Source: Rhodocyclales bacterium (GTDB taxonomy: Bacteria > Pseudomonadota > Gammaproteobacteria > Burkholderiales > Rhodocyclaceae). Taken from it: a stretch of DNA of 64,000 nucleotides. A program made the position numbers and the translations under genes. Below are positions 1 through 64,000 of this stretch, piece by piece. The notes beneath the pieces are model-generated. The model was not told where the DNA came from. It searched no databases and saw only the letters and a program-made list of their open reading frames with translations. Position 1 is the first letter of the stretch. Every line of letters starts with the position of its first letter. The DNA lies in the NCBI GenBank assembly GCA_016235165.1, contig JACRLX010000025.1, positions 62,001 through 126,000 of the forward strand. Reading direction: 5' to 3'.

Positions 1-503
1 TAATCATGTCCGCGCGCCTTCGAGGTTTCGTCGGACGCCAGACGCTTCACTTCGGAGAAGTCGGCCTGCGCCAGGCTCAGATCGACGTAGCGCTTGCAGA
101 TGGCCGTCACCTGATGCCAGGAGAGGTTCACCAGTCGAGCGACAGCGGTGAAGGTCATCTCGCGGCACAGCGTCAGGATCAGCGCTTCGAACAGCAGCGT
201 GAAGCCGGCAAGTTTCCCCGCCCAATCGGGTTCGACCTGGCGAACACCGCCATCAGGCAACTTGACCCGCGGCACGCGCACCTCCAACTGACACTCGTGC
301 TGGAAGAAGTTCAGATGCCGGTAGCGCTTCGTCACGGTGTCATGCACCGGATGAAGTCCTTCCACACCAGGAACGGCAAAGCGGCTCCCGGCGACAAAGT
401 CCACAGTAATGGTCAGCTCCTTCTTTGCGGCGTCGAACTCCACGCCGTTGATGAACCACGGATCGGTGATGCCCAGTGCGGCTTCAAACAACTTGGCACT
501 CAT
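1..503 (-). CDS. ISL3-family transposase, N-terminal part (runs off the left edge)
   Basis: Reading the minus strand from an ATG at 503 gives an open frame of 167 codons that continues past base 1. The protein begins MSAKLFEAALGITDPWF and has the look of ISL3-family transposases: an N-terminal DNA-binding region containing VHDTVTKRYRHLNFFQHE and VPRVKLPDGG, then a helix-turn-helix stretch (FTAVARLVNLSWHQVTAICKRY) and the start of the catalytic domain (LASDETS). The catalytic acidic residues would lie outside the window, so activity cannot be judged. It marks the left border of the cargo region as a mobile-element insertion. Terminal inverted repeats were not identified with certainty. Confidence 0.8.
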   Translation of the reverse strand, partial: MSAKLFEAALGITDPWFINGVEFDAAKKELTITVDFVAGSRFAVPGVEGLHPVHDTVTKRYRHLNFFQHECQLEVRVPRVKLPDGGVRQVEPDWAGKLAGFTLLFEALILTLCREMTFTAVARLVNLSWHQVTAICKRYVDLSLAQADFSEVKRLASDETSKARGHD

Positions 504-819
504 GTCTGTCCTGTCACTCTCGTTTCTGTCGGGCGCGCATCCTACCTGCCTCGCCGCTCATCCAATCACCGCTCGGGTCTCTATGGCCGGATGCGTAACA
601 GCGCCGCATCCAGCCATAGACCAGCGTATCGCCCGATTCCAGGCGTCAAGGGTTCGCTGCGCCGGGCTTCGCCCGCCCTTGACCCCCAGCCTCGGGCTAC
701 CGTCGTCATGCCCCGTTACCCACTCGAAATTCAAGAGAGGCCAAAATAGCAGCTCGCGCACGTGGCGTACAAGGCCAATCGGCTGGGGGGATAATGACCT
801 GACAGAAGGGAGATTTGCC
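504..819. other. Non-coding stretch between transposase and ccmG-like gene, with two hairpins
   Basis: No convincing gene is seen. Two inverted repeats stand out. One at 576-622 has arms GGTCTcTATGGCcGGATGCG and CGCATCCaGCCATAGACC around a short loop. The other at 646-682 has TCAAGGG/CCCTTGA arms enclosing CGGGC/GCCCG. They may be transcription terminators or belong to the end of the ISL3 element. A ribosome-binding-like AGAAGGGAG lies at about 804-812, just before the next gene. Confidence 0.5.
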
Positions 820-2069
820 GTGTCGAGGTACTGGTTGTTGCCGTTGTTCGTTTTCATCATTCTTGTCGGCTTTCTGGGTGCGGGTTTGCGGCTCAACCCG
901 CGCGAAGTACCGTCGCCCCTGATCGATAAGCCGACCCCGGCATTCCGGATCCCACAACTGCATGACGCCGGGAAAACCATCGATCCGCAGGACATGAAAG
1001 GCAGGGTTTGGCTGCTCAACGTCTGGGCGTCCTGGTGCGCGGCTTGTCGTCAGGAGCATCCTCTGCTGGTCGAAGTTGCCCGACGCAACATCGTCCCCAT
1101 CGTCGGACTGAATTACAAGGACACCCGTGACGCTGCGCAGAACTGGCTGCAAGAAATCGGTAATCCTTATGTCCTGTCGGCGTTCGACGCCGACGGACGC
1201 GTGGGCATCGACTACGGGGTGTACGGCGTTCCTGAGACGTGTGCGCCGGGCATGGCGCGTTACTTCGTCGGTGAAAGTCCGATGGCCAGGTTTGCAGAGC
1301 CGAAGGCAAGGAGAAGGGCAAGGGCGTTGCCGTGAGGCAGGGTCTGAAGGAAGCCCAATCCAAAGCTGCGGGGCGATGAACAAAAACCGGATATGAGGCG
1401 TGATGCATTCGGGACGAGCGGGCACGTGACCGCGAAGTCCTCCATCTGCGGCAGTAGGGTGCATTTTGTAAATCCGGCGTCTATGCAGTGAAGGTAACGC
1501 GTCTTACCCCGGGAGATCTCTCCGGTGCTTCGGAAAAGTGAAGCTGGGCGTCTGGTAACGGGCGCTGAATACCGTGGAGAAGTCAGCAGAGGGCATAGTA
1601 GTTGGAAGGCAGGCAAGGCTAGTGAGGCACTGCAATGTCGAAAGACGCAGCCCCGGATAGGCCGGAGCCGCAAAGCCGCCCAATGAAGGCCCGAACGGTA
1701 CCCCGCGAGGGGATTGAAAGAGAGGAGAAGTCGCTTGCCAAGGAACAGCGGTATTGCATTCGGCGAGTCCGGAAGGCGCAAGCCTGATGGCTGGAATGAA
1801 ACCGACGTTGGCGCGGTAGGAGATGAAGCTCCGGTTGAACGGGGTGGTGGTATGCTTTTCACCATGCTGAACGACTTAATCTGCCGAACCGCCGGATACG
1901 TGACCCGTACGTCCGGTGGTGTGGGAGGGGGAAGCCGTGAGGCTTTTCCCTATCCCGATTCTTGATCGACCAGCAGGGCATCATTCGTTACAAGCACATT
2001 GGCCCCATAACTGCGCGGGCGCTGGAAACCGAACTTCTGCCCCGAATCCGCAAACTCACGGCAAGCTGA
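820..2069 (+). CDS. CcmG/DsbE-like membrane-anchored thioredoxin, split by a group II intron
   Basis: Exon 1 (820-1240) starts at GTG 820 after an AAGGGAG ribosome-binding site. It encodes an N-terminal membrane anchor (residues ~4-22) and a thioredoxin domain with WCAAC (Cys73, Cys76). The reading frame stops making sense right after GVPET, the conserved cis-Pro segment. Exon 2 (1960-2069) resumes with FLIDQQGIIRYKHIGP, exactly the expected continuation of CcmG proteins. Joining 1240 to 1960 gives 531 nt, a 176-aa protein of normal CcmG length. The family reduces apocytochrome c or other periplasmic disulfides. Here it precedes DsbB and a DsbA-like protein, so the cluster probably handles disulfides in the periplasm. 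Without splicing the product would end at 1335 with an unrelated tail. Confidence 0.85.
1241..1959 (+). mobile_element. ORF-less group II intron (719 nt) inside the ccmG-like gene
   Basis: The 5' end GTGCGCC (1241) matches the GUGYG start of group II introns and the 3' end CCCGAT (1959) matches the AY end. Near the 3' end is a domain V-like hairpin (1888-1920): a 9-bp lower helix ACCGCCGGA/TCCGGTGGT, a two-base bulge (CG, 1910-1911) on the 3' strand, a 4-bp upper helix TACG/CGTA and a small loop. A domain VI-like hairpin follows (about 1925-1957, GGGGAAGCC/GGCTTTTCCC). No reverse transcriptase or maturase ORF lies inside, and none is seen in the window, so splicing would need self-splicing or a maturase supplied in trans. 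The sense orientation and the phase-exact exon junction argue for functional splicing. Confidence 0.85.
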
Positions 2070-2155
2070 TGGCAACGAAATCGGCGCGCGCCTGCCCTTG
2101 GTCGAAGCTCGGATGGCCACAGGATACTCAGCATTTTTCGGAACAGGAATGAGCA

Positions 2156-2593
2156 ATGGATGACATCAAACGCACGCAAGACTCTCGATGGACCCTCGTT
2201 TTCATCGGCTGGCTGATTGCGACCGTGTCCACCCTGGGCGCCCTGTTTCTCGGCGAGGTGATGGGCTATACGCCCTGCGTGCTCTGCTGGTATCAACGAA
2301 TCGCCATGTTTCCGCTCGTGCTGATCCTGTTCACCGGCCTCTTTCCATTCGACCCGCGCGTGGTTCGCTACGCGCTGCCGCTGGCGGCTTCTGGCTGGCT
2401 GCTGGCCGTGTTTCACATAGCGCTGCTTGCCGGCTGGATTCCAGAGAACATCAAGCCCTGCCAGCAGGGGGTACCGTGTTCCGATGTCCAGGTCATCTGG
2501 TTCGGTTTTGTCACCATCCCGCTGTTGTCGGTCATGGCGTTTTCAACGGTCGTCGGCCTGCTGCTGGCGACGCTTCGCAAGGATGAGAAATGA
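2156..2593 (+). CDS. dsbB: DsbB-family quinone-linked disulfide oxidoreductase
   Basis: A 145-aa inner-membrane protein with about four transmembrane helices. It has both DsbB cysteine pairs: CVLC (Cys41, Cys44) in the first periplasmic loop, followed by WYQR, and Cys102/Cys108 in the second loop (PCQQGVPC). DsbB passes electrons from DsbA-type partners to quinones, keeping them oxidised. The next gene overlaps by 4 nt (ATGA at 2590) and encodes a DsbA-like thioredoxin, the obvious partner. Short size and pairing resemble the mobile DsbB/DsbA pairs found in resistance islands. ATG 2156 is the only start that leaves the first helix intact. Confidence 0.88.
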   Translation: MDDIKRTQDSRWTLVFIGWLIATVSTLGALFLGEVMGYTPCVLCWYQRIAMFPLVLILFTGLFPFDPRVVRYALPLAASGWLLAVFHIALLAGWIPENIKPCQQGVPCSDVQVIWFGFVTIPLLSVMAFSTVVGLLLATLRKDEK

Positions 2594-3246
2594 ATCGAAA
2601 AATCTTGGTGATCGCTTCGGCGCTCGGGCTGATGGTCGCTTTCGTCGCAGCGGTGCTGATCTACAACGAAAAACAGGAAGCAGCCGCTCGGCAACTTGCC
2701 GAGGTCAATCGCGCAGCATTGATGCGCATGCACGCGCCAACGCTCGGCAAGCAGGATGCGCCGGTCGTCATCGTCGAATTTCTCGATCCCGCCTGTGAAA
2801 CCTGTCGTGCTTTCTATCCGTTAGTGAAGGAGATGATGGCGGCGAACCCCGACAAGATTCGGCTGGTCCTGCGCTACGCACCCTTCCATAACGGCTCGGA
2901 CAAGGTTGTCGCGGTGCTCGAAGCGGCCCGCAAGCAAGGCAAGTTCTGGCCGACGCTGGAAGCTCTTCTGGCGAGTCAGGCTGAGTGGGCTCCGCATCAC
3001 ACCCCGCAGGTAGCGCTGGTCTGGAAGCACCTAGAGGGAGTGGGACTGAACATGGAGCAGATGGCGTTTGATCTGACGGCACCGGAAATCGAGCAGGTCA
3101 TCGCGCAGGATCTTGCAGATGCGCGGGTTCTCAATGTGACAAAAACTCCGGGGTTCTTCGTCAACGACAAGCCGCTGACGACCTTCGGCTACGAACCATT
3201 GAAAAAACTGGTCAATGATGCATTGAGCGAAACCTTACGCCGCTGA
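2590..3246 (+). CDS. DsbA/DsbG-like periplasmic thiol:disulfide oxidoreductase
   Basis: A 218-aa protein with one N-terminal membrane or signal segment (residues ~5-25) and a DsbA-type thioredoxin fold. The redox site is CETC (Cys69, Cys72) after VEFLDPA, and a cis-proline segment TKTPGFFVN lies near residue 187. It follows dsbB with an ATGA overlap, so translation is probably coupled. CETC differs from the CPHC of classical DsbA and resembles mobile DsbA-like proteins near metal-resistance genes. The precise substrate is not evident; oxidation of secreted copper-handling proteins nearby is possible. Confidence 0.82.
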   Translation: MNRKILVIASALGLMVAFVAAVLIYNEKQEAAARQLAEVNRAALMRMHAPTLGKQDAPVVIVEFLDPACETCRAFYPLVKEMMAANPDKIRLVLRYAPFHNGSDKVVAVLEAARKQGKFWPTLEALLASQAEWAPHHTPQVALVWKHLEGVGLNMEQMAFDLTAPEIEQVIAQDLADARVLNVTKTPGFFVNDKPLTTFGYEPLKKLVNDALSETLRR

Positions 3247-3402
3247 TCGGTCTGAGCGTGGGTTAAGCGCCTTGGTAAGTGGCCGCCGTTCGGTAGAATG
3301 ATGATTCGTTTGAATGGTATTTCCTTTCATTCGTCAATGCCGTCTAGATAGATAGCTACTTACGGGCGCCGCCGCTCTTGTTTCGAGTAGCTTTACGATT
3401 GC

Positions 3403-3678
3403 ATGGTGACCATTCATCCTATTTTCCTCTGTTACCCCGTCGGTATCGGCGCCGCCCTGCTGTACGCCTATCGGGAGGGCGACGCCAATATGCGCTCGGT
3501 TTGGCTTTGCAGCCGCAATGACGCGCTCGGCAATGTGGCGGTCATGCTGGCGGCGGTCGGGGTTTTTGGCACCGGGCAGGGCTGGCCAGACCTTGCGGTT
3601 GCCGCCATCATGGGTTTGCTTGCCTTGAGCGCGGCCAGGTCAGTCATCGCGCAGGCGCGCGATGAATTGCGTCGTTAG
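3403..3678 (+). pseudogene. C-terminal fragment of a CDF-type cation efflux transporter
   Basis: A 91-aa frame whose residues from about AALLYAYREGDANMRSVW to the end look like the last two transmembrane helices of small CzcD-like cation diffusion facilitators (RNDALGNVAVMLAA, GWPDLAVAAIMG). The first ~18 residues do not match the family and no ribosome-binding site precedes the ATG at 3403. The N-terminal half, which carries metal-binding Asp/His residues, is missing upstream. The simplest reading is a remnant left by deletion or insertion near the left border of the cadA block. It could still make a short membrane peptide, but transport activity is unlikely. Confidence 0.6.
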
Positions 3679-3683
3679 CAGCC

Positions 3684-4495
3684 TTACTTTTCAAACGAGA
3701 GATAGAACAGAATGCCGTTGTCTTTCCTCGACGGACCTACCCCAATCGGGAAACTCACCCCGGAAACCATTTGCCAGCCTGACGCATAGTTCGTGGCGTG
3801 GCGCAGGCCCGGATTGAGGAAGGCGGATTTTTCCCAGGTTTTTGAGCCGTCGGCTTGAAGCGCCTGGTTTTCATTCCTGACGTATTCCACCAGGAAGTTC
3901 AGGGTTTCCGAATGCAGATACACCAGGCTGGCGCCGTGGTTGGTGCCGCGAAGATTCGCTCTGACGCCGGAGGCCTCGCGGGCCTTGGGCGTGTAGGTGG
4001 CGCCTACGTTCCAATGGCTGACCCATTTGTCGGCAAGATCGACGCTGAGCGGGATATTGCCTGGTAGCCCGTGGCGCCATTGCCCAGACCTTTCTTGTAC
4101 TGACCGGTGGGCAGGATGACCGAGAATCGCGGGGCCAACGCCAGATCATCGTTCTTGATCAGTTGATAGCGGTAGTTGATGCCGATGTCGCCCAGGCCCG
4201 ATTGAAAAGTGGGGTCGTCGCCCACGCGCGCCAGCGGCACGGTATAGGAAAACTGGTGGGTCTGATTCGGCATCGGAATTTCATTGGTGAAGGTGTAATT
4301 CCAATTCTTGGTTTTCTTTGAATACTGATACGCCTGAATGTACTGGATGACGCCTTCTTCCTGGTTGTACGCCTCTTCAAGCAGAAACGAATTGTCCTCA
4401 ATCCGTTTTTTTTCCTCTGCGGAAGCATTCAAAGACGACAGTAGGCAGGTCGCGATAAGTGCAATGCTGGCAAAACGTGAGTAGTTTATTTTCAT
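3684..4495 (-). pseudogene. Outer-membrane beta-barrel (MetA-like transporter family), frameshifted
   Basis: The 5' part (4495 down to about 4060) encodes a signal peptide (MKINYSRFASIALIATCLL, cleavage near ASA-EE) and strands typical of the barrel family annotated as phenol-degradation MetA-like transporters (TFTNEIPMPNQTHQFSYTVP, GLGDIGINYRYQL). Near 4057-4061 the frame is lost: GNGATGYQ would continue as ANIPLSVDLADKWVSHWNVG in the next frame and run to the stop at 3684 (ending ILFYLSFEK). One missing base explains the break. It lies downstream of cadA on the same strand and may have been an accessory of that efflux unit. A sequencing error cannot be excluded. Confidence 0.75.
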
Positions 4496-4646
4496 GATGG
4501 GCGGGCTGAAAATTCGAGTTTGGTTAGGTAGGCGGGATGCTCAACTGGCGCAGATTTTTTGATCTGATGCGAACCTTTGCATTCTACCAACACAAGCCCT
4601 ACGCCAACAATTACGTGATTCAACGAGCATCAATTCAGGATGGTCA

Positions 4647-6860
4647 TCATCTGCGCAACATTCGAAGTCCGTTCGCCACAACCAGCAGGCTTGCCCCCAT
4701 GTCGGCAAAGACGGCCATCCACATCGTGGCATTGCCGAACAATGCAAGCGTCAAGAATATAGCCTTGATACCAAGGGCCAGCGTGATGTTCTGCCAGAGC
4801 ACGGAATGGGTGTACCGCGACAGCCGAATGGCTTCAGGAATCCGCCGCAGATCGTCGTTCATGATCACGATGTCGGCGGCCTCCATCGCGGTATCGGTTC
4901 CCGCCGCGCCCATCGCCACGCCGATGTCGGCGCGGGCCAGAGCCGGCGCGTCGTTGATGCCGTCGCCGGTCATGGCGGTTGATCCATAGCGACGTTGCAT
5001 TTCCTCGATGGCTGCTAGCTTGTCTTCGGGCAGCAGGTTGCCGCGCGCATCGTCGATGCCGGCCTCGCGGGCAATGGTGGCGGCCGTCGCGCTGTTGTCG
5101 CCGGTGAGCATCACCGAGATGATGCCGAGTTGATGCAGTTCGGCGATGGCCGTGCGCGAGCTGTCCTTGATCGTGTCGGCGACGGCAAAGATCGCCAGCA
5201 CCTGCTGTTCCGATGCCAGCAGCGTTACGCTGCGCCCCTGCGATTCATGCACATCCAACCGCGCCTCGATTTCCTTGCTGCACAGACCGCGCTCCTCGAT
5301 CAAGCGATGATTGCCCAGGGTCAGCCGCTCGCCATCGGTGCGTGCTTCGATGCCTCGCCCGGGAAGCGCGACGAAATCCTGGAGGCCATTTTCGGGCAGG
5401 TTGAGTCCGCGCGCGATAGCCTTCGAGACGGGATGATCGGAGTGCCCGGCGAGACTGGCGGCCCAGGCCAACACTCGGGCATCCGGCACGGCTGAAGACA
5501 ATACCTCGGTCGCCACCAGGCGCGGCTTGCCTTCGGTGATGGTGCCGGTCTTGTCCAGAGCGATTGCGCGCAATTTGCGCGCCTCTTCCAGATAGACGCC
5601 CCCCTTGATCAGAATGCCGCGCCGGGCCGCTGCCGCCAATCCGCTCACTACCGTGACCGGCGTGGCGATCACCAGCGCACACGGGCAGGCGATCACCAGC
5701 AGCACGAGCGCCTTGTACAACGAGTCGGACCAGTTCCAGCCGAGCAGCCAGGGCGCCAGCAGGGCCACCGCGACGGCCATCGCGAACACCGATGGCGTGT
5801 ATATCGCGGCAAAGCGGTCAACGAAGCGCTGAGTCGGTGCCTTTGTTCCTTGGGCTTGCTCCACCGCATGGATGATTCGGGCCAGCGTTGTATTGGTGGA
5901 GATCGCCGTGACCCGGAATTCAAGCATGCCGGTTTCGTTGATCGTGCCGGCGAACACCATGTCGCCCTCGGCCTTGTCCACCGGGATGCTCTCGCCAGTG
6001 ACCGGGGACTGGTTGACCGCGCTCGTTCCAGCCGTGACGCGGCCATCGAGCGGGATTCGCGCACCAGGCTTGACGCGCACGAAGGCGTCGAGCGTTACCT
6101 GCCCGGCAGGGACTTCCCACCAAGCGCCATCGGCCTGCCGGACCTCAGCTGTGTCGGGTGTCAGATCAAGCAGGCTCTTGATGGCATTGCGCGCCCGATC
6201 CACCGAACGCGCTTCGATCAGTTCGGCGATGGCATACAGCGCCATGACCATTGCCGCCTCCGGCCACTGTCCGATCAGGAAGGCGCCGGTCACCGCCACG
6301 CCCATCAGCGCGTTCATGTTCAACTGGCCACGGCGCAACGCCGCCAGCCCCTTGGTGTAGGTCGACAACCCGGCGAGCCCGATGGCGATGGCCGCCATCG
6401 CCATGCCCAGCCCCATGAACGGCAGCGTATCAGGCGCAATAAAGTGCACCAGTTCGGCGCCCGTGGCCAGGGCCAGCGCCAGCACGGCTTTCCACAAATC
6501 TCCCTTTGCGGAACTGCCTTCACTTGCTTCGCTGCCTGCGGCGAGTGTCTTGGTTTCGTAACCGGCTTGCCGAATGGCCTCGACCGCGGCGGGCAATACC
6601 GAGTCGGGGGCGTCGATGGACAGCGTCCGTGCTGAAACCTGGAAACTCAAGGAACGAATGCCACCGATACCCGCGAGGGCGCGGCGAATGTCGTTTTCCT
6701 CGCTGGGGCAATCCATCGCCGGAATCAGCAGTACGGTTGCGCCAGCCTGACCAGCCGCGACTGGCGGCTCTGACAGGGAAGGCGCTGTCGAGCAACTGTC
6801 GCTGCAATCGCAGCCGGAGGATTTGATCGGAATTGAGTGTTCTGATGTGGGTGATGTCAT
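4647..6860 (-). CDS. cadA: Cd/Zn/Pb-translocating P1B-type ATPase
   Basis: A 737-aa heavy-metal P-type ATPase. In order: a Cys-rich N-terminus (CDCSDSCS), an HMA-like domain in which the usual CxxC is MDCPSEE, paired membrane helices, the TGES phosphatase loop, the CPC metal site (ACPCALVIATP), the phosphorylation site DKTGT, the HP pair in GHSDHPVSKAIA, and [19 protein letters not shown] together with the MDCPSEE-type HMA is typical of Zn2+/Cd2+/Pb2+ exporters rather than copper pumps, which agrees with the divergent cadR. The start at 6860 has an AAGGAGAT ribosome-binding site 8 nt upstream. It exports divalent metal from cytoplasm to periplasm. Confidence 0.93.
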   Translation of the reverse strand: MTSPTSEHSIPIKSSGCDCSDSCSTAPSLSEPPVAAGQAGATVLLIPAMDCPSEENDIRRALAGIGGIRSLSFQVSARTLSIDAPDSVLPAAVEAIRQAGYETKTLAAGSEASEGSSAKGDLWKAVLALALATGAELVHFIAPDTLPFMGLGMAMAAIAIGLAGLSTYTKGLAALRRGQLNMNALMGVAVTGAFLIGQWPEAAMVMALYAIAELIEARSVDRARNAIKSLLDLTPDTAEVRQADGAWWEVPAGQVTLDAFVRVKPGARIPLDGRVTAGTSAVNQSPVTGESIPVDKAEGDMVFAGTINETGMLEFRVTAISTNTTLARIIHAVEQAQGTKAPTQRFVDRFAAIYTPSVFAMAVAVALLAPWLLGWNWSDSLYKALVLLVIACPCALVIATPVTVVSGLAAAARRGILIKGGVYLEEARKLRAIALDKTGTITEGKPRLVATEVLSSAVPDARVLAWAASLAGHSDHPVSKAIARGLNLPENGLQDFVALPGRGIEARTDGERLTLGNHRLIEERGLCSKEIEARLDVHESQGRSVTLLASEQQVLAIFAVADTIKDSSRTAIAELHQLGIISVMLTGDNSATAATIAREAGIDDARGNLLPEDKLAAIEEMQRRYGSTAMTGDGINDAPALARADIGVAMGAAGTDTAMEAADIVIMNDDLRRIPEAIRLSRYTHSVLWQNITLALGIKAIFLTLALFGNATMWMAVFADMGASLLVVANGLRMLRR

Positions 6861-6883
6861 GGGAAATCTCCTTGCTTGCCAAC

Positions 6884-6914
6884 AGTTAAAACCCTGTAGC
6901 GGCTAAAGAGTCAA
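6884..6914 (-). promoter_or_regulatory. CadR-type MerR operator-promoter of cadA (19-bp spacer)
   Basis: On the minus strand a -35 TTGACT (6914-6909) and a -10 TTAACT (6889-6884) are separated by 19 bp, the over-long spacer typical of MerR-family promoters. Between them lies the dyad ACCCTGTAGC/GGCTAAAGAGT (6891-6911). It faces cadA and sits between cadA and cadR. A possible cadR -10 (TACAAT, 6920-6925) lies on the plus strand. Confidence 0.85.
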
Positions 6915-6980
6915 GGGGCTACAATCACGGCATAAATTCGATGCTGTCACACGCACAAGGGAGTGGGTCTCGCGATCATC

Positions 6981-7460
6981 ATGAAAATCGGGGAACTTGC
7001 CCGCCATACCGGCACCCAAGTGGAGACCATCCGCTATTACGAACGCGAGGGTCTGCTGCCCGAACCCGCGCGTACCGACGGCAACTACCGCATCTATGGA
7101 CCCGCGCATGCGGAACGGCTGCGCTTCATCCGCAACTGCCGCAGCCTGGACATGACGCTCGACGAGATTCGCTTGCTATTGCGCTTCAAGGATTCGCCGG
7201 CGGAAAATTGCGGCGCGGTCAATGATCTTCTCGATGAACATGTCGGCCACGTAGTGAATCGCATTCGCGAACTGCGGCAGATGGAGTGCCAGCTACGCGA
7301 TCTGCGAGAACTTTGCAAAGAGGCGCGTGATGCCGGTCAATGCGGCATTCTTAACGAATTGAAGCGGCCAACCCTCAATTCGCCCGACGGCGATACTCAC
7401 ATGGGGGCCTGCAAAGAAAGAAACGTCCATCGTGCAGTCGCGAAGGCCCGGAGAAGTTAA
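6981..7460 (+). CDS. cadR: MerR-family cadmium/lead/zinc-responsive regulator
   Basis: A 159-aa regulator with an N-terminal winged HTH (MKIGELARHTGTQVETIRYYEREG) and a dimerisation helix. The CadR/PbrR-type cysteines are present: Cys77 (ENCGAVN), Cys112 (LCKEA) and Cys121 (QCGIL). The first match to the family is at ATG 6981; the frame is open upstream to a GTG at 6963, but that adds residues absent from relatives. It is divergent from cadA over a MerR-type promoter, so it represses cadA without metal and distorts the promoter to activate it with metal. The tail after about residue 125 is less conserved and contains DTHMGAC, perhaps an extra metal ligand. Confidence 0.92.
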   Translation: MKIGELARHTGTQVETIRYYEREGLLPEPARTDGNYRIYGPAHAERLRFIRNCRSLDMTLDEIRLLLRFKDSPAENCGAVNDLLDEHVGHVVNRIRELRQMECQLRDLRELCKEARDAGQCGILNELKRPTLNSPDGDTHMGACKERNVHRAVAKARRS

Positions 7461-7464
7461 TGCC

Positions 7465-8865
7465 TCAATGCGATGCCGGAATTTTCAGCTCAAACACAGT
7501 GACTCCTTCGGACGACCGTACCGATACAGACCCACCATGCGCTTGAATGATCGAGCGCGTAATCGCCAGCCCCAGCCCAACTCCATCGGCAAGACGTTTT
7601 CGTGAAGGGTCTGCCCGGTAGAAACGGTCAAAGAGACGCGGTAGATGTTCCGGTGGGATCGTCTCACCGGAGTTCTCGACTTGGATCGTTGCCATTCGAT
7701 CACCAGTCATGCCGATCCGGACTCGAACGTACCCTCCTTGGGGTGTATGCCCGAAGGCATTCGATAGCAAATTGCCCATCGCCCGGCGCAGCATCAGGCG
7801 GTCTCCACGTACAGTCGCGTTGCCGTCGACGGTCAAAGTGACGCCGTTCTCTTCGGCGACGGCTTCGTAAAAGGATGCGAGTCCCTCCGCCTCTGCCCGA
7901 ATATCAACGGCTTCGAGATTCGGCATCACCAGATCGTTGTCGGCCTTGGCCAGGAACAGCATGTCGGCGATCATTTTCGCCATGCGCTCCAGTTCCTCCA
8001 CGTTGGACGCGAGCACATCCTGGTATTCATCAATCGTTCGGGCACGTGACAACATGACCTGAGTCTGCGTCAGCAGGTTACTGACCGGCGTTCGTAGTTC
8101 GTGGGCGATGTCAGAGGAGAAGTCCGACAAGCGCCGAAAGGAATCCTCCAGACGGGCCAGCATCAGGTTGAGGGTTTCGGCAAGATCCATCAGTTCGACC
8201 GGGATCGATTCGGTAGATAATCTGGAACGCAGTCGATTCGCCGTAATGGCCGCCGCCTCCCGCTTGATCGCGTGCAAAGGCGCCAGTCCTCGTCTGACCG
8301 CCATCCAGCCGAGAAGCCCTGTTATCAATGCCGCCAGAACGACAACAGACCATAGCGTGGACCGGAACGAACTCATGAAGTGCTCGTGGTGAGATATGTC
8401 CGTCGCCACGGCAACGACGGCCGGTTTCGCCCCCTTGATGCCGGTTTGGACTATTTCCGAAATCCCGCGCAGCGGTACGCCATCCTTTGATTTCCAGATC
8501 ATCGGACGGGAGCTTTCCATCTCGGAATTTCGCGCAAGCAAGGCTTGCGGAAACTCGGCTCCGCTGGTGACAAACAGGGTCTGTCCTGAAGGCGCCACCA
8601 CCACGACTGCCAGTCCGTGATGTCCCACCAGGGAGTCATCCAGTTGCTGCGGCAAGGCATCCAGATCGCTTTGCGAATGAACCTTTTCCAGCGCGTATCT
8701 GGCCAGTTCCAATTTGCCGTTCAGAACCTCCATATCCTGCTCCTCGAAATGGTGCTCGACCGAATTGCCGATCAACAGTCCAAGCACAAGCAGAACTCCG
8801 GTAGACACCGACGCAAATAACAGTGTTAGGCGGTAAGTAATCGATTTACGTTTTGGGGACTTCAC
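7465..8865 (-). CDS. Heavy-metal sensor histidine kinase (CusS/CopS/CzcS type)
   Basis: A 466-aa membrane kinase. It has an N-terminal transmembrane helix (~11-32), a periplasmic sensor region of about 130 residues, a second helix near 170-190, a HAMP domain, and a HisKA/HATPase core. The phospho-acceptor is in [17 protein letters not shown], the N box in [13 protein letters not shown], and ATP-lid glycines in [19 protein letters not shown]. It overlaps its response regulator by 4 nt (ATGA). The periplasmic loop has His pairs (HHEHFM) compatible with Cu/Ag sensing. Given the copper genes all around and a shared promoter motif, copper or silver is the best guess for the signal. Confidence 0.88.
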
Positions 8866-9539
8866 TCCGTGATCTCCAGCACATACCCCATGCCGCGCAC
8901 GGTGCGGATCAGCTTGGGTTCGTAAGCATCGTCGACTTTTGCCCGTAGGCGTCGCATCGCGACTTCGATCACGTTGGAATCACTGTCGAAATTCATGTCC
9001 CAGATTTGTGAGGCAATCAGCGAGCGCGGTAAAACCTCGCCCTGACGCCGCAACAGCAGTTCCAGCAAGGCGAATTCCTTGGCGGTCAGATCGATGCGCT
9101 TGCCTGAGCGTGAGACCCGGCGTCGCATCAGGTCGAGTTCGAGATCGGCGATACGCAGATACTCGGACTCCTTCGCCTTGCTGCCGCGCCGCAGATGGAT
9201 GCGCACGCGCGCCAACAGTTCAGCGAAGGCGAAGGGTTTCACCATGTAATCGTCGGCCCCTAGTTCCAGGCCATGCACGCGGTCCTGCACCTGGTCGCGG
9301 GCCGTCAGAAACAGCACCGGCATGTCCTTGCCGGCTCTGCGAATGCCCTGTAGCACTGCCCAGCCGTCGATGCTGGGTAGCATGACATCAAGTATCGCCA
9401 GGTCATAGGCATCCGTCAGCGCGAGATGCAGCCCATCCAGTCCATCGCGCGCCAGGTCGACGATGAACCCGGCCTCGGCCAAACCTTGCTTCAAGTAATC
9501 CCCGGTTTTGATCTCGTCTTCGACGACCAGTATTTTCAT
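8862..9539 (-). CDS. OmpR-family response regulator (CusR/CopR/CzcR type)
   Basis: A 225-aa regulator: receiver domain (MKILVVEDE, phospho-acceptor Asp in LAILDVMLP, Lys in YMVKPF) and a C-terminal winged helix ([31 protein letters not shown]). The start MKILVV at 9539 has GGGAGAG a few bases upstream; a GTG at 9545 is also open. It is divergent from the first RND operon. The intergenic space contains the palindrome GATTAC-N6-GTAATC, one of seven related sites in this window, so it probably activates them all. Confidence 0.9.
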
Positions 9540-9600
9540 GAGCACTCTCCCATGTAGCTATTTGCGTCATTGTGCGCTGGCGACATGGGCAATCTCGCTA

Positions 9601-9656
9601 GATTACCGAAATGTAATCTGGCAGTCAGTATGACGTTAGGTGGGGTTCCGCAGAAT
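9601..9656 (+). promoter_or_regulatory. Copper-regulon promoter, copy 1 (first RND operon)
   Basis: GATTAC (9601-9606), N6, GTAATC (9613-9618), N5, GTCAG (9624-9628), then 22 nt to a -10-like CAGAAT (9651-9656). The first two half-sites form a perfect inverted repeat. The same spacing recurs at six other promoters here. Transcription would begin near 9663, which favours ATG 9760 rather than GTG 9640 as start of the next gene. Confidence 0.85.
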
Positions 9657-9759
9657 GCGCTCATCGTCGAACAGGAGCGATAGCTGTGGAAAACCATCCC
9701 CAAAATCATCAGGAAATCGCGATTCGGTGCGAACTTCTGTTTCTCTCTTCGCGGCAGAC

Positions 9760-11010
9760 ATGAAACGCATCGTCTCTCGCCAGTTGAGACTGGTCATTTG
9801 TTGCACGGCCGGGTTGCTCGCCAGCTTGGCTGTTCCTGCGGCAGAAACGCCGAAATCCGGATTGGCGACAGCCGTGGAAAAGGCCTGGCGCTTGAACCCG
9901 CAAGCCGCTGGACTGGATGCCCGCGAAGCCGAAGTACGCGCCGCGCAGGACGTGGCGGCCGGGCTGACGCCCGAGCCAGGCTCGATCAGCATTGGCAGTC
10001 TCAACGACCGACTCAATCGCAATCGGGGCAAGCAAGAGTACGAAGCCGAACTGGCAGTGCCCTTGTGGCTGCCCGGCCAGAAGGCGGCGCGCGAAGCCGA
10101 GGCGGCAAGCCGGATTGACGAAGCCATCGCCAAGCGTGCCGCCTTGCGCCTGGAGGTCAGCGGTGAACTGCGGGAAGCTTGGTGGGCGTTGGCGGCGGGA
10201 CGCAGTGCCAAGATACTGGCGGCGCGTCGTCTCGAAACCGCTCGCGCCCTGGAAACTGACGTCATGCGTCGCTACAAGGTCGGGGAACTGTCCCGCATCG
10301 ACGCCAATCTGGCGCAAACCGAGACCCATGCCGCCAATGCCGAGTTGATCGAGGCGGAGACTGCGCTGCTTCAGGCCGAACAGACCGTGCAGACCCTCAC
10401 CGGTTCTTCAGCCCCGAAAGACCTGGACGAGGAATCGCCGACAACGCGGCGAATGGCTGGAGAAACGGGGGACTCCGCCGAGCCCCACCCGTTGTTGGTC
10501 GCCACGGCCGCCACTGCGCGCAGTGCCCGGGCGCGAGTCCAGGTCGCGGATGAATCGCGTCGTGCCGCGCCGGAACTGGCGTTGCGAGTCGTGCGCGGGC
10601 GCGGCGACTTTGCCGAGGACTACTCCAACAGCGTAGGTATCAAGCTCAAGATCCCGTTTTCATCCAGTTCACAGGTGCGCCGTGAAACGTCGGCGGCACA
10701 GGTTGAGGCGAACCAGGCCGATGCCGACATGCAGCGTACCCAAACCCGCGTCCGGCTCGACGCGGAGCGCGCGCAGCGCAACCTAAAGTCGGCGGAACGC
10801 CAGCTAACCATGGCGCAGGAACGCCGTCAGCTTTCCGCCGAGAACCTGCGTCTCGCCGAGAGAGCCTTCTCGCTGGGCGAATCCGATCTGGCGACCTTGC
10901 TGCGCATTCGCGCCGCCGCCTTCGATGCCGATGCCTTCTTCGACCGCCAGCGCGTGGCCCGCGCCGCTGCGATATCGCGTTTGAATCAAGCTCTGGGAGT
11001 GTTGCCGTGA
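9760..11010 (+). CDS. Outer-membrane factor (TolC/CzcC family) of an HME-RND efflux system
   Basis: A 416-aa TolC-like protein: a signal peptide (MKRIVSRQLRLVICCTAGL, cleavage near VPA-AE) and two repeated coiled-coil halves rich in Ala, Glu and Arg (for example VEKAWRLNPQAAGLDAREAE and AERAFSLGESDLATLLRIR). ATG 9760 is chosen because it begins the signal peptide and lies after the predicted transcription start; the frame is open upstream to GTG 9640. It forms the outer-membrane duct for the pump encoded by the next genes. The stop overlaps the next start (GTGA). Confidence 0.85.
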   Translation: MKRIVSRQLRLVICCTAGLLASLAVPAAETPKSGLATAVEKAWRLNPQAAGLDAREAEVRAAQDVAAGLTPEPGSISIGSLNDRLNRNRGKQEYEAELAVPLWLPGQKAAREAEAASRIDEAIAKRAALRLEVSGELREAWWALAAGRSAKILAARRLETARALETDVMRRYKVGELSRIDANLAQTETHAANAELIEAETALLQAEQTVQTLTGSSAPKDLDEESPTTRRMAGETGDSAEPHPLLVATAATARSARARVQVADESRRAAPELALRVVRGRGDFAEDYSNSVGIKLKIPFSSSSQVRRETSAAQVEANQADADMQRTQTRVRLDAERAQRNLKSAERQLTMAQERRQLSAENLRLAERAFSLGESDLATLLRIRAAAFDADAFFDRQRVARAAAISRLNQALGVLP

Positions 11011-11528
11011 GACATGCCGTTGCTATCGTTTTATTTACTGTGACATTTTCGGCCTTCGGCCACGGCGGGGAGGATCACGGCGCACCGCCGCCCCCAGTGG
11101 CCCAGGCTATCGATCCGCGTGCCGCCGCAGCGACCGAGGAGTTCGAGGTCGTCACTTCGCTCGAAGGCAAGAAGTTGGTGGTGTATGTGGATCGGTTCGC
11201 CAGCAATGAACCCGTGGCGCAGGCCAAGGTGGAGATCGAGGGGGCCGGGCTGAAGGGCGTCGCCAGCGAAATGGCCCCCGGAACCTACGTGCTGGATGTT
11301 GCCCCATCCCTTCCACCGGCCAAGCATCCGCTGACCATCAGCATCGAGGCCGGCGATACCGTCGATCTCCTTTCCGCGACGCTGGACACCTCTGCGTCCG
11401 TGGCCAATGTGGCGCATTCGCATGGATGGAGCGAGTGGATCGTCTGGGTTTTGGCCGGAGCGCTACTTTTGTTAACCGGGATTCTGTTTGCCGCACGGCG
11501 CCGCAAGCGCGCCAAGAAGGGGATTTGA
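11007..11528 (+). CDS. Small exported, membrane-anchored accessory protein of the RND operon
   Basis: A 173-aa protein beginning at GTG 11007, overlapping the previous stop. It has a signal peptide, a His/Asp-rich mature start (FGHGGEDHG), a beta-sandwich-like domain (VVTSLEGKKLVVYVDRFASNEPVAQAKVEIEG, YVLDV) and one C-terminal transmembrane helix (WIVWVLAGALLLLTGILFA) ending in basic residues. Similar proteins are found between the outer-membrane and fusion genes of HME-RND operons. The function is unknown; the exposed His cluster suggests periplasmic metal binding. Confidence 0.7.
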   Translation: MRHAVAIVLFTVTFSAFGHGGEDHGAPPPPVAQAIDPRAAAATEEFEVVTSLEGKKLVVYVDRFASNEPVAQAKVEIEGAGLKGVASEMAPGTYVLDVAPSLPPAKHPLTISIEAGDTVDLLSATLDTSASVANVAHSHGWSEWIVWVLAGALLLLTGILFAARRRKRAKKGI

Positions 11529-12676
11529 TGATGCGCAAAATCAATTTGCATAGGCTGGTGGCCGCGCTGGTGTTGGGCATGGTTGCGGGAACAGCGCTGG
11601 CCCATGGTGACGAAGATCACAGCCAGGATGCCAAGAAGACGCCCGCCGCCGTACCGGTGACAGGAACAACGGCGGTGGCAGCTGCGCCGCAACGGCTGGC
11701 CGACGGCAGTCTTTTCGTTCCCAAGCCGGTGCAACGCCAGCTTGGACTGCGCACCCAACCGGTGCGCATTGCCGAACTGGCAGCGACGGTCGAACTGAAC
11801 GGCCTGGTCATCCCCGATCCGGAAACAAGCGGTCGGGTGCAGGCCATGTTTGCCGGCAGCGTCATTCCCGGCCCGAAGGGCATGCCGACGGCGGGAAGAA
11901 AGGTCGCCAAGGGGGAAGTCCTGGCTTACCTGCGCCCGATCAGTGGCGCCATCGAGCGTGGCAACCAGCGGGCTAACCTCGCTGAACTTGAGGCGCAACT
12001 GGCCATCGCCGAAGGCAAGATGAAACGCTTCGAACAACTCGAAGGCGCCGTGCCACAGAAGGAGATCGATGCCGCGCGGATCGAGTACGCGGCCTTGCAA
12101 AAGCGCCGCGCCTATGTCCGGGCCAGCATCGATTCCGCCGAGCCGCTGGTGGCGCCGGCGACGGGCATCGTGAGTGCCTCGCACCATCTGCTGGCCGGAC
12201 AGGTGGTCGATGCCAAGGAAGTGCTGTTCGAGATCGTCGATCCTTCCCGCCTCGCCGTGGAAGCGCTGGCCTACGATGTCGGCATCGCCAAGACGCTGGT
12301 TTCCGCCAGTGCCTTGGCTGATCAAACGGCGCTGGAACTCAAGTTTGTCGGCGGTGGCCAGCAACTGCGTGAACAGGCCTTGCCTCTGCTGTTTCGCATC
12401 ACCAACCGTAATGCGGCAGTAGCCGTCGGCCAGCCGGTGAAGGTGATCGTCCGTACCGAGCAAGGCATCAAGGGTGCGACTGTCTCCCGGACGGCGCTGA
12501 CAAAAGTCGGCTCTGGCGAGACGGCGGTCTGGGTCCATACCGAGGCCGAGCGCTTTGTCGCCCGCCGGATTCGTCATCAATCGCTCGATGCCGCCAACAT
12601 CGCCATCCTCGATGGCCTGCATGACGGCGACCGCGTGGTGACCGTCGGCGCCGGTCTGCTTTCGCAGGTGCGCTAA
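11528..12676 (+). CDS. Periplasmic adaptor (membrane fusion) protein of HME-RND pump
   Basis: A 382-aa protein starting at ATG 11528, which overlaps the previous stop by one base. It has a signal peptide (to TALA), a His/Asp-rich N-terminus (HGDEDHSQD), a lipoyl/hairpin region (GRKVAKGEVLAYLRP, NLAELEAQLAIAEGKMKRFEQLEG) and beta-barrel segments (LVAPATGIVSASHHLLAGQVV). It links the inner-membrane pump to the outer-membrane channel and may deliver metal to the pump. The next gene follows with no gap. Confidence 0.87.
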   Translation: MMRKINLHRLVAALVLGMVAGTALAHGDEDHSQDAKKTPAAVPVTGTTAVAAAPQRLADGSLFVPKPVQRQLGLRTQPVRIAELAATVELNGLVIPDPETSGRVQAMFAGSVIPGPKGMPTAGRKVAKGEVLAYLRPISGAIERGNQRANLAELEAQLAIAEGKMKRFEQLEGAVPQKEIDAARIEYAALQKRRAYVRASIDSAEPLVAPATGIVSASHHLLAGQVVDAKEVLFEIVDPSRLAVEALAYDVGIAKTLVSASALADQTALELKFVGGGQQLREQALPLLFRITNRNAAVAVGQPVKVIVRTEQGIKGATVSRTALTKVGSGETAVWVHTEAERFVARRIRHQSLDAANIAILDGLHDGDRVVTVGAGLLSQVR

Positions 12677-15600
12677 ATGTTCGACTACATCATCCACGCT
12701 GCCCTCAAGCAGCGACTGATCGTCCTCGGTATTTCGCTGCTGCTGGTCATCTATGGCGCGATCACCCTGCGGCAGATGCCGGTTGACGTCTTCCCTGACC
12801 TCAACAAACCGACGGTGACGCTGATGACCGAGGCCGGCGGCATGGCCCCGGAGGAAGTCGAGCAACTGGTGACCTTCCCCATCGAGTCAAGCATGAACGG
12901 CATGCCGGGCGTGACGCGCGTGCGCTCGGTATCGGGTATCGGCCTGTCGATCATCTACGTCGAGTTCGAATGGGGCTCCGAGATCTACCGCAACCGCCAG
13001 CAGATCGCCGAACGCCTGAACCTGGTGCGCGAGGCCTTGCCGCCCGGCATCGTGCCGCAGCTCGGGCCGATCTCCTCGATCATGGGCGAGATTTTGCTGA
13101 TCGCGCTACCCATCAACGCAAATGAGGATCCCGCCAAGATCAGTCCGATGGCGGTCCGTGAATACGCCGACTGGGTAATGCGGCCACGCCTACTGACGAT
13201 CCCCGGCGTTGCGCAAGTTATCCCGATCGGTGGCGAAGTGCGTCAGTACCGCGTCGAGATCAAGCCGGCACAATTACAGGCGCTCGGCATCGAGCGCGAG
13301 AAACTGGAAACCGCCCTGAAGGACTTTGGCGCCAACACCAGCGGCGGTTTTCTTGAAGCCCAGGGCCGCGAATGGCTGATCCGCCAGATCGGCCGCAGCT
13401 CACGTATTGAAGACCTGCAAAATCTCGTTGTGGCGACCAAGAAAGGCCAGCCGATCCTGCTCAAGCAGGTGGCGGACGTGAAGCTCGCCCCGGCCATCAA
13501 GCGTGGCGACGGCAGTTACAAGGGCAAGCCGGCAGTGATCCTGTCGGTGCAAAAACAGCCAGCTGCCGACAGCGTCCAGCTGACCCGCGAAGTCGAGAAG
13601 GCAATGGCCGAACTCGGCAAGAGCCTGCCCAAGGGATTCGATACCCCGTCTTTCCTGTTCAAGCAGGCCGACTTCATCGAGCATTCGGTCAACAACGTTG
13701 AAGAGGCGCTGCGCGACGGCGCCATCCTGGTGGCGGTGATCCTCTTCATGTTCCTGCTCAACGTGCGCACCACGCTGATTTCACTGATGGCGATTCCGGT
13801 GTCGCTACTGGCCACGGCGCTGGTATTCCATTACTTCGGCCTGTCGATCAACACCATGACGCTGGGCGGTCTGGCCATCGCCATCGGCGAGCTAGTGGAT
13901 GACGCAGTGGTCGGTGTGGAGAACGTGTTGCGACGACTGAAGTTGAACAGAGCCGCCGATTCGCCGCGCCCGGTGGCGGAAGTTATCGCCGCCGCGACGC
14001 TGGAAGTGCGATCTGCCATCGTTTATGCGACCGTGATCATCGTCCTGGTGTTCGTGCCCCTGTTCGTGTTGCCGGGCATCGAGGGGCGGTTGTTCACGCC
14101 GCTCGGCATCGCTTACATCGTCTCGATCCTCGCAAGCATGATCGTTTCGGTGACGCTGACGCCGGTGATGGCCTATTACCTCTTGCCACGGATGAAGCAG
14201 CTCCACGCCGGCGACAGCCCGCTGGTAATTTGGCTCAAGCGCTGGGATGCGAAGCTACTGCACTGGTCATTCGGTCATGCGCGCAGCCTGCTGGCCGGGG
14301 CCGTGGCGCTGGTCTTCATCGTCGCGGCGAGCGTTCCCTTCTTTCCGCGCTCCTTCCTGCCGCCGTTCAACGAAGGCACGCTGACGGTCAATGTCCTGCT
14401 CAATCCCGGCACTTCGCTCGCCGAATCCAGCAGCATCGCCACCCTGGCCGAGCAACTGGTGATGCAAGTGCCTGAGGTCACGCAGGTCGGACGCCGTACC
14501 GGCCGCGCCGAACTCGATGAACATGCGGAAGGCGTGCACTACACCGAAATGGACGTCGATCTGAAAGCCTCGGCGCGCAGCCGTGACGAAATCATTGCCG
14601 ACATCCGGCAGCGGCTTGCCAGCCTGCCGGCCGCCTCGAACGTCGGCCAGCCGATTTCGCACCGGCTCGATCACCTGCTCTCCGGCGTGCGGGCCCAGAT
14701 TGCGCTGAAGATCTACGGCGACGATCTCGATACGCTGCGCGGACTGGCGGCCGAGATGCGCGACCGGCTGGCGCGGATTCCCGGTGTGACCGATCTGCAG
14801 ATCGAAAAGCAGGTGCTGATCCCGCAGATCAAGATTCGCCTCGACTACGAACAGGCAGCACGCTACGGCGTGGCACCCGGCAACCTGCTGCGCGGGCTGG
14901 AGCAAATGATCGAGGGCGAGAAAATCACCCAGATCATCGAAGGCAACCGTCGCTTTGACCTGCTGGTGCGCTTGCCGGAGTCCGCGCGCGGGCCGCAGGC
15001 ATTGGCCGACCTGCTGATCGAGACGCCGACCGGCTACGTGCCCTTGTCCAAGATTGCCAGCGTCGAGGAAAGCGACGGCCCCAACCAGGTCAGCCGCGAA
15101 AATTCCCGCCGCCGCATCGTGCTCTCAGCCAACACCGACGGGCGCGACATGTCGAAGGTAATCGCCGACATCCGCGCCGAGTTGGCCGCCAAGCCGCTGC
15201 CCGAGGGCTATTTCACCGCACTCGAAGGCCAGTTCCAGGCGCAGGAGCAGGCTGCCAGGTTGATCACCTTGCTCGCGCTGGTGTCGCTGACAATGATTTT
15301 CATGGTGCTCTACAGCCGCTACCGCTCCATGGCGCTGACCTTGATCATCATGGGCAACATTCCGCTGGCGCTGATCGGCAGCGTGATCGCGCTGTGGATT
15401 TCCGGGCAGCCGCTGTCGGTGGCGGCGCTAGTCGGCTTCATCACGCTGACGGGCATCGCCACGCGCAACGGCATTCTCAAGATTAGCCATTACATCAACC
15501 TCTGCGCCTTCGAGGGCGAAACCTTCGGTCAGCACATGATCGTGCGCGGATCGTTGGAACGGCTGACACCGGTATTGATGACCGCGCTGGTGGCTGCCTT

Positions 15601-15793
15601 TGCACTGATGCCGCTACTGCTCTCCGCCGACGCGCCGGGCAAGGAAGTGCTGCACCCCGTGGCGGTGGTGATCTTCGGCGGGCTGGTCAGTTCGACCTTG
15701 CTCGATACCCTGCTGACTCCGGTGATGTTCTGGCTATGGGGACAGCGCCCGCTGGATCGACTGCTGGCCAGCCAAGAAAAAGAAAGCTTCTGA
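12677..15793 (+). CDS. HME-family RND metal efflux permease (first pump)
   Basis: A 1038-aa proton-driven RND permease with 12 transmembrane helices and two large periplasmic loops. The TM4 signature is AIGELVDDAVVGVENVLRR, with the acidic residues needed for proton transfer. This differs both from the AIGAMIDAAIVMIEN of the CusA-like pump at 21385 and from the DFG...DGA motif of CzcA, so the two pumps probably differ in substrate. The operon starts with a copper-regulon promoter, so copper or silver is plausible, but the exact metal cannot be read from sequence. ATG 12677 directly follows the stop of the adaptor. Confidence 0.88.
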   Translation: MFDYIIHAALKQRLIVLGISLLLVIYGAITLRQMPVDVFPDLNKPTVTLMTEAGGMAPEEVEQLVTFPIESSMNGMPGVTRVRSVSGIGLSIIYVEFEWGSEIYRNRQQIAERLNLVREALPPGIVPQLGPISSIMGEILLIALPINANEDPAKISPMAVREYADWVMRPRLLTIPGVAQVIPIGGEVRQYRVEIKPAQLQALGIEREKLETALKDFGANTSGGFLEAQGREWLIRQIGRSSRIEDLQNLVVATKKGQPILLKQVADVKLAPAIKRGDGSYKGKPAVILSVQKQPAADSVQLTREVEKAMAELGKSLPKGFDTPSFLFKQADFIEHSVNNVEEALRDGAILVAVILFMFLLNVRTTLISLMAIPVSLLATALVFHYFGLSINTMTLGGLAIAIGELVDDAVVGVENVLRRLKLNRAADSPRPVAEVIAAATLEVRSAIVYATVIIVLVFVPLFVLPGIEGRLFTPLGIAYIVSILASMIVSVTLTPVMAYYLLPRMKQLHAGDSPLVIWLKRWDAKLLHWSFGHARSLLAGAVALVFIVAASVPFFPRSFLPPFNEGTLTVNVLLNPGTSLAESSSIATLAEQLVMQVPEVTQVGRRTGRAELDEHAEGVHYTEMDVDLKASARSRDEIIADIRQRLASLPAASNVGQPISHRLDHLLSGVRAQIALKIYGDDLDTLRGLAAEMRDRLARIPGVTDLQIEKQVLIPQIKIRLDYEQAARYGVAPGNLLRGLEQMIEGEKITQIIEGNRRFDLLVRLPESARGPQALADLLIETPTGYVPLSKIASVEESDGPNQVSRENSRRRIVLSANTDGRDMSKVIADIRAELAAKPLPEGYFTALEGQFQAQEQAARLITLLALVSLTMIFMVLYSRYRSMALTLIIMGNIPLALIGSVIALWISGQPLSVAALVGFITLTGIATRNGILKISHYINLCAFEGETFGQHMIVRGSLERLTPVLMTALVAAFALMPLLLSADAPGKEVLHPVAVVIFGGLVSSTLLDTLLTPVMFWLWGQRPLDRLLASQEKESF

Positions 15794-15823
15794 CCCGTTC
15801 CACCAACCAAGGAGATGTTTGCA

Positions 15824-16279
15824 ATGAAGAAAACCCTGTTCCTGATTGCCGCCGCCAGCGCATTGGGTCTGGCGAGCCCAGCGCTGTTTGCCCACACCGA
15901 TGAAGTGCTGGATACCCAGAAAGCGCCCAACGGCGGTCAGCAGCGCATGGCCGGCGTCTATCACTACGAACTGATAGTCGCCAAAGACAGCAAGGAAGCG
16001 AAGGACAACGCGGTGGTCGTGTATGTCACCGATCATTCCGGCACCAAACTATCGACGGCCGGTGCGAGCGGCACGGCGACCATTCTCGCTGGCAAGACCA
16101 AGGCTACCGCCACACTGGCTCCGGACGGCGACAACCGGCTCAAGGGGGTGGCCAAGTACCTGTCGGCGCCGGACATGAAGGTCGTCGTGTCGATCACATT
16201 CCCGGGCAAGGCGGCCGAACAGGCGCGCTTTACCCCGCTGACTGCCGCGAAGGATGGGCATACCGACCATAAACACTGA
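15824..16279 (+). CDS. Small periplasmic protein at the end of the RND operon
   Basis: A 151-aa secreted protein. The start is ATG 15824, 8 nt after AAGGAG. The signal peptide ends near LFA-HT. The mature protein begins HTDEVLDTQKAPNGGQQRMA and ends with a His-rich tail (DGHTDHKH). The middle has beta strands without a clear family motif. It lies 30 nt after the permease gene and is probably cotranscribed. The N-terminal and C-terminal His residues suggest metal binding in the periplasm; this is inference. Confidence 0.7.
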   Translation: MKKTLFLIAAASALGLASPALFAHTDEVLDTQKAPNGGQQRMAGVYHYELIVAKDSKEAKDNAVVVYVTDHSGTKLSTAGASGTATILAGKTKATATLAPDGDNRLKGVAKYLSAPDMKVVVSITFPGKAAEQARFTPLTAAKDGHTDHKH

Positions 16280-16320
16280 CCCCGATGTTTGTGTGCGGAG
16301 ACGACAAAGGACAAATCGCA

Positions 16321-16376
16321 GATAACAAAAATGTAATTTTCGGGTCAGCTTCTTGTCGGGATGCATCGGTCAGACT
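16321..16376 (+). promoter_or_regulatory. Copper-regulon promoter, copy 2 (copG)
   Basis: GATAAC (16321-16326), N6, GTAATT (16333-16338), N5, GTCAG (16344-16348), then 22 nt to CAGACT (16371-16376). The next gene begins at 16408. Confidence 0.85.
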
Positions 16377-16407
16377 GTTTCCGTCCAAATAACTTAGGAA
16401 CCCGGTA

Positions 16408-16842
16408 ATGAAACTCAATCGGTATGCAATTTTGTTGATCTCCCTTCTTGGGTCGTCCGCCGCCATGGCACAAGCGGCGGTGGTCGATGTTTTCAAGAGT
16501 CCGCACTGCGGATGCTGCGGGAAGTGGGTCGAGCATCTGCGGCAGAACGGCTTCGAGGTCAAGACGCATGACGTGGATGATGTGTCTGCTGCCAGACAGA
16601 AGCTCGGCATGCCGGACCGTCTGGGTTCCTGCCATAGTGCCAAGATCGGCGGGTATGTCGTCGAGGGCCATGTCCCTGCCGCCGACATTCAGCGCCTGCT
16701 GAAGGAGAAACCGAAGGCCCTGGGCTTGTCGGTACCCTCCATGCCGCCCGGCTCGCCGGGAATGGAAAGCGCGAAGCCAATGCCCTATCAGACGCTGTTG
16801 GTCCAATCCGATGGATCGACACGCGTCTTCGCCCAGCACTGA
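16408..16842 (+). CDS. copG: CopG-like periplasmic copper protein (DUF411)
   Basis: A 144-aa exported protein with a signal peptide (cleavage near AQA-AV). Its DUF411 core has VFKSPHCGCCGKWVEHLRQNG near the N-terminus and GSCHSAKIGGYVVEGHVP after it. The CxCC and Cys/His residues are the copper or thiol centre of this family, which has a thioredoxin-like fold and occurs in copper-resistance clusters. The tail adds Met/Pro repeats (SMPPGSPGMESAKPMPYQ), likely further Cu(I) ligands. It is the first gene of a unit with cusF and small secreted proteins, under a copper-regulon promoter. Confidence 0.85.
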   Translation: MKLNRYAILLISLLGSSAAMAQAAVVDVFKSPHCGCCGKWVEHLRQNGFEVKTHDVDDVSAARQKLGMPDRLGSCHSAKIGGYVVEGHVPAADIQRLLKEKPKALGLSVPSMPPGSPGMESAKPMPYQTLLVQSDGSTRVFAQH

Positions 16843-16865
16843 AATTCATATCATAGGAGAACGTC

Positions 16866-17210
16866 ATGAAAGTCATCGCCGCCATCGCCTTTGTCCTCAC
16901 TGCCGGATTTTCCATGTCGGGCATCGCTGCATCCGATCATGGAGGCCATGCCGGACATGCCGCAATGTCCGAGAAACCGAACACGGACGTTGCGCTGACC
17001 GAGGGATTGGTCAAGAAGGTCGACAAATCTGCCGGCAAGGTCACGGTATCCCATGGCCCCTTGCCGAACGGCATGCCGGCCATGACCATGGTCTTCAAGG
17101 TCAAGGACATGATGTGGCTCGACCAGATGAAGGATGGTGGCAAGATCCGTTTCGCGGCCGATCAGATCAACGGAGTGATGACGATCATCCGGTTCGCACT
17201 GGCGGAATAG
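16866..17210 (+). CDS. cusF: CusF-like periplasmic copper/silver chaperone
   Basis: A 114-aa protein with a signal peptide, a His-rich linker (DHGGHAGHAAM) and a CusF small barrel: VKKVDKSAGKVTVSHGPLPN, then MPAMTMVFKVKD, where the MTM methionines and a nearby aromatic (MMWLDQM) form the Cu(I)/Ag(I) site. CusF hands metal to the CusCBA pump, encoded about 1.2 kb downstream. An AGGAGAA ribosome-binding site precedes ATG 16866. A second CusF-like domain is fused to the C-terminus of CusB here. Confidence 0.88.
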   Translation: MKVIAAIAFVLTAGFSMSGIAASDHGGHAGHAAMSEKPNTDVALTEGLVKKVDKSAGKVTVSHGPLPNGMPAMTMVFKVKDMMWLDQMKDGGKIRFAADQINGVMTIIRFALAE

Positions 17211-17211
17211 C

Positions 17212-17496
17212 ATGGTGCGCTTGAAATACGGACTCATCACCAGCCCGGTGGCGCTGGGGTTGTCCGCTACTCCCGCGAAGGCGTTTGGCCCCATGATGAT
17301 GGGCGGTCATCAGCATGACAAAGATACGGGACATGGAGACGGAACGGCGGCGCATGCCAATGTGCCGCACGATCCAGCACATGTGAGACATGAAAGAGTC
17401 AACGGAAGAGAGACATTCACTCCAAAATCCGCTATTCCACCGCAATACGTCGACTCGCGTGACGCAAGCCGGACCGATACTGAACACAACCGATGA
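17212..17496 (+). CDS. Small His/Met-rich exported protein, unknown
   Basis: A 94-aa frame immediately after cusF. A hydrophobic signal-like start (GLITSPVALGLSATPAKA) is followed by Met and His clusters (FGPMMMGGHQHDKDTGHGDG, AHANVPHDPAHVRHERV). The rest looks disordered. The composition suggests a periplasmic copper-binding peptide. The next frame overlaps by 4 nt. No family is recognised. Confidence 0.5.
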   Translation: MVRLKYGLITSPVALGLSATPAKAFGPMMMGGHQHDKDTGHGDGTAAHANVPHDPAHVRHERVNGRETFTPKSAIPPQYVDSRDASRTDTEHNR

Positions 17497-17675
17497 GCAT
17501 CCGTATCCACCACATCGAGAATGCGCCTCCGGCGTTACTTGATTACATGATTTACGGCAGTCTCATCGGCGTCGTTGTCGCTTTCGTCATCGTTTTTCAT
17601 TTCAGCAGGAAGCCGCAGCCAGGTCAGAAAAATCGCAACCAGCGCGAAAACAGGCGCAAGCGAAGTATCAGATAG
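17493..17675 (+). CDS. Small single-helix membrane protein, unknown
   Basis: A 60-aa frame overlapping the previous one by ATGA. One transmembrane helix (LLDYMIYGSLIGVVVAFVIVFHF) is followed by a strongly basic tail (SRKPQPGQKNRNQRENRRKR). The translational overlap argues that it is real. A role as a small partner of a membrane copper protein is possible but unsupported. Confidence 0.45.
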   Translation: MSIRIHHIENAPPALLDYMIYGSLIGVVVAFVIVFHFSRKPQPGQKNRNQRENRRKRSIR

Positions 17676-17997
17676 ACAACGTGGATAGAACAAAAATGGA
17701 CATGCTCTCTCATGCGCTCTGGGCGGATATCGGACGACGGACGATGGTCGCATATCCTGTCGATACCATCCGCATTCGACCGTCTACTACCCCATGCGGA
17801 CGTTCTATCCAATCAGCGAGTGGAGCTTTGGCGCATGAGCCTGGAATTCCCTTGCATTCATCGCAACCAACTATTTTCTGCTGGGTTCTGTCTATCTTGG
17901 GATTGGCATTTCAAAGGCGGTGTAAGCCCATGTATGTTGTTGTCACCCGATGCAGTCAATGTACCGATTTCTGTTCATTTCACAAAGGAGAATCATC
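17676..17997. other. Gene-free stretch before the CopK-like gene
   Basis: Two overlapping short frames occur here, but neither has a ribosome-binding site, signal peptide or family match. No copper-regulon box of the type seen elsewhere was found. An AAAGGAG ribosome-binding site lies at the end (about 17984-17990), serving the next gene. Confidence 0.4.
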
Positions 17998-18276
17998 ATG
18001 CGTAAATTCATTCTTCCCCTGCTGATGCTGTTGTCCCTGTCCGCGCTTGCGGCCGAAGAACGGGTCAAGCCAGGGGAGACCATCGAGCTCAATGACGGCG
18101 GCAAGATCATGGTCCAGAAGGACGGCACCATGGTCCACATCGATGCCGCGGGCAGTCGTGTCAAGATGCGGGACAACGTGGCCATGGAAGCCAAGGACGG
18201 GACCAAGTTCGTGATGAAGAACAACGCCATTTGGAAGACGCTCACCGAAAAGGGTACTCTCAACCCGAAATTCTGA
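17998..18276 (+). CDS. CopK-like small periplasmic copper-binding protein
   Basis: A 92-aa protein with a signal peptide (MRKFILPLLMLLSLSALAA). The mature part resembles CopK in layout: IELNDGGKIMVQKDGTMVHID, then VKMRDNVAMEAKDGTKFVMK and NAIW, compared with the DGKMGME...VMETKDGKKIIM and GNEIW of the copK gene at 35668. The start at 17998 follows AAAGGAG by 7 nt. CopK binds Cu(I)/Cu(II) through methionines in the periplasm. This is the more divergent of two family members in the window. Confidence 0.7.
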   Translation: MRKFILPLLMLLSLSALAAEERVKPGETIELNDGGKIMVQKDGTMVHIDAAGSRVKMRDNVAMEAKDGTKFVMKNNAIWKTLTEKGTLNPKF

Positions 18277-18283
18277 GTTGGTA

Positions 18284-18307
18284 GCGGACGGCTTGGCGAC
18301 CGTCCGC
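18284..18307 (+). terminator. Hairpin after CopK-like gene
   Basis: Perfect 8-bp stem GCGGACGG/CCGTCCGC with an 8-nt loop just after the stop codon. The U-tract is weak, so it may be a transcript-stabilising hairpin instead of a terminator. Confidence 0.5.
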
Positions 18308-18445
18308 CATTATCCGAAGACAAGAATCGATCTTTACCCGTAGTGAAAGGAAGCACCTTGAAGCAATGCTGCGTCAAGTTTGTAGCATTCCGTTTTTGAT
18401 TGAAACAAAGACAAAACGAACTATCCGATTTGAATGGGAGGTTGT

Positions 18446-19726
18446 ATGCGAAGCGTGACTACCACGCGGACTTTGGCGATGCTGTTGGCCTTGGGGATAT
18501 TCGGCCCGGCGGTCGCGCAGGACGCGTTACCGGGACGAACCGTCGAGAGCTTGCTCGACTACGCCAAGTCGCGCAATCCCGAGTATGCCGCGATGCGCCT
18601 GGAGGCCGAAGCAGCAGGCGAGCGGGTCTATCCGGCAGGAGCCTTGCCCGATCCGGTGTTGCGTACCGAATTGCAGAACGTGACCAATTTCGGTGCCGAG
18701 TCCGGCACCAGCTTCAATTTGCTACCGAGCCGTGTCGGCAGCACCAAATACACGGTGATGCAATCGCTGCCGTTCTGGGGCAAGCGCGATCTCAAGCGCG
18801 AAGCGGCCGAAGCGGAAGCCCAAGCCGCGCAGGGGAAGGCCGGCCTTACCTGGACGGAGCAGGCGGCCCGCATAAAGGCGGCGTATGGTCAGTATTTCGC
18901 CGTGGCGCGGCTGATCCGGCTTAATCAGGAAGTTATCGACCTCATCGACCGCATGGAACGCATCAGTCAGGCGCGCTATGCCGGCGGATTGGCACCGCAA
19001 CAGGACGCGATCCGCGCTCAGGTCGAACGCACCTCCATGCGCAACGAACTGATCCAGATGGAGACAGAACACCATCACACGCGCGCCCGCCTCAATGCGC
19101 TGCTGGCACGTCCCGCCCAGTCGCCACTGGCTGATCCCGAACAACTGCGGCCGGTGCCTAGCCCCGCCAAGCTCGACTATGTGACGCTGGAGGACCGGTT
19201 GCGCGGCAAGAATCCGCAGCTATTCACTGACGACGCCAAGATCCGTGCGGCGGAAAAGAACCGCGACCTGACCTACCGCAATCGTTATCCTGATTTCACT
19301 GTCGGTGTTTCGCCGATCCAGACCCGAAGCCGGGTCAATGAATGGGAGTTGATGTTCGAACTGAACATCCCGCTGCAACAGGAAAGCCGCCGCAGTCAGG
19401 AGCGCGAGGCGGAGAAAATGCTCGATGCGGCGAAGGCGCGCAAGGAAGCCACAGCCAACCAACTGCTGGCTGACCTTTCGGAAAACCTTTCGGGCATCGA
19501 CGCGGCGCGTCGTCTGGAACAACTGGCGCAGACCAGCCTGCTGCCGCAGGCCGAACTCACCTTCAAGGCGGCGCTGGCCGGCTATGAGACCGGCAAGGTG
19601 GACTTCGCCACGCTGCTCGATGCCCAGCGACAGATCCGCAAGGCCAAACAGGATGTCATCAAGGCACAAGCGGAACAACAGGGTCGCCTGGCGGATATAG
19701 AACGATTGATCGGAGAAGAACTATGA
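18446..19726 (+). CDS. cusC: CusC-like outer-membrane factor of Cu/Ag efflux
   Basis: A 426-aa TolC-family protein with a signal peptide (to AVAQDAL) and helical hairpins with Ala/Glu/Arg periodicity (QARYAGGLAPQQDAIRAQVE, ALAGYETGKVDFATLLDAQRQ). ATG 18446 follows GGGAGG by 5 nt; the frame is open slightly upstream. It overlaps cusB by 4 nt. It forms the exit duct of the CusCBA pump that ejects periplasmic Cu(I)/Ag(I). Confidence 0.87.
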   Translation: MRSVTTTRTLAMLLALGIFGPAVAQDALPGRTVESLLDYAKSRNPEYAAMRLEAEAAGERVYPAGALPDPVLRTELQNVTNFGAESGTSFNLLPSRVGSTKYTVMQSLPFWGKRDLKREAAEAEAQAAQGKAGLTWTEQAARIKAAYGQYFAVARLIRLNQEVIDLIDRMERISQARYAGGLAPQQDAIRAQVERTSMRNELIQMETEHHHTRARLNALLARPAQSPLADPEQLRPVPSPAKLDYVTLEDRLRGKNPQLFTDDAKIRAAEKNRDLTYRNRYPDFTVGVSPIQTRSRVNEWELMFELNIPLQQESRRSQEREAEKMLDAAKARKEATANQLLADLSENLSGIDAARRLEQLAQTSLLPQAELTFKAALAGYETGKVDFATLLDAQRQIRKAKQDVIKAQAEQQGRLADIERLIGEEL

Positions 19727-21360
19727 AACAGGGAGCGGGATGGGTGCTGGCGGCTGTCGTGGCGGTTTCGACGGCGGGAGGCGGTTATTGGATGGGCACG
19801 CGCAAGGGCGGCGATCATGGTGCGTCTGCGACACCAACCCAGTCGACAGCAGTGCCTGCCGCCGAAAGCAAGCCGCGCAAACTGCTCTTCTACCGCAACC
19901 CGATGGGACTGCCCGATACATCGCCAACGCCGAAGAAGGATCCGATGGGGATGGACTATATTGCGGTCTATGAGGGTGAGCAGGACGACGAACCCGCTGC
20001 CGCCAACCAGATCAGGATCAGCACCGACAAGGTCCAGAAGCTCGGCGTCAGGACCGAAACCGCGAAGCTGCGCTCGCTTGACCGCGTCGTCCGCGCCGCC
20101 GGCCGCATCGCGCCGGACGAACGACGAGTCTACGCCATCACGCCCAAGTTCGAAGGCTATGTCGAACGTCTGCATGTGAACGTCACCGGACAACCGGTTG
20201 GCAAGGGGCAGCCACTATTCGAGGTCTACAGCCCAGAGTTGGTATCCGCCCAGCGCGAATACGCGATTGCCGCGCAAGGTGTCGACTCGTTGAAAGACGC
20301 CGGTGGTGAGGCGCAACGCGGGATGCGCCAGCTAGCCGATTCGAGTCTGATGCGCCTGAAAAACTGGGACATCTCCGAAGAGCAGTTGAAGGCACTGGCG
20401 AAATCCGGCGAGACCAAGCGCACGCTGACTTTCCGCTCGCCGGTGGCCGGCATCGTTACCGAAAAGAAGGCGCTCCAGGGCATGCGCTTCATGCCGGGCG
20501 AAACGCTTTATCAGGTCGCCGACCTTTCCGCTGTCTGGGTGGTGGCCGACGTGTTCGAACAGGACATCGGCCTGATCAAGTCCGGATCCAAGGCAACGGT
20601 GCGGATCAACGCCTATCCGGACAAAGCCTTCACCGGCGCTATTACCTACGTCTATCCAACGATGAACGCCGAGACGCGTACTGTCCCTGTTCGCATCGAG
20701 GTGGCCAACGCCAGCCAACTTCTCAAACCAGGTATGTTCGCTCAGGTTGAATTGCCGGTGGCTGCCAAGGGCCCAGTGGTGACGATACCCACCTCGGCGG
20801 TCATCGATAGCGGAACCCGCCGCATCGTGCTGATCCAGGCCGGCGAGGGGCGTTTTGAACCGCGAGAGGTCAAACTCGGTGCCCGCAGCGACACCTATGT
20901 GGAGGTCATCGACGGCGTCAAGGACGGCGAGCCGGTGGTGGTGGCAGCCAATTTCCTGATCGATGCCGAAAGCAACCTCAAGGCGGCAGTTGGTGGCTTT
21001 GGTCATGCCTCACATGGCAGCGGTGCTGCGGCGCCGGCACCGGCCGCACCGTCTGCTGCTGCCGGTTCTGAGAGTCGTGAGGGCGCCAAACCAGCCAGCG
21101 GCGATCATCGCGGCGAGGGGAAACTTGACGCCATTGATCTCAAGGCCGGGACCGTCACTATTACCCATGGTCCGGTTGCCACGCTCAAATGGCCCGGCAT
21201 GACGATGGACTTCACGCTGGCCAATTCTGGCCTGATCGGCAATCTCAAGCCGGGGGCAAGCATCGAATTCACCTTTGTCGAACGCAAACCCGGCGAGTGG
21301 GTCATCGTCAAACTGGCGGGAACCGGCGCGGCGCGCTCGGCGGCCCATGCTGGCCACTGA
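19723..21360 (+). CDS. cusB: CusB-like adaptor with C-terminal CusF-like domain
   Basis: A 545-aa adaptor. An N-terminal anchor or signal is followed by the heavy-metal-binding motif FYRNPMGLPDTSPTPKKDPM and GMDY (residues ~47-70), a CusB lipoyl/hairpin/barrel core (VNVTGQPVGKGQPLFEVYSP, FRSPVAGIVTEKKALQGMRF), an Ala/Pro linker near 430-450, and a CusF-like barrel at the end (LDAIDLKAGTVTITHGPV, KWPGMTMDFTL). The fused domain would let the adaptor carry its own chaperone, although a free CusF is also encoded. It overlaps cusC. Confidence 0.88.
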   Translation: MKQGAGWVLAAVVAVSTAGGGYWMGTRKGGDHGASATPTQSTAVPAAESKPRKLLFYRNPMGLPDTSPTPKKDPMGMDYIAVYEGEQDDEPAAANQIRISTDKVQKLGVRTETAKLRSLDRVVRAAGRIAPDERRVYAITPKFEGYVERLHVNVTGQPVGKGQPLFEVYSPELVSAQREYAIAAQGVDSLKDAGGEAQRGMRQLADSSLMRLKNWDISEEQLKALAKSGETKRTLTFRSPVAGIVTEKKALQGMRFMPGETLYQVADLSAVWVVADVFEQDIGLIKSGSKATVRINAYPDKAFTGAITYVYPTMNAETRTVPVRIEVANASQLLKPGMFAQVELPVAAKGPVVTIPTSAVIDSGTRRIVLIQAGEGRFEPREVKLGARSDTYVEVIDGVKDGEPVVVAANFLIDAESNLKAAVGGFGHASHGSGAAAPAPAAPSAAAGSESREGAKPASGDHRGEGKLDAIDLKAGTVTITHGPVATLKWPGMTMDFTLANSGLIGNLKPGASIEFTFVERKPGEWVIVKLAGTGAARSAAHAGH

Positions 21361-21384
21361 TCCGCCACGGAAACGGGAAACGTT

Positions 21385-24300
21385 ATGCTAGCCAATATCA
21401 TCGACTGGTCGGGCCGGAACCGCTTCCTGGTTCTGCTCGCCACGCTGTTCATCATCCTCTGGGGCGTTTTCGCTGTGTTGCGGACGCCGATCGACGCACT
21501 GCCGGATCTTTCCGACGTGCAGGTCATCGTCTATACCGAGTACCCCGGCCAGGCGCCGAAGGTGGTTGAGGATCAGGTGACCTATCCCTTGACCACCGCC
21601 ATGCTGTCGGTGCCGAAATCCAAGGTGGTGCGCGGCTTCTCCTTCTTCGGCGCGTCCTTCGTCTACATCATCTTCGAGGACGGTACCGACATCTACTGGG
21701 CACGCTCGCGCGTGCTCGAATATTTGAATTTTGCCTCCAGCCGCATGCCCAAGGGCGTCACGCCGTCGCTCGGACCGGACGCTACCGGGGTTGGCTGGGT
21801 CTATCAGTACGCGCTGCTGGCCAAGGACAAGACGCTGGCCGAGCTGCGCACCATCCAGGACTGGTACGTGCGCTACCAACTGACCAAGGCGCACGGCGTC
21901 GCCGAAGTCGCTTCCATCGGCGGCTTCGTGCAGACCTATCAGGTCACGGTCGATCCGGTCAAGCTGCGCGCCTACGGCATTCCGCTGATGAAAGTGGCGC
22001 AGGTCATCCGCGACTCCAATCGCGATGTCGGCGGCCGCGTGGTCGAGATGGCCGAGACCGAGTACATGGTGCGTGGCGAAGGCTATCTGACGGGCCGTGG
22101 CGATATCGAGATGCTGGTCGTTAAGAGCGACAAAGGCACGCCGGTGCTGATCCGCGACATCGCCCGCGTCGAACTGGCGCCGGACGAGCGGCGCGGCCTG
22201 ACCGAACTTAATGGCGAGGGTGAAGTGGTGTCGGGCATCGCCATGGCCCGCTATGGTCAGAATGCGCTGGAGGTTATCCATAACCTGAAAGCCAAGATCG
22301 CGGAAATCGGCCCTGGCCTACCCGAGGGGGTAACGGTGCAGACCGTCTACGACCGCTCGGAACTGATCCACCGCGCCATCGATACCCTCAAGTGGACGCT
22401 GTTTGAGGAATCGATCATCGTCGCTCTGGTCTGCTTTGTCTTCCTGCTGCATGTGAGGAGCGCCCTGGTCGCCATTGTGATGTTGCCGGTCGGCGTGTTG
22501 ATCGCCTTCATCGCCATGCGCTCGCTGGGCATGAATTCCAACCTGATGAGCCTGGGCGGCATCGCCATTGCCATTGGCGCCATGATCGATGCAGCCATCG
22601 TCATGATCGAGAACGCGCACAAGCACCTGGAACGCCTGCCGGAAGGCCACACAACCACAGATCGTGCCGATGCCATGCTCGCCGCCTGTAAAGAAGTCGG
22701 GCCGGCGCTGTTCTTCTCGCTGCTGATCATCACGGTCTCCTTCCTGCCGGTGTTCAGCCTGGAAGGCCAGGAGGGGCGGCTGTTCTCGCCTCTGGCCTAC
22801 ACCAAGACTTTCTCTATGGCCGGCGCCGCCCTGCTGTCGATCACCCTGGTCCCGGTGCTGATGATGCTGTTCATTCGCGGCAAGATCATGCCGGAGGCCA
22901 AGAACCCGGTGAATCGCTTCCTGATCTGGGTCTATCGCCCGATCATCACCGGGGTGATGCGCTGGAAAAAGATGACCATCGCGCTGGCGCTGCTCGCCCT
23001 TGGCGTCTCGATCTATCCGGCCACAAAGCTCGGTTCCGAGTTCATGCCGACGTTGAATGAGGGAACCCTGCTCTACATGCCGGCCTCCCTGCCGGGCATG
23101 TCGATCACCAAGGCAGCGGAACTCATGCAGACGCAGAACAAGATCATCAAGAGCTTCCCCGAGGTCAGTTCGGTCTACGGCAAGGCCGGTCGCGCCAACA
23201 CGGCAACCGACCCGGCGCCGACCGAAATGTTCGAGACGGTGATCAACCTCAAGCCGGAATCCGAATGGCGGCCCGGCATGACCACCGACAAGCTGATTGC
23301 CGAACTCGACAAGGCCCTGCAATTCCCCGGTGTTGCCAATGCCTGGACCATGCCGATCAAGGCGCGCATCGATATGCTTTCCACTGGCATTCGTACGCCG
23401 ATCGGCATCAAGGTTTTTGGCAAGAGCCTCGATGAAATGGAGACGCTGGCCAAGCAGATCGAAGCCGTAGTGAAAGCTGTTCCCGGCACCACCAGCGCCT
23501 TTGCTGAGCGCATTACCGGCGGCTTCTATATCAACATCAAACCCGACCGCGAGCAGCTGGCTCGCTATGGTCTGGCGATTGGCGACTTGCAGGACGTGAT
23601 CGGTACCGCCTTGGGCGGTGAAATGGTGACGACTACGGTCGAGGGGAGGGAACGGTTCGGTGTCACCGTTCGTTATCCGCGCGAGCTGCGCTCCGATCCC
23701 GAGCAGATCGCCCGCGAGGTACTGGTTCCGACAATGGGGGGAGCAATGATCCCCTTGGGGCAATTGGCGAAAGTGGAGGTGGCCAAGGGTGCGCCGTCGA
23801 TCCGTACCGAGAACGCACTGCTTTCCGCCTACATCTACGTCGACATCCGCGACCGGGACATCGGTGGCTACGTCGCCGACGCGAAGAAAGCCGTGGCGGA
23901 AAACGTCAAGTTCCCGCCCGGGTATTACGTCACCTGGAGTGGTCAGTTCGAGTACATGGAGCGGGCCATCGAAAAAATGAAGATCGTGATCCCTGTGACT
24001 CTATTGTCGATCTTCCTGCTGCTCTACCTTAATTTCAGGCGCCTGACCGAAACCTTCATCGTCATGCTCTCGGTACCCTTCGCACTGGTCGGCGGAGTCT
24101 GGTTGATGTGGCTGCTCAACTACAACCTGTCGGTAGCGGTGGCGGTGGGTTTTATAGCGCTGGCTGGGGTCGCCGCAGAAACCGGCGTCGTCATGCTGAT
24201 CTACCTCGACCATGCCTGGGAAGCGGCGAAGCAAAAGTCGGTGCTGGCGGGACGGCAGCCAAACACGGAGGATCTCTATGAGGCCGTGATGGAAGGTGCT

Positions 24301-24540
24301 GTCGAGCGCGTGCGACCCAAAATGATGACGGTTGTGGCCATCATGGCCGGTCTGCTGCCGATCATGTGGGGCACTGGCACCGGCTCGGAAGTGATGAGCC
24401 GCATCGCCGCACCCATGGTCGGCGGCATGATCTCCTCGACGGTGCTGACGCTGGCTGTGATTCCCGCCATCTACGCGCTGGTCAAGCAATGGCGCCTGCA
24501 ACACGGCCAGGAAGATTTGCCCACTGGAGAGGTTGCATAG
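21385..24540 (+). CDS. cusA: CusA-like Cu(I)/Ag(I) RND efflux permease
   Basis: A 1051-aa RND permease. The TM4 signature AIGAMIDAAIVMIENAHKHLE is that of monovalent-metal (CusA/SilA) pumps, unlike the GELVDD motif of the first pump. Periplasmic methionines are frequent (for example FMPTLNEGTLLYMPASLPGM). It completes cusCBA and moves Cu(I)/Ag(I), delivered by CusF/CusB, out through CusC using the proton gradient. It starts 24 nt after cusB. Confidence 0.92.
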   Translation: MLANIIDWSGRNRFLVLLATLFIILWGVFAVLRTPIDALPDLSDVQVIVYTEYPGQAPKVVEDQVTYPLTTAMLSVPKSKVVRGFSFFGASFVYIIFEDGTDIYWARSRVLEYLNFASSRMPKGVTPSLGPDATGVGWVYQYALLAKDKTLAELRTIQDWYVRYQLTKAHGVAEVASIGGFVQTYQVTVDPVKLRAYGIPLMKVAQVIRDSNRDVGGRVVEMAETEYMVRGEGYLTGRGDIEMLVVKSDKGTPVLIRDIARVELAPDERRGLTELNGEGEVVSGIAMARYGQNALEVIHNLKAKIAEIGPGLPEGVTVQTVYDRSELIHRAIDTLKWTLFEESIIVALVCFVFLLHVRSALVAIVMLPVGVLIAFIAMRSLGMNSNLMSLGGIAIAIGAMIDAAIVMIENAHKHLERLPEGHTTTDRADAMLAACKEVGPALFFSLLIITVSFLPVFSLEGQEGRLFSPLAYTKTFSMAGAALLSITLVPVLMMLFIRGKIMPEAKNPVNRFLIWVYRPIITGVMRWKKMTIALALLALGVSIYPATKLGSEFMPTLNEGTLLYMPASLPGMSITKAAELMQTQNKIIKSFPEVSSVYGKAGRANTATDPAPTEMFETVINLKPESEWRPGMTTDKLIAELDKALQFPGVANAWTMPIKARIDMLSTGIRTPIGIKVFGKSLDEMETLAKQIEAVVKAVPGTTSAFAERITGGFYINIKPDREQLARYGLAIGDLQDVIGTALGGEMVTTTVEGRERFGVTVRYPRELRSDPEQIAREVLVPTMGGAMIPLGQLAKVEVAKGAPSIRTENALLSAYIYVDIRDRDIGGYVADAKKAVAENVKFPPGYYVTWSGQFEYMERAIEKMKIVIPVTLLSIFLLLYLNFRRLTETFIVMLSVPFALVGGVWLMWLLNYNLSVAVAVGFIALAGVAAETGVVMLIYLDHAWEAAKQKSVLAGRQPNTEDLYEAVMEGAVERVRPKMMTVVAIMAGLLPIMWGTGTGSEVMSRIAAPMVGGMISSTVLTLAVIPAIYALVKQWRLQHGQEDLPTGEVA

Positions 24541-24654
24541 GCCGAATGGAATATGTGGTAACGCACTGACCAGCAGGGCGCAGCCCATTAAACTAAAAGT
24601 TGCATTCGTCCTTCGCTTGAGTGCAGGTAAAGGACCATAACTAGGAGAGACATC

Positions 24655-25128
24655 ATGAAACACCTGACTTTTGCCGTAGCTGCGATCACCGCCTCACTCG
24701 CTTTAGGTTCGCCAGCACTTGCCAATGACGAGCATCACCCGGAAAAGGCTGCTGCGACCAAGCAGTCGGATGGGCTATCAAGCAAGACGATTCAGGGAAT
24801 GCAGGACAACGTCAGGAAAATGCGTGCCCAGATCGACCGTATTGCCAAGGCAAAGACCGATAGCGAAAAAAAGAAAGCCTTGGCCGAGCACATGCACACC
24901 ATGCAGAACAGCATGATGATGGCGCACAGCATGGGCGCCGATATGGAAATGGACTGCCCGATGATGGGTAAAAACATGGGTATGGACAAGATGGGAGACA
25001 GTACCGCGCCAGGTGTTCCATCCAGTGCCACGTCCGATCGCATGCAGCAGATGGAAAAGCGTATGGACATGATGGAACAGATGATGAAACATCAGGATGG
25101 CAGCGCCCCTAAAATGCCGATGAAATAA
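24655..25128 (+). CDS. Methionine-rich periplasmic protein
   Basis: A 157-aa secreted protein with a signal peptide (to ALA-ND), a helical region ([20 protein letters not shown]) and a Met/His-rich second half ([34 protein letters not shown], then [17 protein letters not shown]). Such Met-X2-Met arrays bind Cu(I). An AGGAGAG ribosome-binding site precedes the start. It lies between cusA and the copper ATPase gene and probably buffers periplasmic copper. Confidence 0.75.
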
Positions 25129-25246
25129 CGGTACGCAGTCGCGTGGGCGCAGGAATCAACTTCCGTTACCTACCGCTAATAACAGTGATGTGATTCGACC
25201 GCCCCCTTCCTTATTTCAGGATGTCAAACCGATACCAGACGTCGTC

Positions 25247-27553
25247 ATGAACCACGAGCATTCTTCCCAGAACAATACGCATGACTCCGGTGACCGCGAT
25301 CCGGTTTGCGGCATGACCGTCAAACCGGAGTCCCCCCACGGGACTGATCTGGGCGGTATTCATTACCGCTTTTGCAGCGCCAAGTGCAAAACCAAGTTCG
25401 ATGCAGAGCCCGACCACTATCTGACCCCATCGCCGGTGCCGGCTCCCGTGGTTGGCACCGAATACGTCTGTCCGATGCATCCAGAGGTGCGCCAACCCGC
25501 ACCAGGCACCTGTCCCAAATGCGGCATGGCGCTGGAGCCGGTTTTGCCGTCGCTCGACGACGACGAGGAAAACGCCGAATATCGGGATTTCCATCGCCGC
25601 TTCTGGTACAGCCTGCCACTGACGATCATTGTCGTTGCGCTGGCCATGCTGGGACACCAGTTGACGGCCGTGTCGCCGACCCAACGGACCTGGTTGGAAC
25701 TGCTGCTCAGCATGCCCATCGTGCTGTGGGCTGGCTGGCCTTTCTTTGTGCGGGGCTGGCAATCCGTCGTCTTGCGCAGCCCCAACATGTGGAGCTTGAT
25801 CGGTCTCGGCACCGGGGCTGCCTTCGCCTACAGCGTGGTCGCCACCTTTGCCCCTGGGCTGTTTCCGGACTCGTTCCAGGCTCACGGCCGCATTGGTGTC
25901 TATTACGAGGCCGCCGCCGTCATCATTTCCCTCACGCTGCTCGGGCAGATGCTGGAACTGCGAGCCCGCTCCCAGACCTCGGCGGCGATCAAGTCGCTGC
26001 TGGGTCTGGCACCGAAGACGGCCCGCCGGATCAGGGCGGACGGCAGCGAGGAAGATGTTCCCCTGAGTCATGTCCATGTCGGGGATCTGCTGCGGGTCCG
26101 GCCCGGCGAGAAAGTGCCGGTGGACGGAGAAGTTACCGAGGGCGGCAGTGCGGTGGATGAGTCGATGCTGACCGGTGAACCCATACCGGTGACAAAGCGC
26201 GCGGGCGACAAGGTCATCGGCGCCACCCTCAACACTTCGGGCAGCTTGGTGATCCGTTCCGAAAAGGTAGGCTCCCAAACCGTGTTGGCACAGATTATCC
26301 AGATGGTCGCCCAGGCCCAGCGCTCCAAGGCCCCCATGCAACGACTGGCGGATGTGGTGGCGGGCTATTTCGTGGTCGGCGTCGTGCTGATTGCGCTGTT
26401 GAGCTTCTTTGCCTGGGGCCTGTTCGGTGGGGAGCGGGGCTGGGTCTTCGGTCTGATCAACAGTGTCTCGGTGTTGATCATCGCCTGTCCCTGCGCCCTG
26501 GGCCTGGCCACGCCGATGTCGATCATGGTGGCGACCGGCAAAGCGGCCACCCAGGGCATCCTGTTCCGCGACGCGGCGGCCATCGAGCGCCTGCGCGAAG
26601 TGGATACGCTGATCGTCGACAAGACGGGCACCCTGACGGAAGGGAAACCCAGTTTTGAGCGAGCCGTCGCCGTTCAGGCGGGGCAAGAGGAGGAAATCCT
26701 GCGTCTGGCCGCCAGTCTCGACCAGGGTAGCGAGCACCCCTTGGCCGACGCCATCGTGCAGGCGGCGCGGGCACAAGGGCTGGTGTTGGACAAGGCGGAC
26801 CAGTTCGAATCATCGAGCGGCATCGGCGTGCGCGGTATCGTCGCTGGACGGCGCGTAGTGCTCGGCAATACCGTGTTGATGACTCAGGAAGGCATCGATG
26901 TCGCGGAGCTTGGAACCGCTGCCGAAGCCCTGCGACAAGAAGGCGCCAGCGTAATGTACCTGGCGGCCGATGGCCAGCTGCAGGGATTGCTGGCCGTCTC
27001 CGATCCGGTCAAGCAGAGTACCCCCGACGCCCTGGTCGCTTTGCGCCAGGCTGGCATGCGGGTCATCATGGCTACCGGCGACGGTCTCACTACCGCACTG
27101 GCAGTCGGCAAGCGATTGGGCATCGACGAGGTGCACGGTGAAGTCAAGCCGGCGGACAAGCTGGCGCTGGTCGAGCGACTGCAGCAGGAAGGACGCGTTG
27201 TAGCAATGGCGGGCGACGGCATCAACGATGCCCCGGCACTGGCCAAGGCCGATGTTGGGATCGCCATGGGGACAGGAACGGATGTTGCCATGAACAGTGC
27301 GCAGATCACCCTGGTCAAGGGCGATTTGCGCGGCATCGCTCGGGCACGCGAGTTGTCGATGGCCACTGTGGCCAACATGCGCCAAAACCTGATGTTCGCC
27401 TTCCTCTACAACGCCCTCGGCGTGCCTATCGCCGCCGGCATCCTGTACCCGGTCTTCGGGCTGGTCCTATCGCCGATCATTGCGGCGGCGGCCATGAGCC
27501 TGTCGTCCGTCAGCGTCGTGGGCAATGCCCTGCGTCTACGGCAGGCATCCTGA
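25247..27553 (+). CDS. copA: Copper/silver P1B-type ATPase with YHS and heavy-metal-binding domains
   Basis: About 768 aa from ATG 25247. In order: a YHS-type domain ([27 protein letters not shown]), a heavy-metal-binding domain ([20 protein letters not shown]), membrane helices, TGEP actuator loop, [11 protein letters not shown] metal site, DKTGTLTEG phosphorylation site, SEHPLADA, and [19 protein letters not shown] followed by GLATP, with YHS domains instead of CxxC HMA domains, is typical of SilP/CopA-like Cu(I)/Ag(I) exporters. The frame is open upstream to GTG 25190; neither start has a clear ribosome-binding site, so the N-terminus is uncertain. Confidence 0.9.
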
Positions 27554-27581
27554 AGGCATGTTTTCTGGGGTAGCAACTTTG

Positions 27582-27637
27582 GCTTACGAAAATGTAATCG
27601 CGCAGTCATTTTCGCGACAGGAACATGAGCGCAAACT
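27582..27637 (+). promoter_or_regulatory. Copper-regulon promoter, copy 3
   Basis: GCTTAC (27582-27587), N6, GTAATC (27594-27599), N5, GTCAT (27605-27609), 22 nt, CAAACT (27632-27637). It serves the small secreted protein gene at 27688. Confidence 0.85.
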
Positions 27638-27687
27638 ATTAATTGTTTTACGGATGTATCCTTTTCAATCAATTTTGGAGCCTTATC

Positions 27688-27978
27688 ATGAAACTGCACA
27701 ATCTCTTCGCCGGCCTGCTGCTTGCCACTTCCGTATCCATGTCAGCCGGTGCGCTTGCGGCCGATGGCGACAAGCCAGTCGCCGATGCTCCGGCCGAGAA
27801 AGCCACAACTCCCGCCAAGAAAAAAATGAAGCCCCACTCCCACATGGAAGAAAAGGGGGGGATGGCTCCGGCATCCGCGAGTGCGGATGCCGACAAGAAG
27901 GCCGATACACCGACAAGCGACAAGCCGAGAGCCGATAAGGACAAGTCGAAACATCTTCATCCCCGGGATGGCAAATAA
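27688..27978 (+). CDS. Small secreted protein of the KPHSHMEEK...HLHPRDGK type, paralogue 1
   Basis: A 96-aa secreted protein. The signal peptide ends near ALA-AD. The mature part is Lys/Ala/Asp-rich and disordered-looking, with two islands, KKMKPHSHMEEK in the middle and KHLHPRDGK at the C-terminus. Both islands recur in the protein at 32633, which has the same promoter type. The His/Met residues suggest Cu binding. ATG 27688 follows TTGGAG by 7 nt. No named family is recognised. Confidence 0.72.
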   Translation: MKLHNLFAGLLLATSVSMSAGALAADGDKPVADAPAEKATTPAKKKMKPHSHMEEKGGMAPASASADADKKADTPTSDKPRADKDKSKHLHPRDGK

Positions 27979-27995
27979 GCCGAGGATAGAATCGG

Positions 27996-28331
27996 ATGCC
28001 CCCTGAAGCCATGCAAATGCTGAAGCGGCATGGGTTGCGTCCTGCAGCGTCGGGTTCTTGCAACGTCGATGAGGCCCGAGGCAGGGTTGCCCGGCTACAG
28101 GGGGTCATTTCTTCGAACTGGAATGGCATTGACTTGGTCGTTGAATATGACCTGCGGCAGATCACTCTGAATCGAATTGAGGATGTGGTCGCTGGTGCGA
28201 GTCTGGTGCTCAAGGGCGGATGGCATCGACTACAGCGCGATTGGTGGAAGTTCACGGAAACCAACGAATTGTCGAACGCCACCCGCAGCGGTGATGGAGC
28301 TTGCTGCAATCGGCCGCCAGCACGGCGGTGA
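27996..28331 (+). CDS. Small protein of unknown function (possible HMA-like fold)
   Basis: A 111-aa protein without a signal peptide. The middle (SCNVDEARGRVARLQGVISS, IDLVVEYDLRQITLNRIEDV) has the beta-alpha-beta rhythm of HMA-type domains but no CxxC. The segment GGWHRLQRDWWKFTETNELSN is distinctive and looks conserved. It sits 17 nt after the previous gene and just before a DUF2933 gene, so it probably belongs to one copper-inducible transcript. The C-terminus ends with two Cys and a basic tail. Confidence 0.5.
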   Translation: MPPEAMQMLKRHGLRPAASGSCNVDEARGRVARLQGVISSNWNGIDLVVEYDLRQITLNRIEDVVAGASLVLKGGWHRLQRDWWKFTETNELSNATRSGDGACCNRPPARR

Positions 28332-28349
28332 TGAGTGCCTGGAGAAATC

Positions 28350-28610
28350 ATGGCCAATGAACAACCGCGACAAGGAGCGGCATCGGAGACAAAGGATCAC
28401 GATCATCGCCATGCCCGCAGGATGGCGTGGGGTTGGTGGGTTTTTGCCGCCATCGCACTGTTCTATCTGCTGGCCGAACATCGTGCCCATTTGTTCGGGG
28501 CCTTGCCGTATTTGATCCTGCTGGCTTGCCCCTTGATGCACTTCTTCATGCATGGCAACCACGGCCAACATGGCGGTGGAAGCGACAAGAACACGGAGCG
28601 CGAGCCATGA
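28350..28610 (+). CDS. DUF2933-type small membrane protein
   Basis: An 86-aa protein from ATG 28350, preceded by TGGAGAA. A charged His-rich N-terminus (DHDHRHARRMAW) is followed by two membrane helices (WGWWVFAAIALFYLLAEHRA, ALPYLILLACPLMHFFMHG) and a His/Gly tail (GNHGQHGGG). The layout matches the small DUF2933 proteins next to copper ATPase and methyltransferase-like genes. It overlaps the next start (ATGA 28607). The role is unknown; the His residues at both membrane faces suggest metal handling. Confidence 0.7.
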   Translation: MANEQPRQGAASETKDHDHRHARRMAWGWWVFAAIALFYLLAEHRAHLFGALPYLILLACPLMHFFMHGNHGQHGGGSDKNTEREP

Positions 28611-29263
28611 CGCCAGAGAACTACGATTACGGCCTGTGGTCGCTGGTGCTGATCAACTCGGTCTTTTTCATCCTGTTCGCCGCGAGCTTCTTCAAGCCAC
28701 AATCGAAACAGGACTGGCGAACGCTGGGCATGTTCTCGGCCTTCGTTGTCGCCCTCTTTACCGAGATGTACGGTTTCCCGTTGACGATCTACCTGTTGTC
28801 CGGATGGCTGACTGAGCGCTTCCCCGATATCAACTGGCTATCCCATGATGCGGGCCATCTACCGGAAATGATCTTTGGCTGGAAAGGCAATCCCCATTTC
28901 GGACCGTTCCACCTGCTTTCCACTGCCTTCATTCTGGGCGGCTTCTGGTTGCTCGCCTCTGCCTGGCCAGTGCTGTATCGCGCGCAGCGTGCCGGCAAGC
29001 TGGCCTGCAGCGGCCCATACCATTGGGTCCGGCATCCTCAGTACGCTGCCTTCATGCTGGTGATGATCGGATTTCTGTTCCAGTGGCCGACCTTAATTAC
29101 CCTGACGCTGTTCCCCATTCTGGTGATCATCTACGTCCGACTGGCTAAGCGGGAAGAGCAGCAGGCCCAAGAAGCATTCGGCGACAGCTACCAGGCCTAT
29201 GCGAAGGCTACGCCGGGGTGGTGGCCCCGTTGGAGCGGCCTGCGGAACAGCAAACGCAACTAG
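28607..29263 (+). CDS. Isoprenylcysteine methyltransferase (ICMT/PEMT)-like integral membrane protein
   Basis: A 218-aa protein from ATG 28607, which overlaps the DUF2933 stop. It has five or six transmembrane helices and the C-terminal ICMT/PEMT signature GPYHWVRHPQYAAFMLVMIG followed by REEQQAQEAFGDSYQAYAK. The family methylates lipids or cysteine ends using S-adenosylmethionine. In metal islands its substrate is unknown. The longer open frame from 28427 overlaps DUF2933 and is not used. Confidence 0.75.
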   Translation: MTPENYDYGLWSLVLINSVFFILFAASFFKPQSKQDWRTLGMFSAFVVALFTEMYGFPLTIYLLSGWLTERFPDINWLSHDAGHLPEMIFGWKGNPHFGPFHLLSTAFILGGFWLLASAWPVLYRAQRAGKLACSGPYHWVRHPQYAAFMLVMIGFLFQWPTLITLTLFPILVIIYVRLAKREEQQAQEAFGDSYQAYAKATPGWWPRWSGLRNSKRN

Positions 29264-29386
29264 CCATTCGCCGTTGATCAGGCATGACCGGCGACGGCGA
29301 TCCATCGGTACGCTCATCAAGCAAAAGTCGGCGCTGGCAGTAGGGCAACCCGGCGTCGAGAATACCGCTGCACACCGCCTGCGCTG

Positions 29387-29785
29387 TTACTTCTCCTTAG
29401 CGAGCCACTGGTCGAACTGGGCGATCTCCTTGTTCTGTGCGGCAATGATCTTGCGTGCCATCTCCTTCATCGCAGGCGATTTGCCGTGCTCAAGCTCCGC
29501 TTTTGCCATGTTGACGCCTTGCTGGTGATGCATCTTCATCATCATCACGAAATCCTTATCGTGGTCGCCAGACATCTGCATCTTCTGCATGCCGTCCATA
29601 TTCATCATCATCGACCGCTTCATGTCGTCCGAACCACCCATGCCTTTTCCCATCTGTGCGTGCGGCATGTCGGTGGATGAGGACACTGGCGGAGCAGTTT
29701 GCGCCTGTGCAGCCGAGACAAGGCAAAAGGCCGTTACTGGTGCCAGACACAGCGCCCGAATGGCGTTGAGGGTTTCACGTTTCAT
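29387..29785 (-). CDS. DUF305-family Met/His-rich periplasmic protein
   Basis: A 132-aa secreted protein with a signal peptide (cleavage near AQA-QT). Its Met-rich stretch (MPHAQMGKGMGGSDDMKRSM, MNMDGMQKMQM) is followed by the DUF305 core (DFVMMMKMHHQQGVNMAKAE, KEMARKIIAAQNKEIAQFDQW). DUF305 proteins are four-helix, ferritin-like, copper-associated secreted proteins. It is convergent with the methyltransferase-like gene and shows no copper-regulon box of the common type upstream. Confidence 0.8.
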   Translation of the reverse strand: MKRETLNAIRALCLAPVTAFCLVSAAQAQTAPPVSSSTDMPHAQMGKGMGGSDDMKRSMMMNMDGMQKMQMSGDHDKDFVMMMKMHHQQGVNMAKAELEHGKSPAMKEMARKIIAAQNKEIAQFDQWLAKEK

Positions 29786-30042
29786 GAGTTATTCCTTCCA
29801 TGTGAGTTGCCGGACTTTCGGCATCTTCATCCTGACCACCTTGGCGCTGTTTGACTGTTCGTTATCGAACATGGCAGTGAAAGAATCATGACGTTGGTGG
29901 CGGATCGGATCGTCAGCAGCCGGCAGGACCAGTGCAGTTGCCGGACAAACAACTTATCCTGTAATACATATTTCCTGCGGCGTTCTACGGCAGGAGAGGA
30001 ATCGCCGATAATTTTGCCAATTTCATACGTTGACCATTGCTT

Positions 30043-31317
30043 ATGACTGACCCCATCGGTACGCTTATCACCCGTTGGAAGGATGATTCCCGCAGCACTT
30101 TTTCGACCTGGTTTTTGTGGTCGGAACGTCTCAAAAACTTTCGCTCCATCCGTCGCGGCATTGCCGAAGTCGTCAGGGATATCGAAGCCGGCACCTTTGG
30201 CAATGCCTATCGCGGTTCCTCGCTGGAAACGGTTGTGGCATCGATTGCCGAGCAGCGGCAAATCTTCAAGGGGGCAGACCACGCTTTCCTGTGGAAGCCG
30301 AAACTGCGGATTCCCGATATCTACGAGCATCCCGAGAACCAGAAAGCCTTCGCCCGCCTGCTGCATACCTGCAATTGCAGCGATACCGAGGAGGCTATCC
30401 TCCAGGCCATCAACCAGATTGACTCCCTCGCCATCAAGGGATTGGGGCCTGCGGTCGCAAATCTGCTGTATTTCATTCACCCGACCTTGGTACTGCCGTT
30501 CAATACCGCTATCGTCAACGGATATAACGCGCTGACCGGCGCCAAGGTGAAGCTCGGTCGCTGGGATCACTATCTGGCGATGCGGCAGGGAGCCCTCGCT
30601 CTGAATGGCCGTTATCGACAGATGCTGTCCAATGATCTTGGTGCCTTGGCCGGCTTGCTGTTCGATGTTGGCAGCAAGCGTTATCCCGTACCGCCGCTTG
30701 ATGGTGACGAGACTGCCGAACTGGCATGGCGGCAGGACTTGGTGCGAGTCCGGGAAGAATCCGCCGCGCAATCCAAAGCGGCCACGTCCGCATCGGCGGG
30801 TGATCAATCCCATACCCAGATTCAAGGCTGTCTTCGCGATATCGGATTGGCGATGGGGTTTAGAGTCTGGATTGCCGCCAACGACCGCAACCGTGCCCAC
30901 GAGACGGGTGTCCTAGGCGATGGTTGCCTGACTGCGTTGCCGGACCATCTGTCCGCCGTGTCGGGCGCCGAGTCGGTGAGAATGATCGACGTGATCTGGC
31001 TGGACAGGACGACTGGCAACGTCATCGCAGCCTTTGAGGTGGAGCATACGACATCCATTTACTCGGGCATCGTCCGTCTTTTGGATTTGGCCTATGGCAA
31101 TGAACTTCGGACATGCGAAGGTTTGTTCCTGGTGGCACCGGATGGCCGCGAAAACGACGTCTTGCAACAGATTCGCCGACCGGCATTTTCCAAGATCGGA
31201 GAGCTGAATTTCCGGTATTTGCCCTATGGCGAGTTGCTCGGCCAACAAGAAGCCATTGTCCGCTTTGGCTCGGGACTGAAGCCAATATTTTCCATCTCAA
31301 AATCCCTGTCTCGGTAA
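30043..31317 (+). CDS. PD-(D/E)XK nuclease-like protein, no methylase partner
   Basis: A 424-aa protein from ATG 30043 (a TTG at 30037 is also open). The N-terminal ~220 residues are helical (WFLWSERLKNFRSIRRGIAE, GLGPAVANLLYFIHPTLVLP). The C-terminal domain has the pattern IDVIWLDRTTGNVIAAFEVE followed by HTTSIYSGIVRLLDLA, matching a PD-(D/E)XK core in which Asp and the Glu pair (FEVEHT) would bind Mg2+. It resembles type II restriction endonucleases, but no methyltransferase gene is adjacent. It may be a solitary nuclease or a defence gene carried as cargo. Confidence 0.55.
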   Translation: MTDPIGTLITRWKDDSRSTFSTWFLWSERLKNFRSIRRGIAEVVRDIEAGTFGNAYRGSSLETVVASIAEQRQIFKGADHAFLWKPKLRIPDIYEHPENQKAFARLLHTCNCSDTEEAILQAINQIDSLAIKGLGPAVANLLYFIHPTLVLPFNTAIVNGYNALTGAKVKLGRWDHYLAMRQGALALNGRYRQMLSNDLGALAGLLFDVGSKRYPVPPLDGDETAELAWRQDLVRVREESAAQSKAATSASAGDQSHTQIQGCLRDIGLAMGFRVWIAANDRNRAHETGVLGDGCLTALPDHLSAVSGAESVRMIDVIWLDRTTGNVIAAFEVEHTTSIYSGIVRLLDLAYGNELRTCEGLFLVAPDGRENDVLQQIRRPAFSKIGELNFRYLPYGELLGQQEAIVRFGSGLKPIFSISKSLSR

Positions 31318-31373
31318 GGCGAACCGTTCCGAACCCTGCTCAGGGATTGACGCAGCCATTTTCCTGACATTTC

Positions 31374-31429
31374 GGTGACAAAGATGTAATCAGGCGGACA
31401 TGCTCTTGTCAGCCCGCCAATCCTAAGCT
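31374..31429 (+). promoter_or_regulatory. Copper-regulon promoter, copy 4
   Basis: GGTGAC (31374-31379), N6, GTAATC (31386-31391), N5, GACAT (31397-31401), 22 nt, TAAGCT (31424-31429). The third half-site differs by one base from the others. It precedes the operon starting at 31515. Confidence 0.78.
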
Positions 31430-31514
31430 CCCAAGAAATTCAGCCAGGTCTGCCGACTCGATGCGAGGGAGGCTGCCTGCGAATACTCTGGATTCATCTA
31501 TAGGGAGCCCGCCC

Positions 31515-31799
31515 ATGAGGCCCGCAATTGAGCAGCTACGAAACCACTACCAATCCCAGCTTGATCTGATATTTCACATCAGTCGCGCAGGGTTGGGATA
31601 CTGCGAGAAAACCGTCGAAGCCAACACGGAGACGGCTCGTCAGCTATTGGCGATTCCGATCACGGAACCCCCGAATCAAGGGAATCTTGCCGAGGTGCTT
31701 GTCACGGGCGGAAAGATCGCTGTTGCCCACTGGACCGCCTCCGTCTCGCACGGAATCGATTTTCAGCGGCAGGTTTTTGCCAATTTGACGAACAAGTAA
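31515..31799 (+). CDS. Phasin-like small helical protein
   Basis: A 94-aa cytoplasmic protein from ATG 31515, with AGGGAG 8 nt upstream. The helical sequence EQLRNHYQSQLDLIFHISRA followed by EANTETARQLLA resembles short phasin-like proteins that coat polyhydroxyalkanoate granules; the match is to pattern only. It is the first gene of a four-gene unit behind a copper-regulon promoter. Why a phasin-like protein is under copper control is unclear. Confidence 0.5.
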   Translation: MRPAIEQLRNHYQSQLDLIFHISRAGLGYCEKTVEANTETARQLLAIPITEPPNQGNLAEVLVTGGKIAVAHWTASVSHGIDFQRQVFANLTNK

Positions 31800-31804
31800 A
31801 AGTC

Positions 31805-32065
31805 ATGGATACGCGCGCTTCCTCGATCGATAGGAAACACGCCTCGATCTGGCGTTCCGATTGCGGTCGGGCGATCGCCTGCATCGAGAAGATCAAGGTA
31901 CTGAACGAGAACATCGACGAACTATCGCAGATAGCGCAGGATGCCCTTGACGATGGCATCTTGATGGGCTGCTCGGAGGCGCAACTCCGGCAGGCCTTCC
32001 ATGAAGTGATAGACCGCCTGATCAACCCTTATTCGCAAGTCAACTTCGACCGCAAGGAGGCATAA
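31805..32065 (+). CDS. Small hypothetical protein
   Basis: An 86-aa acidic, helical protein with two cysteines (SDCGRAIACIEK, MGCSEAQLR) and no signal or membrane segment. It starts 5 nt after the phasin-like gene, and its stop codon directly abuts the next ATG. No family is recognised. Confidence 0.5.
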   Translation: MDTRASSIDRKHASIWRSDCGRAIACIEKIKVLNENIDELSQIAQDALDDGILMGCSEAQLRQAFHEVIDRLINPYSQVNFDRKEA

Positions 32066-32296
32066 ATGGGCAAAAACAATTCCGCAGGGCAAACCAGGAC
32101 TGGTGATCAGCCGCAGCAAGTGACCCAGGTAAGCGATGCTGCCGCCATTCCGCGCGAGCAGTTGATTTCCGAAGCCGCCTATTACAAAGCCGAACAGCGC
32201 GGGTTCCAGCCTGGAAGCGAGATGGCCGACTGGTTCGATGCCGAAGCCGACGTGGAACGCATGCTTGGAAATTCCTCGGGTACAGGCGGTTTGTAG
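32066..32296 (+). CDS. DUF2934-type small protein
   Basis: A 76-aa protein whose core (IPREQLISEAAYYKAEQRGF, QPGSEMADWFDAEADVERML) matches the DUF2934 pattern AxYxxAExRGFxPGxExxDWxxAE. AAGGAGG lies 7 nt before the ATG, inside the preceding gene. The function of the family is unknown. It is third in the copper-promoter operon. Confidence 0.75.
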   Translation: MGKNNSAGQTRTGDQPQQVTQVSDAAAIPREQLISEAAYYKAEQRGFQPGSEMADWFDAEADVERMLGNSSGTGGL

Positions 32297-32299
32297 CCG

Positions 32300-32548
32300 A
32301 TGCCTGCATCTCACGGTCTCGTGGCAACAGCAGCGAAGACGGCCTTCGTGAGCAGTCCCGATTCCTGCCCGTTTTGTGGCAGTGCCCGATCCGCCTTGCA
32401 GGAAATCGATCTCGGCGGTTGGATGGTCGAATGCGTCGATTGCCATTCCACCGGTCCTGTGAAGGATTCGGCCACAGCTGCCGTGCAGGCGTGGAATTGT
32501 CGAATGGCAAAAGCTGACGCAAATGTAATCCGCGGGTCATGTTGTTGA
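32300..32548 (+). CDS. Lar-like zinc-ribbon protein
   Basis: An 82-aa protein with a Lar-type zinc ribbon: SCPFCGSARSALQEIDLG, VECVDCHSTGPVKDS, then AAVQAWNCR. Lar proteins modulate type I restriction, and the same ribbon occurs in many phage and plasmid proteins, so only the fold is claimed. Its last ~12 codons (ANVIRGSCC) overlap the next copper-regulon operator, suggesting the promoter was fitted into, or captured with, the end of the gene. Confidence 0.6.
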   Translation: MPASHGLVATAAKTAFVSSPDSCPFCGSARSALQEIDLGGWMVECVDCHSTGPVKDSATAAVQAWNCRMAKADANVIRGSCC

Positions 32549-32568
32549 CGGCTACCCAGGAGCAGACT
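32513..32568 (+). promoter_or_regulatory. Copper-regulon promoter, copy 5
   Basis: GCTGAC (32513-32518), N6, GTAATC (32525-32530), N5, GTCAT (32536-32540), 22 nt, CAGACT (32563-32568). It overlaps the 3' end of the Lar-like gene and drives the gene at 32633. Confidence 0.85.
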
Positions 32569-32632
32569 TTGTTTTGTCCGATCTTGCTGGACGCTATGAA
32601 TTCACCCCGCATTAACCTTTGGAGAAATTGCC

Positions 32633-32896
32633 ATGAAACTGAAATCCATTCTTGCAGCGAGCTTGGTGGCGGCACTAGCCGCTCTTTCCATCAACGCGCA
32701 AGCGGCCTCGGATACGAATACGGCGACGGAAGCCAAGACGCCGCCGGCAGACATGCAAGGCGACAAGAAAATGAAGCCGCACTCCCATATGGAAGAGAAG
32801 ACCGGCGTAGCGCCAAAGGTGGCTTCGGCGGAAGCGAAAAAGCCGGATCCGACCAAGGACAAGAACAGGCACCTGCATCCCCGGGACGGCAAGTAA
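32633..32896 (+). CDS. Small secreted protein of the KPHSHMEEK...HLHPRDGK type, paralogue 2
   Basis: An 87-aa secreted protein: signal peptide (to QAA-SD), then KKMKPHSHMEEK and the C-terminal HLHPRDGK. It shares both islands and the general Lys/Ala/Pro/Asp-rich composition with the protein at 27688 and has the same promoter type. The ribosome-binding site GGAGAAA is 6 nt before ATG 32633. A strong terminator follows. Likely a copper-induced periplasmic His/Met peptide. Confidence 0.75.
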   Translation: MKLKSILAASLVAALAALSINAQAASDTNTATEAKTPPADMQGDKKMKPHSHMEEKTGVAPKVASAEAKKPDPTKDKNRHLHPRDGK

Positions 32897-32908
32897 GCCC
32901 GGTATCAC

Positions 32909-32937
32909 GAGGCCCCGCTCCGGGGCCTCGGCATTTT
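32909..32937 (+). terminator. Rho-independent terminator
   Basis: Perfect 9-bp stem GAGGCCCCG/CGGGGCCTC with a 3-nt loop, followed by a short spacer and TTTTT. It ends the transcript of paralogue 2. Confidence 0.9.
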
Positions 32938-32941
32938 TACG

Positions 32942-33184
32942 ATGAGCGAACACAAACATGTTGATCATGGCAACCGATGTTCGTGTCGTTTGCTGGCCGA
33001 GGCCGTTGGATGCAGTCCCAAGACGGTTCGTTACACCTACTGCCATTCGGTTCTGATGAAGCGCTGGATTGTCGAATGCAACCATGGATGTTGCGACGAG
33101 GCGGTAGTCGCCGGACGCGATGATAAATGGCATGACGTGGGACCGATGGATCCGGTCAAGGCGATTCTGATCATGAACGAGTAA
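32942..33184 (+). CDS. Small Cys/His-rich hypothetical protein
   Basis: An 80-aa frame beginning directly after the terminator, with no visible ribosome-binding site. Cysteines are spaced as in a small metal-binding protein (HGNRCSCRLLAEAVGCSPKT, then VECNHGCCDEAVV). It is followed 8 nt later by a FlgB-related gene. The coding status is uncertain. Confidence 0.35.
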   Translation: MSEHKHVDHGNRCSCRLLAEAVGCSPKTVRYTYCHSVLMKRWIVECNHGCCDEAVVAGRDDKWHDVGPMDPVKAILIMNE

Positions 33185-33192
33185 GGCCAATC

Positions 33193-33654
33193 ATGCATTC
33201 CTCTCACGAAATCGGGTATCCATCGGCTGCAACATCAGCCTCCAGTACAGATAAGCTTTCGAACCATCTTTCCGGCATCTCGACGTCGGTTGCCGAGGAA
33301 TCATTTTCGCGAGCACTTGCGAGCGCAATTGCCCACAACGCCACAATGACGGGTAGCGCCGCGCAAGACACCAATGCACCTGGCGATGGATTGCAGCAGC
33401 GGTCGGTGGCGGCAATCGTCACCGGAGCCCACGGGGTTGGCGACAAGGCGTTGGATGCGGATTTCCGGGAGGCGGCACGCATTGCTCGCTGGATAGCCGA
33501 GTCACCGATGTTTTCCCTGGCGGCCACGACATCCGGGCATATCCAGGGGCAAGGTCGGGCAGAGGTTCAGGCATCCATGATCGAGGCGCAAGCCAAGCAT
33601 GGCAGTCGATGGCATCATGAACTGAAGCCAATCGGGCCGGTCGGGGAGACCTGA
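33193..33654 (+). CDS. Degenerate FlgB-related protein
   Basis: A 153-aa protein resembling parts of the next gene product: SFSRALASAI corresponds to TFATALSQAI, and DFREAARIARWIAESPMFSL with TTSGHIQGQ corresponds to DFQEALRIARSIANTTPLSL with TTAPGHVQGQ. The hallmark rod segment (SNIANADTPGYKA) and the C-terminal FlgB part are missing. It looks like a diverged, shortened duplicate. Two bases separate its stop from the next ATG. Confidence 0.5.
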   Translation: MHSSHEIGYPSAATSASSTDKLSNHLSGISTSVAEESFSRALASAIAHNATMTGSAAQDTNAPGDGLQQRSVAAIVTGAHGVGDKALDADFREAARIARWIAESPMFSLAATTSGHIQGQGRAEVQASMIEAQAKHGSRWHHELKPIGPVGET

Positions 33655-33656
33655 GC

Positions 33657-34346
33657 ATGGCGCCGGTCCCGGGTGTCGGGGGTGTGCCGCCTACCGCGCC
33701 TGTATCCAACGGCGGCGGTGGGCATGGGGATCATTCCGCCGGTCAGTCGTCATCTACCGCGGGACAAACCTTTGCTACCGCGCTATCGCAAGCCATCGGC
33801 CAAGCGCCGGCCGGCGGACATGCCGGTCATGGGACTGGCCCAAACACTCCCGCTCTCCCACATGCCAATAGCTCGCAAGCCGCTGCTGGTGGTCAAAGCG
33901 GAAGCACTCATTCTCGGCACTTCACCATTGGAGAAAATCATCAAGGTGAAAATCACGGCATTCAGGAAACGGTGCTCGGGGTGCGCGCCTATCGACAAGA
34001 GCTGATTGCGTCGAACATCGCCAACGCCGATACCCCGGGATACAAGGCGGTGGATATCGACTTCCAGGAAGCGCTGCGGATTGCTCGGTCCATCGCCAAT
34101 ACGACGCCGCTTTCGCTTGCTACAACGGCCCCCGGTCATGTTCAAGGCCAGGTCCAGAACGGACTTCAGCCATATCCGCTCAAATATCACGTTCCAACGC
34201 AGCCCAGCGCCGATGGCAATACCGTGGAAATGGACGTCGAGCGTTCGAAATTCGCCGAGAATGCCGTAATGTGGGAATTTTCGCGTGATCGCGTCAGTGG
34301 GCATTTCAAGATGACGATGGAAATGCTCCAGAGCCTGAAGGATTGA
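33657..34346 (+). CDS. FlgB-domain protein with a Gly/His-rich N-terminal extension
   Basis: A 229-aa protein. Residues 1-~105 are low-complexity Gly/His/Ser/Ala (GGGGHGDHSAGQ, GGHAGHGTG, HSRHFTIGENHQGENHG). The rest matches the flagellar proximal rod protein FlgB: YRQELIASNIANADTPGYKA, VDIDFQEALRIA, then YHVPTQPSADGNTVEMDVER and SKFAENAVMWEF. True FlgB lacks such an extension and lies in flgBCD operons; no other rod gene is here. One base separates it from an HD-GYP gene. The His-rich part could bind metal. Its role on a metal island is unknown. Confidence 0.7.
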   Translation: MAPVPGVGGVPPTAPVSNGGGGHGDHSAGQSSSTAGQTFATALSQAIGQAPAGGHAGHGTGPNTPALPHANSSQAAAGGQSGSTHSRHFTIGENHQGENHGIQETVLGVRAYRQELIASNIANADTPGYKAVDIDFQEALRIARSIANTTPLSLATTAPGHVQGQVQNGLQPYPLKYHVPTQPSADGNTVEMDVERSKFAENAVMWEFSRDRVSGHFKMTMEMLQSLKD

Positions 34347-34347
34347 A

Positions 34348-35637
34348 ATGCCCATTGCACTGCCCGTAAGTCCTCGGGAACTCCGCTGGATGCTTGCCCG
34401 AAGGATGGGGACGGTAGCAGTTGTTATTGGGCTGGTCGCGGGCAGTGCGTCATATCTGGTCGAGAGTCATCAAGCCGAGCAAGGTGCCCTTGATTACGCA
34501 CTCGATAGCGCCCGTCACTTCGAATCGCCGGCCATGCAATTGGCAATCAGTGTAGGCTCATCTACAGACCACGGAGAACTCAACCGCTTACTGGATCGCA
34601 ACCGATTTATTGGCGTTCGCATATTCGCCAATAACAAAAAACTGATCTACGAGTCCTGGGAAGACGTTCCCATGGTACTCATCGAAGCGGCAAAATCCCG
34701 ACAACATGAATGGCCTGGGCGCGGTCAGAGTCACACCAGCTGGATCGAGGCATCCGAAGAACGGCTCATACAAGTCATTCTTCCGTTGTTTGGAACCGAC
34801 GGAGAGCTTGCAGGGTATCTGGAAGGCGTTAGCCGCCTCGACAGAAAAGCCCTGGAATTGCAAAGAGTGCAAATCCGCAACGGGGCATTGACGGCGTCCA
34901 TATCCGTCTTGGTTACCGCGCTTCTTCTTTACCCGCTGCTCCTGGCCATGCTGCAACGTTCAGTGGGGCTGTCGCGTCGCCTGCTGGATTCCAATCTGTC
35001 TCTGATGCGCTCACTGGGAAACGCGATCGCCAAACGTGACTCCGATACCGACGCCCATAACTATCGGGTAACGTACTATGCGGTTGCACTGGCCGAGGCG
35101 ATGGAATTGCCAAGACATGAGATATCCGATCTTGTCGCGGGCGCCTTTCTCCATGATGTGGGGAAAATCGGCATTCCTGACAGCATTCTGCTCAAACCGG
35201 GAAAGCTGACCGATGATGAGTTCCGGATCATGAAGACCCACGCGCTTCTGGGCATCGAAATCGTGGCGGACAACCCGTGGTTGACCGGCGCGGCATGTAC
35301 GATACGACATCATCATGAACGATTTGATGGAACCGGTTATCCCGACGGACTGGCCGGCGATGCAATTCCACGTGTCGCCAGGATATTCGCTGTGGTCGAC
35401 GTTTTCGATGCACTGACCTCGGAGCGTCCCTACAAGAAGCCGATGGGGCTCGCCGAGGCGCTCTCCATCATCGAGCACGATTCGGGCCGACATTTTGATG
35501 CTGACGCGGTGGCAAGCTTCAAGGAAATTGCCGCAGACCTGTACGACAAAATGGGCTGCGCCAACGAGCACGACTTGCGGCAAGAGATGCGAAAAGTTCT
35601 AGGACGTTACTTCAATACGCAAACAGCCCTCAAATAG
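34348..35637 (+). CDS. Membrane HD-GYP domain phosphodiesterase-like protein
   Basis: A 429-aa protein: N-terminal transmembrane helix (~20-40), a periplasmic sensor region to ~170, a second helix (~180-200) and a C-terminal HD-GYP domain with FLHDVGKIGIPDSILLKPGK, HALLGIEIV, HHHERFDGTGYPDGLAGD and DVFDALTSERPY. The motif set is complete, so c-di-GMP hydrolysis is plausible. It follows the FlgB-domain gene with a 1-nt gap, so the pair is translated together. This hints at a link between a surface or rod-like protein and c-di-GMP turnover. Confidence 0.85.
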   Translation: MPIALPVSPRELRWMLARRMGTVAVVIGLVAGSASYLVESHQAEQGALDYALDSARHFESPAMQLAISVGSSTDHGELNRLLDRNRFIGVRIFANNKKLIYESWEDVPMVLIEAAKSRQHEWPGRGQSHTSWIEASEERLIQVILPLFGTDGELAGYLEGVSRLDRKALELQRVQIRNGALTASISVLVTALLLYPLLLAMLQRSVGLSRRLLDSNLSLMRSLGNAIAKRDSDTDAHNYRVTYYAVALAEAMELPRHEISDLVAGAFLHDVGKIGIPDSILLKPGKLTDDEFRIMKTHALLGIEIVADNPWLTGAACTIRHHHERFDGTGYPDGLAGDAIPRVARIFAVVDVFDALTSERPYKKPMGLAEALSIIEHDSGRHFDADAVASFKEIAADLYDKMGCANEHDLRQEMRKVLGRYFNTQTALK

Positions 35638-35645
35638 AGGGCTGT
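35623..35645. terminator. Hairpin between convergent HD-GYP and copK genes
   Basis: Perfect 9-bp stem ACAGCCCTC/GAGGGCTGT with a 5-nt loop, overlapping the HD-GYP stop codon. The symmetry suits termination from either side, although U-tracts are short. Confidence 0.65.
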
Positions 35646-35667
35646 GCGAAGGCGGTTTCTGGCTTTA

Positions 35668-35946
35668 TCAGCCGCGGTGGCTACCATGGAGAAGTTCTTC
35701 AACTCGCCAGATTTCGTTGCCATTCATGATGATCTTTTTGCCATCCTTGGTTTCCATCACGTGGCCGGACTCCATGTAGGTAGAACGCCCGTACTTGTCT
35801 TCCATCCCCATCTTGCCGTCCTTGAAGATGTATACGGTCGTACCGTCCTTCAACTCGATCGACTGTTTGACCTGGGACATGTCCACGGCGTACGCCGATG
35901 CGGCAGCGGAACTGATTGCAACGATCATTAAGACTTTCTTTAGCAT
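35668..35946 (-). CDS. copK: Periplasmic copper-binding protein CopK
   Basis: A 92-aa protein whose signal peptide ends at AYA, leaving a mature start VDMSQVKQSIELKDGTTVYI. It has the CopK landmarks FKDGKMGMEDKYGRSTYM, VMETKDGKKIIMNGNEIW and a His-containing tail (HGSHRG). CopK is a small beta-sandwich that binds Cu(I) through methionines and then Cu(II), protecting the periplasm. The gene has its own copper-regulon promoter (copy 6). It is the better of two CopK-family matches in the window. Confidence 0.93.
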   Translation of the reverse strand: MLKKVLMIVAISSAAASAYAVDMSQVKQSIELKDGTTVYIFKDGKMGMEDKYGRSTYMESGHVMETKDGKKIIMNGNEIWRVEELLHGSHRG

Positions 35947-36001
35947 TTTTTTCTCCTAAGTGAAAACATCAGATGCGGAATTCGTCATACACCGCAAATC
36001 C

Positions 36002-36057
36002 ATTTTGTTCGCCTCGCCCTAACAGGGAGGTGACCGGGTGATTACATTGATGTAAGC
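36002..36057 (-). promoter_or_regulatory. Copper-regulon promoter, copy 6 (copK)
   Basis: Read on the minus strand: GCTTAC (36057-36052), N6, GTAATC (36045-36040), N5, GTCAC (36034-36030), 22 nt, CAAAAT (36007-36002). The surrounding bases form an extended dyad (GGTGACCGGGTG and CACCCGGTCA). Confidence 0.87.
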
Positions 36058-36071
36058 ACCCGGTCAGCCGA

Positions 36072-36464
36072 TCAACCGCCGATGTAGGCCGGATTTTCTG
36101 CAACGTAGACCGTCACGCCATCAGTTCCAGAAATGATCTTGGACAGCGGGAACGGCGCCGTGCCGAGCGTATCGAACATCCACGTGACAGTCTTCCCGCC
36201 GGCCTTGATTTGGACCGTTTCGAGGCGTGTGACATTCAGATACTTGGTACTGCTATCAATGCTCACCGCACGCGCTGCGGCGCCGGTGGATTGATATCCG
36301 AAGGGGGCAAGCTGGTTGGCCGTCGGTTGGCTCTTTGATTCCGAAACGTGCTGGAGCCAATGCATGCTTCCAGTTTCGGAATAGTCTTCGTGGGCCAAAG
36401 CGCTTGTCGTGCCCATGGCGCCGAGGGAAGCGATCAGGGCGATCTTTGTTAGCGTGGTTTTCAT
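36072..36464 (-). CDS. CzcE/CopH-like periplasmic metal-binding protein
   Basis: A 130-aa secreted protein with a signal peptide ending at ALA before HEDYSET. The C-terminal half has the CzcE/CopH-type beta domain: STKYLNVTRLETVQIKAGGK, TVTWMFDTLG, PFPLSKI, then VTVYVAENPAYIGG. CzcE and CopH are small Cu(II)-binding periplasmic proteins of Cupriavidus-type islands. The gene has its own copper-regulon promoter (copy 7), on the same strand as copK. Confidence 0.78.
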   Translation of the reverse strand: MKTTLTKIALIASLGAMGTTSALAHEDYSETGSMHWLQHVSESKSQPTANQLAPFGYQSTGAAARAVSIDSSTKYLNVTRLETVQIKAGGKTVTWMFDTLGTAPFPLSKIISGTDGVTVYVAENPAYIGG

Positions 36465-36525
36465 GGTGTTCTCCTAGTGGCATTGGGTTGATCGCGCCGA
36501 ACATTTCTCGTTCGACGGTGATGCC

Positions 36526-36581
36526 ATCATAGGAATCGCATACCAACGGGAAGGTGACCCGGAAATTACTTTTTTGTCAGG
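36526..36581 (-). promoter_or_regulatory. Copper-regulon promoter, copy 7 (CzcE/CopH-like gene)
   Basis: Read on the minus strand: CCTGAC (36581-36576), N6, GTAATT (36569-36564), N5, GTCAC (36558-36554), 22 nt, TATGAT (36531-36526), the best -10 of the set. Confidence 0.87.
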
Positions 36582-36617
36582 CCGCTGTCTCATGAGCGGT
36601 GATCTTGTAAGCGAAGA

Positions 36618-37274
36618 TCACGAATCGCTAGTAGCGGTCATGGTTCTCGGGTCAGTGGTTGGCGTTGCGAACTCCCTTATCGCCGCCGACTCTTTTTCTT
36701 CCGCAGCAATCTCCACATTTTCCTTCTTGCGTGCCGCCAGGATGGCGCGGGTTGCCAGCGTCCGTATCTGACCCGCCAATCGGAGAATCCTGCGCTTCCA
36801 TTGGTATGCTTCGATAGCATAGTGAGTATCGTCAATGAGGCAGGCCAGCCACAAGGTATCCATTGCGGCGATCAACTGATCGAACTCACGGATGATGGCC
36901 AGGAACCGTATCGACCGAGGCGAGGTGATCTGGATTTCGACCGTTCTGGCATTGGTATAGCCGATCATCGTCTCGCAGCCATTGGACTCGCTAAGTTCTT
37001 TCATGCGTGCAATTTCCTGGCGGATTTCATCCAAGGCCTTATTGAGTAGGTCATCCACCATCGCCTCGACGGCCTGGGCCTGTTCCTCGGTGCCGATGAA
37101 CCGCAAGACGACGGTCAGCGAGAAAAGACCATTGGCGCACATGTCGTATCCCCGCTCGAATATCTGCTGCGCATGCAGGGAATTGAGGATCGTCTTCTGT
37201 GTGATGAAAGGTCGGCTGTTACTCAGCCTGACGGTGGGTATGTTCGATGAAGGCTTGTACTGACGTGTGGCCAT
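36618..37274 (-). CDS. AcaB-like / PFL_4669-family (DUF1845) conjugative element protein
   Basis: A 218-aa protein from ATG 37274, preceded by GGGAGA; the frame is open to 37322. It matches the DUF1845 family of integrative and conjugative elements: VRLSNSRPFITQKTILNSLH, then FERGYDMCANGLFSLTVVL, ITSPRSIRFLAIIREFDQLI and MDTLWLACLIDD. Relatives include AcaB, a ribbon-helix-helix co-regulator in IncA/C-type plasmids; function here is inferred. It marks the switch from metal cargo to element backbone and is divergent from ssb. Confidence 0.75.
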   Translation of the reverse strand: MATRQYKPSSNIPTVRLSNSRPFITQKTILNSLHAQQIFERGYDMCANGLFSLTVVLRFIGTEEQAQAVEAMVDDLLNKALDEIRQEIARMKELSESNGCETMIGYTNARTVEIQITSPRSIRFLAIIREFDQLIAAMDTLWLACLIDDTHYAIEAYQWKRRILRLAGQIRTLATRAILAARKKENVEIAAEEKESAAIREFATPTTDPRTMTATSDS

Positions 37275-37335
37275 GACTGTCTCCCGGTTGAAATAGCCTC
37301 GGGAGAGTATTCGGGTCGTCACGGGTTCGGTGGCC

Positions 37336-37363
37336 GAAATGCGTCCAAAAAGTTTGCATTTCG
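37336..37363 (+). promoter_or_regulatory. GAAAT-N13-ATTTC-type box, copy a (upstream of ssb)
   Basis: GAAATGCG, then TCCAAAAAG, then TTTGCATTTCG. It is one of five related 28-bp elements and a candidate site for the FlhDC-like activator. It sits about 170 bp before ssb and 60 bp from the start of the AcaB-like gene, so it could serve either. Confidence 0.65.
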
Positions 37364-37408
37364 CCTGCCCATGAAATTTGTCGACAGCCAGAATGCGCCC
37401 ATCTCATG

Positions 37409-37470
37409 TCCTCCTTATGGTGGGCACGGTGAAGGTAGCTGGCCTTCCGAAATAAACAGCATTTACTAAA
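37409..37470 (+). ncRNA. GGTAGCTGGCC leader block, copy 1 (ssb)
   Basis: A small hairpin (GTCCTCC-TTAT-GGTGGGC, 37409-37425), then GGTAGCTGGCC (37434-37444) and AAACAGCATT (37454-37463). The same order and spacing recur at 38890, 47808 and 54592. It is part of the probable 5' leader of ssb. Confidence 0.65.
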
Positions 37471-37503
37471 CCCCGGCGGGGAAACCCCGTCAGGTACTGA
37501 CGG
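37471..37503 (+). ncRNA. C/G-rich leader element 1 (ssb)
   Basis: Stem GGCGGGG (37475-37481)/CCCCGTC (37485-37491), the same helix sequence as in the recT leader, with only AAA as loop. CCGTCAG/CTGACGG (37487-37503) can form an alternative hairpin. No loop-downstream helix is apparent. Confidence 0.55.
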
Positions 37504-37534
37504 CCTTCCTGCCAACTTTTTGTCAGGAGGCAAC

Positions 37535-37987
37535 ATGGCATCACTCAACAGAGTCACCCTCATCGGCAACTTGGGTGCCGACCCTGAGGTTCGTTACACG
37601 CAGAACCGCGAAGCGATCGCAACGATTCGGATCGCAACGACGGAGACGTACAAGGACAAGTCGTCCGGTGAAAAGAAGGAAATCACCGAATGGCACCGTG
37701 TCGTCTTTTTTGGTCGCACGGCGGAGGTCGTCGGCGAGTACCTGAAGAAGGGCTCGCCCGTCTACATCGAAGGTCGCATCCAGACCCGCAAATGGCAGGA
37801 CAAAGAGGGTCAGGATCGCTATGTCGTCGAAATTCTCGCCAGCGAGATGAAGATGCTCGGCACTCGTCCAGCGGATGACGATGCGCCCGATGCAGGCAAA
37901 GGCAAGCGTACCGGCAACGGTAAAGGCAAGCCTGCAGCCGCTTCGGGACCGGCATTCGAGGATGTACCCGACATCGAGCCGTTCTGA
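37535..37987 (+). CDS. ssb: Single-stranded DNA-binding protein
   Basis: A 150-aa SSB with an OB fold ([58 protein letters not shown]), a Gly/Lys linker and the acidic tail DVPDIEPF that recruits repair proteins. ATG 37535 follows AGGAGG by 4 nt. In conjugative elements SSB coats incoming single strands. It starts a long backbone run with exonuclease and RecT, the same association as ssb-bet-exo in SXT/IncA-C elements. Confidence 0.95.
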
Positions 37988-38005
37988 GTCGCACGTTTCT
38001 TGTTT

Positions 38006-38046
38006 CCCCACCGGGAGGTCATTCCTCCCCTGGGGGACATGCCTCC
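38006..38046 (+). ncRNA. C/G-rich leader element 2
   Basis: Nested stems CCCCA/TGGGG and GGGAGG/CCTCCC with loop TCATT, before the ribosome-binding site of the gene at 38068. No clear pseudoknot helix. Confidence 0.5.
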
Positions 38047-38067
38047 ATCACTTTTGGAGGTTTGTTC

Positions 38068-38340
38068 ATGGAGCGCGTCATTCTCGTCCTGGCCATGCTG
38101 GCAGGACTGCATCTGATCCTTTCGTTTCTTCAGTTTGCGCTGGAAGCCATTCGTGGCTCATTCCTGCGTGTTCCCCTCCAGGCCAAGGTCGAGGAGGTGG
38201 TAGCTGAGGTAGATGAAGCACCCGCCGAGGAACCGGTAACGGATTGGCGGCAGTACGACGTACCGGCGTATCTGCGTCGGAGCGGAATCGGCAACGATTC
38301 CGGCAGCACGGCAAAGGCTTCCTTCGAAGTCATTGCCTGA
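38068..38340 (+). CDS. Small single-pass membrane protein, unknown
   Basis: A 90-aa protein from ATG 38068, 7 nt after GGAGG. An N-terminal transmembrane helix (VILVLAMLAGLHLILSFLQF) is followed by a cytoplasmic acidic region (KVEEVVAEVDEAPAEEP). No family is recognised. It lies between ssb and the exonuclease gene. Confidence 0.6.
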   Translation: MERVILVLAMLAGLHLILSFLQFALEAIRGSFLRVPLQAKVEEVVAEVDEAPAEEPVTDWRQYDVPAYLRRSGIGNDSGSTAKASFEVIA

Positions 38341-38348
38341 AGTTTCAA

Positions 38349-38397
38349 CCCCAGCGGGGGCATCGCCTCCGCTAGGGGAGGGGTGCCCCCTTTTTTT
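38349..38397 (+). ncRNA. C/G-rich leader element 3 (pseudoknot or terminator)
   Basis: Stem AGCGG (38353-38357)/CCGCT (38369-38373). The loop contains GGGCA (38358-38362), which can pair with TGCCC (38384-38388). The same bases can also form GGGGGCA/TGCCCCC followed by seven T, a good intrinsic terminator. It could work as an attenuator. Confidence 0.6.
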
Positions 38398-38414
38398 ACT
38401 TCAGGAGGCATCTC

Positions 38415-38492
38415 ATGGAACTCGTTCTTCTCGCATGCTGCATTTCTGGCTGGATCATCAGCCGTCCGATCGTTCACGCGCTCGGTCTGTAG
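38415..38492 (+). CDS. 25-aa hydrophobic microprotein
   Basis: ATG 38415 follows AGGAGG by 6 nt and opens a 25-codon frame, MELVLLACCISGWIISRPIV then HALGL, ending TAG at 38492. It has one short membrane helix with two adjacent cysteines. The strong ribosome-binding site and the standard leader element just upstream support translation. The function is unknown. Confidence 0.55.
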   Translation: MELVLLACCISGWIISRPIVHALGL

Positions 38493-38503
38493 TTCGCAGT
38501 ATT

Positions 38504-38526
38504 GCCTGTGGGGGTCTTCCCCGCAG
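38504..38526 (+). ncRNA. C/G-rich leader element 4
   Basis: Stem CTGTGGGG/CCCCGCAG with loop GTCTT, followed by a second weaker GC block (GTCCTGCGGGGAT) and TGGAGAAAATC before ATG 38626. Confidence 0.5.
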
Positions 38527-38625
38527 CACAAAGCGCTTTTCTCGAAGAGCCCTTTGTCCTGCGGGGATCGCTCCATCTTGGATGCGGTTTTCGCCAGGGA
38601 ATCTCAACAACCTCTGGAGAAAATC

Positions 38626-38787
38626 ATGAAACTCAATCCCTATCTCGTTCGACTGTTCGACCCGCTGCCCATGGCCTTTGCCTGTGATCTCTATCAACGA
38701 CTGAGGGAAGGAAAGCGGGACATGGAAACCCGCGACATGTTGCTGAAGGCACTCGACATGGCGCGCAAAGCCGGAACCATCGAATGA
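38626..38787 (+). CDS. 53-aa hypothetical protein
   Basis: A small basic helical protein starting MKLNPYLVRLFDPLPMAFAC and ending ALDMARKAGTIE. ATG 38626 has TGGAGAA 5-6 nt upstream and a leader element. It opens with the same MKLN residues as the following exonuclease. No family is recognised. Confidence 0.55.
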   Translation: MKLNPYLVRLFDPLPMAFACDLYQRLREGKRDMETRDMLLKALDMARKAGTIE

Positions 38788-38796
38788 TCCCATCGC

Positions 38797-38928
38797 CCCG
38801 GACTTCCGGGGCTTTCCCGAGGGCGTTCGCCCCGAGCGTCCTGAGGAAAGCCAGATTTGATCGGACGGTTATCCGTTCGGTTGAAAAGCGGTAGCTGGCC
38901 GCGCGAAACAAACAGCATTTTCCAACCC
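38797..38928 (+). ncRNA. GGTAGCTGGCC leader block, copy 2 (exonuclease)
   Basis: Begins with a hairpin CCCCGG-ACTT-CCGGGG, then a block similar to the 5' parts of copies 3 and 4 (CCGGGGCTTTCC ... GAGGAAAGCC), a hairpin CGGACGG-TTAT-CCGTTCG (38862-38879), GGTAGCTGGCC (38890-38900) and AAACAGCATT (38910-38919). Confidence 0.65.
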
Positions 38929-38930
38929 AG

Positions 38931-38970
38931 CCGGGGACAACGCCCCGGTTCGGGTCGGTGCTTCCGGCAT
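38931..38970 (+). ncRNA. C/G-rich leader element 5 (exonuclease)
   Basis: Stem CCGGGG (38931-38936)/CCCCGG (38943-38948). Loop CAACG can pair imperfectly with CGGTG (38956-38960). GGAGGCATC precedes ATG 38987. Confidence 0.6.
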
Positions 38971-38986
38971 TCGCTCTGGAGGCATC

Positions 38987-39820
38987 ATGAAACTCAATCA
39001 TCCCGGCCTGCTCGTCATGCCGGCTACGCAGTATCACGCGGAGAAAGCCATCGGTCATTCGGGCATCGTCAAGATGCTCAAAAGCCCGGCCCACCTTCGC
39101 GAGTATCTGGATCATCCGCATGAACCGACGCCCGCCATGGTGTTCGGAACCGCAGTGCATACCTACGTGCTGGAGCAGGATCGCTTTGCCGAGGAATTCG
39201 TGGTGGCGGAGAAATTCGACCGTCGCACGAAGGAAGGCAAGGAAGCGGCGGCACGCTTCGAGGAAGCCAATCAGGGCAAGATCGTGATTACTTCCGAGGA
39301 AATGGCTACGCTCACCCTGGTGCAACACGCCGTGTATGCCCATCAAGGGGCGGCACGACTTCTGTCCGTTGGTGACGCCGAGCTCTCGGCGTTCTGGACG
39401 GATGCGGAAACGGGCCTCAACTGCAAGTGTCGGCCAGACTGGTTCAACGGTGAAGCTATCGTTGATCTCAAGACCTGCGTCGATGCCAGCAGTAGCGGGT
39501 TCTCCAAATCCATTGCGAACTTCGGCTACGACATCCAGGCGGCGTACTACGTCGACGGGATCAAGGCCGTGACCGGAATGGAGCTTCCGTTCCTGTTTGT
39601 CGCCGTGGAGAAGGACGCGCCGCACGCGGTAGCGGTGTATCGCGCCGATCCCGACGTGATCGAGATCGGGCGCAAGAAATACCGGGCGGCACTTCAGCTC
39701 TTGAAGTGGTGCCAGGCATCAGGCAACTGGCCGGCGTACCAACCGGGTGGCGAGATTGAACTGATCTCCCTGCCACGCTGGGCCGCCAACACAGAAGCCT
39801 TCGAGCTGGACGCCGCCTAA
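38987..39820 (+). CDS. RecE-like exonuclease (PD-(D/E)XK, partner of RecT)
   Basis: A 277-aa nuclease resembling the C-terminal domain of RecE: HSGIVKMLKSPAHLREYLDH, MVFGTAVHTYVLE, CRPDWFNGEAIVDLKTCVDA (catalytic Asp and Asp-x-Lys), FGYDIQAAYYVDGI and FVAVEKDAPHAVAVY. It degrades one strand of double-stranded DNA to load RecT. It is followed by recT and preceded by ssb, a complete phage-type recombination module. Confidence 0.87.
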   Translation: MKLNHPGLLVMPATQYHAEKAIGHSGIVKMLKSPAHLREYLDHPHEPTPAMVFGTAVHTYVLEQDRFAEEFVVAEKFDRRTKEGKEAAARFEEANQGKIVITSEEMATLTLVQHAVYAHQGAARLLSVGDAELSAFWTDAETGLNCKCRPDWFNGEAIVDLKTCVDASSSGFSKSIANFGYDIQAAYYVDGIKAVTGMELPFLFVAVEKDAPHAVAVYRADPDVIEIGRKKYRAALQLLKWCQASGNWPAYQPGGEIELISLPRWAANTEAFELDAA

Positions 39821-39848
39821 TCCGCGGCATTTCTTTGTAGGTCATCAA

Positions 39849-39896
39849 CCCCGGCGGGGATACCCATCCCCGTCATGGGAGACAGGTGTCTTCGCC
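39849..39896 (+). ncRNA. C/G-rich leader element 6, H-type pseudoknot (recT)
   Basis: Stem 1 GGCGGGG (39853-39859)/CCCCGTC (39868-39874). Loop bases CCCAT (39863-39867) pair with ATGGG (39875-39879) directly after stem 1. A further small hairpin AGACA/TGTCT follows. TGGAGAAAACC precedes ATG 39917. Confidence 0.72.
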
Positions 39897-39916
39897 ATTC
39901 TTCTTTGGAGAAAACC

Positions 39917-41014
39917 ATGTCTCAAACCCTACGCAACATCCAGAAGTCCCGCCAAGGCGTGCAGTCCAACGTGGTGCCGTTCCCGGCCATGCTGGAGCAG
40001 TTCAAAGGCGAAATTGCCCGTGCATTGCCCAAGCACTTGAGTCCGGATCGCATGGTGCGCATCGCACTAACCGCATTCCGCATGAACCCGAAACTGGCCC
40101 AGACCGATCCCCGCAGCGTCTTTGCGGCGGTGATCCAGTCCAGTCAGCTCGGGCTCGAAGTCGGCCTGATGGGCGAGGCGCACCTAGTGCCATTCGGCAA
40201 TCAGTGCCAGTTGATCCCCGGTTATCAGGGGCTCATGAAGCTGGCCCGCAATAGCGGCATCGTGCAGGACATCTACGGTCACGAAGTTCGCATCAACGAC
40301 AAGTTCGACATCGTCCTTGGACTTAACCGGACCCTGATGCACGAACCGTTGAAGAGGAACGGCTTCCCTGCCTCCGACGAGGAGCGGGGAGTGATCGTGG
40401 GCTTCTATGCCGTCGCCGTGTTCAAGGACGGTACCCGCACGTTTCACGCCCTGTCGAAGGAACAGATCGAACAGGTGCGCGACAACTCGCGTGGTTACCA
40501 GATGGCCAAGAAGTACGGGAAGGAAAGTCCCTGGGATACGCATTTCGTCCCGATGGGCCTCAAGACCGTGATTCGCCGGCTGTGCAACCTGTTGCCGAAG
40601 TCGCCGGAACTGGCGATGGCGCTAACGCTCGATGAAGTGACCGAGCGAGGTGAAAGCCAGAACATCGGGATCACCGAGGCAATTGACGGCTCTTGGGCGC
40701 CGATCGTCGACGAGGAAACGGGGGAGATCATTCAACCCACGACCGAGTCCGGTGACAAGGGAAGCAAGTCTGACAAGGCTGGGTCGCCCAAAGGTGCCGA
40801 GCCTCAAGCCTCCGGCAAGCTGCTGCAGGACACCCTGGCCATCATCGGCAGGGCGGCCACGACCGACGAACTGGATGAAGTCTATGTCCGGGCCGAAGGC
40901 TCATTTGAGGGTGGCGAGCTGGAGCAACTGCTCCGTGCTTACCGCAGTCGCAAGGCTGCCTTGGCCAATCCGTCCTCCGCAGACAGTGACATTTTCGGGG
41001 AGGAAGGCAAGTGA
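39917..41014 (+). CDS. recT: RecT single-strand annealing protein
   Basis: A 365-aa RecT-family recombinase from ATG 39917. Core features: LSPDRMVRIALTAFRMNPKL, VFAAVIQSSQLGLEVGL, GEAHLVPFGNQCQLIPGYQG, then FHALSKEQIEQVRDNSRG and DTHFVPMGLKTVIRRLCNLL. The C-terminus has an acidic linker and ends FGEEGK. It anneals complementary single strands together with the RecE-like exonuclease and probably diversifies the element. Confidence 0.95.
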   Translation: MSQTLRNIQKSRQGVQSNVVPFPAMLEQFKGEIARALPKHLSPDRMVRIALTAFRMNPKLAQTDPRSVFAAVIQSSQLGLEVGLMGEAHLVPFGNQCQLIPGYQGLMKLARNSGIVQDIYGHEVRINDKFDIVLGLNRTLMHEPLKRNGFPASDEERGVIVGFYAVAVFKDGTRTFHALSKEQIEQVRDNSRGYQMAKKYGKESPWDTHFVPMGLKTVIRRLCNLLPKSPELAMALTLDEVTERGESQNIGITEAIDGSWAPIVDEETGEIIQPTTESGDKGSKSDKAGSPKGAEPQASGKLLQDTLAIIGRAATTDELDEVYVRAEGSFEGGELEQLLRAYRSRKAALANPSSADSDIFGEEGK

Positions 41015-41016
41015 CC

Positions 41017-41223
41017 ATGCTTGGTGACACTGAGTTCGGTGCCATTCGGATCTGTGCCAGGGCAGTGCGTGTGCTCGATAACGTCAGTTTCCTGACGATG
41101 AACAAGGAAGATGATGCCGCCGTTGTATTGGCGCGCAATCAGCTTTTGAGCGTCATCCACGGCAACGGATACCAGATCGAGTACGAAACGTACCGCGTAA
41201 TCAAAGCCGACAACCGCAACTAA
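41017..41223 (+). CDS. Small hypothetical protein
   Basis: A 68-aa protein beginning MLGDTEFGAIRICARAVRVL, with a plausible alternative GTG start at 41011 that overlaps the recT stop. A GAGGAAGG ribosome-binding site lies upstream. No family is recognised. Confidence 0.5.
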   Translation: MLGDTEFGAIRICARAVRVLDNVSFLTMNKEDDAAVVLARNQLLSVIHGNGYQIEYETYRVIKADNRN

Positions 41224-41260
41224 GCGCAACGAATCACCGCGTTTATTCAAGGAGGCGGCC

Positions 41261-41581
41261 ATGCACAGGGAAGACGGTCTGGTGCGTCAACTCAACCTGG
41301 CAGGCACGGCAGGAAGTGAAGCGAATTTGGGTGGCGAGCCCCCATGGACCGAGGATGAGATCCTGCGGCTACATGGCCTCCTGCTGGAGAAATCGCTGCA
41401 CGACCTGTTTGATCGCAGGGTGTCTGCCGCAACGCGGTTAGACATCCTCGATTGGATGCAGGCGCCACGGACGGAGTCGAGCGCATTTGCCTATCGGGCG
41501 TGTTGCCGTCTGTTTGGCCTCGATGCCGAAGAGATTCGGGATCAGGTGCTGCAACGCTACCGGCAACGTTACACCCATTAG
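41261..41581 (+). CDS. Hypothetical protein
   Basis: A 106-aa helical protein (PPWTEDEILRLHGLLLEKSL, HDLFDRRVSAATRLDILDWM, FAYRACCRLFGLDAEEIRDQ). AAGGAGG precedes the ATG. The last part looks like a small helical DNA- or protein-binding domain. It lies just before the PRTRC genes; its role is unknown. Confidence 0.55.
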   Translation: MHREDGLVRQLNLAGTAGSEANLGGEPPWTEDEILRLHGLLLEKSLHDLFDRRVSAATRLDILDWMQAPRTESSAFAYRACCRLFGLDAEEIRDQVLQRYRQRYTH

Positions 41582-41595
41582 CTTTTTGCATTTCA

Positions 41596-41643
41596 ACCCA
41601 GGCGGGACAATCGCATTCCCGTCCGGGGATGCGGTTGCCTGCC
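41596..41643 (+). ncRNA. C/G-rich leader element 7, H-type pseudoknot (ParB-like gene)
   Basis: Stem 1 GGCGGGA (41601-41607)/TCCCGTC (41617-41623). Loop bases AATCGCAT (41609-41616) pair with ATGCGGTT (41629-41636), 8 bp with one wobble. GGAGGCATC precedes ATG 41662. Confidence 0.75.
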
Positions 41644-41661
41644 ATTTTTCATGGAGGCATC

Positions 41662-43341
41662 ATGCAACTGCAAGCATCTATCAAGGTCGGGAACATTCTT
41701 CCCGGTCGAAATCCTCGTGGTTACTTCGATCCTGCTGAGATGACGGAGCTGGAAGAGTCCGTCAAATCCAAGGGAGTGCTGCAGGCGATCCTGGTGCGGC
41801 CTCGCGATGCGGGACGCTACGAGATCGTCGCCGGCGAACGTCGCTGGCGCGCGGCGAAGAAGGTGTTCGGGGATGAGTATGAAATCCCTGCGCTGGTACG
41901 CGACCTGGACGATGGTGAAGCCGACGAGGCGGCGCTGATCGAGAACATCCAGCGTGCCAATATGAGTCCGACCGAAGAAGCTGAAGCGGCCGCCAAGATT
42001 CTTGGCCGTTGTCAGGGGGATCGGGACGAGACATCACGCCGGCTGGGCTGGTCGCGCACCACGCTCGACAAACGCCTGGCGCTGATGAACTGTTCGGAAC
42101 GGGTCCGTCGGGCCTTGTCCGAGCGGCGAATTCAGCTGGGCCATGCCGAGCTGCTGGCCGCAGTCACACGCGACAAGCAGGACGCCGTCCTCGATAAGTT
42201 GCTGTCCCAGGCCTGTCTGCCTACCGTGGTCCAGTTTCGCGGACAACTTGAGCAGATATCGCGGGCCTTGGGCAGTGCGATTTTCGACAAGGGCGAGTGC
42301 ACGTCTTGTCCCCACAATTCAGGGAACCAGCAGGCACTCTTTGGCGAGGCGATTGCAGCGGGTCATTGCACCCACGGTTCGTGCTTCGATAGCAAGACCG
42401 ATGCGGCGCTGGATGCCAAAAAGGCTTCGCTTGCCGACGACTATCCGACCATTCGGATCGTTCGCCCCGGCGAGAACTTCACGCTGCTGCGACTGGTGGC
42501 CGTCGGCGATACCGGAGTAGGCGAGGATCAGGCGAAAGCCTGCCGTGCCTGCAAGAACTTCGGTGCCGCAATTTCGGCCGTGCCAGGCAAGCTGGGCAAT
42601 GTCTATTCCGATCTGTGCTTCGATGCGAGCTGCAATGCCAAGAAGGTGGCGGCACGCCTCAAGCAGGAAAAGGAAAAGGCGGCGCCGGCAGAGGGTGCCA
42701 CCAAGGTAGCTACCGGCAAAACGGCCACCAGTGGCAAGTCCATGGGAAAGGCCGAAACCAAGTCTGAAGCCAAGGTCCAGGACTCGCAACGGGTCAAGGA
42801 CTACCGACTGGAAGTCTGGCGCAAGGCGCTGCGTCGGGAGTTGATGGCCAACCGTGAAAACAATCTCACGGTGCTCATCGCCCTGGCGTTGTCGGGCAAT
42901 GCCCGGCATATCAGCGATACCAAGCTGGGCAAGGCATTCGCCGCGATCACCAAGCAGGAATTCACCAGCTTCGTGTTCAAGGCGGACGAGGCGGCACGCC
43001 TGGTTGCGCAGTCGGAGGAGTCTGTGCGGGACAAGCTGTTCCTCGGACTGGCGGCATCCGCTGCGGACGGCATTGAGGAAAAGACCCTGGTCCAGCTCCT
43101 CAACTATCTCGAGATCGATCTCGGGCGGCACTGGAAGCTCTGTGAAGAGTTTCTCAAGCTGCTCACCAAGAGCGAAATCGAGGCGATGTGCGACGAGATC
43201 GGCTTGAAGGCAGCGATGGGCGGGGCATTTGCCAAGGCCATGAGCGGCAAGAAGGACGACATCATCAAGGCGCTGTTGAACGTGGCGGCCTTCCCTTATG
43301 AGGGCAAGGTGCCGCGGTCGATGCGTTTCAACATCGCGTAA
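41662..43341 (+). CDS. PRTRC system ParB-like protein
   Basis: A 559-aa protein from ATG 41662. The N-terminal ParB/Noc domain has NPRGYFDPAEMTELEESVKS, YEIVAGERRWRAAKKVFG and LIENIQRANMSPTEEAEAA, then an HTH (TSRRLGWSRTTLDKRLALM). The middle has a cysteine cluster (CTSCPHNSGNQ, CTHGSCF, CRACKNFG, CFDASCNAKK), probably zinc binding. A Lys/Ala linker and a helical C-terminal domain follow. It is the first gene of the ParB-Related, ThiF-Related Cassette; DNA binding is likely, the cassette function is unknown. Confidence 0.88.
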   Translation: MQLQASIKVGNILPGRNPRGYFDPAEMTELEESVKSKGVLQAILVRPRDAGRYEIVAGERRWRAAKKVFGDEYEIPALVRDLDDGEADEAALIENIQRANMSPTEEAEAAAKILGRCQGDRDETSRRLGWSRTTLDKRLALMNCSERVRRALSERRIQLGHAELLAAVTRDKQDAVLDKLLSQACLPTVVQFRGQLEQISRALGSAIFDKGECTSCPHNSGNQQALFGEAIAAGHCTHGSCFDSKTDAALDAKKASLADDYPTIRIVRPGENFTLLRLVAVGDTGVGEDQAKACRACKNFGAAISAVPGKLGNVYSDLCFDASCNAKKVAARLKQEKEKAAPAEGATKVATGKTATSGKSMGKAETKSEAKVQDSQRVKDYRLEVWRKALRRELMANRENNLTVLIALALSGNARHISDTKLGKAFAAITKQEFTSFVFKADEAARLVAQSEESVRDKLFLGLAASAADGIEEKTLVQLLNYLEIDLGRHWKLCEEFLKLLTKSEIEAMCDEIGLKAAMGGAFAKAMSGKKDDIIKALLNVAAFPYEGKVPRSMRFNIA

Positions 43342-43355
43342 GACAATTTCTTTCC

Positions 43356-43403
43356 ACCCAAGCGGGGACCACGTTCCCCGCAAGGGGCGTGGTGCGCCTG
43401 CCA
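43356..43403 (+). ncRNA. C/G-rich leader element 8, H-type pseudoknot (PRTRC E)
   Basis: Stem 1 GCGGGGA (43362-43368)/TCCCCGC (43375-43381). Loop bases CCACG (43369-43373) pair with CGTGG (43388-43392). GGAGGTACCACC precedes ATG 43426. Confidence 0.75.
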
Positions 43404-43425
43404 TTTTCTCTTTGGAGGTACCACC

Positions 43426-43845
43426 ATGTTTTTTCAGGAACTCAAATCGTTGTTGGATGGCTGCGCGGCACTGGCAGTCACGTTGTCATCTGCGCGGGAA
43501 GGATTGATCACCGTCACGGTGCGACCCACCCCGAAAGATGCGAAGGATGCCGAGGCATTGGCGATCCCGTTGGTCCTGACCGGAACGGCGGAGGAGCTGG
43601 ATGCGCAGTTCGTCGGTCTGCTTCGCAGCTTTGCCGAAGAGCACCAGTCGCTTGCCGAGCAATTGGAGGCGACCCGCAGCATTCTTGAGGCGGCGAAGAA
43701 AGACGCCAGCAAGAAAGCGGAAGGTGCACTCAGGAAAGGCACTGCCAAGATAACGGCGGCGGCCGATGACGACGATGACAATGAAGTCGAGAGCGGGACG
43801 CCGGCAGTCGCCGATGTTCCGGTCGAAGACAACCTTTTCGCATGA
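43426..43845 (+). CDS. PRTRC system protein E
   Basis: A 139-aa protein matching PRTRC E: MFFQELKSLLDGCAALAVTL, ITVTVRPTPK, ALAIPLVLTGTAEELDAQFV, then a helical/coiled region (HQSLAEQLEATRSILEAAKK), a Lys/Ala segment and an acidic C-terminus (DDDDDNEVESG, VEDNLFA). The function is unknown. It is followed 10 nt later by the ubiquitin-like protein gene, so the two are cotranslated. Confidence 0.82.
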   Translation: MFFQELKSLLDGCAALAVTLSSAREGLITVTVRPTPKDAKDAEALAIPLVLTGTAEELDAQFVGLLRSFAEEHQSLAEQLEATRSILEAAKKDASKKAEGALRKGTAKITAAADDDDDNEVESGTPAVADVPVEDNLFA

Positions 43846-43855
43846 GGAGGCGGTC

Positions 43856-44242
43856 ATGACCATTACCGTTCAGAAGCTTCAGCGTTCGTTTGCCTACAAC
43901 GGCATTGCCTTGCCCGATCCCGGATGCGAGTTGTCACCGGAGCAGGTGCGGGATGTCTATTCCGCCACCTACCCGGAGATCACGACGGCCTCCATCGAGG
44001 GGCCGGAGCAGAAGGGTGATCGATTGATCTACACCTTCCGGCGTGCCGTCGGCACCAAGGGTGCCTTGTCGGCCAATGTATCGCGAACCTCCCGGATCGT
44101 GGTGCGGCGGCGCGATGACGGCCTTAGCTATGTCGAACCGCAATCGGCTGTTGTGACACCGGTTGAACGCCTGACGATCGCCTTGGGACGATTGGTCAGG
44201 TGGTTGGATCGGCGTTGGCCTGTCGTCCTGCGCAAGGAGTAG
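43856..44242 (+). CDS. PRTRC system protein C (ubiquitin-like), with an unusual C-terminal extension
   Basis: A 128-aa protein from ATG 43856 (GAGGAGG upstream). Residues 1-~69 match PRTRC C, a prokaryotic ubiquitin-like beta-grasp family: VQKLQRSFAYNGIALPDPGC, ELSPEQVRDVYSATYPEITT, IYTFRRAVGTKG. As I know the family, members are about 66-75 aa and end at or near GTKG. Here 59 further residues follow (ALSANVSRTSRIVVRRR ... RWPVVLRKE). If the protein is conjugated like ubiquitin, the extension would have to be removed, for instance by the JAMM peptidase-like PRTRC A encoded downstream. Confidence 0.8.
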   Translation: MTITVQKLQRSFAYNGIALPDPGCELSPEQVRDVYSATYPEITTASIEGPEQKGDRLIYTFRRAVGTKGALSANVSRTSRIVVRRRDDGLSYVEPQSAVVTPVERLTIALGRLVRWLDRRWPVVLRKE

Positions 44243-44245
44243 GTC

Positions 44246-44458
44246 ATGGTGTCGCTCAAGGAACGGCTGCAAGCCGCTGCCGATGGCGACTTCTCGCACT
44301 TTGAAGGCGGAATCCCGAACGGGGTTCCTGCCTTCGATCACGAGGAGATGAAACGATGCGTACAAGCCTTGCAACGCTTGGTGATACGGTCTCAAGCAAC
44401 CGTCGCACCCGGCGATCGCTGTCAGGTGGCCGCTTCCGTCCAGGCCCTGATCCTCTGA
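44246..44458 (+). CDS. Small hypothetical protein inside the PRTRC cassette
   Basis: A 70-aa frame starting 3 nt after protein C, with AAGGAG upstream (MVSLKERLQAAADGDFSHFE). Its 3' part overlaps the start of PRTRC F by 103 nt in another frame. Position and ribosome-binding site support translation; no family is recognised. Confidence 0.5.
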   Translation: MVSLKERLQAAADGDFSHFEGGIPNGVPAFDHEEMKRCVQALQRLVIRSQATVAPGDRCQVAASVQALIL

Positions 44459-45432
44459 GCCTGCCGCAGTTTGGCAAAGGACTCACGATCAGCCTCAATC
44501 CCAGCCTTGATGTTCGTCGCTGGGCGATGCTGGCCTTGCGCTGGCTGGAGGTGGGTGAGCTTCCCGATTCGGCGAATGGTCTGCCGCCTGCGTTGGTGCA
44601 ACAAGCGTTGGCTTCGTGGATCAACCGCATGGTCGGGCAATTGCAGCACATTGCCTTCGAGGTTCATGCGGCCGCTAGTCCAGCAACATTGGGCTACGGA
44701 TCGTTGTTTCCCGATGCCAGTGACGACGATGACCGGTGGTACTGGGCCATTCAGTCTGAACAGGTGGTATGGCTGGGCATGAAGGATCGGCTGACCCGGA
44801 TCGAGACTCACTGTCCCGGTTTGGGTGAGACAGCACTGTATTGGCTGCAACGGGCTTCGGGGCGCACGCTGTATGCCCTGACGCCACAATCGGCGCGCGA
44901 TCTGTGCGAATACATCCACTGGCAAGGGAGCAGTGACCAAGCCGAATGGCTGGATGAGATGCGTTCGATGGGAATGACCGAAGAGGATCTGGGGGATGCA
45001 ATTTCTCCGGATTGGTATGACGGTCATTTCCCGGATTGGGTGCTTTGCGCCAAGCCGGTGCTGGATGAGGATGCCCTGTCAGGCATCCAGGCCACTTTGC
45101 CTGAAGTCGCTCCGGTGGCTGCCATCGTGCTCGAAATCGGGCAGTTGCTGGCGGACGGCGGGCAGCTTCCCGGCCTGGACGGCATGGAGGTCGAGTGCGT
45201 CTATTTCGGGGCCTACCTGAGGTGGGATGTTGATGACCCCATGGATCGGGTGTTCGATGACTTTATCGAATACGCGAACTGCGCCAGCGATGGCTATACC
45301 GATCTCTTTGGCGCCGGCCCGGTACCTCTCGATACCGAGGGGTTCCATGTCTGGCTCCACAAGACTGGCCTGGGGTTGCAGTTGTTGTCGTCACTGGATC
45401 GGCTGATCGCCCTGATCGCCGAACCGCTGTGA
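44356..45432 (+). CDS. PRTRC system protein F
   Basis: About 358 aa from ATG 44356, matching PRTRC F: SLPQFGKGLTISLNPSLDVR, RRWAMLALRWLEVGELPD, HCPGLGETALYWLQRASGRT, DLCEYIHWQGSSDQAEWLDE, CYFGAYLRW-like (CVYFGAYLRWDVDDPMDRVF) and FHVWLHKTGLGLQLLSSLDR. The function is unknown. The first ~35 residues are less convincing, so a later start is possible. Confidence 0.8.
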   Translation: MRTSLATLGDTVSSNRRTRRSLSGGRFRPGPDPLSLPQFGKGLTISLNPSLDVRRWAMLALRWLEVGELPDSANGLPPALVQQALASWINRMVGQLQHIAFEVHAAASPATLGYGSLFPDASDDDDRWYWAIQSEQVVWLGMKDRLTRIETHCPGLGETALYWLQRASGRTLYALTPQSARDLCEYIHWQGSSDQAEWLDEMRSMGMTEEDLGDAISPDWYDGHFPDWVLCAKPVLDEDALSGIQATLPEVAPVAAIVLEIGQLLADGGQLPGLDGMEVECVYFGAYLRWDVDDPMDRVFDDFIEYANCASDGYTDLFGAGPVPLDTEGFHVWLHKTGLGLQLLSSLDRLIALIAEPL

Positions 45433-45440
45433 GTTCCATT

Positions 45441-45489
45441 AACCCGGTGCGGGTGATGTCCTGCCCGCCGGGCTCGACACGCCTGCACC
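45441..45489 (+). ncRNA. C/G-rich leader element 9 (PRTRC B)
   Basis: Stem 1 GCGGG (45449-45453)/CCTGC (45460-45464). Loop TGTC (45457-45460) can pair with GACA (45476-45479). An enclosing GGTGC/GCACC pairing is also possible. AAGGAGGTCGCG precedes ATG 45510. Confidence 0.58.
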
Positions 45490-45509
45490 ATTTCATTAAG
45501 GAGGTCGCG

Positions 45510-46247
45510 ATGGCGATCAATGTCAGTACGTTTTCCAGCGAACAGTCGTACCGGCTGACTCATGCCGTCCTGATCTATCAGGATGCGCAGCGTAAGCCGG
45601 CGTTCGTGTCGATTCATGATGTGGGATCGGACGATGGCAATCTTCCGGTGATTCAGGCCGGGGTTCCGGCCAGCAAGGCGGGACTCATGGCGATGATGCG
45701 GATTCTCGATCCGGAAACGATGCTCAAGCCGGCCATCAAGCCGGCGCATGTGCTCGCGGACGGATCGGGTTTCTTCGTCTGGTACAGCGCTCCACAGGAC
45801 AGGCAGGTCTGGTTCGACTGCAAGGAACTCGGTGCGCGAACCGCTCGGGTTCCCTGTCCGGGACTGGTGTTCGTGGTGACCACGAAGGCATGGAAGGTGT
45901 TTGCGTTCAAGGGGCGGCAACGTCCCGATGCCGATACGCCGCTGTTCGTCGCGCCATTCTTCAATGTCTGGCAAAACGGCACGATCTGTGTTGGCAGTGC
46001 CCGCTTGCCGAAAGGCGATCAGGTACACAACCACCTGGCCTGGGAGGAAGCCTTCTTCCGGTCCTACTTCACGCATCCGAATATCCATACCCCAAGGGGG
46101 CTGACCCGTTACCGGGCCGGTCCTTTTGCCTTGTGGCGGGATCTGCTGGATGGTCGCCTGAGTCGCTTTCCAACGCGCACGCTCGTTCCGACGGGTTGGA
46201 CGCTACGGCAAGCTTTTGAGGCCGCCGTGCTGGAAGGAGACGTGTGA
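45510..46247 (+). CDS. PRTRC system protein B (E2-like)
   Basis: A 245-aa protein from ATG 45510. The conserved core FVAPFFNVWQNGTICVGSAR followed by AWEEAFFRSYFTHPN matches PRTRC B, grouped with E2-like prokaryotic ubiquitin-conjugating folds. Cys160 in GTICVGS is the candidate catalytic cysteine. It overlaps PRTRC A by 4 nt. With the ubiquitin-like C, JAMM-like A and E1-like ThiF it would complete a conjugation-like set. Biochemistry is inferred. Confidence 0.83.
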   Translation: MAINVSTFSSEQSYRLTHAVLIYQDAQRKPAFVSIHDVGSDDGNLPVIQAGVPASKAGLMAMMRILDPETMLKPAIKPAHVLADGSGFFVWYSAPQDRQVWFDCKELGARTARVPCPGLVFVVTTKAWKVFAFKGRQRPDADTPLFVAPFFNVWQNGTICVGSARLPKGDQVHNHLAWEEAFFRSYFTHPNIHTPRGLTRYRAGPFALWRDLLDGRLSRFPTRTLVPTGWTLRQAFEAAVLEGDV

Positions 46248-46900
46248 TGGATGCGAGAGATGTCGCCTTGCAACACTCGGCACCTGTCGTGACGGTGCCG
46301 CGCTATGGCGGATTCACGCCCCTGGTCGAGAATGGTCATCGCTTTTTGGTGACCGGTGACGGACTCTGGCTCGAAGCACGGCGTCCCTGGTTGTATCTCA
46401 GGGTGCCGCTGGTCTGCCAGAAAAGCGTCCCCATGCCCTATGGCTGGGTGGGCCGTGAGCTCTCCCTGACCTTTGGCAAGATTCCTCGCCATCTGGTCAT
46501 CGAGTTCTACCGGTTTGCGCTTGATCGTTGCCCGGAAGAGTGTGTGGGATGGATCGTGTGGCATGCCGGATCCGGCGAGATGCGGCTGGTGTTCCCGACG
46601 GAGGAATCGACGGGATGCGCGCATGTACGTTATCGCCGGCCGCTCCTCGATGAGGATGAGCATCTGGTGGTCGACCTGCATTCCCATGGTTGTCTCTCGG
46701 CCTTCTTCTCGACGCAGGATGATCGGGATGATCGCGGGGAGTTCAAGATTGCCGGCGTGATCGGCAACTGCAATCGTGGGCAGTGCTCGACGGCGTTCCG
46801 CTTATGCGCCAACGGGCTGTTCCTGCCGCTGGCATTCGACGCAACCGGTTTGAACGGTAAGGCAGGAGGGAATGATGTCTATCCATCATCTTGTGCCTGA
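46244..46900 (+). CDS. PRTRC system protein A (JAMM peptidase-like)
   Basis: A 218-aa protein whose C-terminal half carries a complete JAMM motif HxHx7SxxD, read as HSHG...FFSTQD within VVDLHSHGCLSAFFSTQDDR. An upstream Glu (PEECVGWIVW) may complete the Zn2+ site, and GEFKIAGVIGNCNR follows. JAMM enzymes remove ubiquitin-like proteins or trim their C-termini. Its natural substrate here would be the extended PRTRC C. The start overlaps B (ATGA-type) and its 3' end overlaps ThiF by 29 nt. Confidence 0.85.
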   Translation: MMDARDVALQHSAPVVTVPRYGGFTPLVENGHRFLVTGDGLWLEARRPWLYLRVPLVCQKSVPMPYGWVGRELSLTFGKIPRHLVIEFYRFALDRCPEECVGWIVWHAGSGEMRLVFPTEESTGCAHVRYRRPLLDEDEHLVVDLHSHGCLSAFFSTQDDRDDRGEFKIAGVIGNCNRGQCSTAFRLCANGLFLPLAFDATGLNGKAGGNDVYPSSCA

Positions 46901-47678
46901 ACTGCTCACGCGGGAGGTACGCGTCACCGTCATCGGGGCCGGCGGGTCGGGTTCCCAGATGCTGATGGGACTGGCCCAGCTGCATACGGCCATGCTTGCC
47001 TTGGGTCACCCCGGGGGACTGGATGTGACCGTTGTGGATGCCGACCAGGTGTCGGAAGCAAATGTCGGGCGGCAGATGTTTTATCCGTCCGACGTCGGGC
47101 TCTCCAAGGCATCGGTACTCGTCAATCGCATCAACATGGCGATGGGCACCGGCTGGAAGGCGCAGATGCGGCGTCTCACTGCGGGCGAGAGTTTGCGCAC
47201 CGATCTGGCGATTGGTTGTGTGGACAATCGTCTGGCGCGCAAAGCAATCCTGGAATCGGTGGGACGTGCTGGCGGCGGGTATTGGCTCGATCTGGGCAAC
47301 CGCCTGCATGATGGTCAGGTCATTCTCGGTGCCGTGCCGGCGCGTTGGGCCAAGCCCGATGTGAACCGGCTGCCTCATGCCGGCGATCTTCTCCCGGAGA
47401 TCGTCGATGCGTCGCAGGAAGCCGAAGATGACACACCGTCCTGCTCGCTGGCCGATGCCCTCGACAAACAGTCGCTATTCGTCAATCGCGGGGTCTCGCT
47501 GTATGCCCTGAATTTGCTGTGGGAGTTGTTCCGCTACGGCCAGATCGCCTATCACGGTGTATTCGTGAATCTCAAAAATGCCCGGACGACACCACTTCCC
47601 GTCGATCCAGCAGCATGGTCCCGATTCGGCTATCCCAAGCCTGCGCGCCGTCGTAAGCGCAAAGGTCAAGGGCGCTGA
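46872..47678 (+). CDS. PRTRC system ThiF-family (E1-like) protein
   Basis: A 268-aa ThiF/E1-like adenylyltransferase. It has the ATP-binding VTVIGAGGSGSQM (~residues 18-30), VVDADQVSEANVGRQMFYPS with the Asp and Arg of the active site, and VNRIN. The candidate catalytic cysteine is Cys191 in DDTPSCSLADAL. It would activate the C-terminus of a ubiquitin-like partner. The gene overlaps PRTRC A by 29 nt and ends the main PRTRC run. Confidence 0.88.
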   Translation: MMSIHHLVPELLTREVRVTVIGAGGSGSQMLMGLAQLHTAMLALGHPGGLDVTVVDADQVSEANVGRQMFYPSDVGLSKASVLVNRINMAMGTGWKAQMRRLTAGESLRTDLAIGCVDNRLARKAILESVGRAGGGYWLDLGNRLHDGQVILGAVPARWAKPDVNRLPHAGDLLPEIVDASQEAEDDTPSCSLADALDKQSLFVNRGVSLYALNLLWELFRYGQIAYHGVFVNLKNARTTPLPVDPAAWSRFGYPKPARRRKRKGQGR

Positions 47679-47696
47679 TGGCTGAACCATTTTCCC

Positions 47697-47838
47697 GGTG
47701 CATGCGCGTTTGCGTGTGCCGGGCTTTCCAGAACGGGTTGCGCATGTCCGTAGCCCGCTGTGGAAAACCCGAGTTTGGCCGTTCCCATAAGGGAATGACT
47801 GAAAAGCGGTAGCTGGCCGCCGGAAACAAACAGCATTT
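47697..47838 (+). ncRNA. GGTAGCTGGCC leader block, copy 3
   Basis: Starts with an imperfect hairpin ending GTGTGCCGGG, then TTTCCAGAACGGGTT and AGCCCGCTGTGGAAA, which align with copy 4. A hairpin TTCCC-ATAA-GGGAA (47782-47795) follows, then GGTAGCTGGCC (47808-47818) and AAACAGCATT (47828-47837). Confidence 0.68.
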
Positions 47839-47841
47839 CTC

Positions 47842-47880
47842 AACCCTGTGGGGGCTTGCTCCCGACAGGGTCGCTGCCTC
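47842..47880 (+). ncRNA. C/G-rich leader element 10
   Basis: Coaxial stem CCCTGT (47844-47849)/ACAGGG (47865-47870) continued by GGG/CCC, with loop GCTTGCT. The pseudoknot pairing is weak in this copy. GGAGGCACC precedes ATG 47903. Confidence 0.55.
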
Positions 47881-47902
47881 CCGATTATTTACTGGAGGCA
47901 CC

Positions 47903-47962
47903 ATGAAGCACGATGTACGAATGCTGCGCGAAGCGATTCGCGTGGCAAGGGGATGGTCATGA
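47903..47962 (+). CDS. 19-aa leader peptide coupled to the next gene
   Basis: ATG 47903 directly follows GGAGGCACC, the standard ribosome-binding site of this backbone, and opens MKHDVRMLREAIRVARGWS. Its stop (TGA 47960-47962) overlaps the ATG at 47959 of the next gene. It may couple or regulate translation of that gene. Confidence 0.55.
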   Translation: MKHDVRMLREAIRVARGWS

Positions 47963-48318
47963 TGTTCGATCGCTATCCCCGCTATGAAGGTTTTCGGGAT
48001 ACCCCGAGAAAGCGTTCAGCCGTTTTGCGCAAGCAGAAGGCCGAGCGCGATGCCTTGCCGCTTTTCGCGGATCAGGTCGCCGCGTTGCAGCCATCGGTGG
48101 ATGAAGTCATGTCCCGCCGTGCGCAGCGTGCAGACGTTGTAGAGATCGAGCACCGCAAATTCACCGCCAAATGGTGGCGGATCGCCCGATCAACCTACTT
48201 CAGTCTGCCGGTTGAGCAGAAAACCAAAGTGCATGCCCGCTGGCATCGATGGTGGGGACCGCGCAATTCGAGCTGTCTGCTGTATCTCTGTTCGCAAGCC
48301 AAGGCGGAACAGTTGTAA
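47959..48318 (+). CDS. Hypothetical basic protein
   Basis: A 119-aa protein (MMFDRYPRYEGFRDTPRKRS, FADQVAALQPSVDEVMSRRA, HARWHRWWGPRNSSCLLYL) rich in Arg and Trp. It begins at ATG 47959 overlapping the stop of the 19-aa peptide. The frame is open upstream, but the leader arrangement favours this start. No family is recognised. Confidence 0.55.
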   Translation: MMFDRYPRYEGFRDTPRKRSAVLRKQKAERDALPLFADQVAALQPSVDEVMSRRAQRADVVEIEHRKFTAKWWRIARSTYFSLPVEQKTKVHARWHRWWGPRNSSCLLYLCSQAKAEQL

Positions 48319-48341
48319 TTTCTTTCGGCCTTACGGCCATT

Positions 48342-48384
48342 ACCCGAGCGGGGAACCCACCCGCGCGGGAATGGGTGTCTCCGC
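48342..48384 (+). ncRNA. C/G-rich leader element 11, H-type pseudoknot
   Basis: Stem 1 GCGGG (48348-48352)/CCCGC (48360-48364). Loop bases ACCCA (48355-48359) pair with TGGGT (48372-48376). A small hairpin GGCC-TTAC-GGCC lies just upstream (48327-48338). TGGAGAGCACC precedes ATG 48404. Confidence 0.72.
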
Positions 48385-48403
48385 CTTTTATTTGGAGAGC
48401 ACC

Positions 48404-49081
48404 ATGGGCGTAGGTAATTGGCTTCCGAATCGGGAGCATCGCTTGTTTTATGTGGATATCGATTCCTGCTTGGACGAAAGCGAGTTCTCAAGACTTGTTC
48501 AATCCGGAGAAATCGATGCCTGTACGCGCTACGGAGATTTTCTGCAGGAATCCTACGATTCCGAGCTGGAGATGATTACCAGTGCGCTGGAATCGATAGC
48601 AGGGCTGCTACGGCAGAACGGTATCCCGATCGAGTCATTCCACTATGCCAAGCGTTCAGAAATGAACGCGATCGAACGCGCGGAATGGATGTATCCATTG
48701 CTGGAGTGCGGTTGGGTACGTGTGGCAGTCAAGGAGATTGAAATATCCAAGCTGGCAGTCGTGACGTACCCACTTCAGCATCAGGATGACGATAGTGATT
48801 TGGCCAATCTGCCCCGTGCGGAGTTTGTTACCGAGCATGGAGTGACACCGGAGCGCTGCATCACGGCTACTTCATTACAGATGAATGCCCTTGATCAGTT
48901 GCTGGTTGCGGTCATCGAAGCTGAGATCAATGCGGTCAGCGCCAAGACAGTTACGCGTCGAGGCTGTGCCTGGACAAGTCGTCTTGTGGATGAGTCGATG
49001 CCGGTAAAGACAGCTTTATCGAAATTCCGCAATACATACCGATACGGCTTGTCGAGACGTCACCAGAAGCAGGCGGCATAA
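48404..49081 (+). CDS. Hypothetical protein
   Basis: A 225-aa protein from ATG 48404 (MGVGNWLPNREHRLFYVDID). The N-terminal region is acidic and the C-terminus basic (YRYGLSRRHQKQAA). No signal, membrane segment or recognised motif is seen. The long upstream extension of this frame overlaps the previous gene and the leader element and is not used. Confidence 0.6.
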   Translation: MGVGNWLPNREHRLFYVDIDSCLDESEFSRLVQSGEIDACTRYGDFLQESYDSELEMITSALESIAGLLRQNGIPIESFHYAKRSEMNAIERAEWMYPLLECGWVRVAVKEIEISKLAVVTYPLQHQDDDSDLANLPRAEFVTEHGVTPERCITATSLQMNALDQLLVAVIEAEINAVSAKTVTRRGCAWTSRLVDESMPVKTALSKFRNTYRYGLSRRHQKQAA

Positions 49082-49216
49082 CCGATGTTTGCGCTGTTTG
49101 AAATATCGCGGTTCCGTTCTGTTCATTTGTAGCGCAGCACTTAGTACTCAAAAAGCATCACGAGGTCATCTGACGGGTGGCGAAAGCTGAACGTCCATGA
49201 CGAGTAATCGATTTTC

Positions 49217-49262
49217 AACCCTTCCGGGGACACACCCCGGAAGGGGACACGTGTCTCCGGCA
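49217..49262 (+). ncRNA. C/G-rich leader element 12, H-type pseudoknot (methylase-helicase)
   Basis: Stem 1 TTCCGGGG (49222-49229)/CCCCGGAA (49235-49242). Loop ACAC (49230-49233) pairs with GTGT (49251-49254); the helix can extend by one G-C pair. CAGGAG precedes GTG 49279. Confidence 0.7.
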
Positions 49263-49278
49263 TTTTCAGGAGATAAAC

Positions 49279-52200
49279 GTGAAACTCAAGAAACTGGCGG
49301 AAGTCACCATGTGGCTGCCGGGGTTCGCTCCGGACGATCCGCTTCCGATGATTTCCCACGTCGTACCGTCGGCGGAAATCATCGCGTTCCCCTTGGTGGT
49401 ACCGGTACAGGTCACCGTACCGGCGGGCAGTAACGAAGTCGAATTTGTGTCTCCCGCGCTGATCGGGGAGACGCAACCTCAACGGCCACCGCGGGTGTTG
49501 TGGCCCAGCCTGGATGGCACCGTGCATTCGATGCTGCGAGGCGACGTCACCAAGTTCGATGCGAACCTGGCTGCTGTCTCGCTGTTGTCGTGTCTGGAAG
49601 CGGAGAACCGTCCGCCGACTGAAGACGAGCGCAATGTCCTCAACTGCTATACCGGGTGGGGTGGCATTTCCAAAGCGTTCAATCCCGATCAGGACGATCC
49701 TGCGTGGAGGGCGAGAGCTGAATCCTTGCCTGACTTGCTTGGCGAGGATTACGAAAGCGCCAAGGGGAGCGTCGTCAATGCCCACTTCACGGAAGTTTTC
49801 GTGATTGAAGCACTCTGGGCGGCGGTGCGTCGCATGGGATTCCAGGGTGGTCGTGTGCTGGAGCCTTCTGCCGGCATCGGGTATTTCATCGGTGCCATGC
49901 CGAAGGATCTCGCGGAAGCGTCGGAAATCACCGCCATCGAGATCGACCGTCTGTCGTCGCGCATCCTGCAGCGCCAGTACGGGCATCAAGGTGTTCGGAC
50001 ACTACCGATCGGTTTTGAAAAGGCACGGCTACCCAAGGACTGGTTCGATCTGGTGATCTCGAATGTTCCCTTCGGGAACTATCAGGTGCCGGACGATCGG
50101 AATGTGCCCTACGCCGATTTTCTGATCCATGACTACTTCTTCGGGCGAGCCCTGGAAGTGACCCGTCCGGGTGGTCTGGTGGCGCTTATTACGTCGGCCG
50201 GAACGCTGGACAAATGGGAAGACCGGGCGCGGAGATACATTGCGTCGCAGGCACGACTGGTGGGTGCAATTCGTTTGCCGTCGGGGACGTTTTCACCGCT
50301 GGCCAATACCGACGTCACGACCGATATCGTCTTCCTGCAGAAGTTGGCAGCAGGCGAGAAGGCCGCAGACGATTGGCTGAGTGTGGTGGAAGCACCGTAT
50401 GGCCTCTGTGATGGGCATCGCCGCCTGTTCGTCTCGAACTGGTATGTCCAGAACCCGGACATGCTGATCGGACGCTTGAGCCAGAAGTCGAATGGCTATG
50501 GCCTCGCCAATGCAGCCATTTTTAATGGCGATGTGAAGGGGGCGTTGCACGATCGGGTAGCCGGTTTGCCCGAAGGGATCTATGTGCCACGTCTGACCAG
50601 CAAGGCTGATCGGTCGGCGCAGGTGCAGCGGGACATTCGTGTCGCAGCGCCTGAGTTCGTCAAACCCGGTGCGTACTGCTTCACTGAGGATGGCCGACTG
50701 GCTGTTTCCGAGGGGCAGGAACTGCTGGTCATTGAGGGGGCGGTATCGGCAACGGTTGCCAAGCGCATTGTCGGCTTGATGGCCATCCGGGACGCAGCAC
50801 GCCGGCTACTCCATGTTCAGCATGTCACGGCGGACGATAGTCGGTTGGGCAGTTACCGGCTGGCACTCAACATGGCCTATGACGGCTTTGTGGCACGGCA
50901 TGGCTATCTGCATGCCAAGGCCAACAAGCTGGCCTTCAAAGGCGATCCGGATTTGCCACTGCTTCTGTCTTTGGAGAACTTTGATCCGGAAAGCGGCACG
51001 GCAGAGAAGTCGGACATTTTCTACCGCAGAACGGTGGGGGTGGTTCGCAAGGTGGATCGGTGTGAGTCAGCCGAAGAAGCGCTGCTCGTCTCTTTGCACG
51101 AGCGTGGGCGCATCGACGTTCCGTTGATGGAGTCCTTGCTGGGGCGGGAGAGGGCGCAGTTCCTCCCGGATATGGCGGATCGCGGTCTGATCTTCCTGAA
51201 TCCGGAAAGTGCGCTTTGGGAAACCGCGGATGCCTATCTGTCGGGCAATGTGCGCCATAAGCTCGACATGGCGGACGTCGCGGGTGATGACTATGCCCGT
51301 AACGTCGTGGCGCTCAAGGCGGTCATTCCGGCGGATCTGGGGCCGGGCGAAATCGATGCCCGGATAGGTTCAACGTGGATTCCGTCGCGTGACTATGCAG
51401 CATTCCTCGATCATCTTCTGGAATGCGAAGGTTGCACGGTGGAGTTCAGTGCCGAGGCCGGCGCATGGAACATCGATGTGCCGTGGCAGGGCGAACGGTC
51501 GGTAGCATCGACCCAAACCCACGGTACGGGTCGCATGACGGCGGGCGAGCTGTTTGTGGTTACGCTCAATCAGATGGTGCCAACGATACGGGATCGCGAT
51601 CCGGTCACTGACCGGTATTTCGTGAACACGGAGGAAACCATTGCCGCACGGGAAAAGCAGCAGGCACTCAAGGACGCATTTCGCTCCTGGGTGTTCGCCG
51701 ATCCCGAACGGTGCGAGCGTCTGGTCAGGATGTACAACGACCAGTTCAATGCCGTCAGGCTCAGGGAGTTCGATGGGTCAAGGCTTTCCTTGCCGGGATT
51801 TTCGGAGGTGTACAACCTCCATCGGCATCAGAAAGACGCTATCTGGCGAATCGTCTCCGGTGGGGTGAATACCTTGCTGGCCCATGTGGTCGGCGCCGGT
51901 AAAACCCTGACGATGATTTGCGGCGGAATGGAGTTGCGGCGTTTTGGCATCGCGGGCAAGCCCTGCTATGTCGTGCCCAACCACATGCTGGAGCAGTTTG
52001 CCGCCGAGTTTTTGCGAGCCTATCCAGGTGCCAACATCCTGATGGCCAGCAAGGACGACCTGGTAGGAGACAAGCGCCGGACGTTGTTGTCACGGATTGC
52101 CACCGGTGACTGGGATGGCGTACTGATTACCCATGCCTCTTTCGAGAGGATCAAGATGAGCGATGACGCAATGGCGTCGTTCATCAAAGAGCGAGTTTAC

Positions 52201-54276
52201 GAAATCGAGTGCGCCATCCGGGCCTCGACCACGAACAAGCGGGGAAATCGTATCGTCAAGGAGTTGGAGCGGGCCAAGAAGAGCTGGCTCGCCCGGCTGG
52301 AGAAACTGTCAGCCAAGTCGAAAAAGGATGACATGCTCACGTTCGAGGAGCTGGGCATCGACTTTCTGTTCATCGATGAGGCGCACTACTTCAAGAACCT
52401 GTACCGCTTCACCAAAATGACGCGGGTGGCAGGTTTGCCGAATTCCAACTCGGAACGCGCCTTCGATATGTTTGTGAAGACGCGTCATGTGATGGAAAGG
52501 CAGGGGGGCTCCTCGGGTGTGGTATTCGCGACCGGAACACCGGTTTCGAACTCGATGGCCGAGATGTGGACCATGCAACGTTTCCTGCAGCCGACAACGC
52601 TGCGTGCCAACCATGTAGCGCAATTTGATACGTGGGCGGGGAACTTCGGGGAATCGGTTACGGCGCTGGAGTTGTCGCCAGACGGTGGGGGCTATCGCAT
52701 GAACACGCGGTTTGCTCGCTTCGTCAATTTGCCGGAGCTGATGACCATGTTCCGGGAAGTGGCCGATATCCGTACCGCGGAGATGCTGAAGCTGCCCGTG
52801 CCTCGCTTCCATTTGGAGACGGTCGCCGCCAAGCCTACGTTGGAACTGAAGGCCTTTGTGGCAACCCTGGTTGCCCGTGCGGAAGCCATACGCAATGGGG
52901 ATGTGTCGCCCAATGAGGACAACATGCTCGCTGTCACCAACGATGGCCGCAAGGCGGCGTTGGATATGCGGCTGGTCGATCTGTCAGGGCAAGAGGCGCA
53001 GGACGGCAAGGTCAGTTTGTGTGCGGACAGGATCTACGGAATCTGGCGGGATACCACAGCGTTTCGTGGCACCCAGGCTGTGTTCTGCGATCTGAGCACA
53101 CCGACGGACGATGGACGGTTCAGTGTCTATCACGTCGTTCGAGCCAAACTCGTGGAAATGGGCGTTCCTGGAACCGAGATCGCTTTCATCCACGATTACG
53201 ACAGCGATACCGCCAAGGCAGAACTGTTCAAGTCGGTAAGGGAAGGGCGGATTCGTGTCCTGTTGGGCAGCACCCTGAAAATGGGGGTGGGCACCAATAT
53301 CCAGACCCGACTGGCGGCGTTGCACCATCTGGACGCCCCGTGGCGACCGGCGGATGTCGAACAGCGGGAGGGGCGCATTATTCGACAGGGCAACCTGAAC
53401 GAAGACGTGCGCATCATTCGCTACGTGACCGAAGCCTCGTTCGATGCCTACATCTGGCAGACCCTCGAAACCAAGGCTCGCTTCATTGCCCAGGTGATGC
53501 GGGGAGATACCGGCATGCGGAGTGCGGAAGACGTGGAGTTGGCGGCCCTGTCCTATGCCGAGGTGAAAGCCCTGGCATCGGGAAATCCGTTGGTGATGGA
53601 AAAGGCGGGCATCGATGCCGATGTTGCGAAGCTGTCCCTGCTGAAATCCCAATGGGACAACCAGCGATGGTCGAACCAGCGGGAGTCAGCGACATTGCCC
53701 GGCCAGATCGAGAAAATCCGGCAACGGATCGCATCGATTGAAGCCGATATCGGTGATCGAGTGGATGTGCGGGGTGTGCGCTTTTGCATGCAGATCGACG
53801 GCAAGCAGTATGTCGAACGATCGGCGGCGGGAGAGGCGCTGGCGCGGTTCTATATCGAAGCCAAGGCCAGAACCCGGAAAGTCGGGAACTGGAAGTCCGC
53901 GGCGGGAGAAATTGCAGTCGGGCAGTACGCCGGCTTCGCTGTCTCGGTGCTGATACCGACGGGTGCATCGGATGGCCCGTGTTTCCTTCTGAAAGGCCGT
54001 CGAGCCTATGCGGCGCATCATTCCGACAATCCGCAAGGGATGGTCAGGGTGATCGAGAACGTCGCCAACGGTCTGGAAGGTCGGTTGTCAGAAGTGCATG
54101 AGGATCTGGCTCGGGCAGAAAAGCGCCTGGCAGACATTCTCATGGAGTTGGCCAAACCCTTCGACAAGGAGGAGAGGCTGACGCAGTTGCTGGTACGCCA
54201 ACGCGAGATCAATGCGGCACTCGATCTCGACAAGGGTAACGCCGGGGCGATGGAGGCGGAAGCCGAAGCTGCCTGA
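49279..54276 (+). CDS. Large N6-adenine methylase-helicase fusion (DarB-like)
   Basis: A 1665-aa protein starting at GTG 49279, 7-8 nt after AGGAG. The N-terminal part is an N6-type methylase: FVIEALWAAVRRMGFQGGRV, LEPSAGIGYFIGAMP (SAM site) and DLVISNVPFGNY (NPPF-like, near residue 259). The C-terminal half is an SF2 helicase: HVVGAGKTLTMICGGME (Walker A, ~868), FLFIDEAHYFKNL (~1031), ATGTPVSNSMAEMWTM, and VEQREGRIIRQGNL (motif VI, ~1361). Similar giants on phages and plasmids, such as P1 DarB, are thought to protect entering DNA from restriction. With ArdC-like and RadC genes downstream it forms an establishment or anti-defence set. Confidence 0.85.
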   Translation: MKLKKLAEVTMWLPGFAPDDPLPMISHVVPSAEIIAFPLVVPVQVTVPAGSNEVEFVSPALIGETQPQRPPRVLWPSLDGTVHSMLRGDVTKFDANLAAVSLLSCLEAENRPPTEDERNVLNCYTGWGGISKAFNPDQDDPAWRARAESLPDLLGEDYESAKGSVVNAHFTEVFVIEALWAAVRRMGFQGGRVLEPSAGIGYFIGAMPKDLAEASEITAIEIDRLSSRILQRQYGHQGVRTLPIGFEKARLPKDWFDLVISNVPFGNYQVPDDRNVPYADFLIHDYFFGRALEVTRPGGLVALITSAGTLDKWEDRARRYIASQARLVGAIRLPSGTFSPLANTDVTTDIVFLQKLAAGEKAADDWLSVVEAPYGLCDGHRRLFVSNWYVQNPDMLIGRLSQKSNGYGLANAAIFNGDVKGALHDRVAGLPEGIYVPRLTSKADRSAQVQRDIRVAAPEFVKPGAYCFTEDGRLAVSEGQELLVIEGAVSATVAKRIVGLMAIRDAARRLLHVQHVTADDSRLGSYRLALNMAYDGFVARHGYLHAKANKLAFKGDPDLPLLLSLENFDPESGTAEKSDIFYRRTVGVVRKVDRCESAEEALLVSLHERGRIDVPLMESLLGRERAQFLPDMADRGLIFLNPESALWETADAYLSGNVRHKLDMADVAGDDYARNVVALKAVIPADLGPGEIDARIGSTWIPSRDYAAFLDHLLECEGCTVEFSAEAGAWNIDVPWQGERSVASTQTHGTGRMTAGELFVVTLNQMVPTIRDRDPVTDRYFVNTEETIAAREKQQALKDAFRSWVFADPERCERLVRMYNDQFNAVRLREFDGSRLSLPGFSEVYNLHRHQKDAIWRIVSGGVNTLLAHVVGAGKTLTMICGGMELRRFGIAGKPCYVVPNHMLEQFAAEFLRAYPGANILMASKDDLVGDKRRTLLSRIATGDWDGVLITHASFERIKMSDDAMASFIKERVYEIECAIRASTTNKRGNRIVKELERAKKSWLARLEKLSAKSKKDDMLTFEELGIDFLFIDEAHYFKNLYRFTKMTRVAGLPNSNSERAFDMFVKTRHVMERQGGSSGVVFATGTPVSNSMAEMWTMQRFLQPTTLRANHVAQFDTWAGNFGESVTALELSPDGGGYRMNTRFARFVNLPELMTMFREVADIRTAEMLKLPVPRFHLETVAAKPTLELKAFVATLVARAEAIRNGDVSPNEDNMLAVTNDGRKAALDMRLVDLSGQEAQDGKVSLCADRIYGIWRDTTAFRGTQAVFCDLSTPTDDGRFSVYHVVRAKLVEMGVPGTEIAFIHDYDSDTAKAELFKSVREGRIRVLLGSTLKMGVGTNIQTRLAALHHLDAPWRPADVEQREGRIIRQGNLNEDVRIIRYVTEASFDAYIWQTLETKARFIAQVMRGDTGMRSAEDVELAALSYAEVKALASGNPLVMEKAGIDADVAKLSLLKSQWDNQRWSNQRESATLPGQIEKIRQRIASIEADIGDRVDVRGVRFCMQIDGKQYVERSAAGEALARFYIEAKARTRKVGNWKSAAGEIAVGQYAGFAVSVLIPTGASDGPCFLLKGRRAYAAHHSDNPQGMVRVIENVANGLEGRLSEVHEDLARAEKRLADILMELAKPFDKEERLTQLLVRQREINAALDLDKGNAGAMEAEAEAA

Positions 54277-54384
54277 CGTGAAAACCTGCACTCGGTAAGG
54301 AGGCCGTTGCCCAGCAGGGCAACGGTTTCCGCTACCGACGTGGCGCGCTGACGCGGGCCATGCTGGCTGTATTTCAGGAACCTC

Positions 54385-54411
54385 GAAATCGATCCAAAAA
54401 GGTCACATTTC
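54385..54411 (+). promoter_or_regulatory. GAAAT-N13-ATTTC-type box, copy b (upstream of primase)
   Basis: GAAATCGA, TCCAAAAAGG, TCACATTTC. It is nearly identical over its right half to copy c near mobI. It lies in the 436-nt gap before the primase gene, ahead of the structured leader. Confidence 0.68.
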
Positions 54412-54473
54412 AAATTCCAGGCGGGATCGGGGCTGCGTAGCATTACTCCGGTTTCCTCCCCTGTGTCTTTCCT

Positions 54474-54622
54474 GGCGCACGCACTGTGTGCCGGGGTTTT
54501 TCAGAGCGGGTTTAACGGGCTGTGTGAGCCCGCTGTGCAAAGCCTGAACATGGGATTCAGTCTGACGCCGTAAGGCATCGGACGGACGTGTGGTAGCTGG
54601 CCACGAGAAAACAAACAGCATT
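54474..54622 (+). ncRNA. GGTAGCTGGCC leader block, copy 4 (primase)
   Basis: Starts GGCGCACGCACTGTGTGCC, then GGGGTTTTTCAGAGCGGGTT and AGCCCGCTGTGCAAAG, aligning with copy 3. A hairpin GACGCC-GTAA-GGCATC (54564-54579), GGTAGCTGGCC (54592-54602) and AAACAGCATT (54613-54622) follow. Confidence 0.68.
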
Positions 54623-54626
54623 CACT

Positions 54627-54669
54627 AACCCCGCCGGGGAGCCTTTCCCGGTCGGGATTGCTCCATGCC
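54627..54669 (+). ncRNA. C/G-rich leader element 13, H-type pseudoknot (primase)
   Basis: Stem 1 GCCGGG (54633-54638)/CCCGGT (54647-54652). Loop GAGC (54639-54642) pairs with GCTC (54660-54663). The gene start follows at 54713 after ATGGAGGCATCGGCA. Confidence 0.66.
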
Positions 54670-54712
54670 GCGCGGAGATTTCCACACGGAGTTTTACATG
54701 GAGGCATCGGCA

Positions 54713-55777
54713 ATGAAGCACGAGTACGAGACGCAGCAAGTCAAGGAAGATGCGCGTGGTCGCTGGGAGCGAGTGCTGTTCACTCTGGCGCCACCGTTGA
54801 AAGCCGCACTGGACCGTAAAGGCAAGCATGTGCCTTGTCCGGTTCATGGCGGTCGGGATGGCTTTCGCATTTTTCCGGATGTCGCGGAAACAGGCGGAGG
54901 CATCTGCAATACCTGCGGCAGTTTTGCCAACGGCTTTGCGCTGCTGATGTGGATCAACGGCTGGGATTTTGGCCGCGCCATCCGCGAGGTAGCCGAACAG
55001 GTCGGCAGCCGCTCTCGCCACGCCAAGTCGGGAACGGCGAAATCCGAAGATGATATTCGCCGGGAGCAGTTGAATCGAACCTGGCGGGAGTCTGTTCCCT
55101 TGTCGCATCCCAGCGCCGAGCCGGCCCGCTTGTATCTGGCCCGGCGTGGATTGTCGGTCAAGGTGCCCGTGACGCTGCGGTTTCATGCGGCGCTCGGTTA
55201 CTTCGAGGACAACCGGCTGCTCGCCGACTACCCGACCCTGATCGCGCAAGTGACCGGGCAAGGGGGTGATGCGGTGACGATCCATCGTACCTATCTGACC
55301 TCAGACGGCCACAAGGCGCCGGTGGATGCACCCAAGAAACTGATGCGCCATCCGTTGGCGCGACAGATGACCGGGGGTGCCATTCGGCTGGTGCCGGCGG
55401 GAAATCGCCTGGCAGTGACCGAAGGGATCGAGACGGCGCTGGCCGTCACCGAGGCGATTGGGATTCCGACCTGGGCGACAGGCAACGCTCATCTGTTGGC
55501 GACGTTTCAACCGCCGGCCGGTATAGAGCAGGTGCTGGTTTTCGCTGATAAGGACCGGCCATCGCAGCAGCATCCATCCGGCCACGGACAGGAAGCGGCA
55601 CGCGAACTGGTTACGCGGCTGTGGGGCATGGGGATTCGGGCAGGAGCGATTGCACCGGCGCTCGAAATTCCCGACGGCAAGAAGGGAATCGACTGGCTGG
55701 ATGTGCTCGTCCTTCAAGGCAAGGCGGGATTTCCCGCGCTGGGGAGCGTCGATCAGGCGCTACACCAGGCCGCCTAG
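54713..55777 (+). CDS. Primase-like protein: zinc ribbon and Toprim domain
   Basis: A 354-aa protein from ATG 54713, chosen because GGAGGCATC sits 5-8 nt before it as in other leaders; 54698 is also possible. The N-terminal zinc ribbon has CPVHGGRDGFRIF and CNTCGSFANGFALLMW. A Toprim-like domain follows: LAVTEGIETALAVTEAIGIP, ATGNAHLLATFQPPAG and VLVFADKDRP. This resembles P4-alpha-type plasmid primases without the helicase part. It likely primes complementary-strand synthesis after transfer or at the RepA origin. Confidence 0.85.
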   Translation: MKHEYETQQVKEDARGRWERVLFTLAPPLKAALDRKGKHVPCPVHGGRDGFRIFPDVAETGGGICNTCGSFANGFALLMWINGWDFGRAIREVAEQVGSRSRHAKSGTAKSEDDIRREQLNRTWRESVPLSHPSAEPARLYLARRGLSVKVPVTLRFHAALGYFEDNRLLADYPTLIAQVTGQGGDAVTIHRTYLTSDGHKAPVDAPKKLMRHPLARQMTGGAIRLVPAGNRLAVTEGIETALAVTEAIGIPTWATGNAHLLATFQPPAGIEQVLVFADKDRPSQQHPSGHGQEAARELVTRLWGMGIRAGAIAPALEIPDGKKGIDWLDVLVLQGKAGFPALGSVDQALHQAA

Positions 55778-55787
55778 GAGAACGATC

Positions 55788-56051
55788 GTGTACGGCGTAA
55801 TCGATTTCAGTCTGATCGACACCATGCCGGGTGGTCAGGGGGCATTTGCACCTCCCGCCGGATGGCAAGGCGACTACCAGCAATTCCTGCGCGCGCGCTT
55901 TCAGTCGGATTGTGGCGCGCGTCAGCACATTGCCGTGGTTGGTCGGCGACTCTTCATCAAAATCGAAGGCAAGCCCAGCGAGTTTATCGGGCCGCATGCG
56001 GTCGAGGCCAAGGAGTTCGCGCTGTCGATCTGGTCTGCGAAACGGAAGTAA
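55788..56051 (+). CDS. Small hypothetical protein
   Basis: An 87-aa protein from GTG 55788, with TAGGAGAAC upstream and 10 nt after the primase stop. Sequence: MYGVIDFSLIDTMPGGQGAF, ARQHIAVVGRRLFIKIEGKP, FALSIWSAKRK. A longer frame reaching back into the primase gene is a shadow. No family is recognised. Confidence 0.55.
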   Translation: MYGVIDFSLIDTMPGGQGAFAPPAGWQGDYQQFLRARFQSDCGARQHIAVVGRRLFIKIEGKPSEFIGPHAVEAKEFALSIWSAKRK

Positions 56052-56116
56052 CCCAGTAGCAACGCGAAGGGCTATCCAGTCCTTCCACTCACCACCTGGC
56101 TTCGGCCGGAAATTTC

Positions 56117-56162
56117 ATCCCACGGGGAACGCATTGCTCCCCGACAGGGGCGGTGCCTCCCC
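56117..56162 (+). ncRNA. C/G-rich leader element 14, H-type pseudoknot (ArdC-like gene)
   Basis: Stem 1 CGGGGA (56123-56128)/TCCCCG (56138-56143). Loop bases GCATTGC (56131-56137) pair with GCGGTGC (56150-56156), 7 bp with two wobbles. AGGAGGCACC precedes ATG 56182. Confidence 0.74.
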
Positions 56163-56181
56163 ATTTTTCATAGGAGGCACC

Positions 56182-56979
56182 ATGCACGACAAATTTTCAC
56201 CACTGCTCAAACAGGCACTGACGGAGCCTGGCATCGTCAGCGCGGCCTATGGCCGGTTTCATCGCTTCAGTCTCGGCAACCAGATCCTGGCAGCCATTCA
56301 GTTGCAGGAGCGGAATCTGCCTCTGTCGCCGATCGCCAGTTTCAACCGCTGGAAGGAACTGGGACGTTCGGTATCCAAGGGACAGAAAGCCCTGTCGCTC
56401 TGGATGCCGATCACCGTCAAGCACAGAGACACGGAATCAGACGGTGATTTGTCCAACGACAACATCCGTCTCCTGACGCTGTTCAAGTTGGCGCCGCGCT
56501 GGTTCAGTCTGGAACAGACCGAAGGCGAGGACTACCTCGAACCGATCGAGTCGCCCCAGTGGAATGCCGATGTTGCCTTGACGGGGCTGGGCATTACGCA
56601 GGAGGCATTCGAATTCATGGACGGGAATGTGCAGGGCTATGCGGTGAAACGGCGAATTGCCGTGAGTCCGATCGCCGAGTATCCGCACAAGACGCGTTTT
56701 CATGAAATGGCGCATGTAGTGCTCGGTCATACCGAGGAAGACGATTGCCACGATGCCGCGACGATTCCCAGAAGCATTCAGGAGGTCGAGGCGGAAGGCG
56801 TGGCTTTCCTGCTGTGCTCCATTCTCGATCTGCCCGGACGCGATGAGTCGCGTGGCTACATCCAGTCGTGGCTCGACGGCGAACCCTTGCCGGAGAAGTC
56901 GGCGCAGAAGATTTTCAGCGCAAGCCAGAAGATCCTTGATGCCGGAAAAGCCGCTGACGAAGCTGGCGTATTGCAGTAA
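56182..56979 (+). CDS. ArdC-like antirestriction / zincin protein
   Basis: A 265-aa protein. The N-terminal half matches ArdC-type single-strand DNA-binding domains (YGRFHRFSLGNQILAAIQLQ, GRSVSKGQKALSLWMPI, FKLAPRWFSLEQTEG). The C-terminal half is a zincin-like metallopeptidase with HEMAHVVLGH as the zinc site and a downstream Glu (EVEAEGVAFLLCSIL). ArdC proteins protect incoming plasmid DNA from restriction. It lies between primase and radC in an establishment module. Confidence 0.85.
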   Translation: MHDKFSPLLKQALTEPGIVSAAYGRFHRFSLGNQILAAIQLQERNLPLSPIASFNRWKELGRSVSKGQKALSLWMPITVKHRDTESDGDLSNDNIRLLTLFKLAPRWFSLEQTEGEDYLEPIESPQWNADVALTGLGITQEAFEFMDGNVQGYAVKRRIAVSPIAEYPHKTRFHEMAHVVLGHTEEDDCHDAATIPRSIQEVEAEGVAFLLCSILDLPGRDESRGYIQSWLDGEPLPEKSAQKIFSASQKILDAGKAADEAGVLQ

Positions 56980-56995
56980 TCCGAATCCATTCATT

Positions 56996-57045
56996 CCACC
57001 CCGCGGGGCGACTCATCGCCCGCAGGGGGAGGGGCCGTCCTGCAT
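56996..57045 (+). ncRNA. C/G-rich leader element 15 (radC)
   Basis: Stem GCGGG(G)CG (57003-57010)/CGCCCGC (57017-57023) with a bulged G. The second helix is short (ACTC with GAG). GGAGGCACCC precedes ATG 57065. Confidence 0.55.
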
Positions 57046-57064
57046 TTCTTTGGAGGCACCCAAG

Positions 57065-57664
57065 ATGATGAATCAAACCAACCGTGAGCTACTGGAGATC
57101 CTGCTCGAATCGTCGGCGGCCAATTGTCTCAATCATTCGCTGGCTGAGCTGTTCGGCCTGAGGCGAAATTTCCCGGCAACCGTTCCCGGTATTGCCGAGG
57201 AGATTCCTGCGTATGCCGTTTCCGACCGGCTGCTTGCGGCACGTGAACTACTGCGACGTGCGCTGGAGGAAACTTTAAGGGAACCTTCGGACTCTCTGGC
57301 ATCTCCCGATGCCGTGAAAAGCTACTTGAGATTGTTTCTAGGAGGTCAGGAGTATGAGAGCTTTGTTGCGCTGTGGCTCGACGCCCAGAACCGGTTGATC
57401 GCCGGCATGGAGATGTTTCGCGGCACGACCACGCAAACATCGGTGTATCCGCGCGAAATGGTGCGTGTTGGTTTGAAGCTGAATGCGTCGGCGGTGATCG
57501 TTGCCCATAACCACCCCAGTGGTAACGCGGAGCCATCACGAGCCGATGAGATGCTGACACAGCAGCTTCGTCAGGCGCTTGCGCTGATTGACGTCAAGGT
57601 GCTCGATCACTTCATTGTGACCGATGCCTCGGTCATGTCCTTTGCAGAACGGGGACTGATTTAG
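57065..57664 (+). CDS. radC: RadC-family JAMM protein
   Basis: A 199-aa protein from ATG 57065 (a second ATG follows at once). The RadC/YeeS domain has LFLGGQEYESFVALWLDAQN, EMFRGTTTQTSVYPREMVRV, the JAMM motif in VIVAHNHPSGNAEPSRADEM, and LDHFIVTDASVMSFAERGLI. The N-terminal region is short compared with chromosomal RadC. Such proteins are common on mobile elements, with an unsettled role in DNA repair or anti-defence. The transcript ends at a strong terminator 3 nt after the stop. Confidence 0.9.
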   Translation: MMNQTNRELLEILLESSAANCLNHSLAELFGLRRNFPATVPGIAEEIPAYAVSDRLLAARELLRRALEETLREPSDSLASPDAVKSYLRLFLGGQEYESFVALWLDAQNRLIAGMEMFRGTTTQTSVYPREMVRVGLKLNASAVIVAHNHPSGNAEPSRADEMLTQQLRQALALIDVKVLDHFIVTDASVMSFAERGLI

Positions 57665-57666
57665 AA

Positions 57667-57706
57667 AAAATGGCCCTGCACACCAATTGGTGTGCAGGGC
57701 CATTTT
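57667..57706. terminator. Bidirectional terminator, perfect 20-bp palindrome
   Basis: AAAATGGCCCTGCACACCAA at 57667-57686 is followed immediately by its exact reverse complement. With A-tract and T-tract at the ends it can stop transcription of radC (plus) and of the convergent repressor gene (minus). Confidence 0.95.
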
Positions 57707-57710
57707 GTTT

Positions 57711-57745
57711 GTAATAGTGTATTACATATACGATACGCTATCGTA
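57711..57745. repeat. Two tandem palindromes between radC terminator and repressor gene
   Basis: GTAAT-AGTGT-ATTAC (57711-57725) and TACGATA-CGC-TATCGTA (57729-57745), both perfect. The surrounding sequence is much more AT-rich than average. They could be protein-binding sites (the first resembles half-sites in the repressor operator) or a recombination site. No evidence decides. Confidence 0.55.
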
Positions 57746-57749
57746 ATGG

Positions 57750-58394
57750 TTAACGAATTCGGCCGGAAAAAATCACCGTTCCTATCAGGATGATGTCCGA
57801 TGTGAGCGATAGGATTGGGTTGGGCCAACACGGGTTCAGTGTCTTGAGAAACCGGCCTTCAGGCGTCTCTACGAATCGCCTGAGTAGTCCGCCTTTCGGG
57901 CTGACTGCGACAACATCGCAACCGTGCGTGGGTTTCACGGCCGGATCAACAAAAATCACTTCCCCTTCCCGATAGCCGTCTTCACCCACCATGGCTTCTC
58001 CAATTACCGGCAGAGCGAAGCACATATCGCTATGGGGTATCGGGCAAATCAAAGCTTGGCCCGGCGGCATATCGCCCGAGTACGGGATGTGGGTCAACGT
58101 TTCCCAGCGTCCGATGGGTACTGCACCCTTGTCAAATAAGCGTACTGAAATGGGGTCTTGCCCCGTGAGTTGCTCGGGTGTGACGCCCAGCACGCCGCTA
58201 ATTTTCTCCAAAGTTTCGCGGCGAGGTTTCTTGGCCTTGTTGCGTTCCTTGAGGATGCGATTGATCGCAGGCTGGGAGACTCCAGAGCGGTGCGCTAAGT
58301 CAGTCTGATTCAGGCTGTGCTTGTCCATCAGCGCTTCCAGAATCTCTGCAACGGGGTTTTGTCCAAGGAAGGTTGCTCCCATAGTGGTTGTCAT
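57750..58394 (-). CDS. XRE/S24-type phage-like repressor with substituted catalytic residues
   Basis: A 214-aa CI/LexA-like protein from ATG 58394 (GAGGAA upstream). The HTH is SLNQTDLAHRSGVSQPAINR. The C-terminal S24 domain has ALPVIGEAMVGEDGYREGEV, where active relatives have GxSM with the nucleophile Ser, and GGLLRRFVETPEGRFLKTLN, where relatives have a Lys in the VKR position. Both catalytic residues appear replaced (Ser by Ala, Lys by Arg), so SOS-type self-cleavage is unlikely. It is divergent from the FlhD/FlhC-like pair, as SetR is from setDC in SXT-like elements, and probably represses it. Confidence 0.85.
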   Translation of the reverse strand: MTTTMGATFLGQNPVAEILEALMDKHSLNQTDLAHRSGVSQPAINRILKERNKAKKPRRETLEKISGVLGVTPEQLTGQDPISVRLFDKGAVPIGRWETLTHIPYSGDMPPGQALICPIPHSDMCFALPVIGEAMVGEDGYREGEVIFVDPAVKPTHGCDVVAVSPKGGLLRRFVETPEGRFLKTLNPCWPNPILSLTSDIILIGTVIFSGRIR

Positions 58395-58412
58395 AATTTA
58401 TTCCTCGCGGCA

Positions 58413-58442
58413 GTTACATTTGTGATAATTGTAATATAAAAT
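58413..58442 (+). promoter_or_regulatory. Operator-promoter of the FlhD/FlhC-like genes
   Basis: Imperfect dyad TTACATTTGTGATAATTGTAA (arms TTACA and TGTAA, 58414-58434) overlaps a promoter with -35 TTACAT (58414-58419), 17-bp spacer and -10 TAAAAT (58437-58442). It is well placed for control by the divergent repressor. Confidence 0.65.
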
Positions 58443-58475
58443 GCGCACTCGTGACCATTCATTGGAATTTTTATT

Positions 58476-58778
58476 ATGGAACAGCGCGACATTCTCAAAA
58501 TCAACCGGCAGCTTCTCCTTCTGACCCGTCAAATGGCCAACGACAGCGATGCCGCCGAATTGATGACAGGTCTATCAAAGCCCGTCATCGACAAGATTGC
58601 CACCCTGGATATGGAAGAGATCGAAGAGTTGGCTGAGACAGTCGGTGTCTCGCTCTATACCTTGCGGTTCTCCGATTCGGTATTCACCCGGTTATTGCAA
58701 CTGCCACGAGATGCTCGAAGTACGTACGCCGAGGCAACGCTGGCAGGCAATAGTCGTGGCGGCGCTACTTTCCCCTGA
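58476..58778 (+). CDS. FlhD-like transcriptional activator subunit
   Basis: A 100-aa protein resembling FlhD/SetD/AcaD: KINRQLLLLTRQMANDSDAA, ELMTGLSKPVIDKIATLDME, EELAETVGVSLYTLRFSDSV. In SXT and IncA/C elements the FlhD-like and FlhC-like proteins form the master activator of conjugation genes. It overlaps the FlhC-like gene by 68 nt and is expressed from the operator-promoter just upstream. Confidence 0.82.
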   Translation: MEQRDILKINRQLLLLTRQMANDSDAAELMTGLSKPVIDKIATLDMEEIEELAETVGVSLYTLRFSDSVFTRLLQLPRDARSTYAEATLAGNSRGGATFP

Positions 58779-59244
58779 GGAGTTGGAAAATCATCGGATA
58801 GCCCACGAGCTGGTCAGACTGAAGCTCAGGCTACCGATCGTGAATCATCTGACCCAGATTCATATCAAGCCACTCCGACTTCGCTGGCGCGTGATTCATG
58901 CCGAAAGTCCGCCGAATGGCAGGCTCCCCGAGTCGGTTCGACCTTTCATCGTCGATACCCTCTCGGCGGCAGAGCTGGCGAGTTTCGTCGCAGTGTATCA
59001 ACGCCTTGGTGGCGCTGATGACAGCAGGGTTTCTGCCCCGATGCTGTTACGGGCGAGGGAAATACATCGGCGGATGGCGCATCGGGAACTCGATATCAAT
59101 GCCGCCTATTTCGCCGTGCGAGACGTTCGCGCCAAGATCGTCGAGTGGCGGAGATGCTGTCGCTGCCAGACCTACTATATCTTCGACATGAACGAATTTC
59201 ACGCCAGATCCTGCCCATACTGCGAGTTAAGCACCAGAGGGTGA
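58711..59244 (+). CDS. FlhC-like transcriptional activator subunit (SetC/AcaC type)
   Basis: A 177-aa protein from ATG 58711, in the +1 frame inside the 3' end of the FlhD-like gene. It resembles FlhC: ENHRIAHELVRLKLRLPIVN, LPESVRPFIVDTLSAAELAS, and a C-terminal zinc site CCRCQTYYIFDMNEFHARSC with PYCELS (pattern CxxC ... CxxC). With the FlhD-like subunit it should bind DNA and activate backbone operons. The 28-bp GAAAT/ATTTC boxes in this window are candidate targets. Confidence 0.83.
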   Translation: MLEVRTPRQRWQAIVVAALLSPEELENHRIAHELVRLKLRLPIVNHLTQIHIKPLRLRWRVIHAESPPNGRLPESVRPFIVDTLSAAELASFVAVYQRLGGADDSRVSAPMLLRAREIHRRMAHRELDINAAYFAVRDVRAKIVEWRRCCRCQTYYIFDMNEFHARSCPYCELSTRG

Positions 59245-59275
59245 TCAGGGCGACAGCCAGTACCAGAGCACCAAA

Positions 59276-59524
59276 TTACAAACTGCCCTTGAGACGCTGT
59301 ATCAGCTTGGTCGCCGTTTTCCTTTGATCCGGTTTTGGCTCGCCCTCGGTTGCTGGAGATTCTCGAACCGACTGTGGCGGCAGTCTTTGTACATCTCTGA
59401 GACCAAGCAAAGCCAGTATCCGAAGTCGCTCTGCCCGGTCTCGGAGTTGAACGTTTGACAGATCCGCAACGAGTTCCGGGTAAATGCTGATCGGGATTTT
59501 GACGACGACCCTGATTGAGGACAT
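59276..59524 (-). CDS. Small partner of the actin-like PRTRC D protein
   Basis: An 82-aa protein whose start lies 1 nt after the stop of PRTRC D (TGAGATG), so the two are cotranslated. The N-terminus SIRVVVKIPISIYPELVADL followed by a helix (RAERLRILALLGL) resembles a ribbon-helix-helix fold. By analogy with ParM-ParR it may be the DNA-binding adaptor of the actin-like protein. The tail is basic. Confidence 0.55.
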   Translation of the reverse strand: MSSIRVVVKIPISIYPELVADLSNVQLRDRAERLRILALLGLRDVQRLPPQSVRESPATEGEPKPDQRKTATKLIQRLKGSL

Positions 59525-59525
59525 C

Positions 59526-60500
59526 TCACGCTCCTATCCGCCAGAAACCGCGAGCATTGGCAAAGACCGGCAGATCGGATGTTGAGACCTTGAGGTTCGG
59601 AAACGCTTCTTTCACCGATGGCTCAAAGAATCCTGCGCCGCCACCAACCAACAGTACGATGTCGGCACCGGCATTTTCTTTGCGCAGAGATTCTCTTAGC
59701 CGTGTGGCCACAATCGGCCCCACTTTTTCGGCAGCTTTTTTGAGGTAGGAGGCGAAATCGATTCGCTCTCCAAACAATCGCACCTCAGTCTGATTCTGCC
59801 TGATGGCGTTTTCAAGCCGCTCGCGTCCGATGTTTCCCCCGAAGTCACTGGCGACCAGCTTCGCTGCTTCATCCAAGATGACGGAAGATGCTTCGAGACT
59901 GGTGCCGCAGGATTGGCGACGCAGCTCTCCATGGCTGATCAGTACCCAGTCAACTGAGAAGAAACCTGGATCGACCACCAGGACTCGCGACTCTTCAAAC
60001 TCGGAGGCGTCAGTCAAGTTCCAGACATGATCGACAAATCCTCCGACCGGCTGCGGCACTACTTTGACTTGTTGGACGGTGATCCGTCGCCGTGGGGTGA
60101 CCTGGTGTTCTCCCTGCATCTGCGATTGAAGCCGTTCACGCAGGTCTGGGTTCAAGTACTGATTGACGGGTAGGCCAGTGACAAGTACGTCTACCTGATC
60201 GAGTTCCGAAAGCAGCAATCCGGCATGGAAGAGTGCGCGATACGACTCTGTCGATGGGTAGTCCTCATGGAGTTCGCGACTCCACAATTCGGCACGGTCC
60301 GGCGATAGTCCTGCAACGAACGGGTTGCCATTGACCATCACGCGCAGAAAGTCATCATCTGCCTTGCCGGAAATTTTCTCGCCCAAACGGTCTGCTGGTG
60401 CCGCACCGGCAGGGCGCAACAGCACTTGTGGATTTTGGCCCGCCTTGCCAAACGCCAGCTTGAGATTGGAATAGCCAATATCGATTCCGAGCACATTCAT
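59526..60500 (-). CDS. PRTRC system protein D (actin-like ATPase, ParM/StbA-like)
   Basis: A 324-aa actin-fold protein: phosphate 1 motif NVLGIDIGYSNLKLAFG, phosphate 2 motif VLVVDPGFFSVDWVLIS, adenosine motif DIVLLVGGGAGFFEPSVKEA, and RGFWRIG at the end. It matches PRTRC D, which is related to plasmid segregation ATPases such as ParM and StbA. It is about 12 kb away from the other PRTRC genes and on the opposite strand, forming its own operon with a small adaptor-like protein. Confidence 0.85.
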   Translation of the reverse strand: MNVLGIDIGYSNLKLAFGKAGQNPQVLLRPAGAAPADRLGEKISGKADDDFLRVMVNGNPFVAGLSPDRAELWSRELHEDYPSTESYRALFHAGLLLSELDQVDVLVTGLPVNQYLNPDLRERLQSQMQGEHQVTPRRRITVQQVKVVPQPVGGFVDHVWNLTDASEFEESRVLVVDPGFFSVDWVLISHGELRRQSCGTSLEASSVILDEAAKLVASDFGGNIGRERLENAIRQNQTEVRLFGERIDFASYLKKAAEKVGPIVATRLRESLRKENAGADIVLLVGGGAGFFEPSVKEAFPNLKVSTSDLPVFANARGFWRIGA

Positions 60501-60975
60501 TTCAGGTTCTCTCCCGTAGCACTTCAGTGGCTGTCATGCCCGACATTGGGCCATGAGACCTGGCAGTAGCACTGCAGGGCACCCCGAGACAGGACGTAAT
60601 GCCTGGGATTGCGATAGTGCATATCGCGAGTGCACCGCCAGAGCACCTGATCCTATGGCGCGCCCGGTGGCTGTGGATTTTGAAATGCGCCCAAAAAGGT
60701 CACATTTCGAGCGCGCAGAGACACGGATGCTTTCTACGATGGCGTCCGTTGAATCCGGAACAACAGGGGTTCCAGCGTCATGCCTGGGCTTGCTGTGGTT
60801 TCACTGGTACGACGGGTGCAATCGAACGTCAGATTGCCCCGAATGCCGGGTCGGGCGTACTTCCAGATGGATTCAACGGGCGATCCAATTCTCGGCGCGG
60901 CCGAGAAACAGGTCGAAAGCCCCGCTGTGGATTGTGCGGGGGATGCAACCGGAGCTTAAAGCTTGGAGAGATGGT
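60501..60975. other. Intergenic region upstream of the MobI-like gene, candidate oriT
   Basis: No gene is supported between PRTRC D and the MobI-like gene. The region holds the activator box copy c (60682-60709), a perfect hairpin TTCTCGGC-GCG-GCCGAGAA (60890-60908) and several short inverted repeats. In SXT and IncA/C elements oriT lies just upstream of mobI, so this is the best place for an origin of transfer. No relaxase gene or nick site could be recognised. Confidence 0.4.
60682..60709 (+). promoter_or_regulatory. GAAAT-N13-ATTTC-type box, copy c (upstream of MobI-like gene)
   Basis: GAAATGCGCCCAAAAAGG followed by TCACATTTCG. It is the clearest of the five copies. GCCCAAAAA resembles what I recall of AcaCD/SetCD target motifs. 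Confidence 0.7.
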
Positions 60976-61467
60976 ATGGATGAACGACTCGGGCAGGTTC
61001 GAACGATACTCAAAAACTACATTGGTGATCTGTTCGATCAGGCCTCCAACACGGCGGTCAGATTTGAGCTCTTTACTGTCGAGGGGAATTCCCTCCGTAA
61101 GGGCTGGGACGACCAAAATACCCTGAAATATCGCGTTCGGCATGAGAAGAATACGCTCATGCTGGAATGGTATCAACGGGTATGGAAGCGCGACGCCAAG
61201 GGCAATCGGACCACAGAGCATCATTACATTCGCAAGCGCAACAAGAACAAGCGCGGCACCGATCTTGTGTATAGCTATGACATGGGCGACCTGTTCAAGT
61301 TCGCACCTGAGTGGAGTCGTGAGCGGGTTGTGGAGGCGGAGACCGAGGCGGCATCCCTCCGCCGTCAGGCTCATTACTGTTCTTCGATGCTGGTGATCCT
61401 TGGGCGAATGGAGCGCTATTTGGCCGACTGTGCCGGAGAGTCGCTGCCAGAGGAGGACGCAGCATGA
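60976..61467 (+). CDS. MobI-like conjugative transfer protein
   Basis: About 163 aa from ATG 60976, which has GGAGAG 6 nt upstream; ATG 60943 and longer starts are open. The pattern RYRVRHEKNTLMLEWYQRVW ... HYIRKRNKNKRG ... DLFKFAPEWSRERVVEAETE resembles MobI(A/C) proteins that assist relaxase action at oriT in SXT/IncA-C elements. The gene follows a candidate oriT and an activator box, the same layout as in those elements. It overlaps the next gene by 4 nt. Confidence 0.62.
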   Translation: MDERLGQVRTILKNYIGDLFDQASNTAVRFELFTVEGNSLRKGWDDQNTLKYRVRHEKNTLMLEWYQRVWKRDAKGNRTTEHHYIRKRNKNKRGTDLVYSYDMGDLFKFAPEWSRERVVEAETEAASLRRQAHYCSSMLVILGRMERYLADCAGESLPEEDAA

Positions 61468-61754
61468 ACATGCCGCCGCGGTATCTCGTGACCGACACGT
61501 TCGACTTGCGCATGCTGGCATCGTTGACTGTTGGCATCACGCTGAAAGAGCTGTCGCTGAGCGATGTTTGCGATCTGATCGAGCGGGCGGAACAGGAACA
61601 ACGCATGGGCCTTCATGGCGGCTGGGCAGATGGTCTCAAGCATCCGCTCGCCACCGCGTTGGTACCCAACGGACCAATCCTGCTGGTAGCAAATCAAGTA
61701 CAGACAGCACAGGGGGACGTCATGAAGTGGGTTCAGGTGGAAATAGTCGATTGA
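61464..61754 (+). CDS. Hypothetical protein downstream of the MobI-like gene
   Basis: A 96-aa protein whose ATG overlaps the previous stop (ATGA). MNMPPRYLVTDTFDLRMLAS, LKELSLSDVCDLIERAEQEQ, then GPILLVANQVQTAQGDVMKW. No signal or membrane helix. No family is recognised; the overlap supports coexpression. Confidence 0.6.
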   Translation: MNMPPRYLVTDTFDLRMLASLTVGITLKELSLSDVCDLIERAEQEQRMGLHGGWADGLKHPLATALVPNGPILLVANQVQTAQGDVMKWVQVEIVD

Positions 61755-61797
61755 GATTTCCTTGGACTCCGGTGCTGACCGGATTCCAACCCTATTT

Positions 61798-61826
61798 CAA
61801 ATTGCGGCCAGGAAGGGCGCATTTCG
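61798..61826 (+). promoter_or_regulatory. GAAAT-N13-ATTTC-type box, degenerate copy d (upstream of repA)
   Basis: CAAATTGCGGCCAGGAAGG followed by GCGCATTTCG. It has one extra base and a G-rich centre compared with copies a-c. It lies 125 bp before repA. Confidence 0.45.
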
Positions 61827-61950
61827 GCCGCCGGTGAGTTTTTCGTCCTGCTAAAAGCGTGGGAATGATTTTCGATGCAATTCTTCCCACGGCCGTTTTC
61901 GATTTCTGCTGCATGAGGATTCGCCAACCCTTGCGAGCCGTTGCATTGCC

Positions 61951-62838
61951 ATGACAGGCTCGGAACGAGTCCATAAATTGATCGGACTTGCCTCCGATAT
62001 TGCCGCTGGCGAGAACGATGCCGAGTCCATCGGATTCCTGGGGCAGGCGTTGGTGCAGACAACCTTGCCGCATAGCGATCCTGGCGTTCCGTACTTCGAA
62101 CGCTCCAGCGGGGCTGTGTCGCTCTCGATCATCGCCAATCCGAAATTCGGATTGCCTTTCGGCACGGTTCCACGGCTATTGCTTGCATGGATATGTACCG
62201 AGGCAGTGCGAACCAAGTCGCCCACACTTGGGCTTGGCCGGAGTCAGAACGAATTCCTCAGAAAACTCGGAATGCGCACGGACGGCAGGGACTGTCTGCG
62301 GCTACGGACACAATCGCTGAAACTGTTTTCGTCGATGCTGTCCATCACGTACCAAATCGAAGGACGGTACGGGCTCAAGAACATGCCTATCGCCGACGAG
62401 GCCTTTGTGCTGTGGGATCCTCACCGGCCGGATGATCGGATGCTTTGGGAAAGCAGCCTCAGACTGTCCAATACCTTCTTCAAGAACATTACCGACTCTC
62501 CCGTACCGATCGACATGCGCGTGCTGCGTGCGCTGTCGAAATCGCCGTTGGCAATGGATATCTATTCCTGGCTGGTCTATCGAATATTTCTGTTGCGCGT
62601 GAAAAACCGACCTGGCGTGATGATTCCGTGGGCAGCCTTGAAGCTTCAATTCGGTGCGGACTACGGCGATAGTCCGCGAGGCCTGATCGATTTCAAGAAG
62701 CGGTTTCTTCTTCGCTTGAAAGAAGCTCAGTTGTTCTACCCAGAAGCCAATGCCACGCCGCAGGACGCCGGCCTGTTTGTGGGTGCAAGCCGATTGCATA
62801 CCCGGCATACCGGTTCCGCCAAACTATCCAGACTCTGA
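61951..62838 (+). CDS. repA: RepA-type plasmid replication initiator
   Basis: A 295-aa protein resembling RepA_C-type initiators: VPYFERSSGAVSLSIIANPK, FGLPFGTVPRLLLAWICTEA, SPTLGLGRSQNEFLRKLGM, LRLSNTFFKNITDSPVPIDM, then LSKSPLAMDIYSWLVYRIF. The gene is followed by iterons and DnaA boxes, so the element can probably replicate autonomously, either as a plasmid or as a replicating ICE. The start ATG 61951 lacks a strong ribosome-binding site. Confidence 0.87.
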   Translation: MTGSERVHKLIGLASDIAAGENDAESIGFLGQALVQTTLPHSDPGVPYFERSSGAVSLSIIANPKFGLPFGTVPRLLLAWICTEAVRTKSPTLGLGRSQNEFLRKLGMRTDGRDCLRLRTQSLKLFSSMLSITYQIEGRYGLKNMPIADEAFVLWDPHRPDDRMLWESSLRLSNTFFKNITDSPVPIDMRVLRALSKSPLAMDIYSWLVYRIFLLRVKNRPGVMIPWAALKLQFGADYGDSPRGLIDFKKRFLLRLKEAQLFYPEANATPQDAGLFVGASRLHTRHTGSAKLSRL

Positions 62839-63195
62839 CGACGGGTTTTCGGTGTAGTCCTGCCGAGAGATCGGGGGCTTTCCCCCGTGTCGGTCTTTGA
62901 TGATTTTTTCCACAGGAAAAAGGGGACTCTACTTGCAATCTACTTGTAAACATACAAGCAACTACTTGAGGCAGGCTGTATGCCTTGCCCCATAAGGGAT
63001 CCCCGCCGATGGCCGGGACAGTTGTCACGTAATCCGGGGACAGATGTCACATGGTCGCGGGACAGATTTCACGTGGGCAATATTTCGTGGCGCCGGAGAT
63101 CCCTCAGTCAGTCGAGGATCTAGCTGAATACGGCGGTGAGACAGATTTCACGTGGATAACTTCTCCATCGGCAGGCGACTTGTGGATAACTGGTA
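62839..63195. other. Iteron-type replication origin (oriV)
   Basis: Downstream of repA lie 16-bp iterons of the form GGGACAGNTKTCACGT at 63015, 63037 and 63059, with an exact 22-bp period, plus a fourth (GAGACAGATTTCACGT) at 63138. DnaA boxes in reverse orientation are TGTGGATAA (63181-63189) and CGTGGATAA (63151-63159). Upstream, CTACTTG heptamers at 62929, 62940 and 62962 are spaced by 11 and 22 bp, with an inverted copy (CATACAAG) near 62951. No gene is supported up to 63445. The rest of the gap (63226-63445) shows nothing recognisable. Confidence 0.85.
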
Positions 63196-63197
63196 TT

Positions 63198-63225
63198 CGA
63201 AATGTGACCGATTTAGATCGATTTC
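63198..63225 (-). promoter_or_regulatory. GAAAT-N13-ATTTC-type box, reverse copy e (origin region)
   Basis: On the plus strand CGAAATGTGACC, 11 nt, ATTTC. Its left half is the exact reverse complement of GGTCACATTTCG in copy c, with the same spacing. It lies right after the DnaA boxes. Confidence 0.55.
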
Positions 63226-63445
63226 GGATGTTGCATATTTTGGGAAATCCGTAAGATGAATTTCAGGCGGTAGGTTTCCACCTCGACAGACATCGGGGAT
63301 ATCCGCCCGAGGTCGGCCGGCGGTGCCTCGCAATCAACACCGGCAATGCGAGGACTTGACCGCACGCTATTCGGTGCCTCCATCGGGTCTGATCGCATCG
63401 CTTGCCCCACGATACGGGGCTTAACGAATTCTAAGCAAGGGGATC

Positions 63446-63865
63446 ATGATGAGTCTGACGAAACCGGGGTTGATGGCAACACTGTGTTGGCATGGGTGGA
63501 ATCTTCTGCGACTGCGCGGCGACTGGAAGTCGATGCCAGATTCCAGGAGTTTTCTTGGCATTGTGTTGTTCTTGGTATTCCTTGGCGGGATGGCAGAGCA
63601 GTTTGCGCGCGGACATGCGCTCTTGACCGCTGTCGTTGTTACCGTTTCCTGGCTTGTGATTCTCCTGTGGTCGTCGCGTCAAGCCGGGTCAATCAACCGA
63701 CGTTTGGCGTTCGCACTGGGTCTCCTTTCGATCATGATCCAGGCGGGATTGATCCTGGCGACCTGGATGCCGGCGGCAGAATGGCCGGTAGCAATTTGGT
63801 CGGGAATTGCGGTCATGCACCTACTTTCCCAAGCGTCCCAAGACGGCGCGGGAGCATGGCGCTGA
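63446..63865 (+). CDS. Integral membrane protein, possibly of the transfer region
   Basis: A 139-aa protein with four hydrophobic segments (FLGIVLFLVFLGGMAEQFA, ALLTAVVVTVSWLVILLW, LAFALGLLSIMIQAGLILAT, WPVAIWSGIAVMHLL). AGGGGATC lies before the double ATG at 63446. No family is recognised. It is 20 nt upstream of another membrane-protein gene and may begin a conjugation operon. Confidence 0.6.
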   Translation: MMSLTKPGLMATLCWHGWNLLRLRGDWKSMPDSRSFLGIVLFLVFLGGMAEQFARGHALLTAVVVTVSWLVILLWSSRQAGSINRRLAFALGLLSIMIQAGLILATWMPAAEWPVAIWSGIAVMHLLSQASQDGAGAWR

Positions 63866-63884
63866 ACGGGAATGGTCAAAAACA

Positions 63885-64000
63885 ATGACCAATGCATCCT
63901 CACCCTACCAGTTTGAAGTCCCATGGCGTCCGAACTTCGAAGCGCGCATGGCGGTAGTCTGGACTGTTGGCGCAGTTTCGATTTTTCTCTTGACCACTGT
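63885..64000 (+). CDS. N-terminus of a membrane protein, cut by the window edge
   Basis: ATG 63885 opens a frame to the end of the window: MTNASSPYQFEVPWRPNFEA, then RMAVVWTVGAVSIFLLTT, the start of a transmembrane helix. The N-terminal pattern PWRPNFEA followed by a helix recalls coupling proteins of the TraD type, but too little is visible for a firm call. Confidence 0.45.
   Translation, partial: MTNASSPYQFEVPWRPNFEARMAVVWTVGAVSIFLLTT

Follow-up and report, generated by a model that had tools for sequence, protein, structure and literature searches.

We propose, with a probability of about 0.66, that the structured leaders before most backbone genes of the window (the whole 64-kb stretch of DNA analysed here, probably a mobile element) are six-strand RNA attenuators in which a terminator and a hairpin that hides the Shine–Dalgarno (SD) sequence have one strand in common. 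Sequence, covariation and predicted energies establish three helices (P1, T and P3) and their mutual exclusion. From comparison and modelling, it is probable that T terminates transcription in the cell and, with similar confidence, that P3 limits translation.

In the proposed scheme, strand 1 is ACCC, strand 2 nCGGGG with the loop, strand 3 CCCCGn, strand 4 GGGG and strand 5 GGUGnCUCCGn, followed by a U-tract and by strand 6, the SD strand GGAGnCACC. Fold A would pair strand 2 with 3 and 1 with 4 (P1), freeing strand 5 to pair with the SD (P3), so that polymerase would continue and the ribosome site would be concealed. Fold B would pair 3 with 4 and 2 with 5 (T), giving a GC-rich hairpin of ~14 bp that runs up to the U-tract and resembles an intrinsic terminator; if polymerase were already past, strand 5 would also be kept from the SD. 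Expression would then be set by the fold that wins during transcription.

A family of leaders in the window

Fifteen positions had been listed in a preliminary description as carrying a related element, and sequences and predicted folds place one at 14 of them (Table 1). The exception, 38504, was rejected as a family member, as none of the models picks it up at the limits used; the site holds a different large predicted hairpin, ~120 nt upstream of the next start codon. Covariance model R3, which has the structure of T, recovers precisely these sites, with 14 matches at E ≤ 5 across the window and all on the + strand, in keeping with the earlier view of a single RNA family before most backbone genes. 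The training alignment of R3 (A7; 150 rows, 149 distinct, fitted to P1 alone) includes nine of the 14; E1, E2, E9, E13 and E15 lie outside it, with orthologues of E9 from relatives inside. A strict core pattern, AACCCNNNCGGGG-CCCCG-GGGG, has a single occurrence in the window and is absent from 100 shuffles. Among the 150 matches, 146 end in a start codon (the model itself ends in ATG) and 132 open a reading frame of at least 40 amino acids. E13 is the weakest member, with a longer and different SD hairpin. A repeated promoter-like block lies upstream of four window elements.

Table 1. Leaders in the window, with model E-values and the extents of predicted folds
Element	Position	Strand	Downstream ORF	Evidence	T	Sequence after T	P3
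E1	37468..37537	+	ssb (37535-37987; NCBIfam name)	R2 E=1.5e-4, R3 E=8.6e-4, folds	37475-37513		37503-37531 (SD 37526-37529)
E2	38004..38070	+	90 aa (38068-38340)	R3 E=0.51, folds	38014-38046		38036-38066
E3	38347..38417	+	25 aa (38415-38492)	R3 E=2.3e-12, folds	38356-38390	TTTTTTTA	38380-38414
E5	38924..38989	+	exonuclease VIII-like (38987-39820)	R3 E=1.2e-9, folds	38930-38968		38957-38986
E6	39847..39919	+	RecT (39917-41014)	R3 E=1.2e-10, folds	39853-39896
E7	41595..41664	+	PRTRC ParB (41662-43341)	R3 E=4.3e-12, folds	41601-41643	ATTTTTCA
E8	43355..43428	+	PRTRC protein E (43426-43845)	R3 E=6.5e-12, folds	43362-43401		43388-43428
E9	45441..45512	+	PRTRC protein B (45510-46247)	R3 E=0.033, folds	45446-45489	ATTTCATT
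E10	47841..47905	+	19 aa (47903-47962)	R3 E=6.1e-10, folds	47847-47883		47873-47902
E11	48341..48406	+	225 aa (48404-49081)	R3 E=6.9e-11, folds	48348-48384	CTTTTATT	48374-48403
E12	49216..49281	+	1665 aa, relative of plasmid helicase-related proteins (49279-54276)	R3 E=5.5e-11, folds	49224-49260		49248-49281
E13	54626..54715	+	58% identity to annotated toprim protein of pSTJ2 (54713-55777)	R3 E=0.17, folds	54631-54675 (T-like)
E14	56116..56184	+	45% identity to annotated ArdC-like protein of pSTJ2 (56182-56979)	R3 E=8.4e-10, folds	56124-56162	ATTTTTCA	56152-56181 (GGTGCCTCC/GGAGGCACC)
E15	56996..57067	+	RadC family (57065-57664)	R3 E=7e-7, folds	57003-57043	ATTTCTTT	57031-57061

Among 399 genomes of the order, 56 contain elements; plasmids of Sulfuricystis, Delftia, Simplicispira, Rhodoferax and Cupriavidus carry them too, as do probable islands. 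At E2, the loop in relatives reads GAGGTCT or GGGAGGTC, which repeats the SD and could pair with the anti-SD strand. A mid-helix pair of E7 appears as A-U, G-U or G-C across relatives.

Three covarying helices

On A7, 97.5% of 1317 cells are paired in P1 (105 two-sided), 80.2% of 2141 in T (108 two-sided) and 75.3% of 1306 in P3 (91 two-sided). For each helix, the observed percentage paired, number of two-sided cells and covariation score were reached in 0 of 500 shuffles, and every slid version pairs fewer cells. The base helix of T (columns 12-16/60-64 plus 11/69) behaves similarly, with 84.8% of 837 cells paired and 41 two-sided (0/500 shuffles), and includes one poor pair, 12-64, with 50 of 128 cells unpaired. 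The middle helix has 58 two-sided cells, and two of its slid versions reach 50. The count of pairs with two-sided change does not rise above shuffles for T (263/500), P3 (397/500), the base helix (223/500) or the middle helix (487/500).

Partner-swap tests bear out the earlier observation that a second helix, between the loop of the first stem and the tail, changes sequence while it keeps pairing. Across 72 non-redundant elements, true partners are predicted to pair more stably than swapped ones both for loop and tail (−8.34 versus −5.25 kcal/mol) and for tail and SD region (−12.56 versus −8.65 kcal/mol), each with 0 of 5000 permutations. The same holds for the 39 elements from loci left out of the building of model R2 (L039-L072; −8.59 versus −5.14 and −13.66 versus −8.61 kcal/mol, each 0/5000). 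The loop-by-SD control gave 92/5000 in the whole set and 641/5000 in the independent set. By this test the base helix is weaker in 30 independent elements (102/5000 and 202/5000), and no covariation was found in the apex of T (958/5000 and 276/5000), because its CCCC/GGGG is nearly invariant.

T excludes P1: both use strand 2 and strands 3/4, and both covary. The 3′ strand of T is the anti-SD strand of P3. The strand common to the loop pairing and P3 overlaps by at least 2 nt in 36 of 41 elements, and at least three of the four SD nucleotides are paired in 34 of 41. The preliminary description had overlooked P3 and the U-tract 3′ of the second helix, as well as the pairing that joins the first G-rich strand to the one preceding that U-tract.

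A terminator-like hairpin

When elements were folded at fixed length and the three C of strand 3 were constrained to downstream partners, strand 2 joined the hairpin in 72 of 72, with a mean of 14.1 bp. The 8 nt 3′ of T hold a mean of 5.22 U, compared with 1.32 elsewhere in the elements, and at least 4 U in 62 of 72, an enrichment that is partly due to ascertainment because R1 and R2 contain the tail consensus; 11 of 72 have no U-run of three. At least 4 U of 8 follow T in 12 of the 14 window elements, E5 and E13 being poor (3 of 8). Of 61 elements compared in forced folds, 44 favour T over P1 when the RNA ends at the U-run, and 52 favour P1 with P3 over T at full length. Pairing between strand 2 and the tail spans at least 4 nt in 51 of these 61, and in 45 of the 61 a U-run also lies no more than 2 nt away. 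Among the 14 window elements, T is favoured over P1 in only 8 when folding stops before the SD and in 3 at full length; at E7, T remains the more stable even for the whole leader, and at E6 the SD is unpaired in the forced P1 fold. A terminator scan of the region gave no excess (17 versus 16.3 in shuffles); it accepts just short uninterrupted stem-loops, and bulged T stems can therefore escape it. The translational switch suggested earlier describes half of the proposed design; support for a transcription attenuator is at least as good.

Signals and alternative readings

What would decide between the folds can be suggested at low confidence. The most economical candidate signal, offered tentatively, is a ribosome finishing the upstream gene; an RNA-binding factor and fixed tuning in place of a signal follow closely, each about equally doubtful.

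ACCC and GGG are near-invariant across the alignment, at 95–100% per column. This constancy could mean that one RNA-binding protein or small molecule reads the core throughout a regulon, for example through feedback by a plasmid SSB or recombinase; the genes downstream include ssb, recT and an exonuclease. We consider such a regulon unlikely. The invariance could follow from the SD alone, each strand being fixed by the next in the chain, and none of the protein clusters recurs in every fetched piece (the widest occurs in 16 of 33 sets), so no trans factor is in sight among these parts of elements. As the pieces are only parts, a shared factor could lie outside them.

Position relative to upstream genes would also fit plain intercistronic terminators, in which T ends the upstream transcript and P1 and P3 are unregulated by-products of GC-rich repeats. 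Of the 72 non-redundant elements, 37 lie within 60 nt of a co-directional open-frame stop, compared with 18% of 360 random positions, and the median stop distance is 20 nt among the 46 with a stop inside 400 nt. We regard this reading as improbable, however, since P1 and the SD hairpin covary too, the element reaches the ribosome-binding site of the next gene and ends on its start codon in almost every match, and the promoter-like block stands in front of four window elements.

In the H-type pseudoknot proposed earlier, P1b and the loop-by-tail helix would form at the same time and govern access to the SD. Both helices covary, and with P1a open, nnGGGG could bridge the 6-bp stem. We consider this fold improbable. 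The second helix begins directly after the first G-strand, leaving no loop 1 (columns 16/17), and the spacing between the outer GGG and the 3′ strand of the helix is just 1-5 nt, with 4 nt in 101 of 150 rows, a geometry in which it could hardly coexist with the whole first stem. It also extends at both ends, with the covarying base helix below and a possible CCCC/GGGG closure on top, and the resulting hairpin adjoins the U-tract; a pseudoknot predicts neither the base helix nor the U-tract. E1, E2 and E5 are weak in loop-by-tail pairing (−3.0, −3.6 and −4.2 kcal/mol) yet fold T. Seven of the eight pairings named in support of the pseudoknot fall wholly inside the predicted T stem. The eighth, CCCAT/ATGGG at 39849, has 0 of 5 pairs in T and is lost in relatives; the conserved mid-helix of E6 is ATACC/GGTGT (ATACCA/TGGTGT in L015-L017). 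The second helix is better read from the sequences as the middle of the long nested hairpin T. A signal at the level of DNA, either a single-stranded hairpin or a protein-binding site in transfer, is highly improbable despite the DNA-transfer and recombination genes downstream and an equal doubt raised for STAXI (PMC2864571), because the SD lies inside the third helix, the elements face and adjoin start codons, and a U-tract follows T.

Relation to known RNAs

The Bacillus subtilis trp leader with TRAP has alternative folds and a U-tract terminator, and its read-through transcripts can hide the SD. The present leaders share alternative folds, a terminator-like hairpin with a U-tract and SD hiding; unlike the trp leader, one conserved module recurs here in front of 14 different genes of a single stretch and on numerous plasmids. 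Neither a leader peptide nor a binding protein is known to us for this module.

The Rfam 15 scan of the window gave no relevant match. At E ≤ 10, positions 36.5–57.5 kb gave three weak matches (E = 4.5–5.7), none an element, and at gathering thresholds the loci of four relatives gave just one sbcD RNA, on pMOL28, which is a different stretch and no element. STAXI RNA (RF01728) had no match at gathering in the window and none at E ≤ 10 in 36.5–57.5 kb; elsewhere in the genome there are two weak matches (E = 0.895 and 6.89), neither above the cut-off. STAXI, too, is a structured RNA, found in the neighbourhood of ssb, antirestriction and integrase genes (PMC2864571). It consists of tandem pseudoknots in Enterobacteriales, whereas the present element occurs as a single-copy leader that runs up to a start codon. 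The same paper lists radC RNA (RF01754) and sbcD RNA (RF01757) as candidate proteobacterial RNAs, the former a likely cis-regulator (PMC2864571, Table 1); radC RNA has no match in the window. The paper also lists, without an Rfam entry, the Burkholderiales-1 motif (Weinberg et al. 2010), named after Burkholderiales, with which our element was compared on name and listing (PMC2864571).

Repression by the translating ribosome is described, in work on lambda tR2, for terminators lying from a few to ~27 nt 3′ of a stop codon (PMC4824070), and many of our elements begin at similar distances from a stop. In that account, tR2 lacks an alternative fold and is not connected with the next gene's SD, from which an insulator separated it (PMC4824070).

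Implications for mobile elements

In many hosts, on plasmids and probably on islands, the compact design recurs before genes as different as ssb, recT, exonuclease, parB, radC, ArdC-like and methylase/helicase genes, and the sequence of every strand is traceable to the SD sequence. Attenuators, to our knowledge, are mostly gene-specific, with one per operon; the present leaders suggest one reusable on/off module for plasmid genes. In an extension that we regard as improbable, such a portable module would form a relay on conjugative plasmids and islands of Proteobacteria, switching backbone operons in succession in a newly entered cell. A ribosome ending one gene would block T, polymerase would pass, a transient fold would leave the SD of the next gene open, and genes would go silent once their leaders relaxed to P1 and P3. 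The relay would need no dedicated regulator, which would explain its use by mobile elements with different gene sets and in many hosts. If the attenuator reading is true, the leaders would give mobile DNA a host-independent means to limit or time its own genes.

Pairing within the leaders

The candidate leaders of the window raise the question of which helices they form. Of the roughly fifteen C/G-rich sites ahead of start codons from 37.5 to 57 kb, for which the preliminary description proposed a common translational switch, 14 share one design: strand 1 (ACCC), strand 2 (nCGGGG and its loop), strand 3 (CCCCGn), strand 4 (GGGG), strand 5 (GGUGnCUCCGn, followed by a U-tract) and strand 6, the Shine–Dalgarno (SD) sequence. 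We rejected the remaining site, 38504, which lacks this design, is reported by no covariance model at the limits used and sits within a large predicted hairpin of another kind. Three models were used: R1, built from 8 leaders with the first stem (P1) as the sole paired stem; R2, built from 70 matches; and R3, which contains only the pairs of a long nested terminator-like hairpin (T).

Covariation was counted on an alignment (A7) of the best 150 of 291 R2 matches, 9 of them from the window; the alignment was fitted to P1 only, and P1, T and an SD-hiding hairpin (P3) were then scored on it. P1 (ACCC with GGG, and nCGGGG with CCCCGn) is paired in 97.5% of 1317 cells with 105 two-sided changes, T (nCGGGG and loop with the tail and CUCCGn, and a CCCC/GGGG cap) in 80.2% of 2141 cells with 108, and P3 (the tail with the SD region) in 75.3% of 1306 cells with 91. 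For all three helices the observed pairing percentage, number of two-sided cells and covariation score were reached in 0 of 500 shuffles, and slid versions all pair fewer cells. By number of pairs with a two-sided change, T (263 of 500) and P3 (397 of 500) show no excess over shuffles.

Taken alone, the base helix of T has 41 two-sided cells and the middle helix 58 (each 0 of 500 shuffles); two slides of the middle helix reach 50 two-sided cells, with covariation scores of 0.109 and 0.117 against 0.278 observed. The middle helix is the second helix that had been described as covarying, and this claim is borne out, also by own-partner pairing (0 of 5000 permutations). Seven of the eight individual helices named at that stage are wholly kept in T; the eighth, CCCAT/ATGGG at 39849, is wholly absent from it and was rejected. 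The H-type pseudoknot into which they had been placed was set aside as the less likely main fold, as A7 favours P1, T and P3 instead.

Partner swaps were made in sets reduced so that no pair of elements exceeded an alignment score of 0.70, which limits inflation by relatedness. Among 72 elements, the loop pairs with its own tail at −8.34 kcal/mol versus −5.25 kcal/mol with swapped tails, and the tail with its own SD region at −12.56 versus −8.65 kcal/mol (0 of 5000 permutations each). An independent set of 39 elements from loci outside the building of R2 (L039–L072, of which L058 is another contig of the window’s genome) gave −8.59 versus −5.14 and −13.66 versus −8.61 kcal/mol (0 of 5000 each). 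For the control pairing of loop with SD region, the counts are 92 of 5000 permutations with all 72 elements and 641 of 5000 with the independent ones. Loops resemble their own ribosome-binding-site region more than those of others (3.93 versus 3.50; 14 of 5000, 41 elements), as expected if loop and SD compete for one strand; on that strand, the two pairings share 2 nt or more in 36 of 41 elements. For the base helix of T, swaps gave 1 and 12 of 5000 (55 elements) and 102 and 202 of 5000 (30 independent elements), and the apex of T gave no signal (958 and 276 of 5000).

At E ≤ 5 over the whole window, R3, derived from A7, returns 14 matches, exactly the 14 elements; its training held 9 window elements, and E1, E2, E9, E13 and E15 were found although absent from A7. 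At the same limit R2 gives 19 window matches, including antisense and partial ones.

Terminator likeness and a proposed mechanism

Fixed-length pieces were folded with the U-run unused, under the constraint that three C of strand 3 pair with downstream bases; strand 2 then takes part in the predicted T of all 72 elements, and the stem averages 14.1 bp. The 8 nt after T hold a mean of 5.22 U (at least 4 in 62 of 72 elements, and in 12 of the 14 in the window) compared with 1.32 elsewhere in the same elements, an enrichment that is in part ascertainment, as the tail consensus is built into R1 and R2. Of the 61 among these 72 elements that have a U-run of at least 3, 44 favour T over P1 in energy up to the U-run, and 52 favour P1 with P3 over T when the full length is folded; these forced-fold energies are rough, some P1-forced folds (for example, window:41594) being without P1. 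The balance is closer in the window: up to the SD, T is the more stable fold in 8 of 14 elements, and for the full-length leader it is so in 3 of 14. A generic terminator scan, which accepts short uninterrupted stem-loops only, found no excess (17 versus 16.3).

We propose a six-strand leader, each of whose C-rich strands could pair with an adjacent G-rich one. In fold A (P1 with P3) polymerase would pass and the SD would be hidden; in fold B (T) polymerase would be stopped at the U-tract or, if already past it, the SD would be kept open. The SD would fix strand 5, and through it strands 2, 3, 4 and 1 in turn, so that the near-invariant sequence would be explicable without a ligand.

A ribosome on the upstream gene is a plausible signal, because in a study of the lambda tR2 terminator coupled ribosomes are described as repressing terminators near stop codons, an effect that is lifted at distances above about 27 nt (PMC4824070). 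Of the 72 non-redundant elements, 37 lie no more than 60 nt after the end of a co-directional open frame of at least 60 codons, as do 18% of 360 positions chosen at random; for the 46 elements with such an end within 400 nt, the median distance from stop to element is 20 nt. A NusG-type antiterminator on the window’s contig was rejected, both matches in the genome lying on other contigs, as was an element-encoded trans factor: among 1164 ORFs in 33 locus sets (pieces, not whole elements), the widest cluster occurs in 16 sets.

Genes behind the leaders

The start codon lies exactly at the model end in 146 of 150 A7 matches, a count partly built in as the model ends in ATG, and 132 of the 150 lead into an ORF of 40 or more codons. 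In 53 downstream proteins, one from each of 53 of 54 clusters, Pfam recognizes 29 families; the 25 listed include RecT, SSB, RadC, ArdC, ParB, DNA methylase, helicases and several DUFs. In the window, the leader-controlled candidates named by NCBIfam include SSB, an exonuclease VIII relative, RecT, PRTRC ParB, PRTRC proteins E and B, and RadC. The proteins after E13 and E14 share 58% and 45% identity with annotated toprim and ArdC-like proteins of plasmid pSTJ2, respectively, and that after E12 (1665 aa) matches plasmid helicase-related proteins; the ORFs after two of the 14 elements are very short (25 and 19 codons). Because the genes behind the leaders are of these kinds, the region probably belongs to a plasmid or an integrative element.

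Other features lie nearby (see table). The promoter- or operator-like blocks are possibly the starts of four transcription units, the AcaB-like gene is suggestive of IncC-type control of transcription, and the palindrome may be a strong terminator.

Coordinates of features accompanying the leaders (window positions unless a contig or locus is named)
Feature	Position	Remarks
Group II intron pieces	1326-1959	Three Rfam matches at gathering thresholds
AcaB-like gene	36621-37322 (-)	50% identity over 177 aa to annotated AcaB-family regulator of pSTJ2
27-nt repeat, GAAATnCGnCCAAAAAGkTCACATTTC	37336-37362, 54385-54411, 60682-60708	78–100% to reference
27-nt repeat, fourth copy	57755	67%
Block GGTAGCTGGCC ... 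AAACAAACAGCATTT	37426-37480	Directly 5' of E1
Block, second copy	38882-38936	Directly 5' of E5
Block, third copy	47800-47854	Directly 5' of E10
Block, fourth copy	54581-54639	Directly 5' of E13
Predicted hairpin	38490-38600	Contains rejected site 38504
Perfect 34-nt palindrome ATGGCCCTGCACACCAATTGGTGTGCAGGGCCAT	57670-57703	Then TTTG; directly after radC-like gene
Four further leaders	G000:C42:12068-14124 (-)	Another contig of the window’s genome
sbcD RNA (RF01757)	L023:32659-32813	On pMOL28

Distribution and identity

Eleven loci of relatives were gathered with the PRTRC ThiF protein as the query; ThiF identity is 83–98% in nine of them (L011–L019), many of which carry orthologous leaders. One of these, titled as an Anaerolineaceae MAG contig (L017), holds a proteobacterial-type element with ThiF 83% identical, possibly through a binning error or transfer. 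In a scan of 499,166 bases at E ≤ 1, R1 gave 142 matches, including 11 of the 14 window elements, and matched pSTJ2 (Sulfuricystis multivorans), pMOL28 (Cupriavidus metallidurans), which also bears an sbcD RNA, and plasmids of Delftia acidovorans, Simplicispira suum, Rhodoferax ferrireducens and Piscinibacter. The PRTRC plasmid of Aromatoleum EbN1 (plasmid 1) has 0 R1 matches, and therefore the leaders do not simply track PRTRC genes; its single low-scoring R3 match (18.1 bits, E = 0.081) was judged an ordinary terminator before a leader, and the plasmid was rejected as a carrier.

Over 45 sources (842,750 bases), the 291 R2 matches were obtained at E ≤ 0.05. With 12 candidates scored per genome and the window’s own genome counted, R2 found elements in 56 of 399 genomes and 39 of 159 genera across the order (E ≤ 0.001), and in 13 of 398 genomes across the phylum (E ≤ 1e-4), including 8 from outside the order. 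Matches are frequently clustered on one contig. For the window’s own genome, matches at E ≤ 1 number 11 within the window and 4 on contig C42, the latter perhaps marking a second mobile element. A phage origin of the leaders was rejected; the core pattern had matched 10 stretches of viral contigs.

At gathering thresholds, Rfam 15 matched only the group II intron at 1.3–2.0 kb of the whole window and no leader; at E ≤ 10 it gave three unconvincing matches (E = 4.5–5.7) in 36.5–57.5 kb, none of them a leader element. STAXI and other Rfam families were thus rejected as the identity of the leaders, for want of a relevant match. We recognized no description of them in the open-licence literature, as judged from listings. 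The Burkholderiales-1 motif, without an Rfam entry in the table of Weinberg et al. 2010 (PMC2864571), lay outside the comparison. Attenuator leaders, which these probably are, are a known kind; what is unusual here is that they repeat before many different genes and on many mobile elements.
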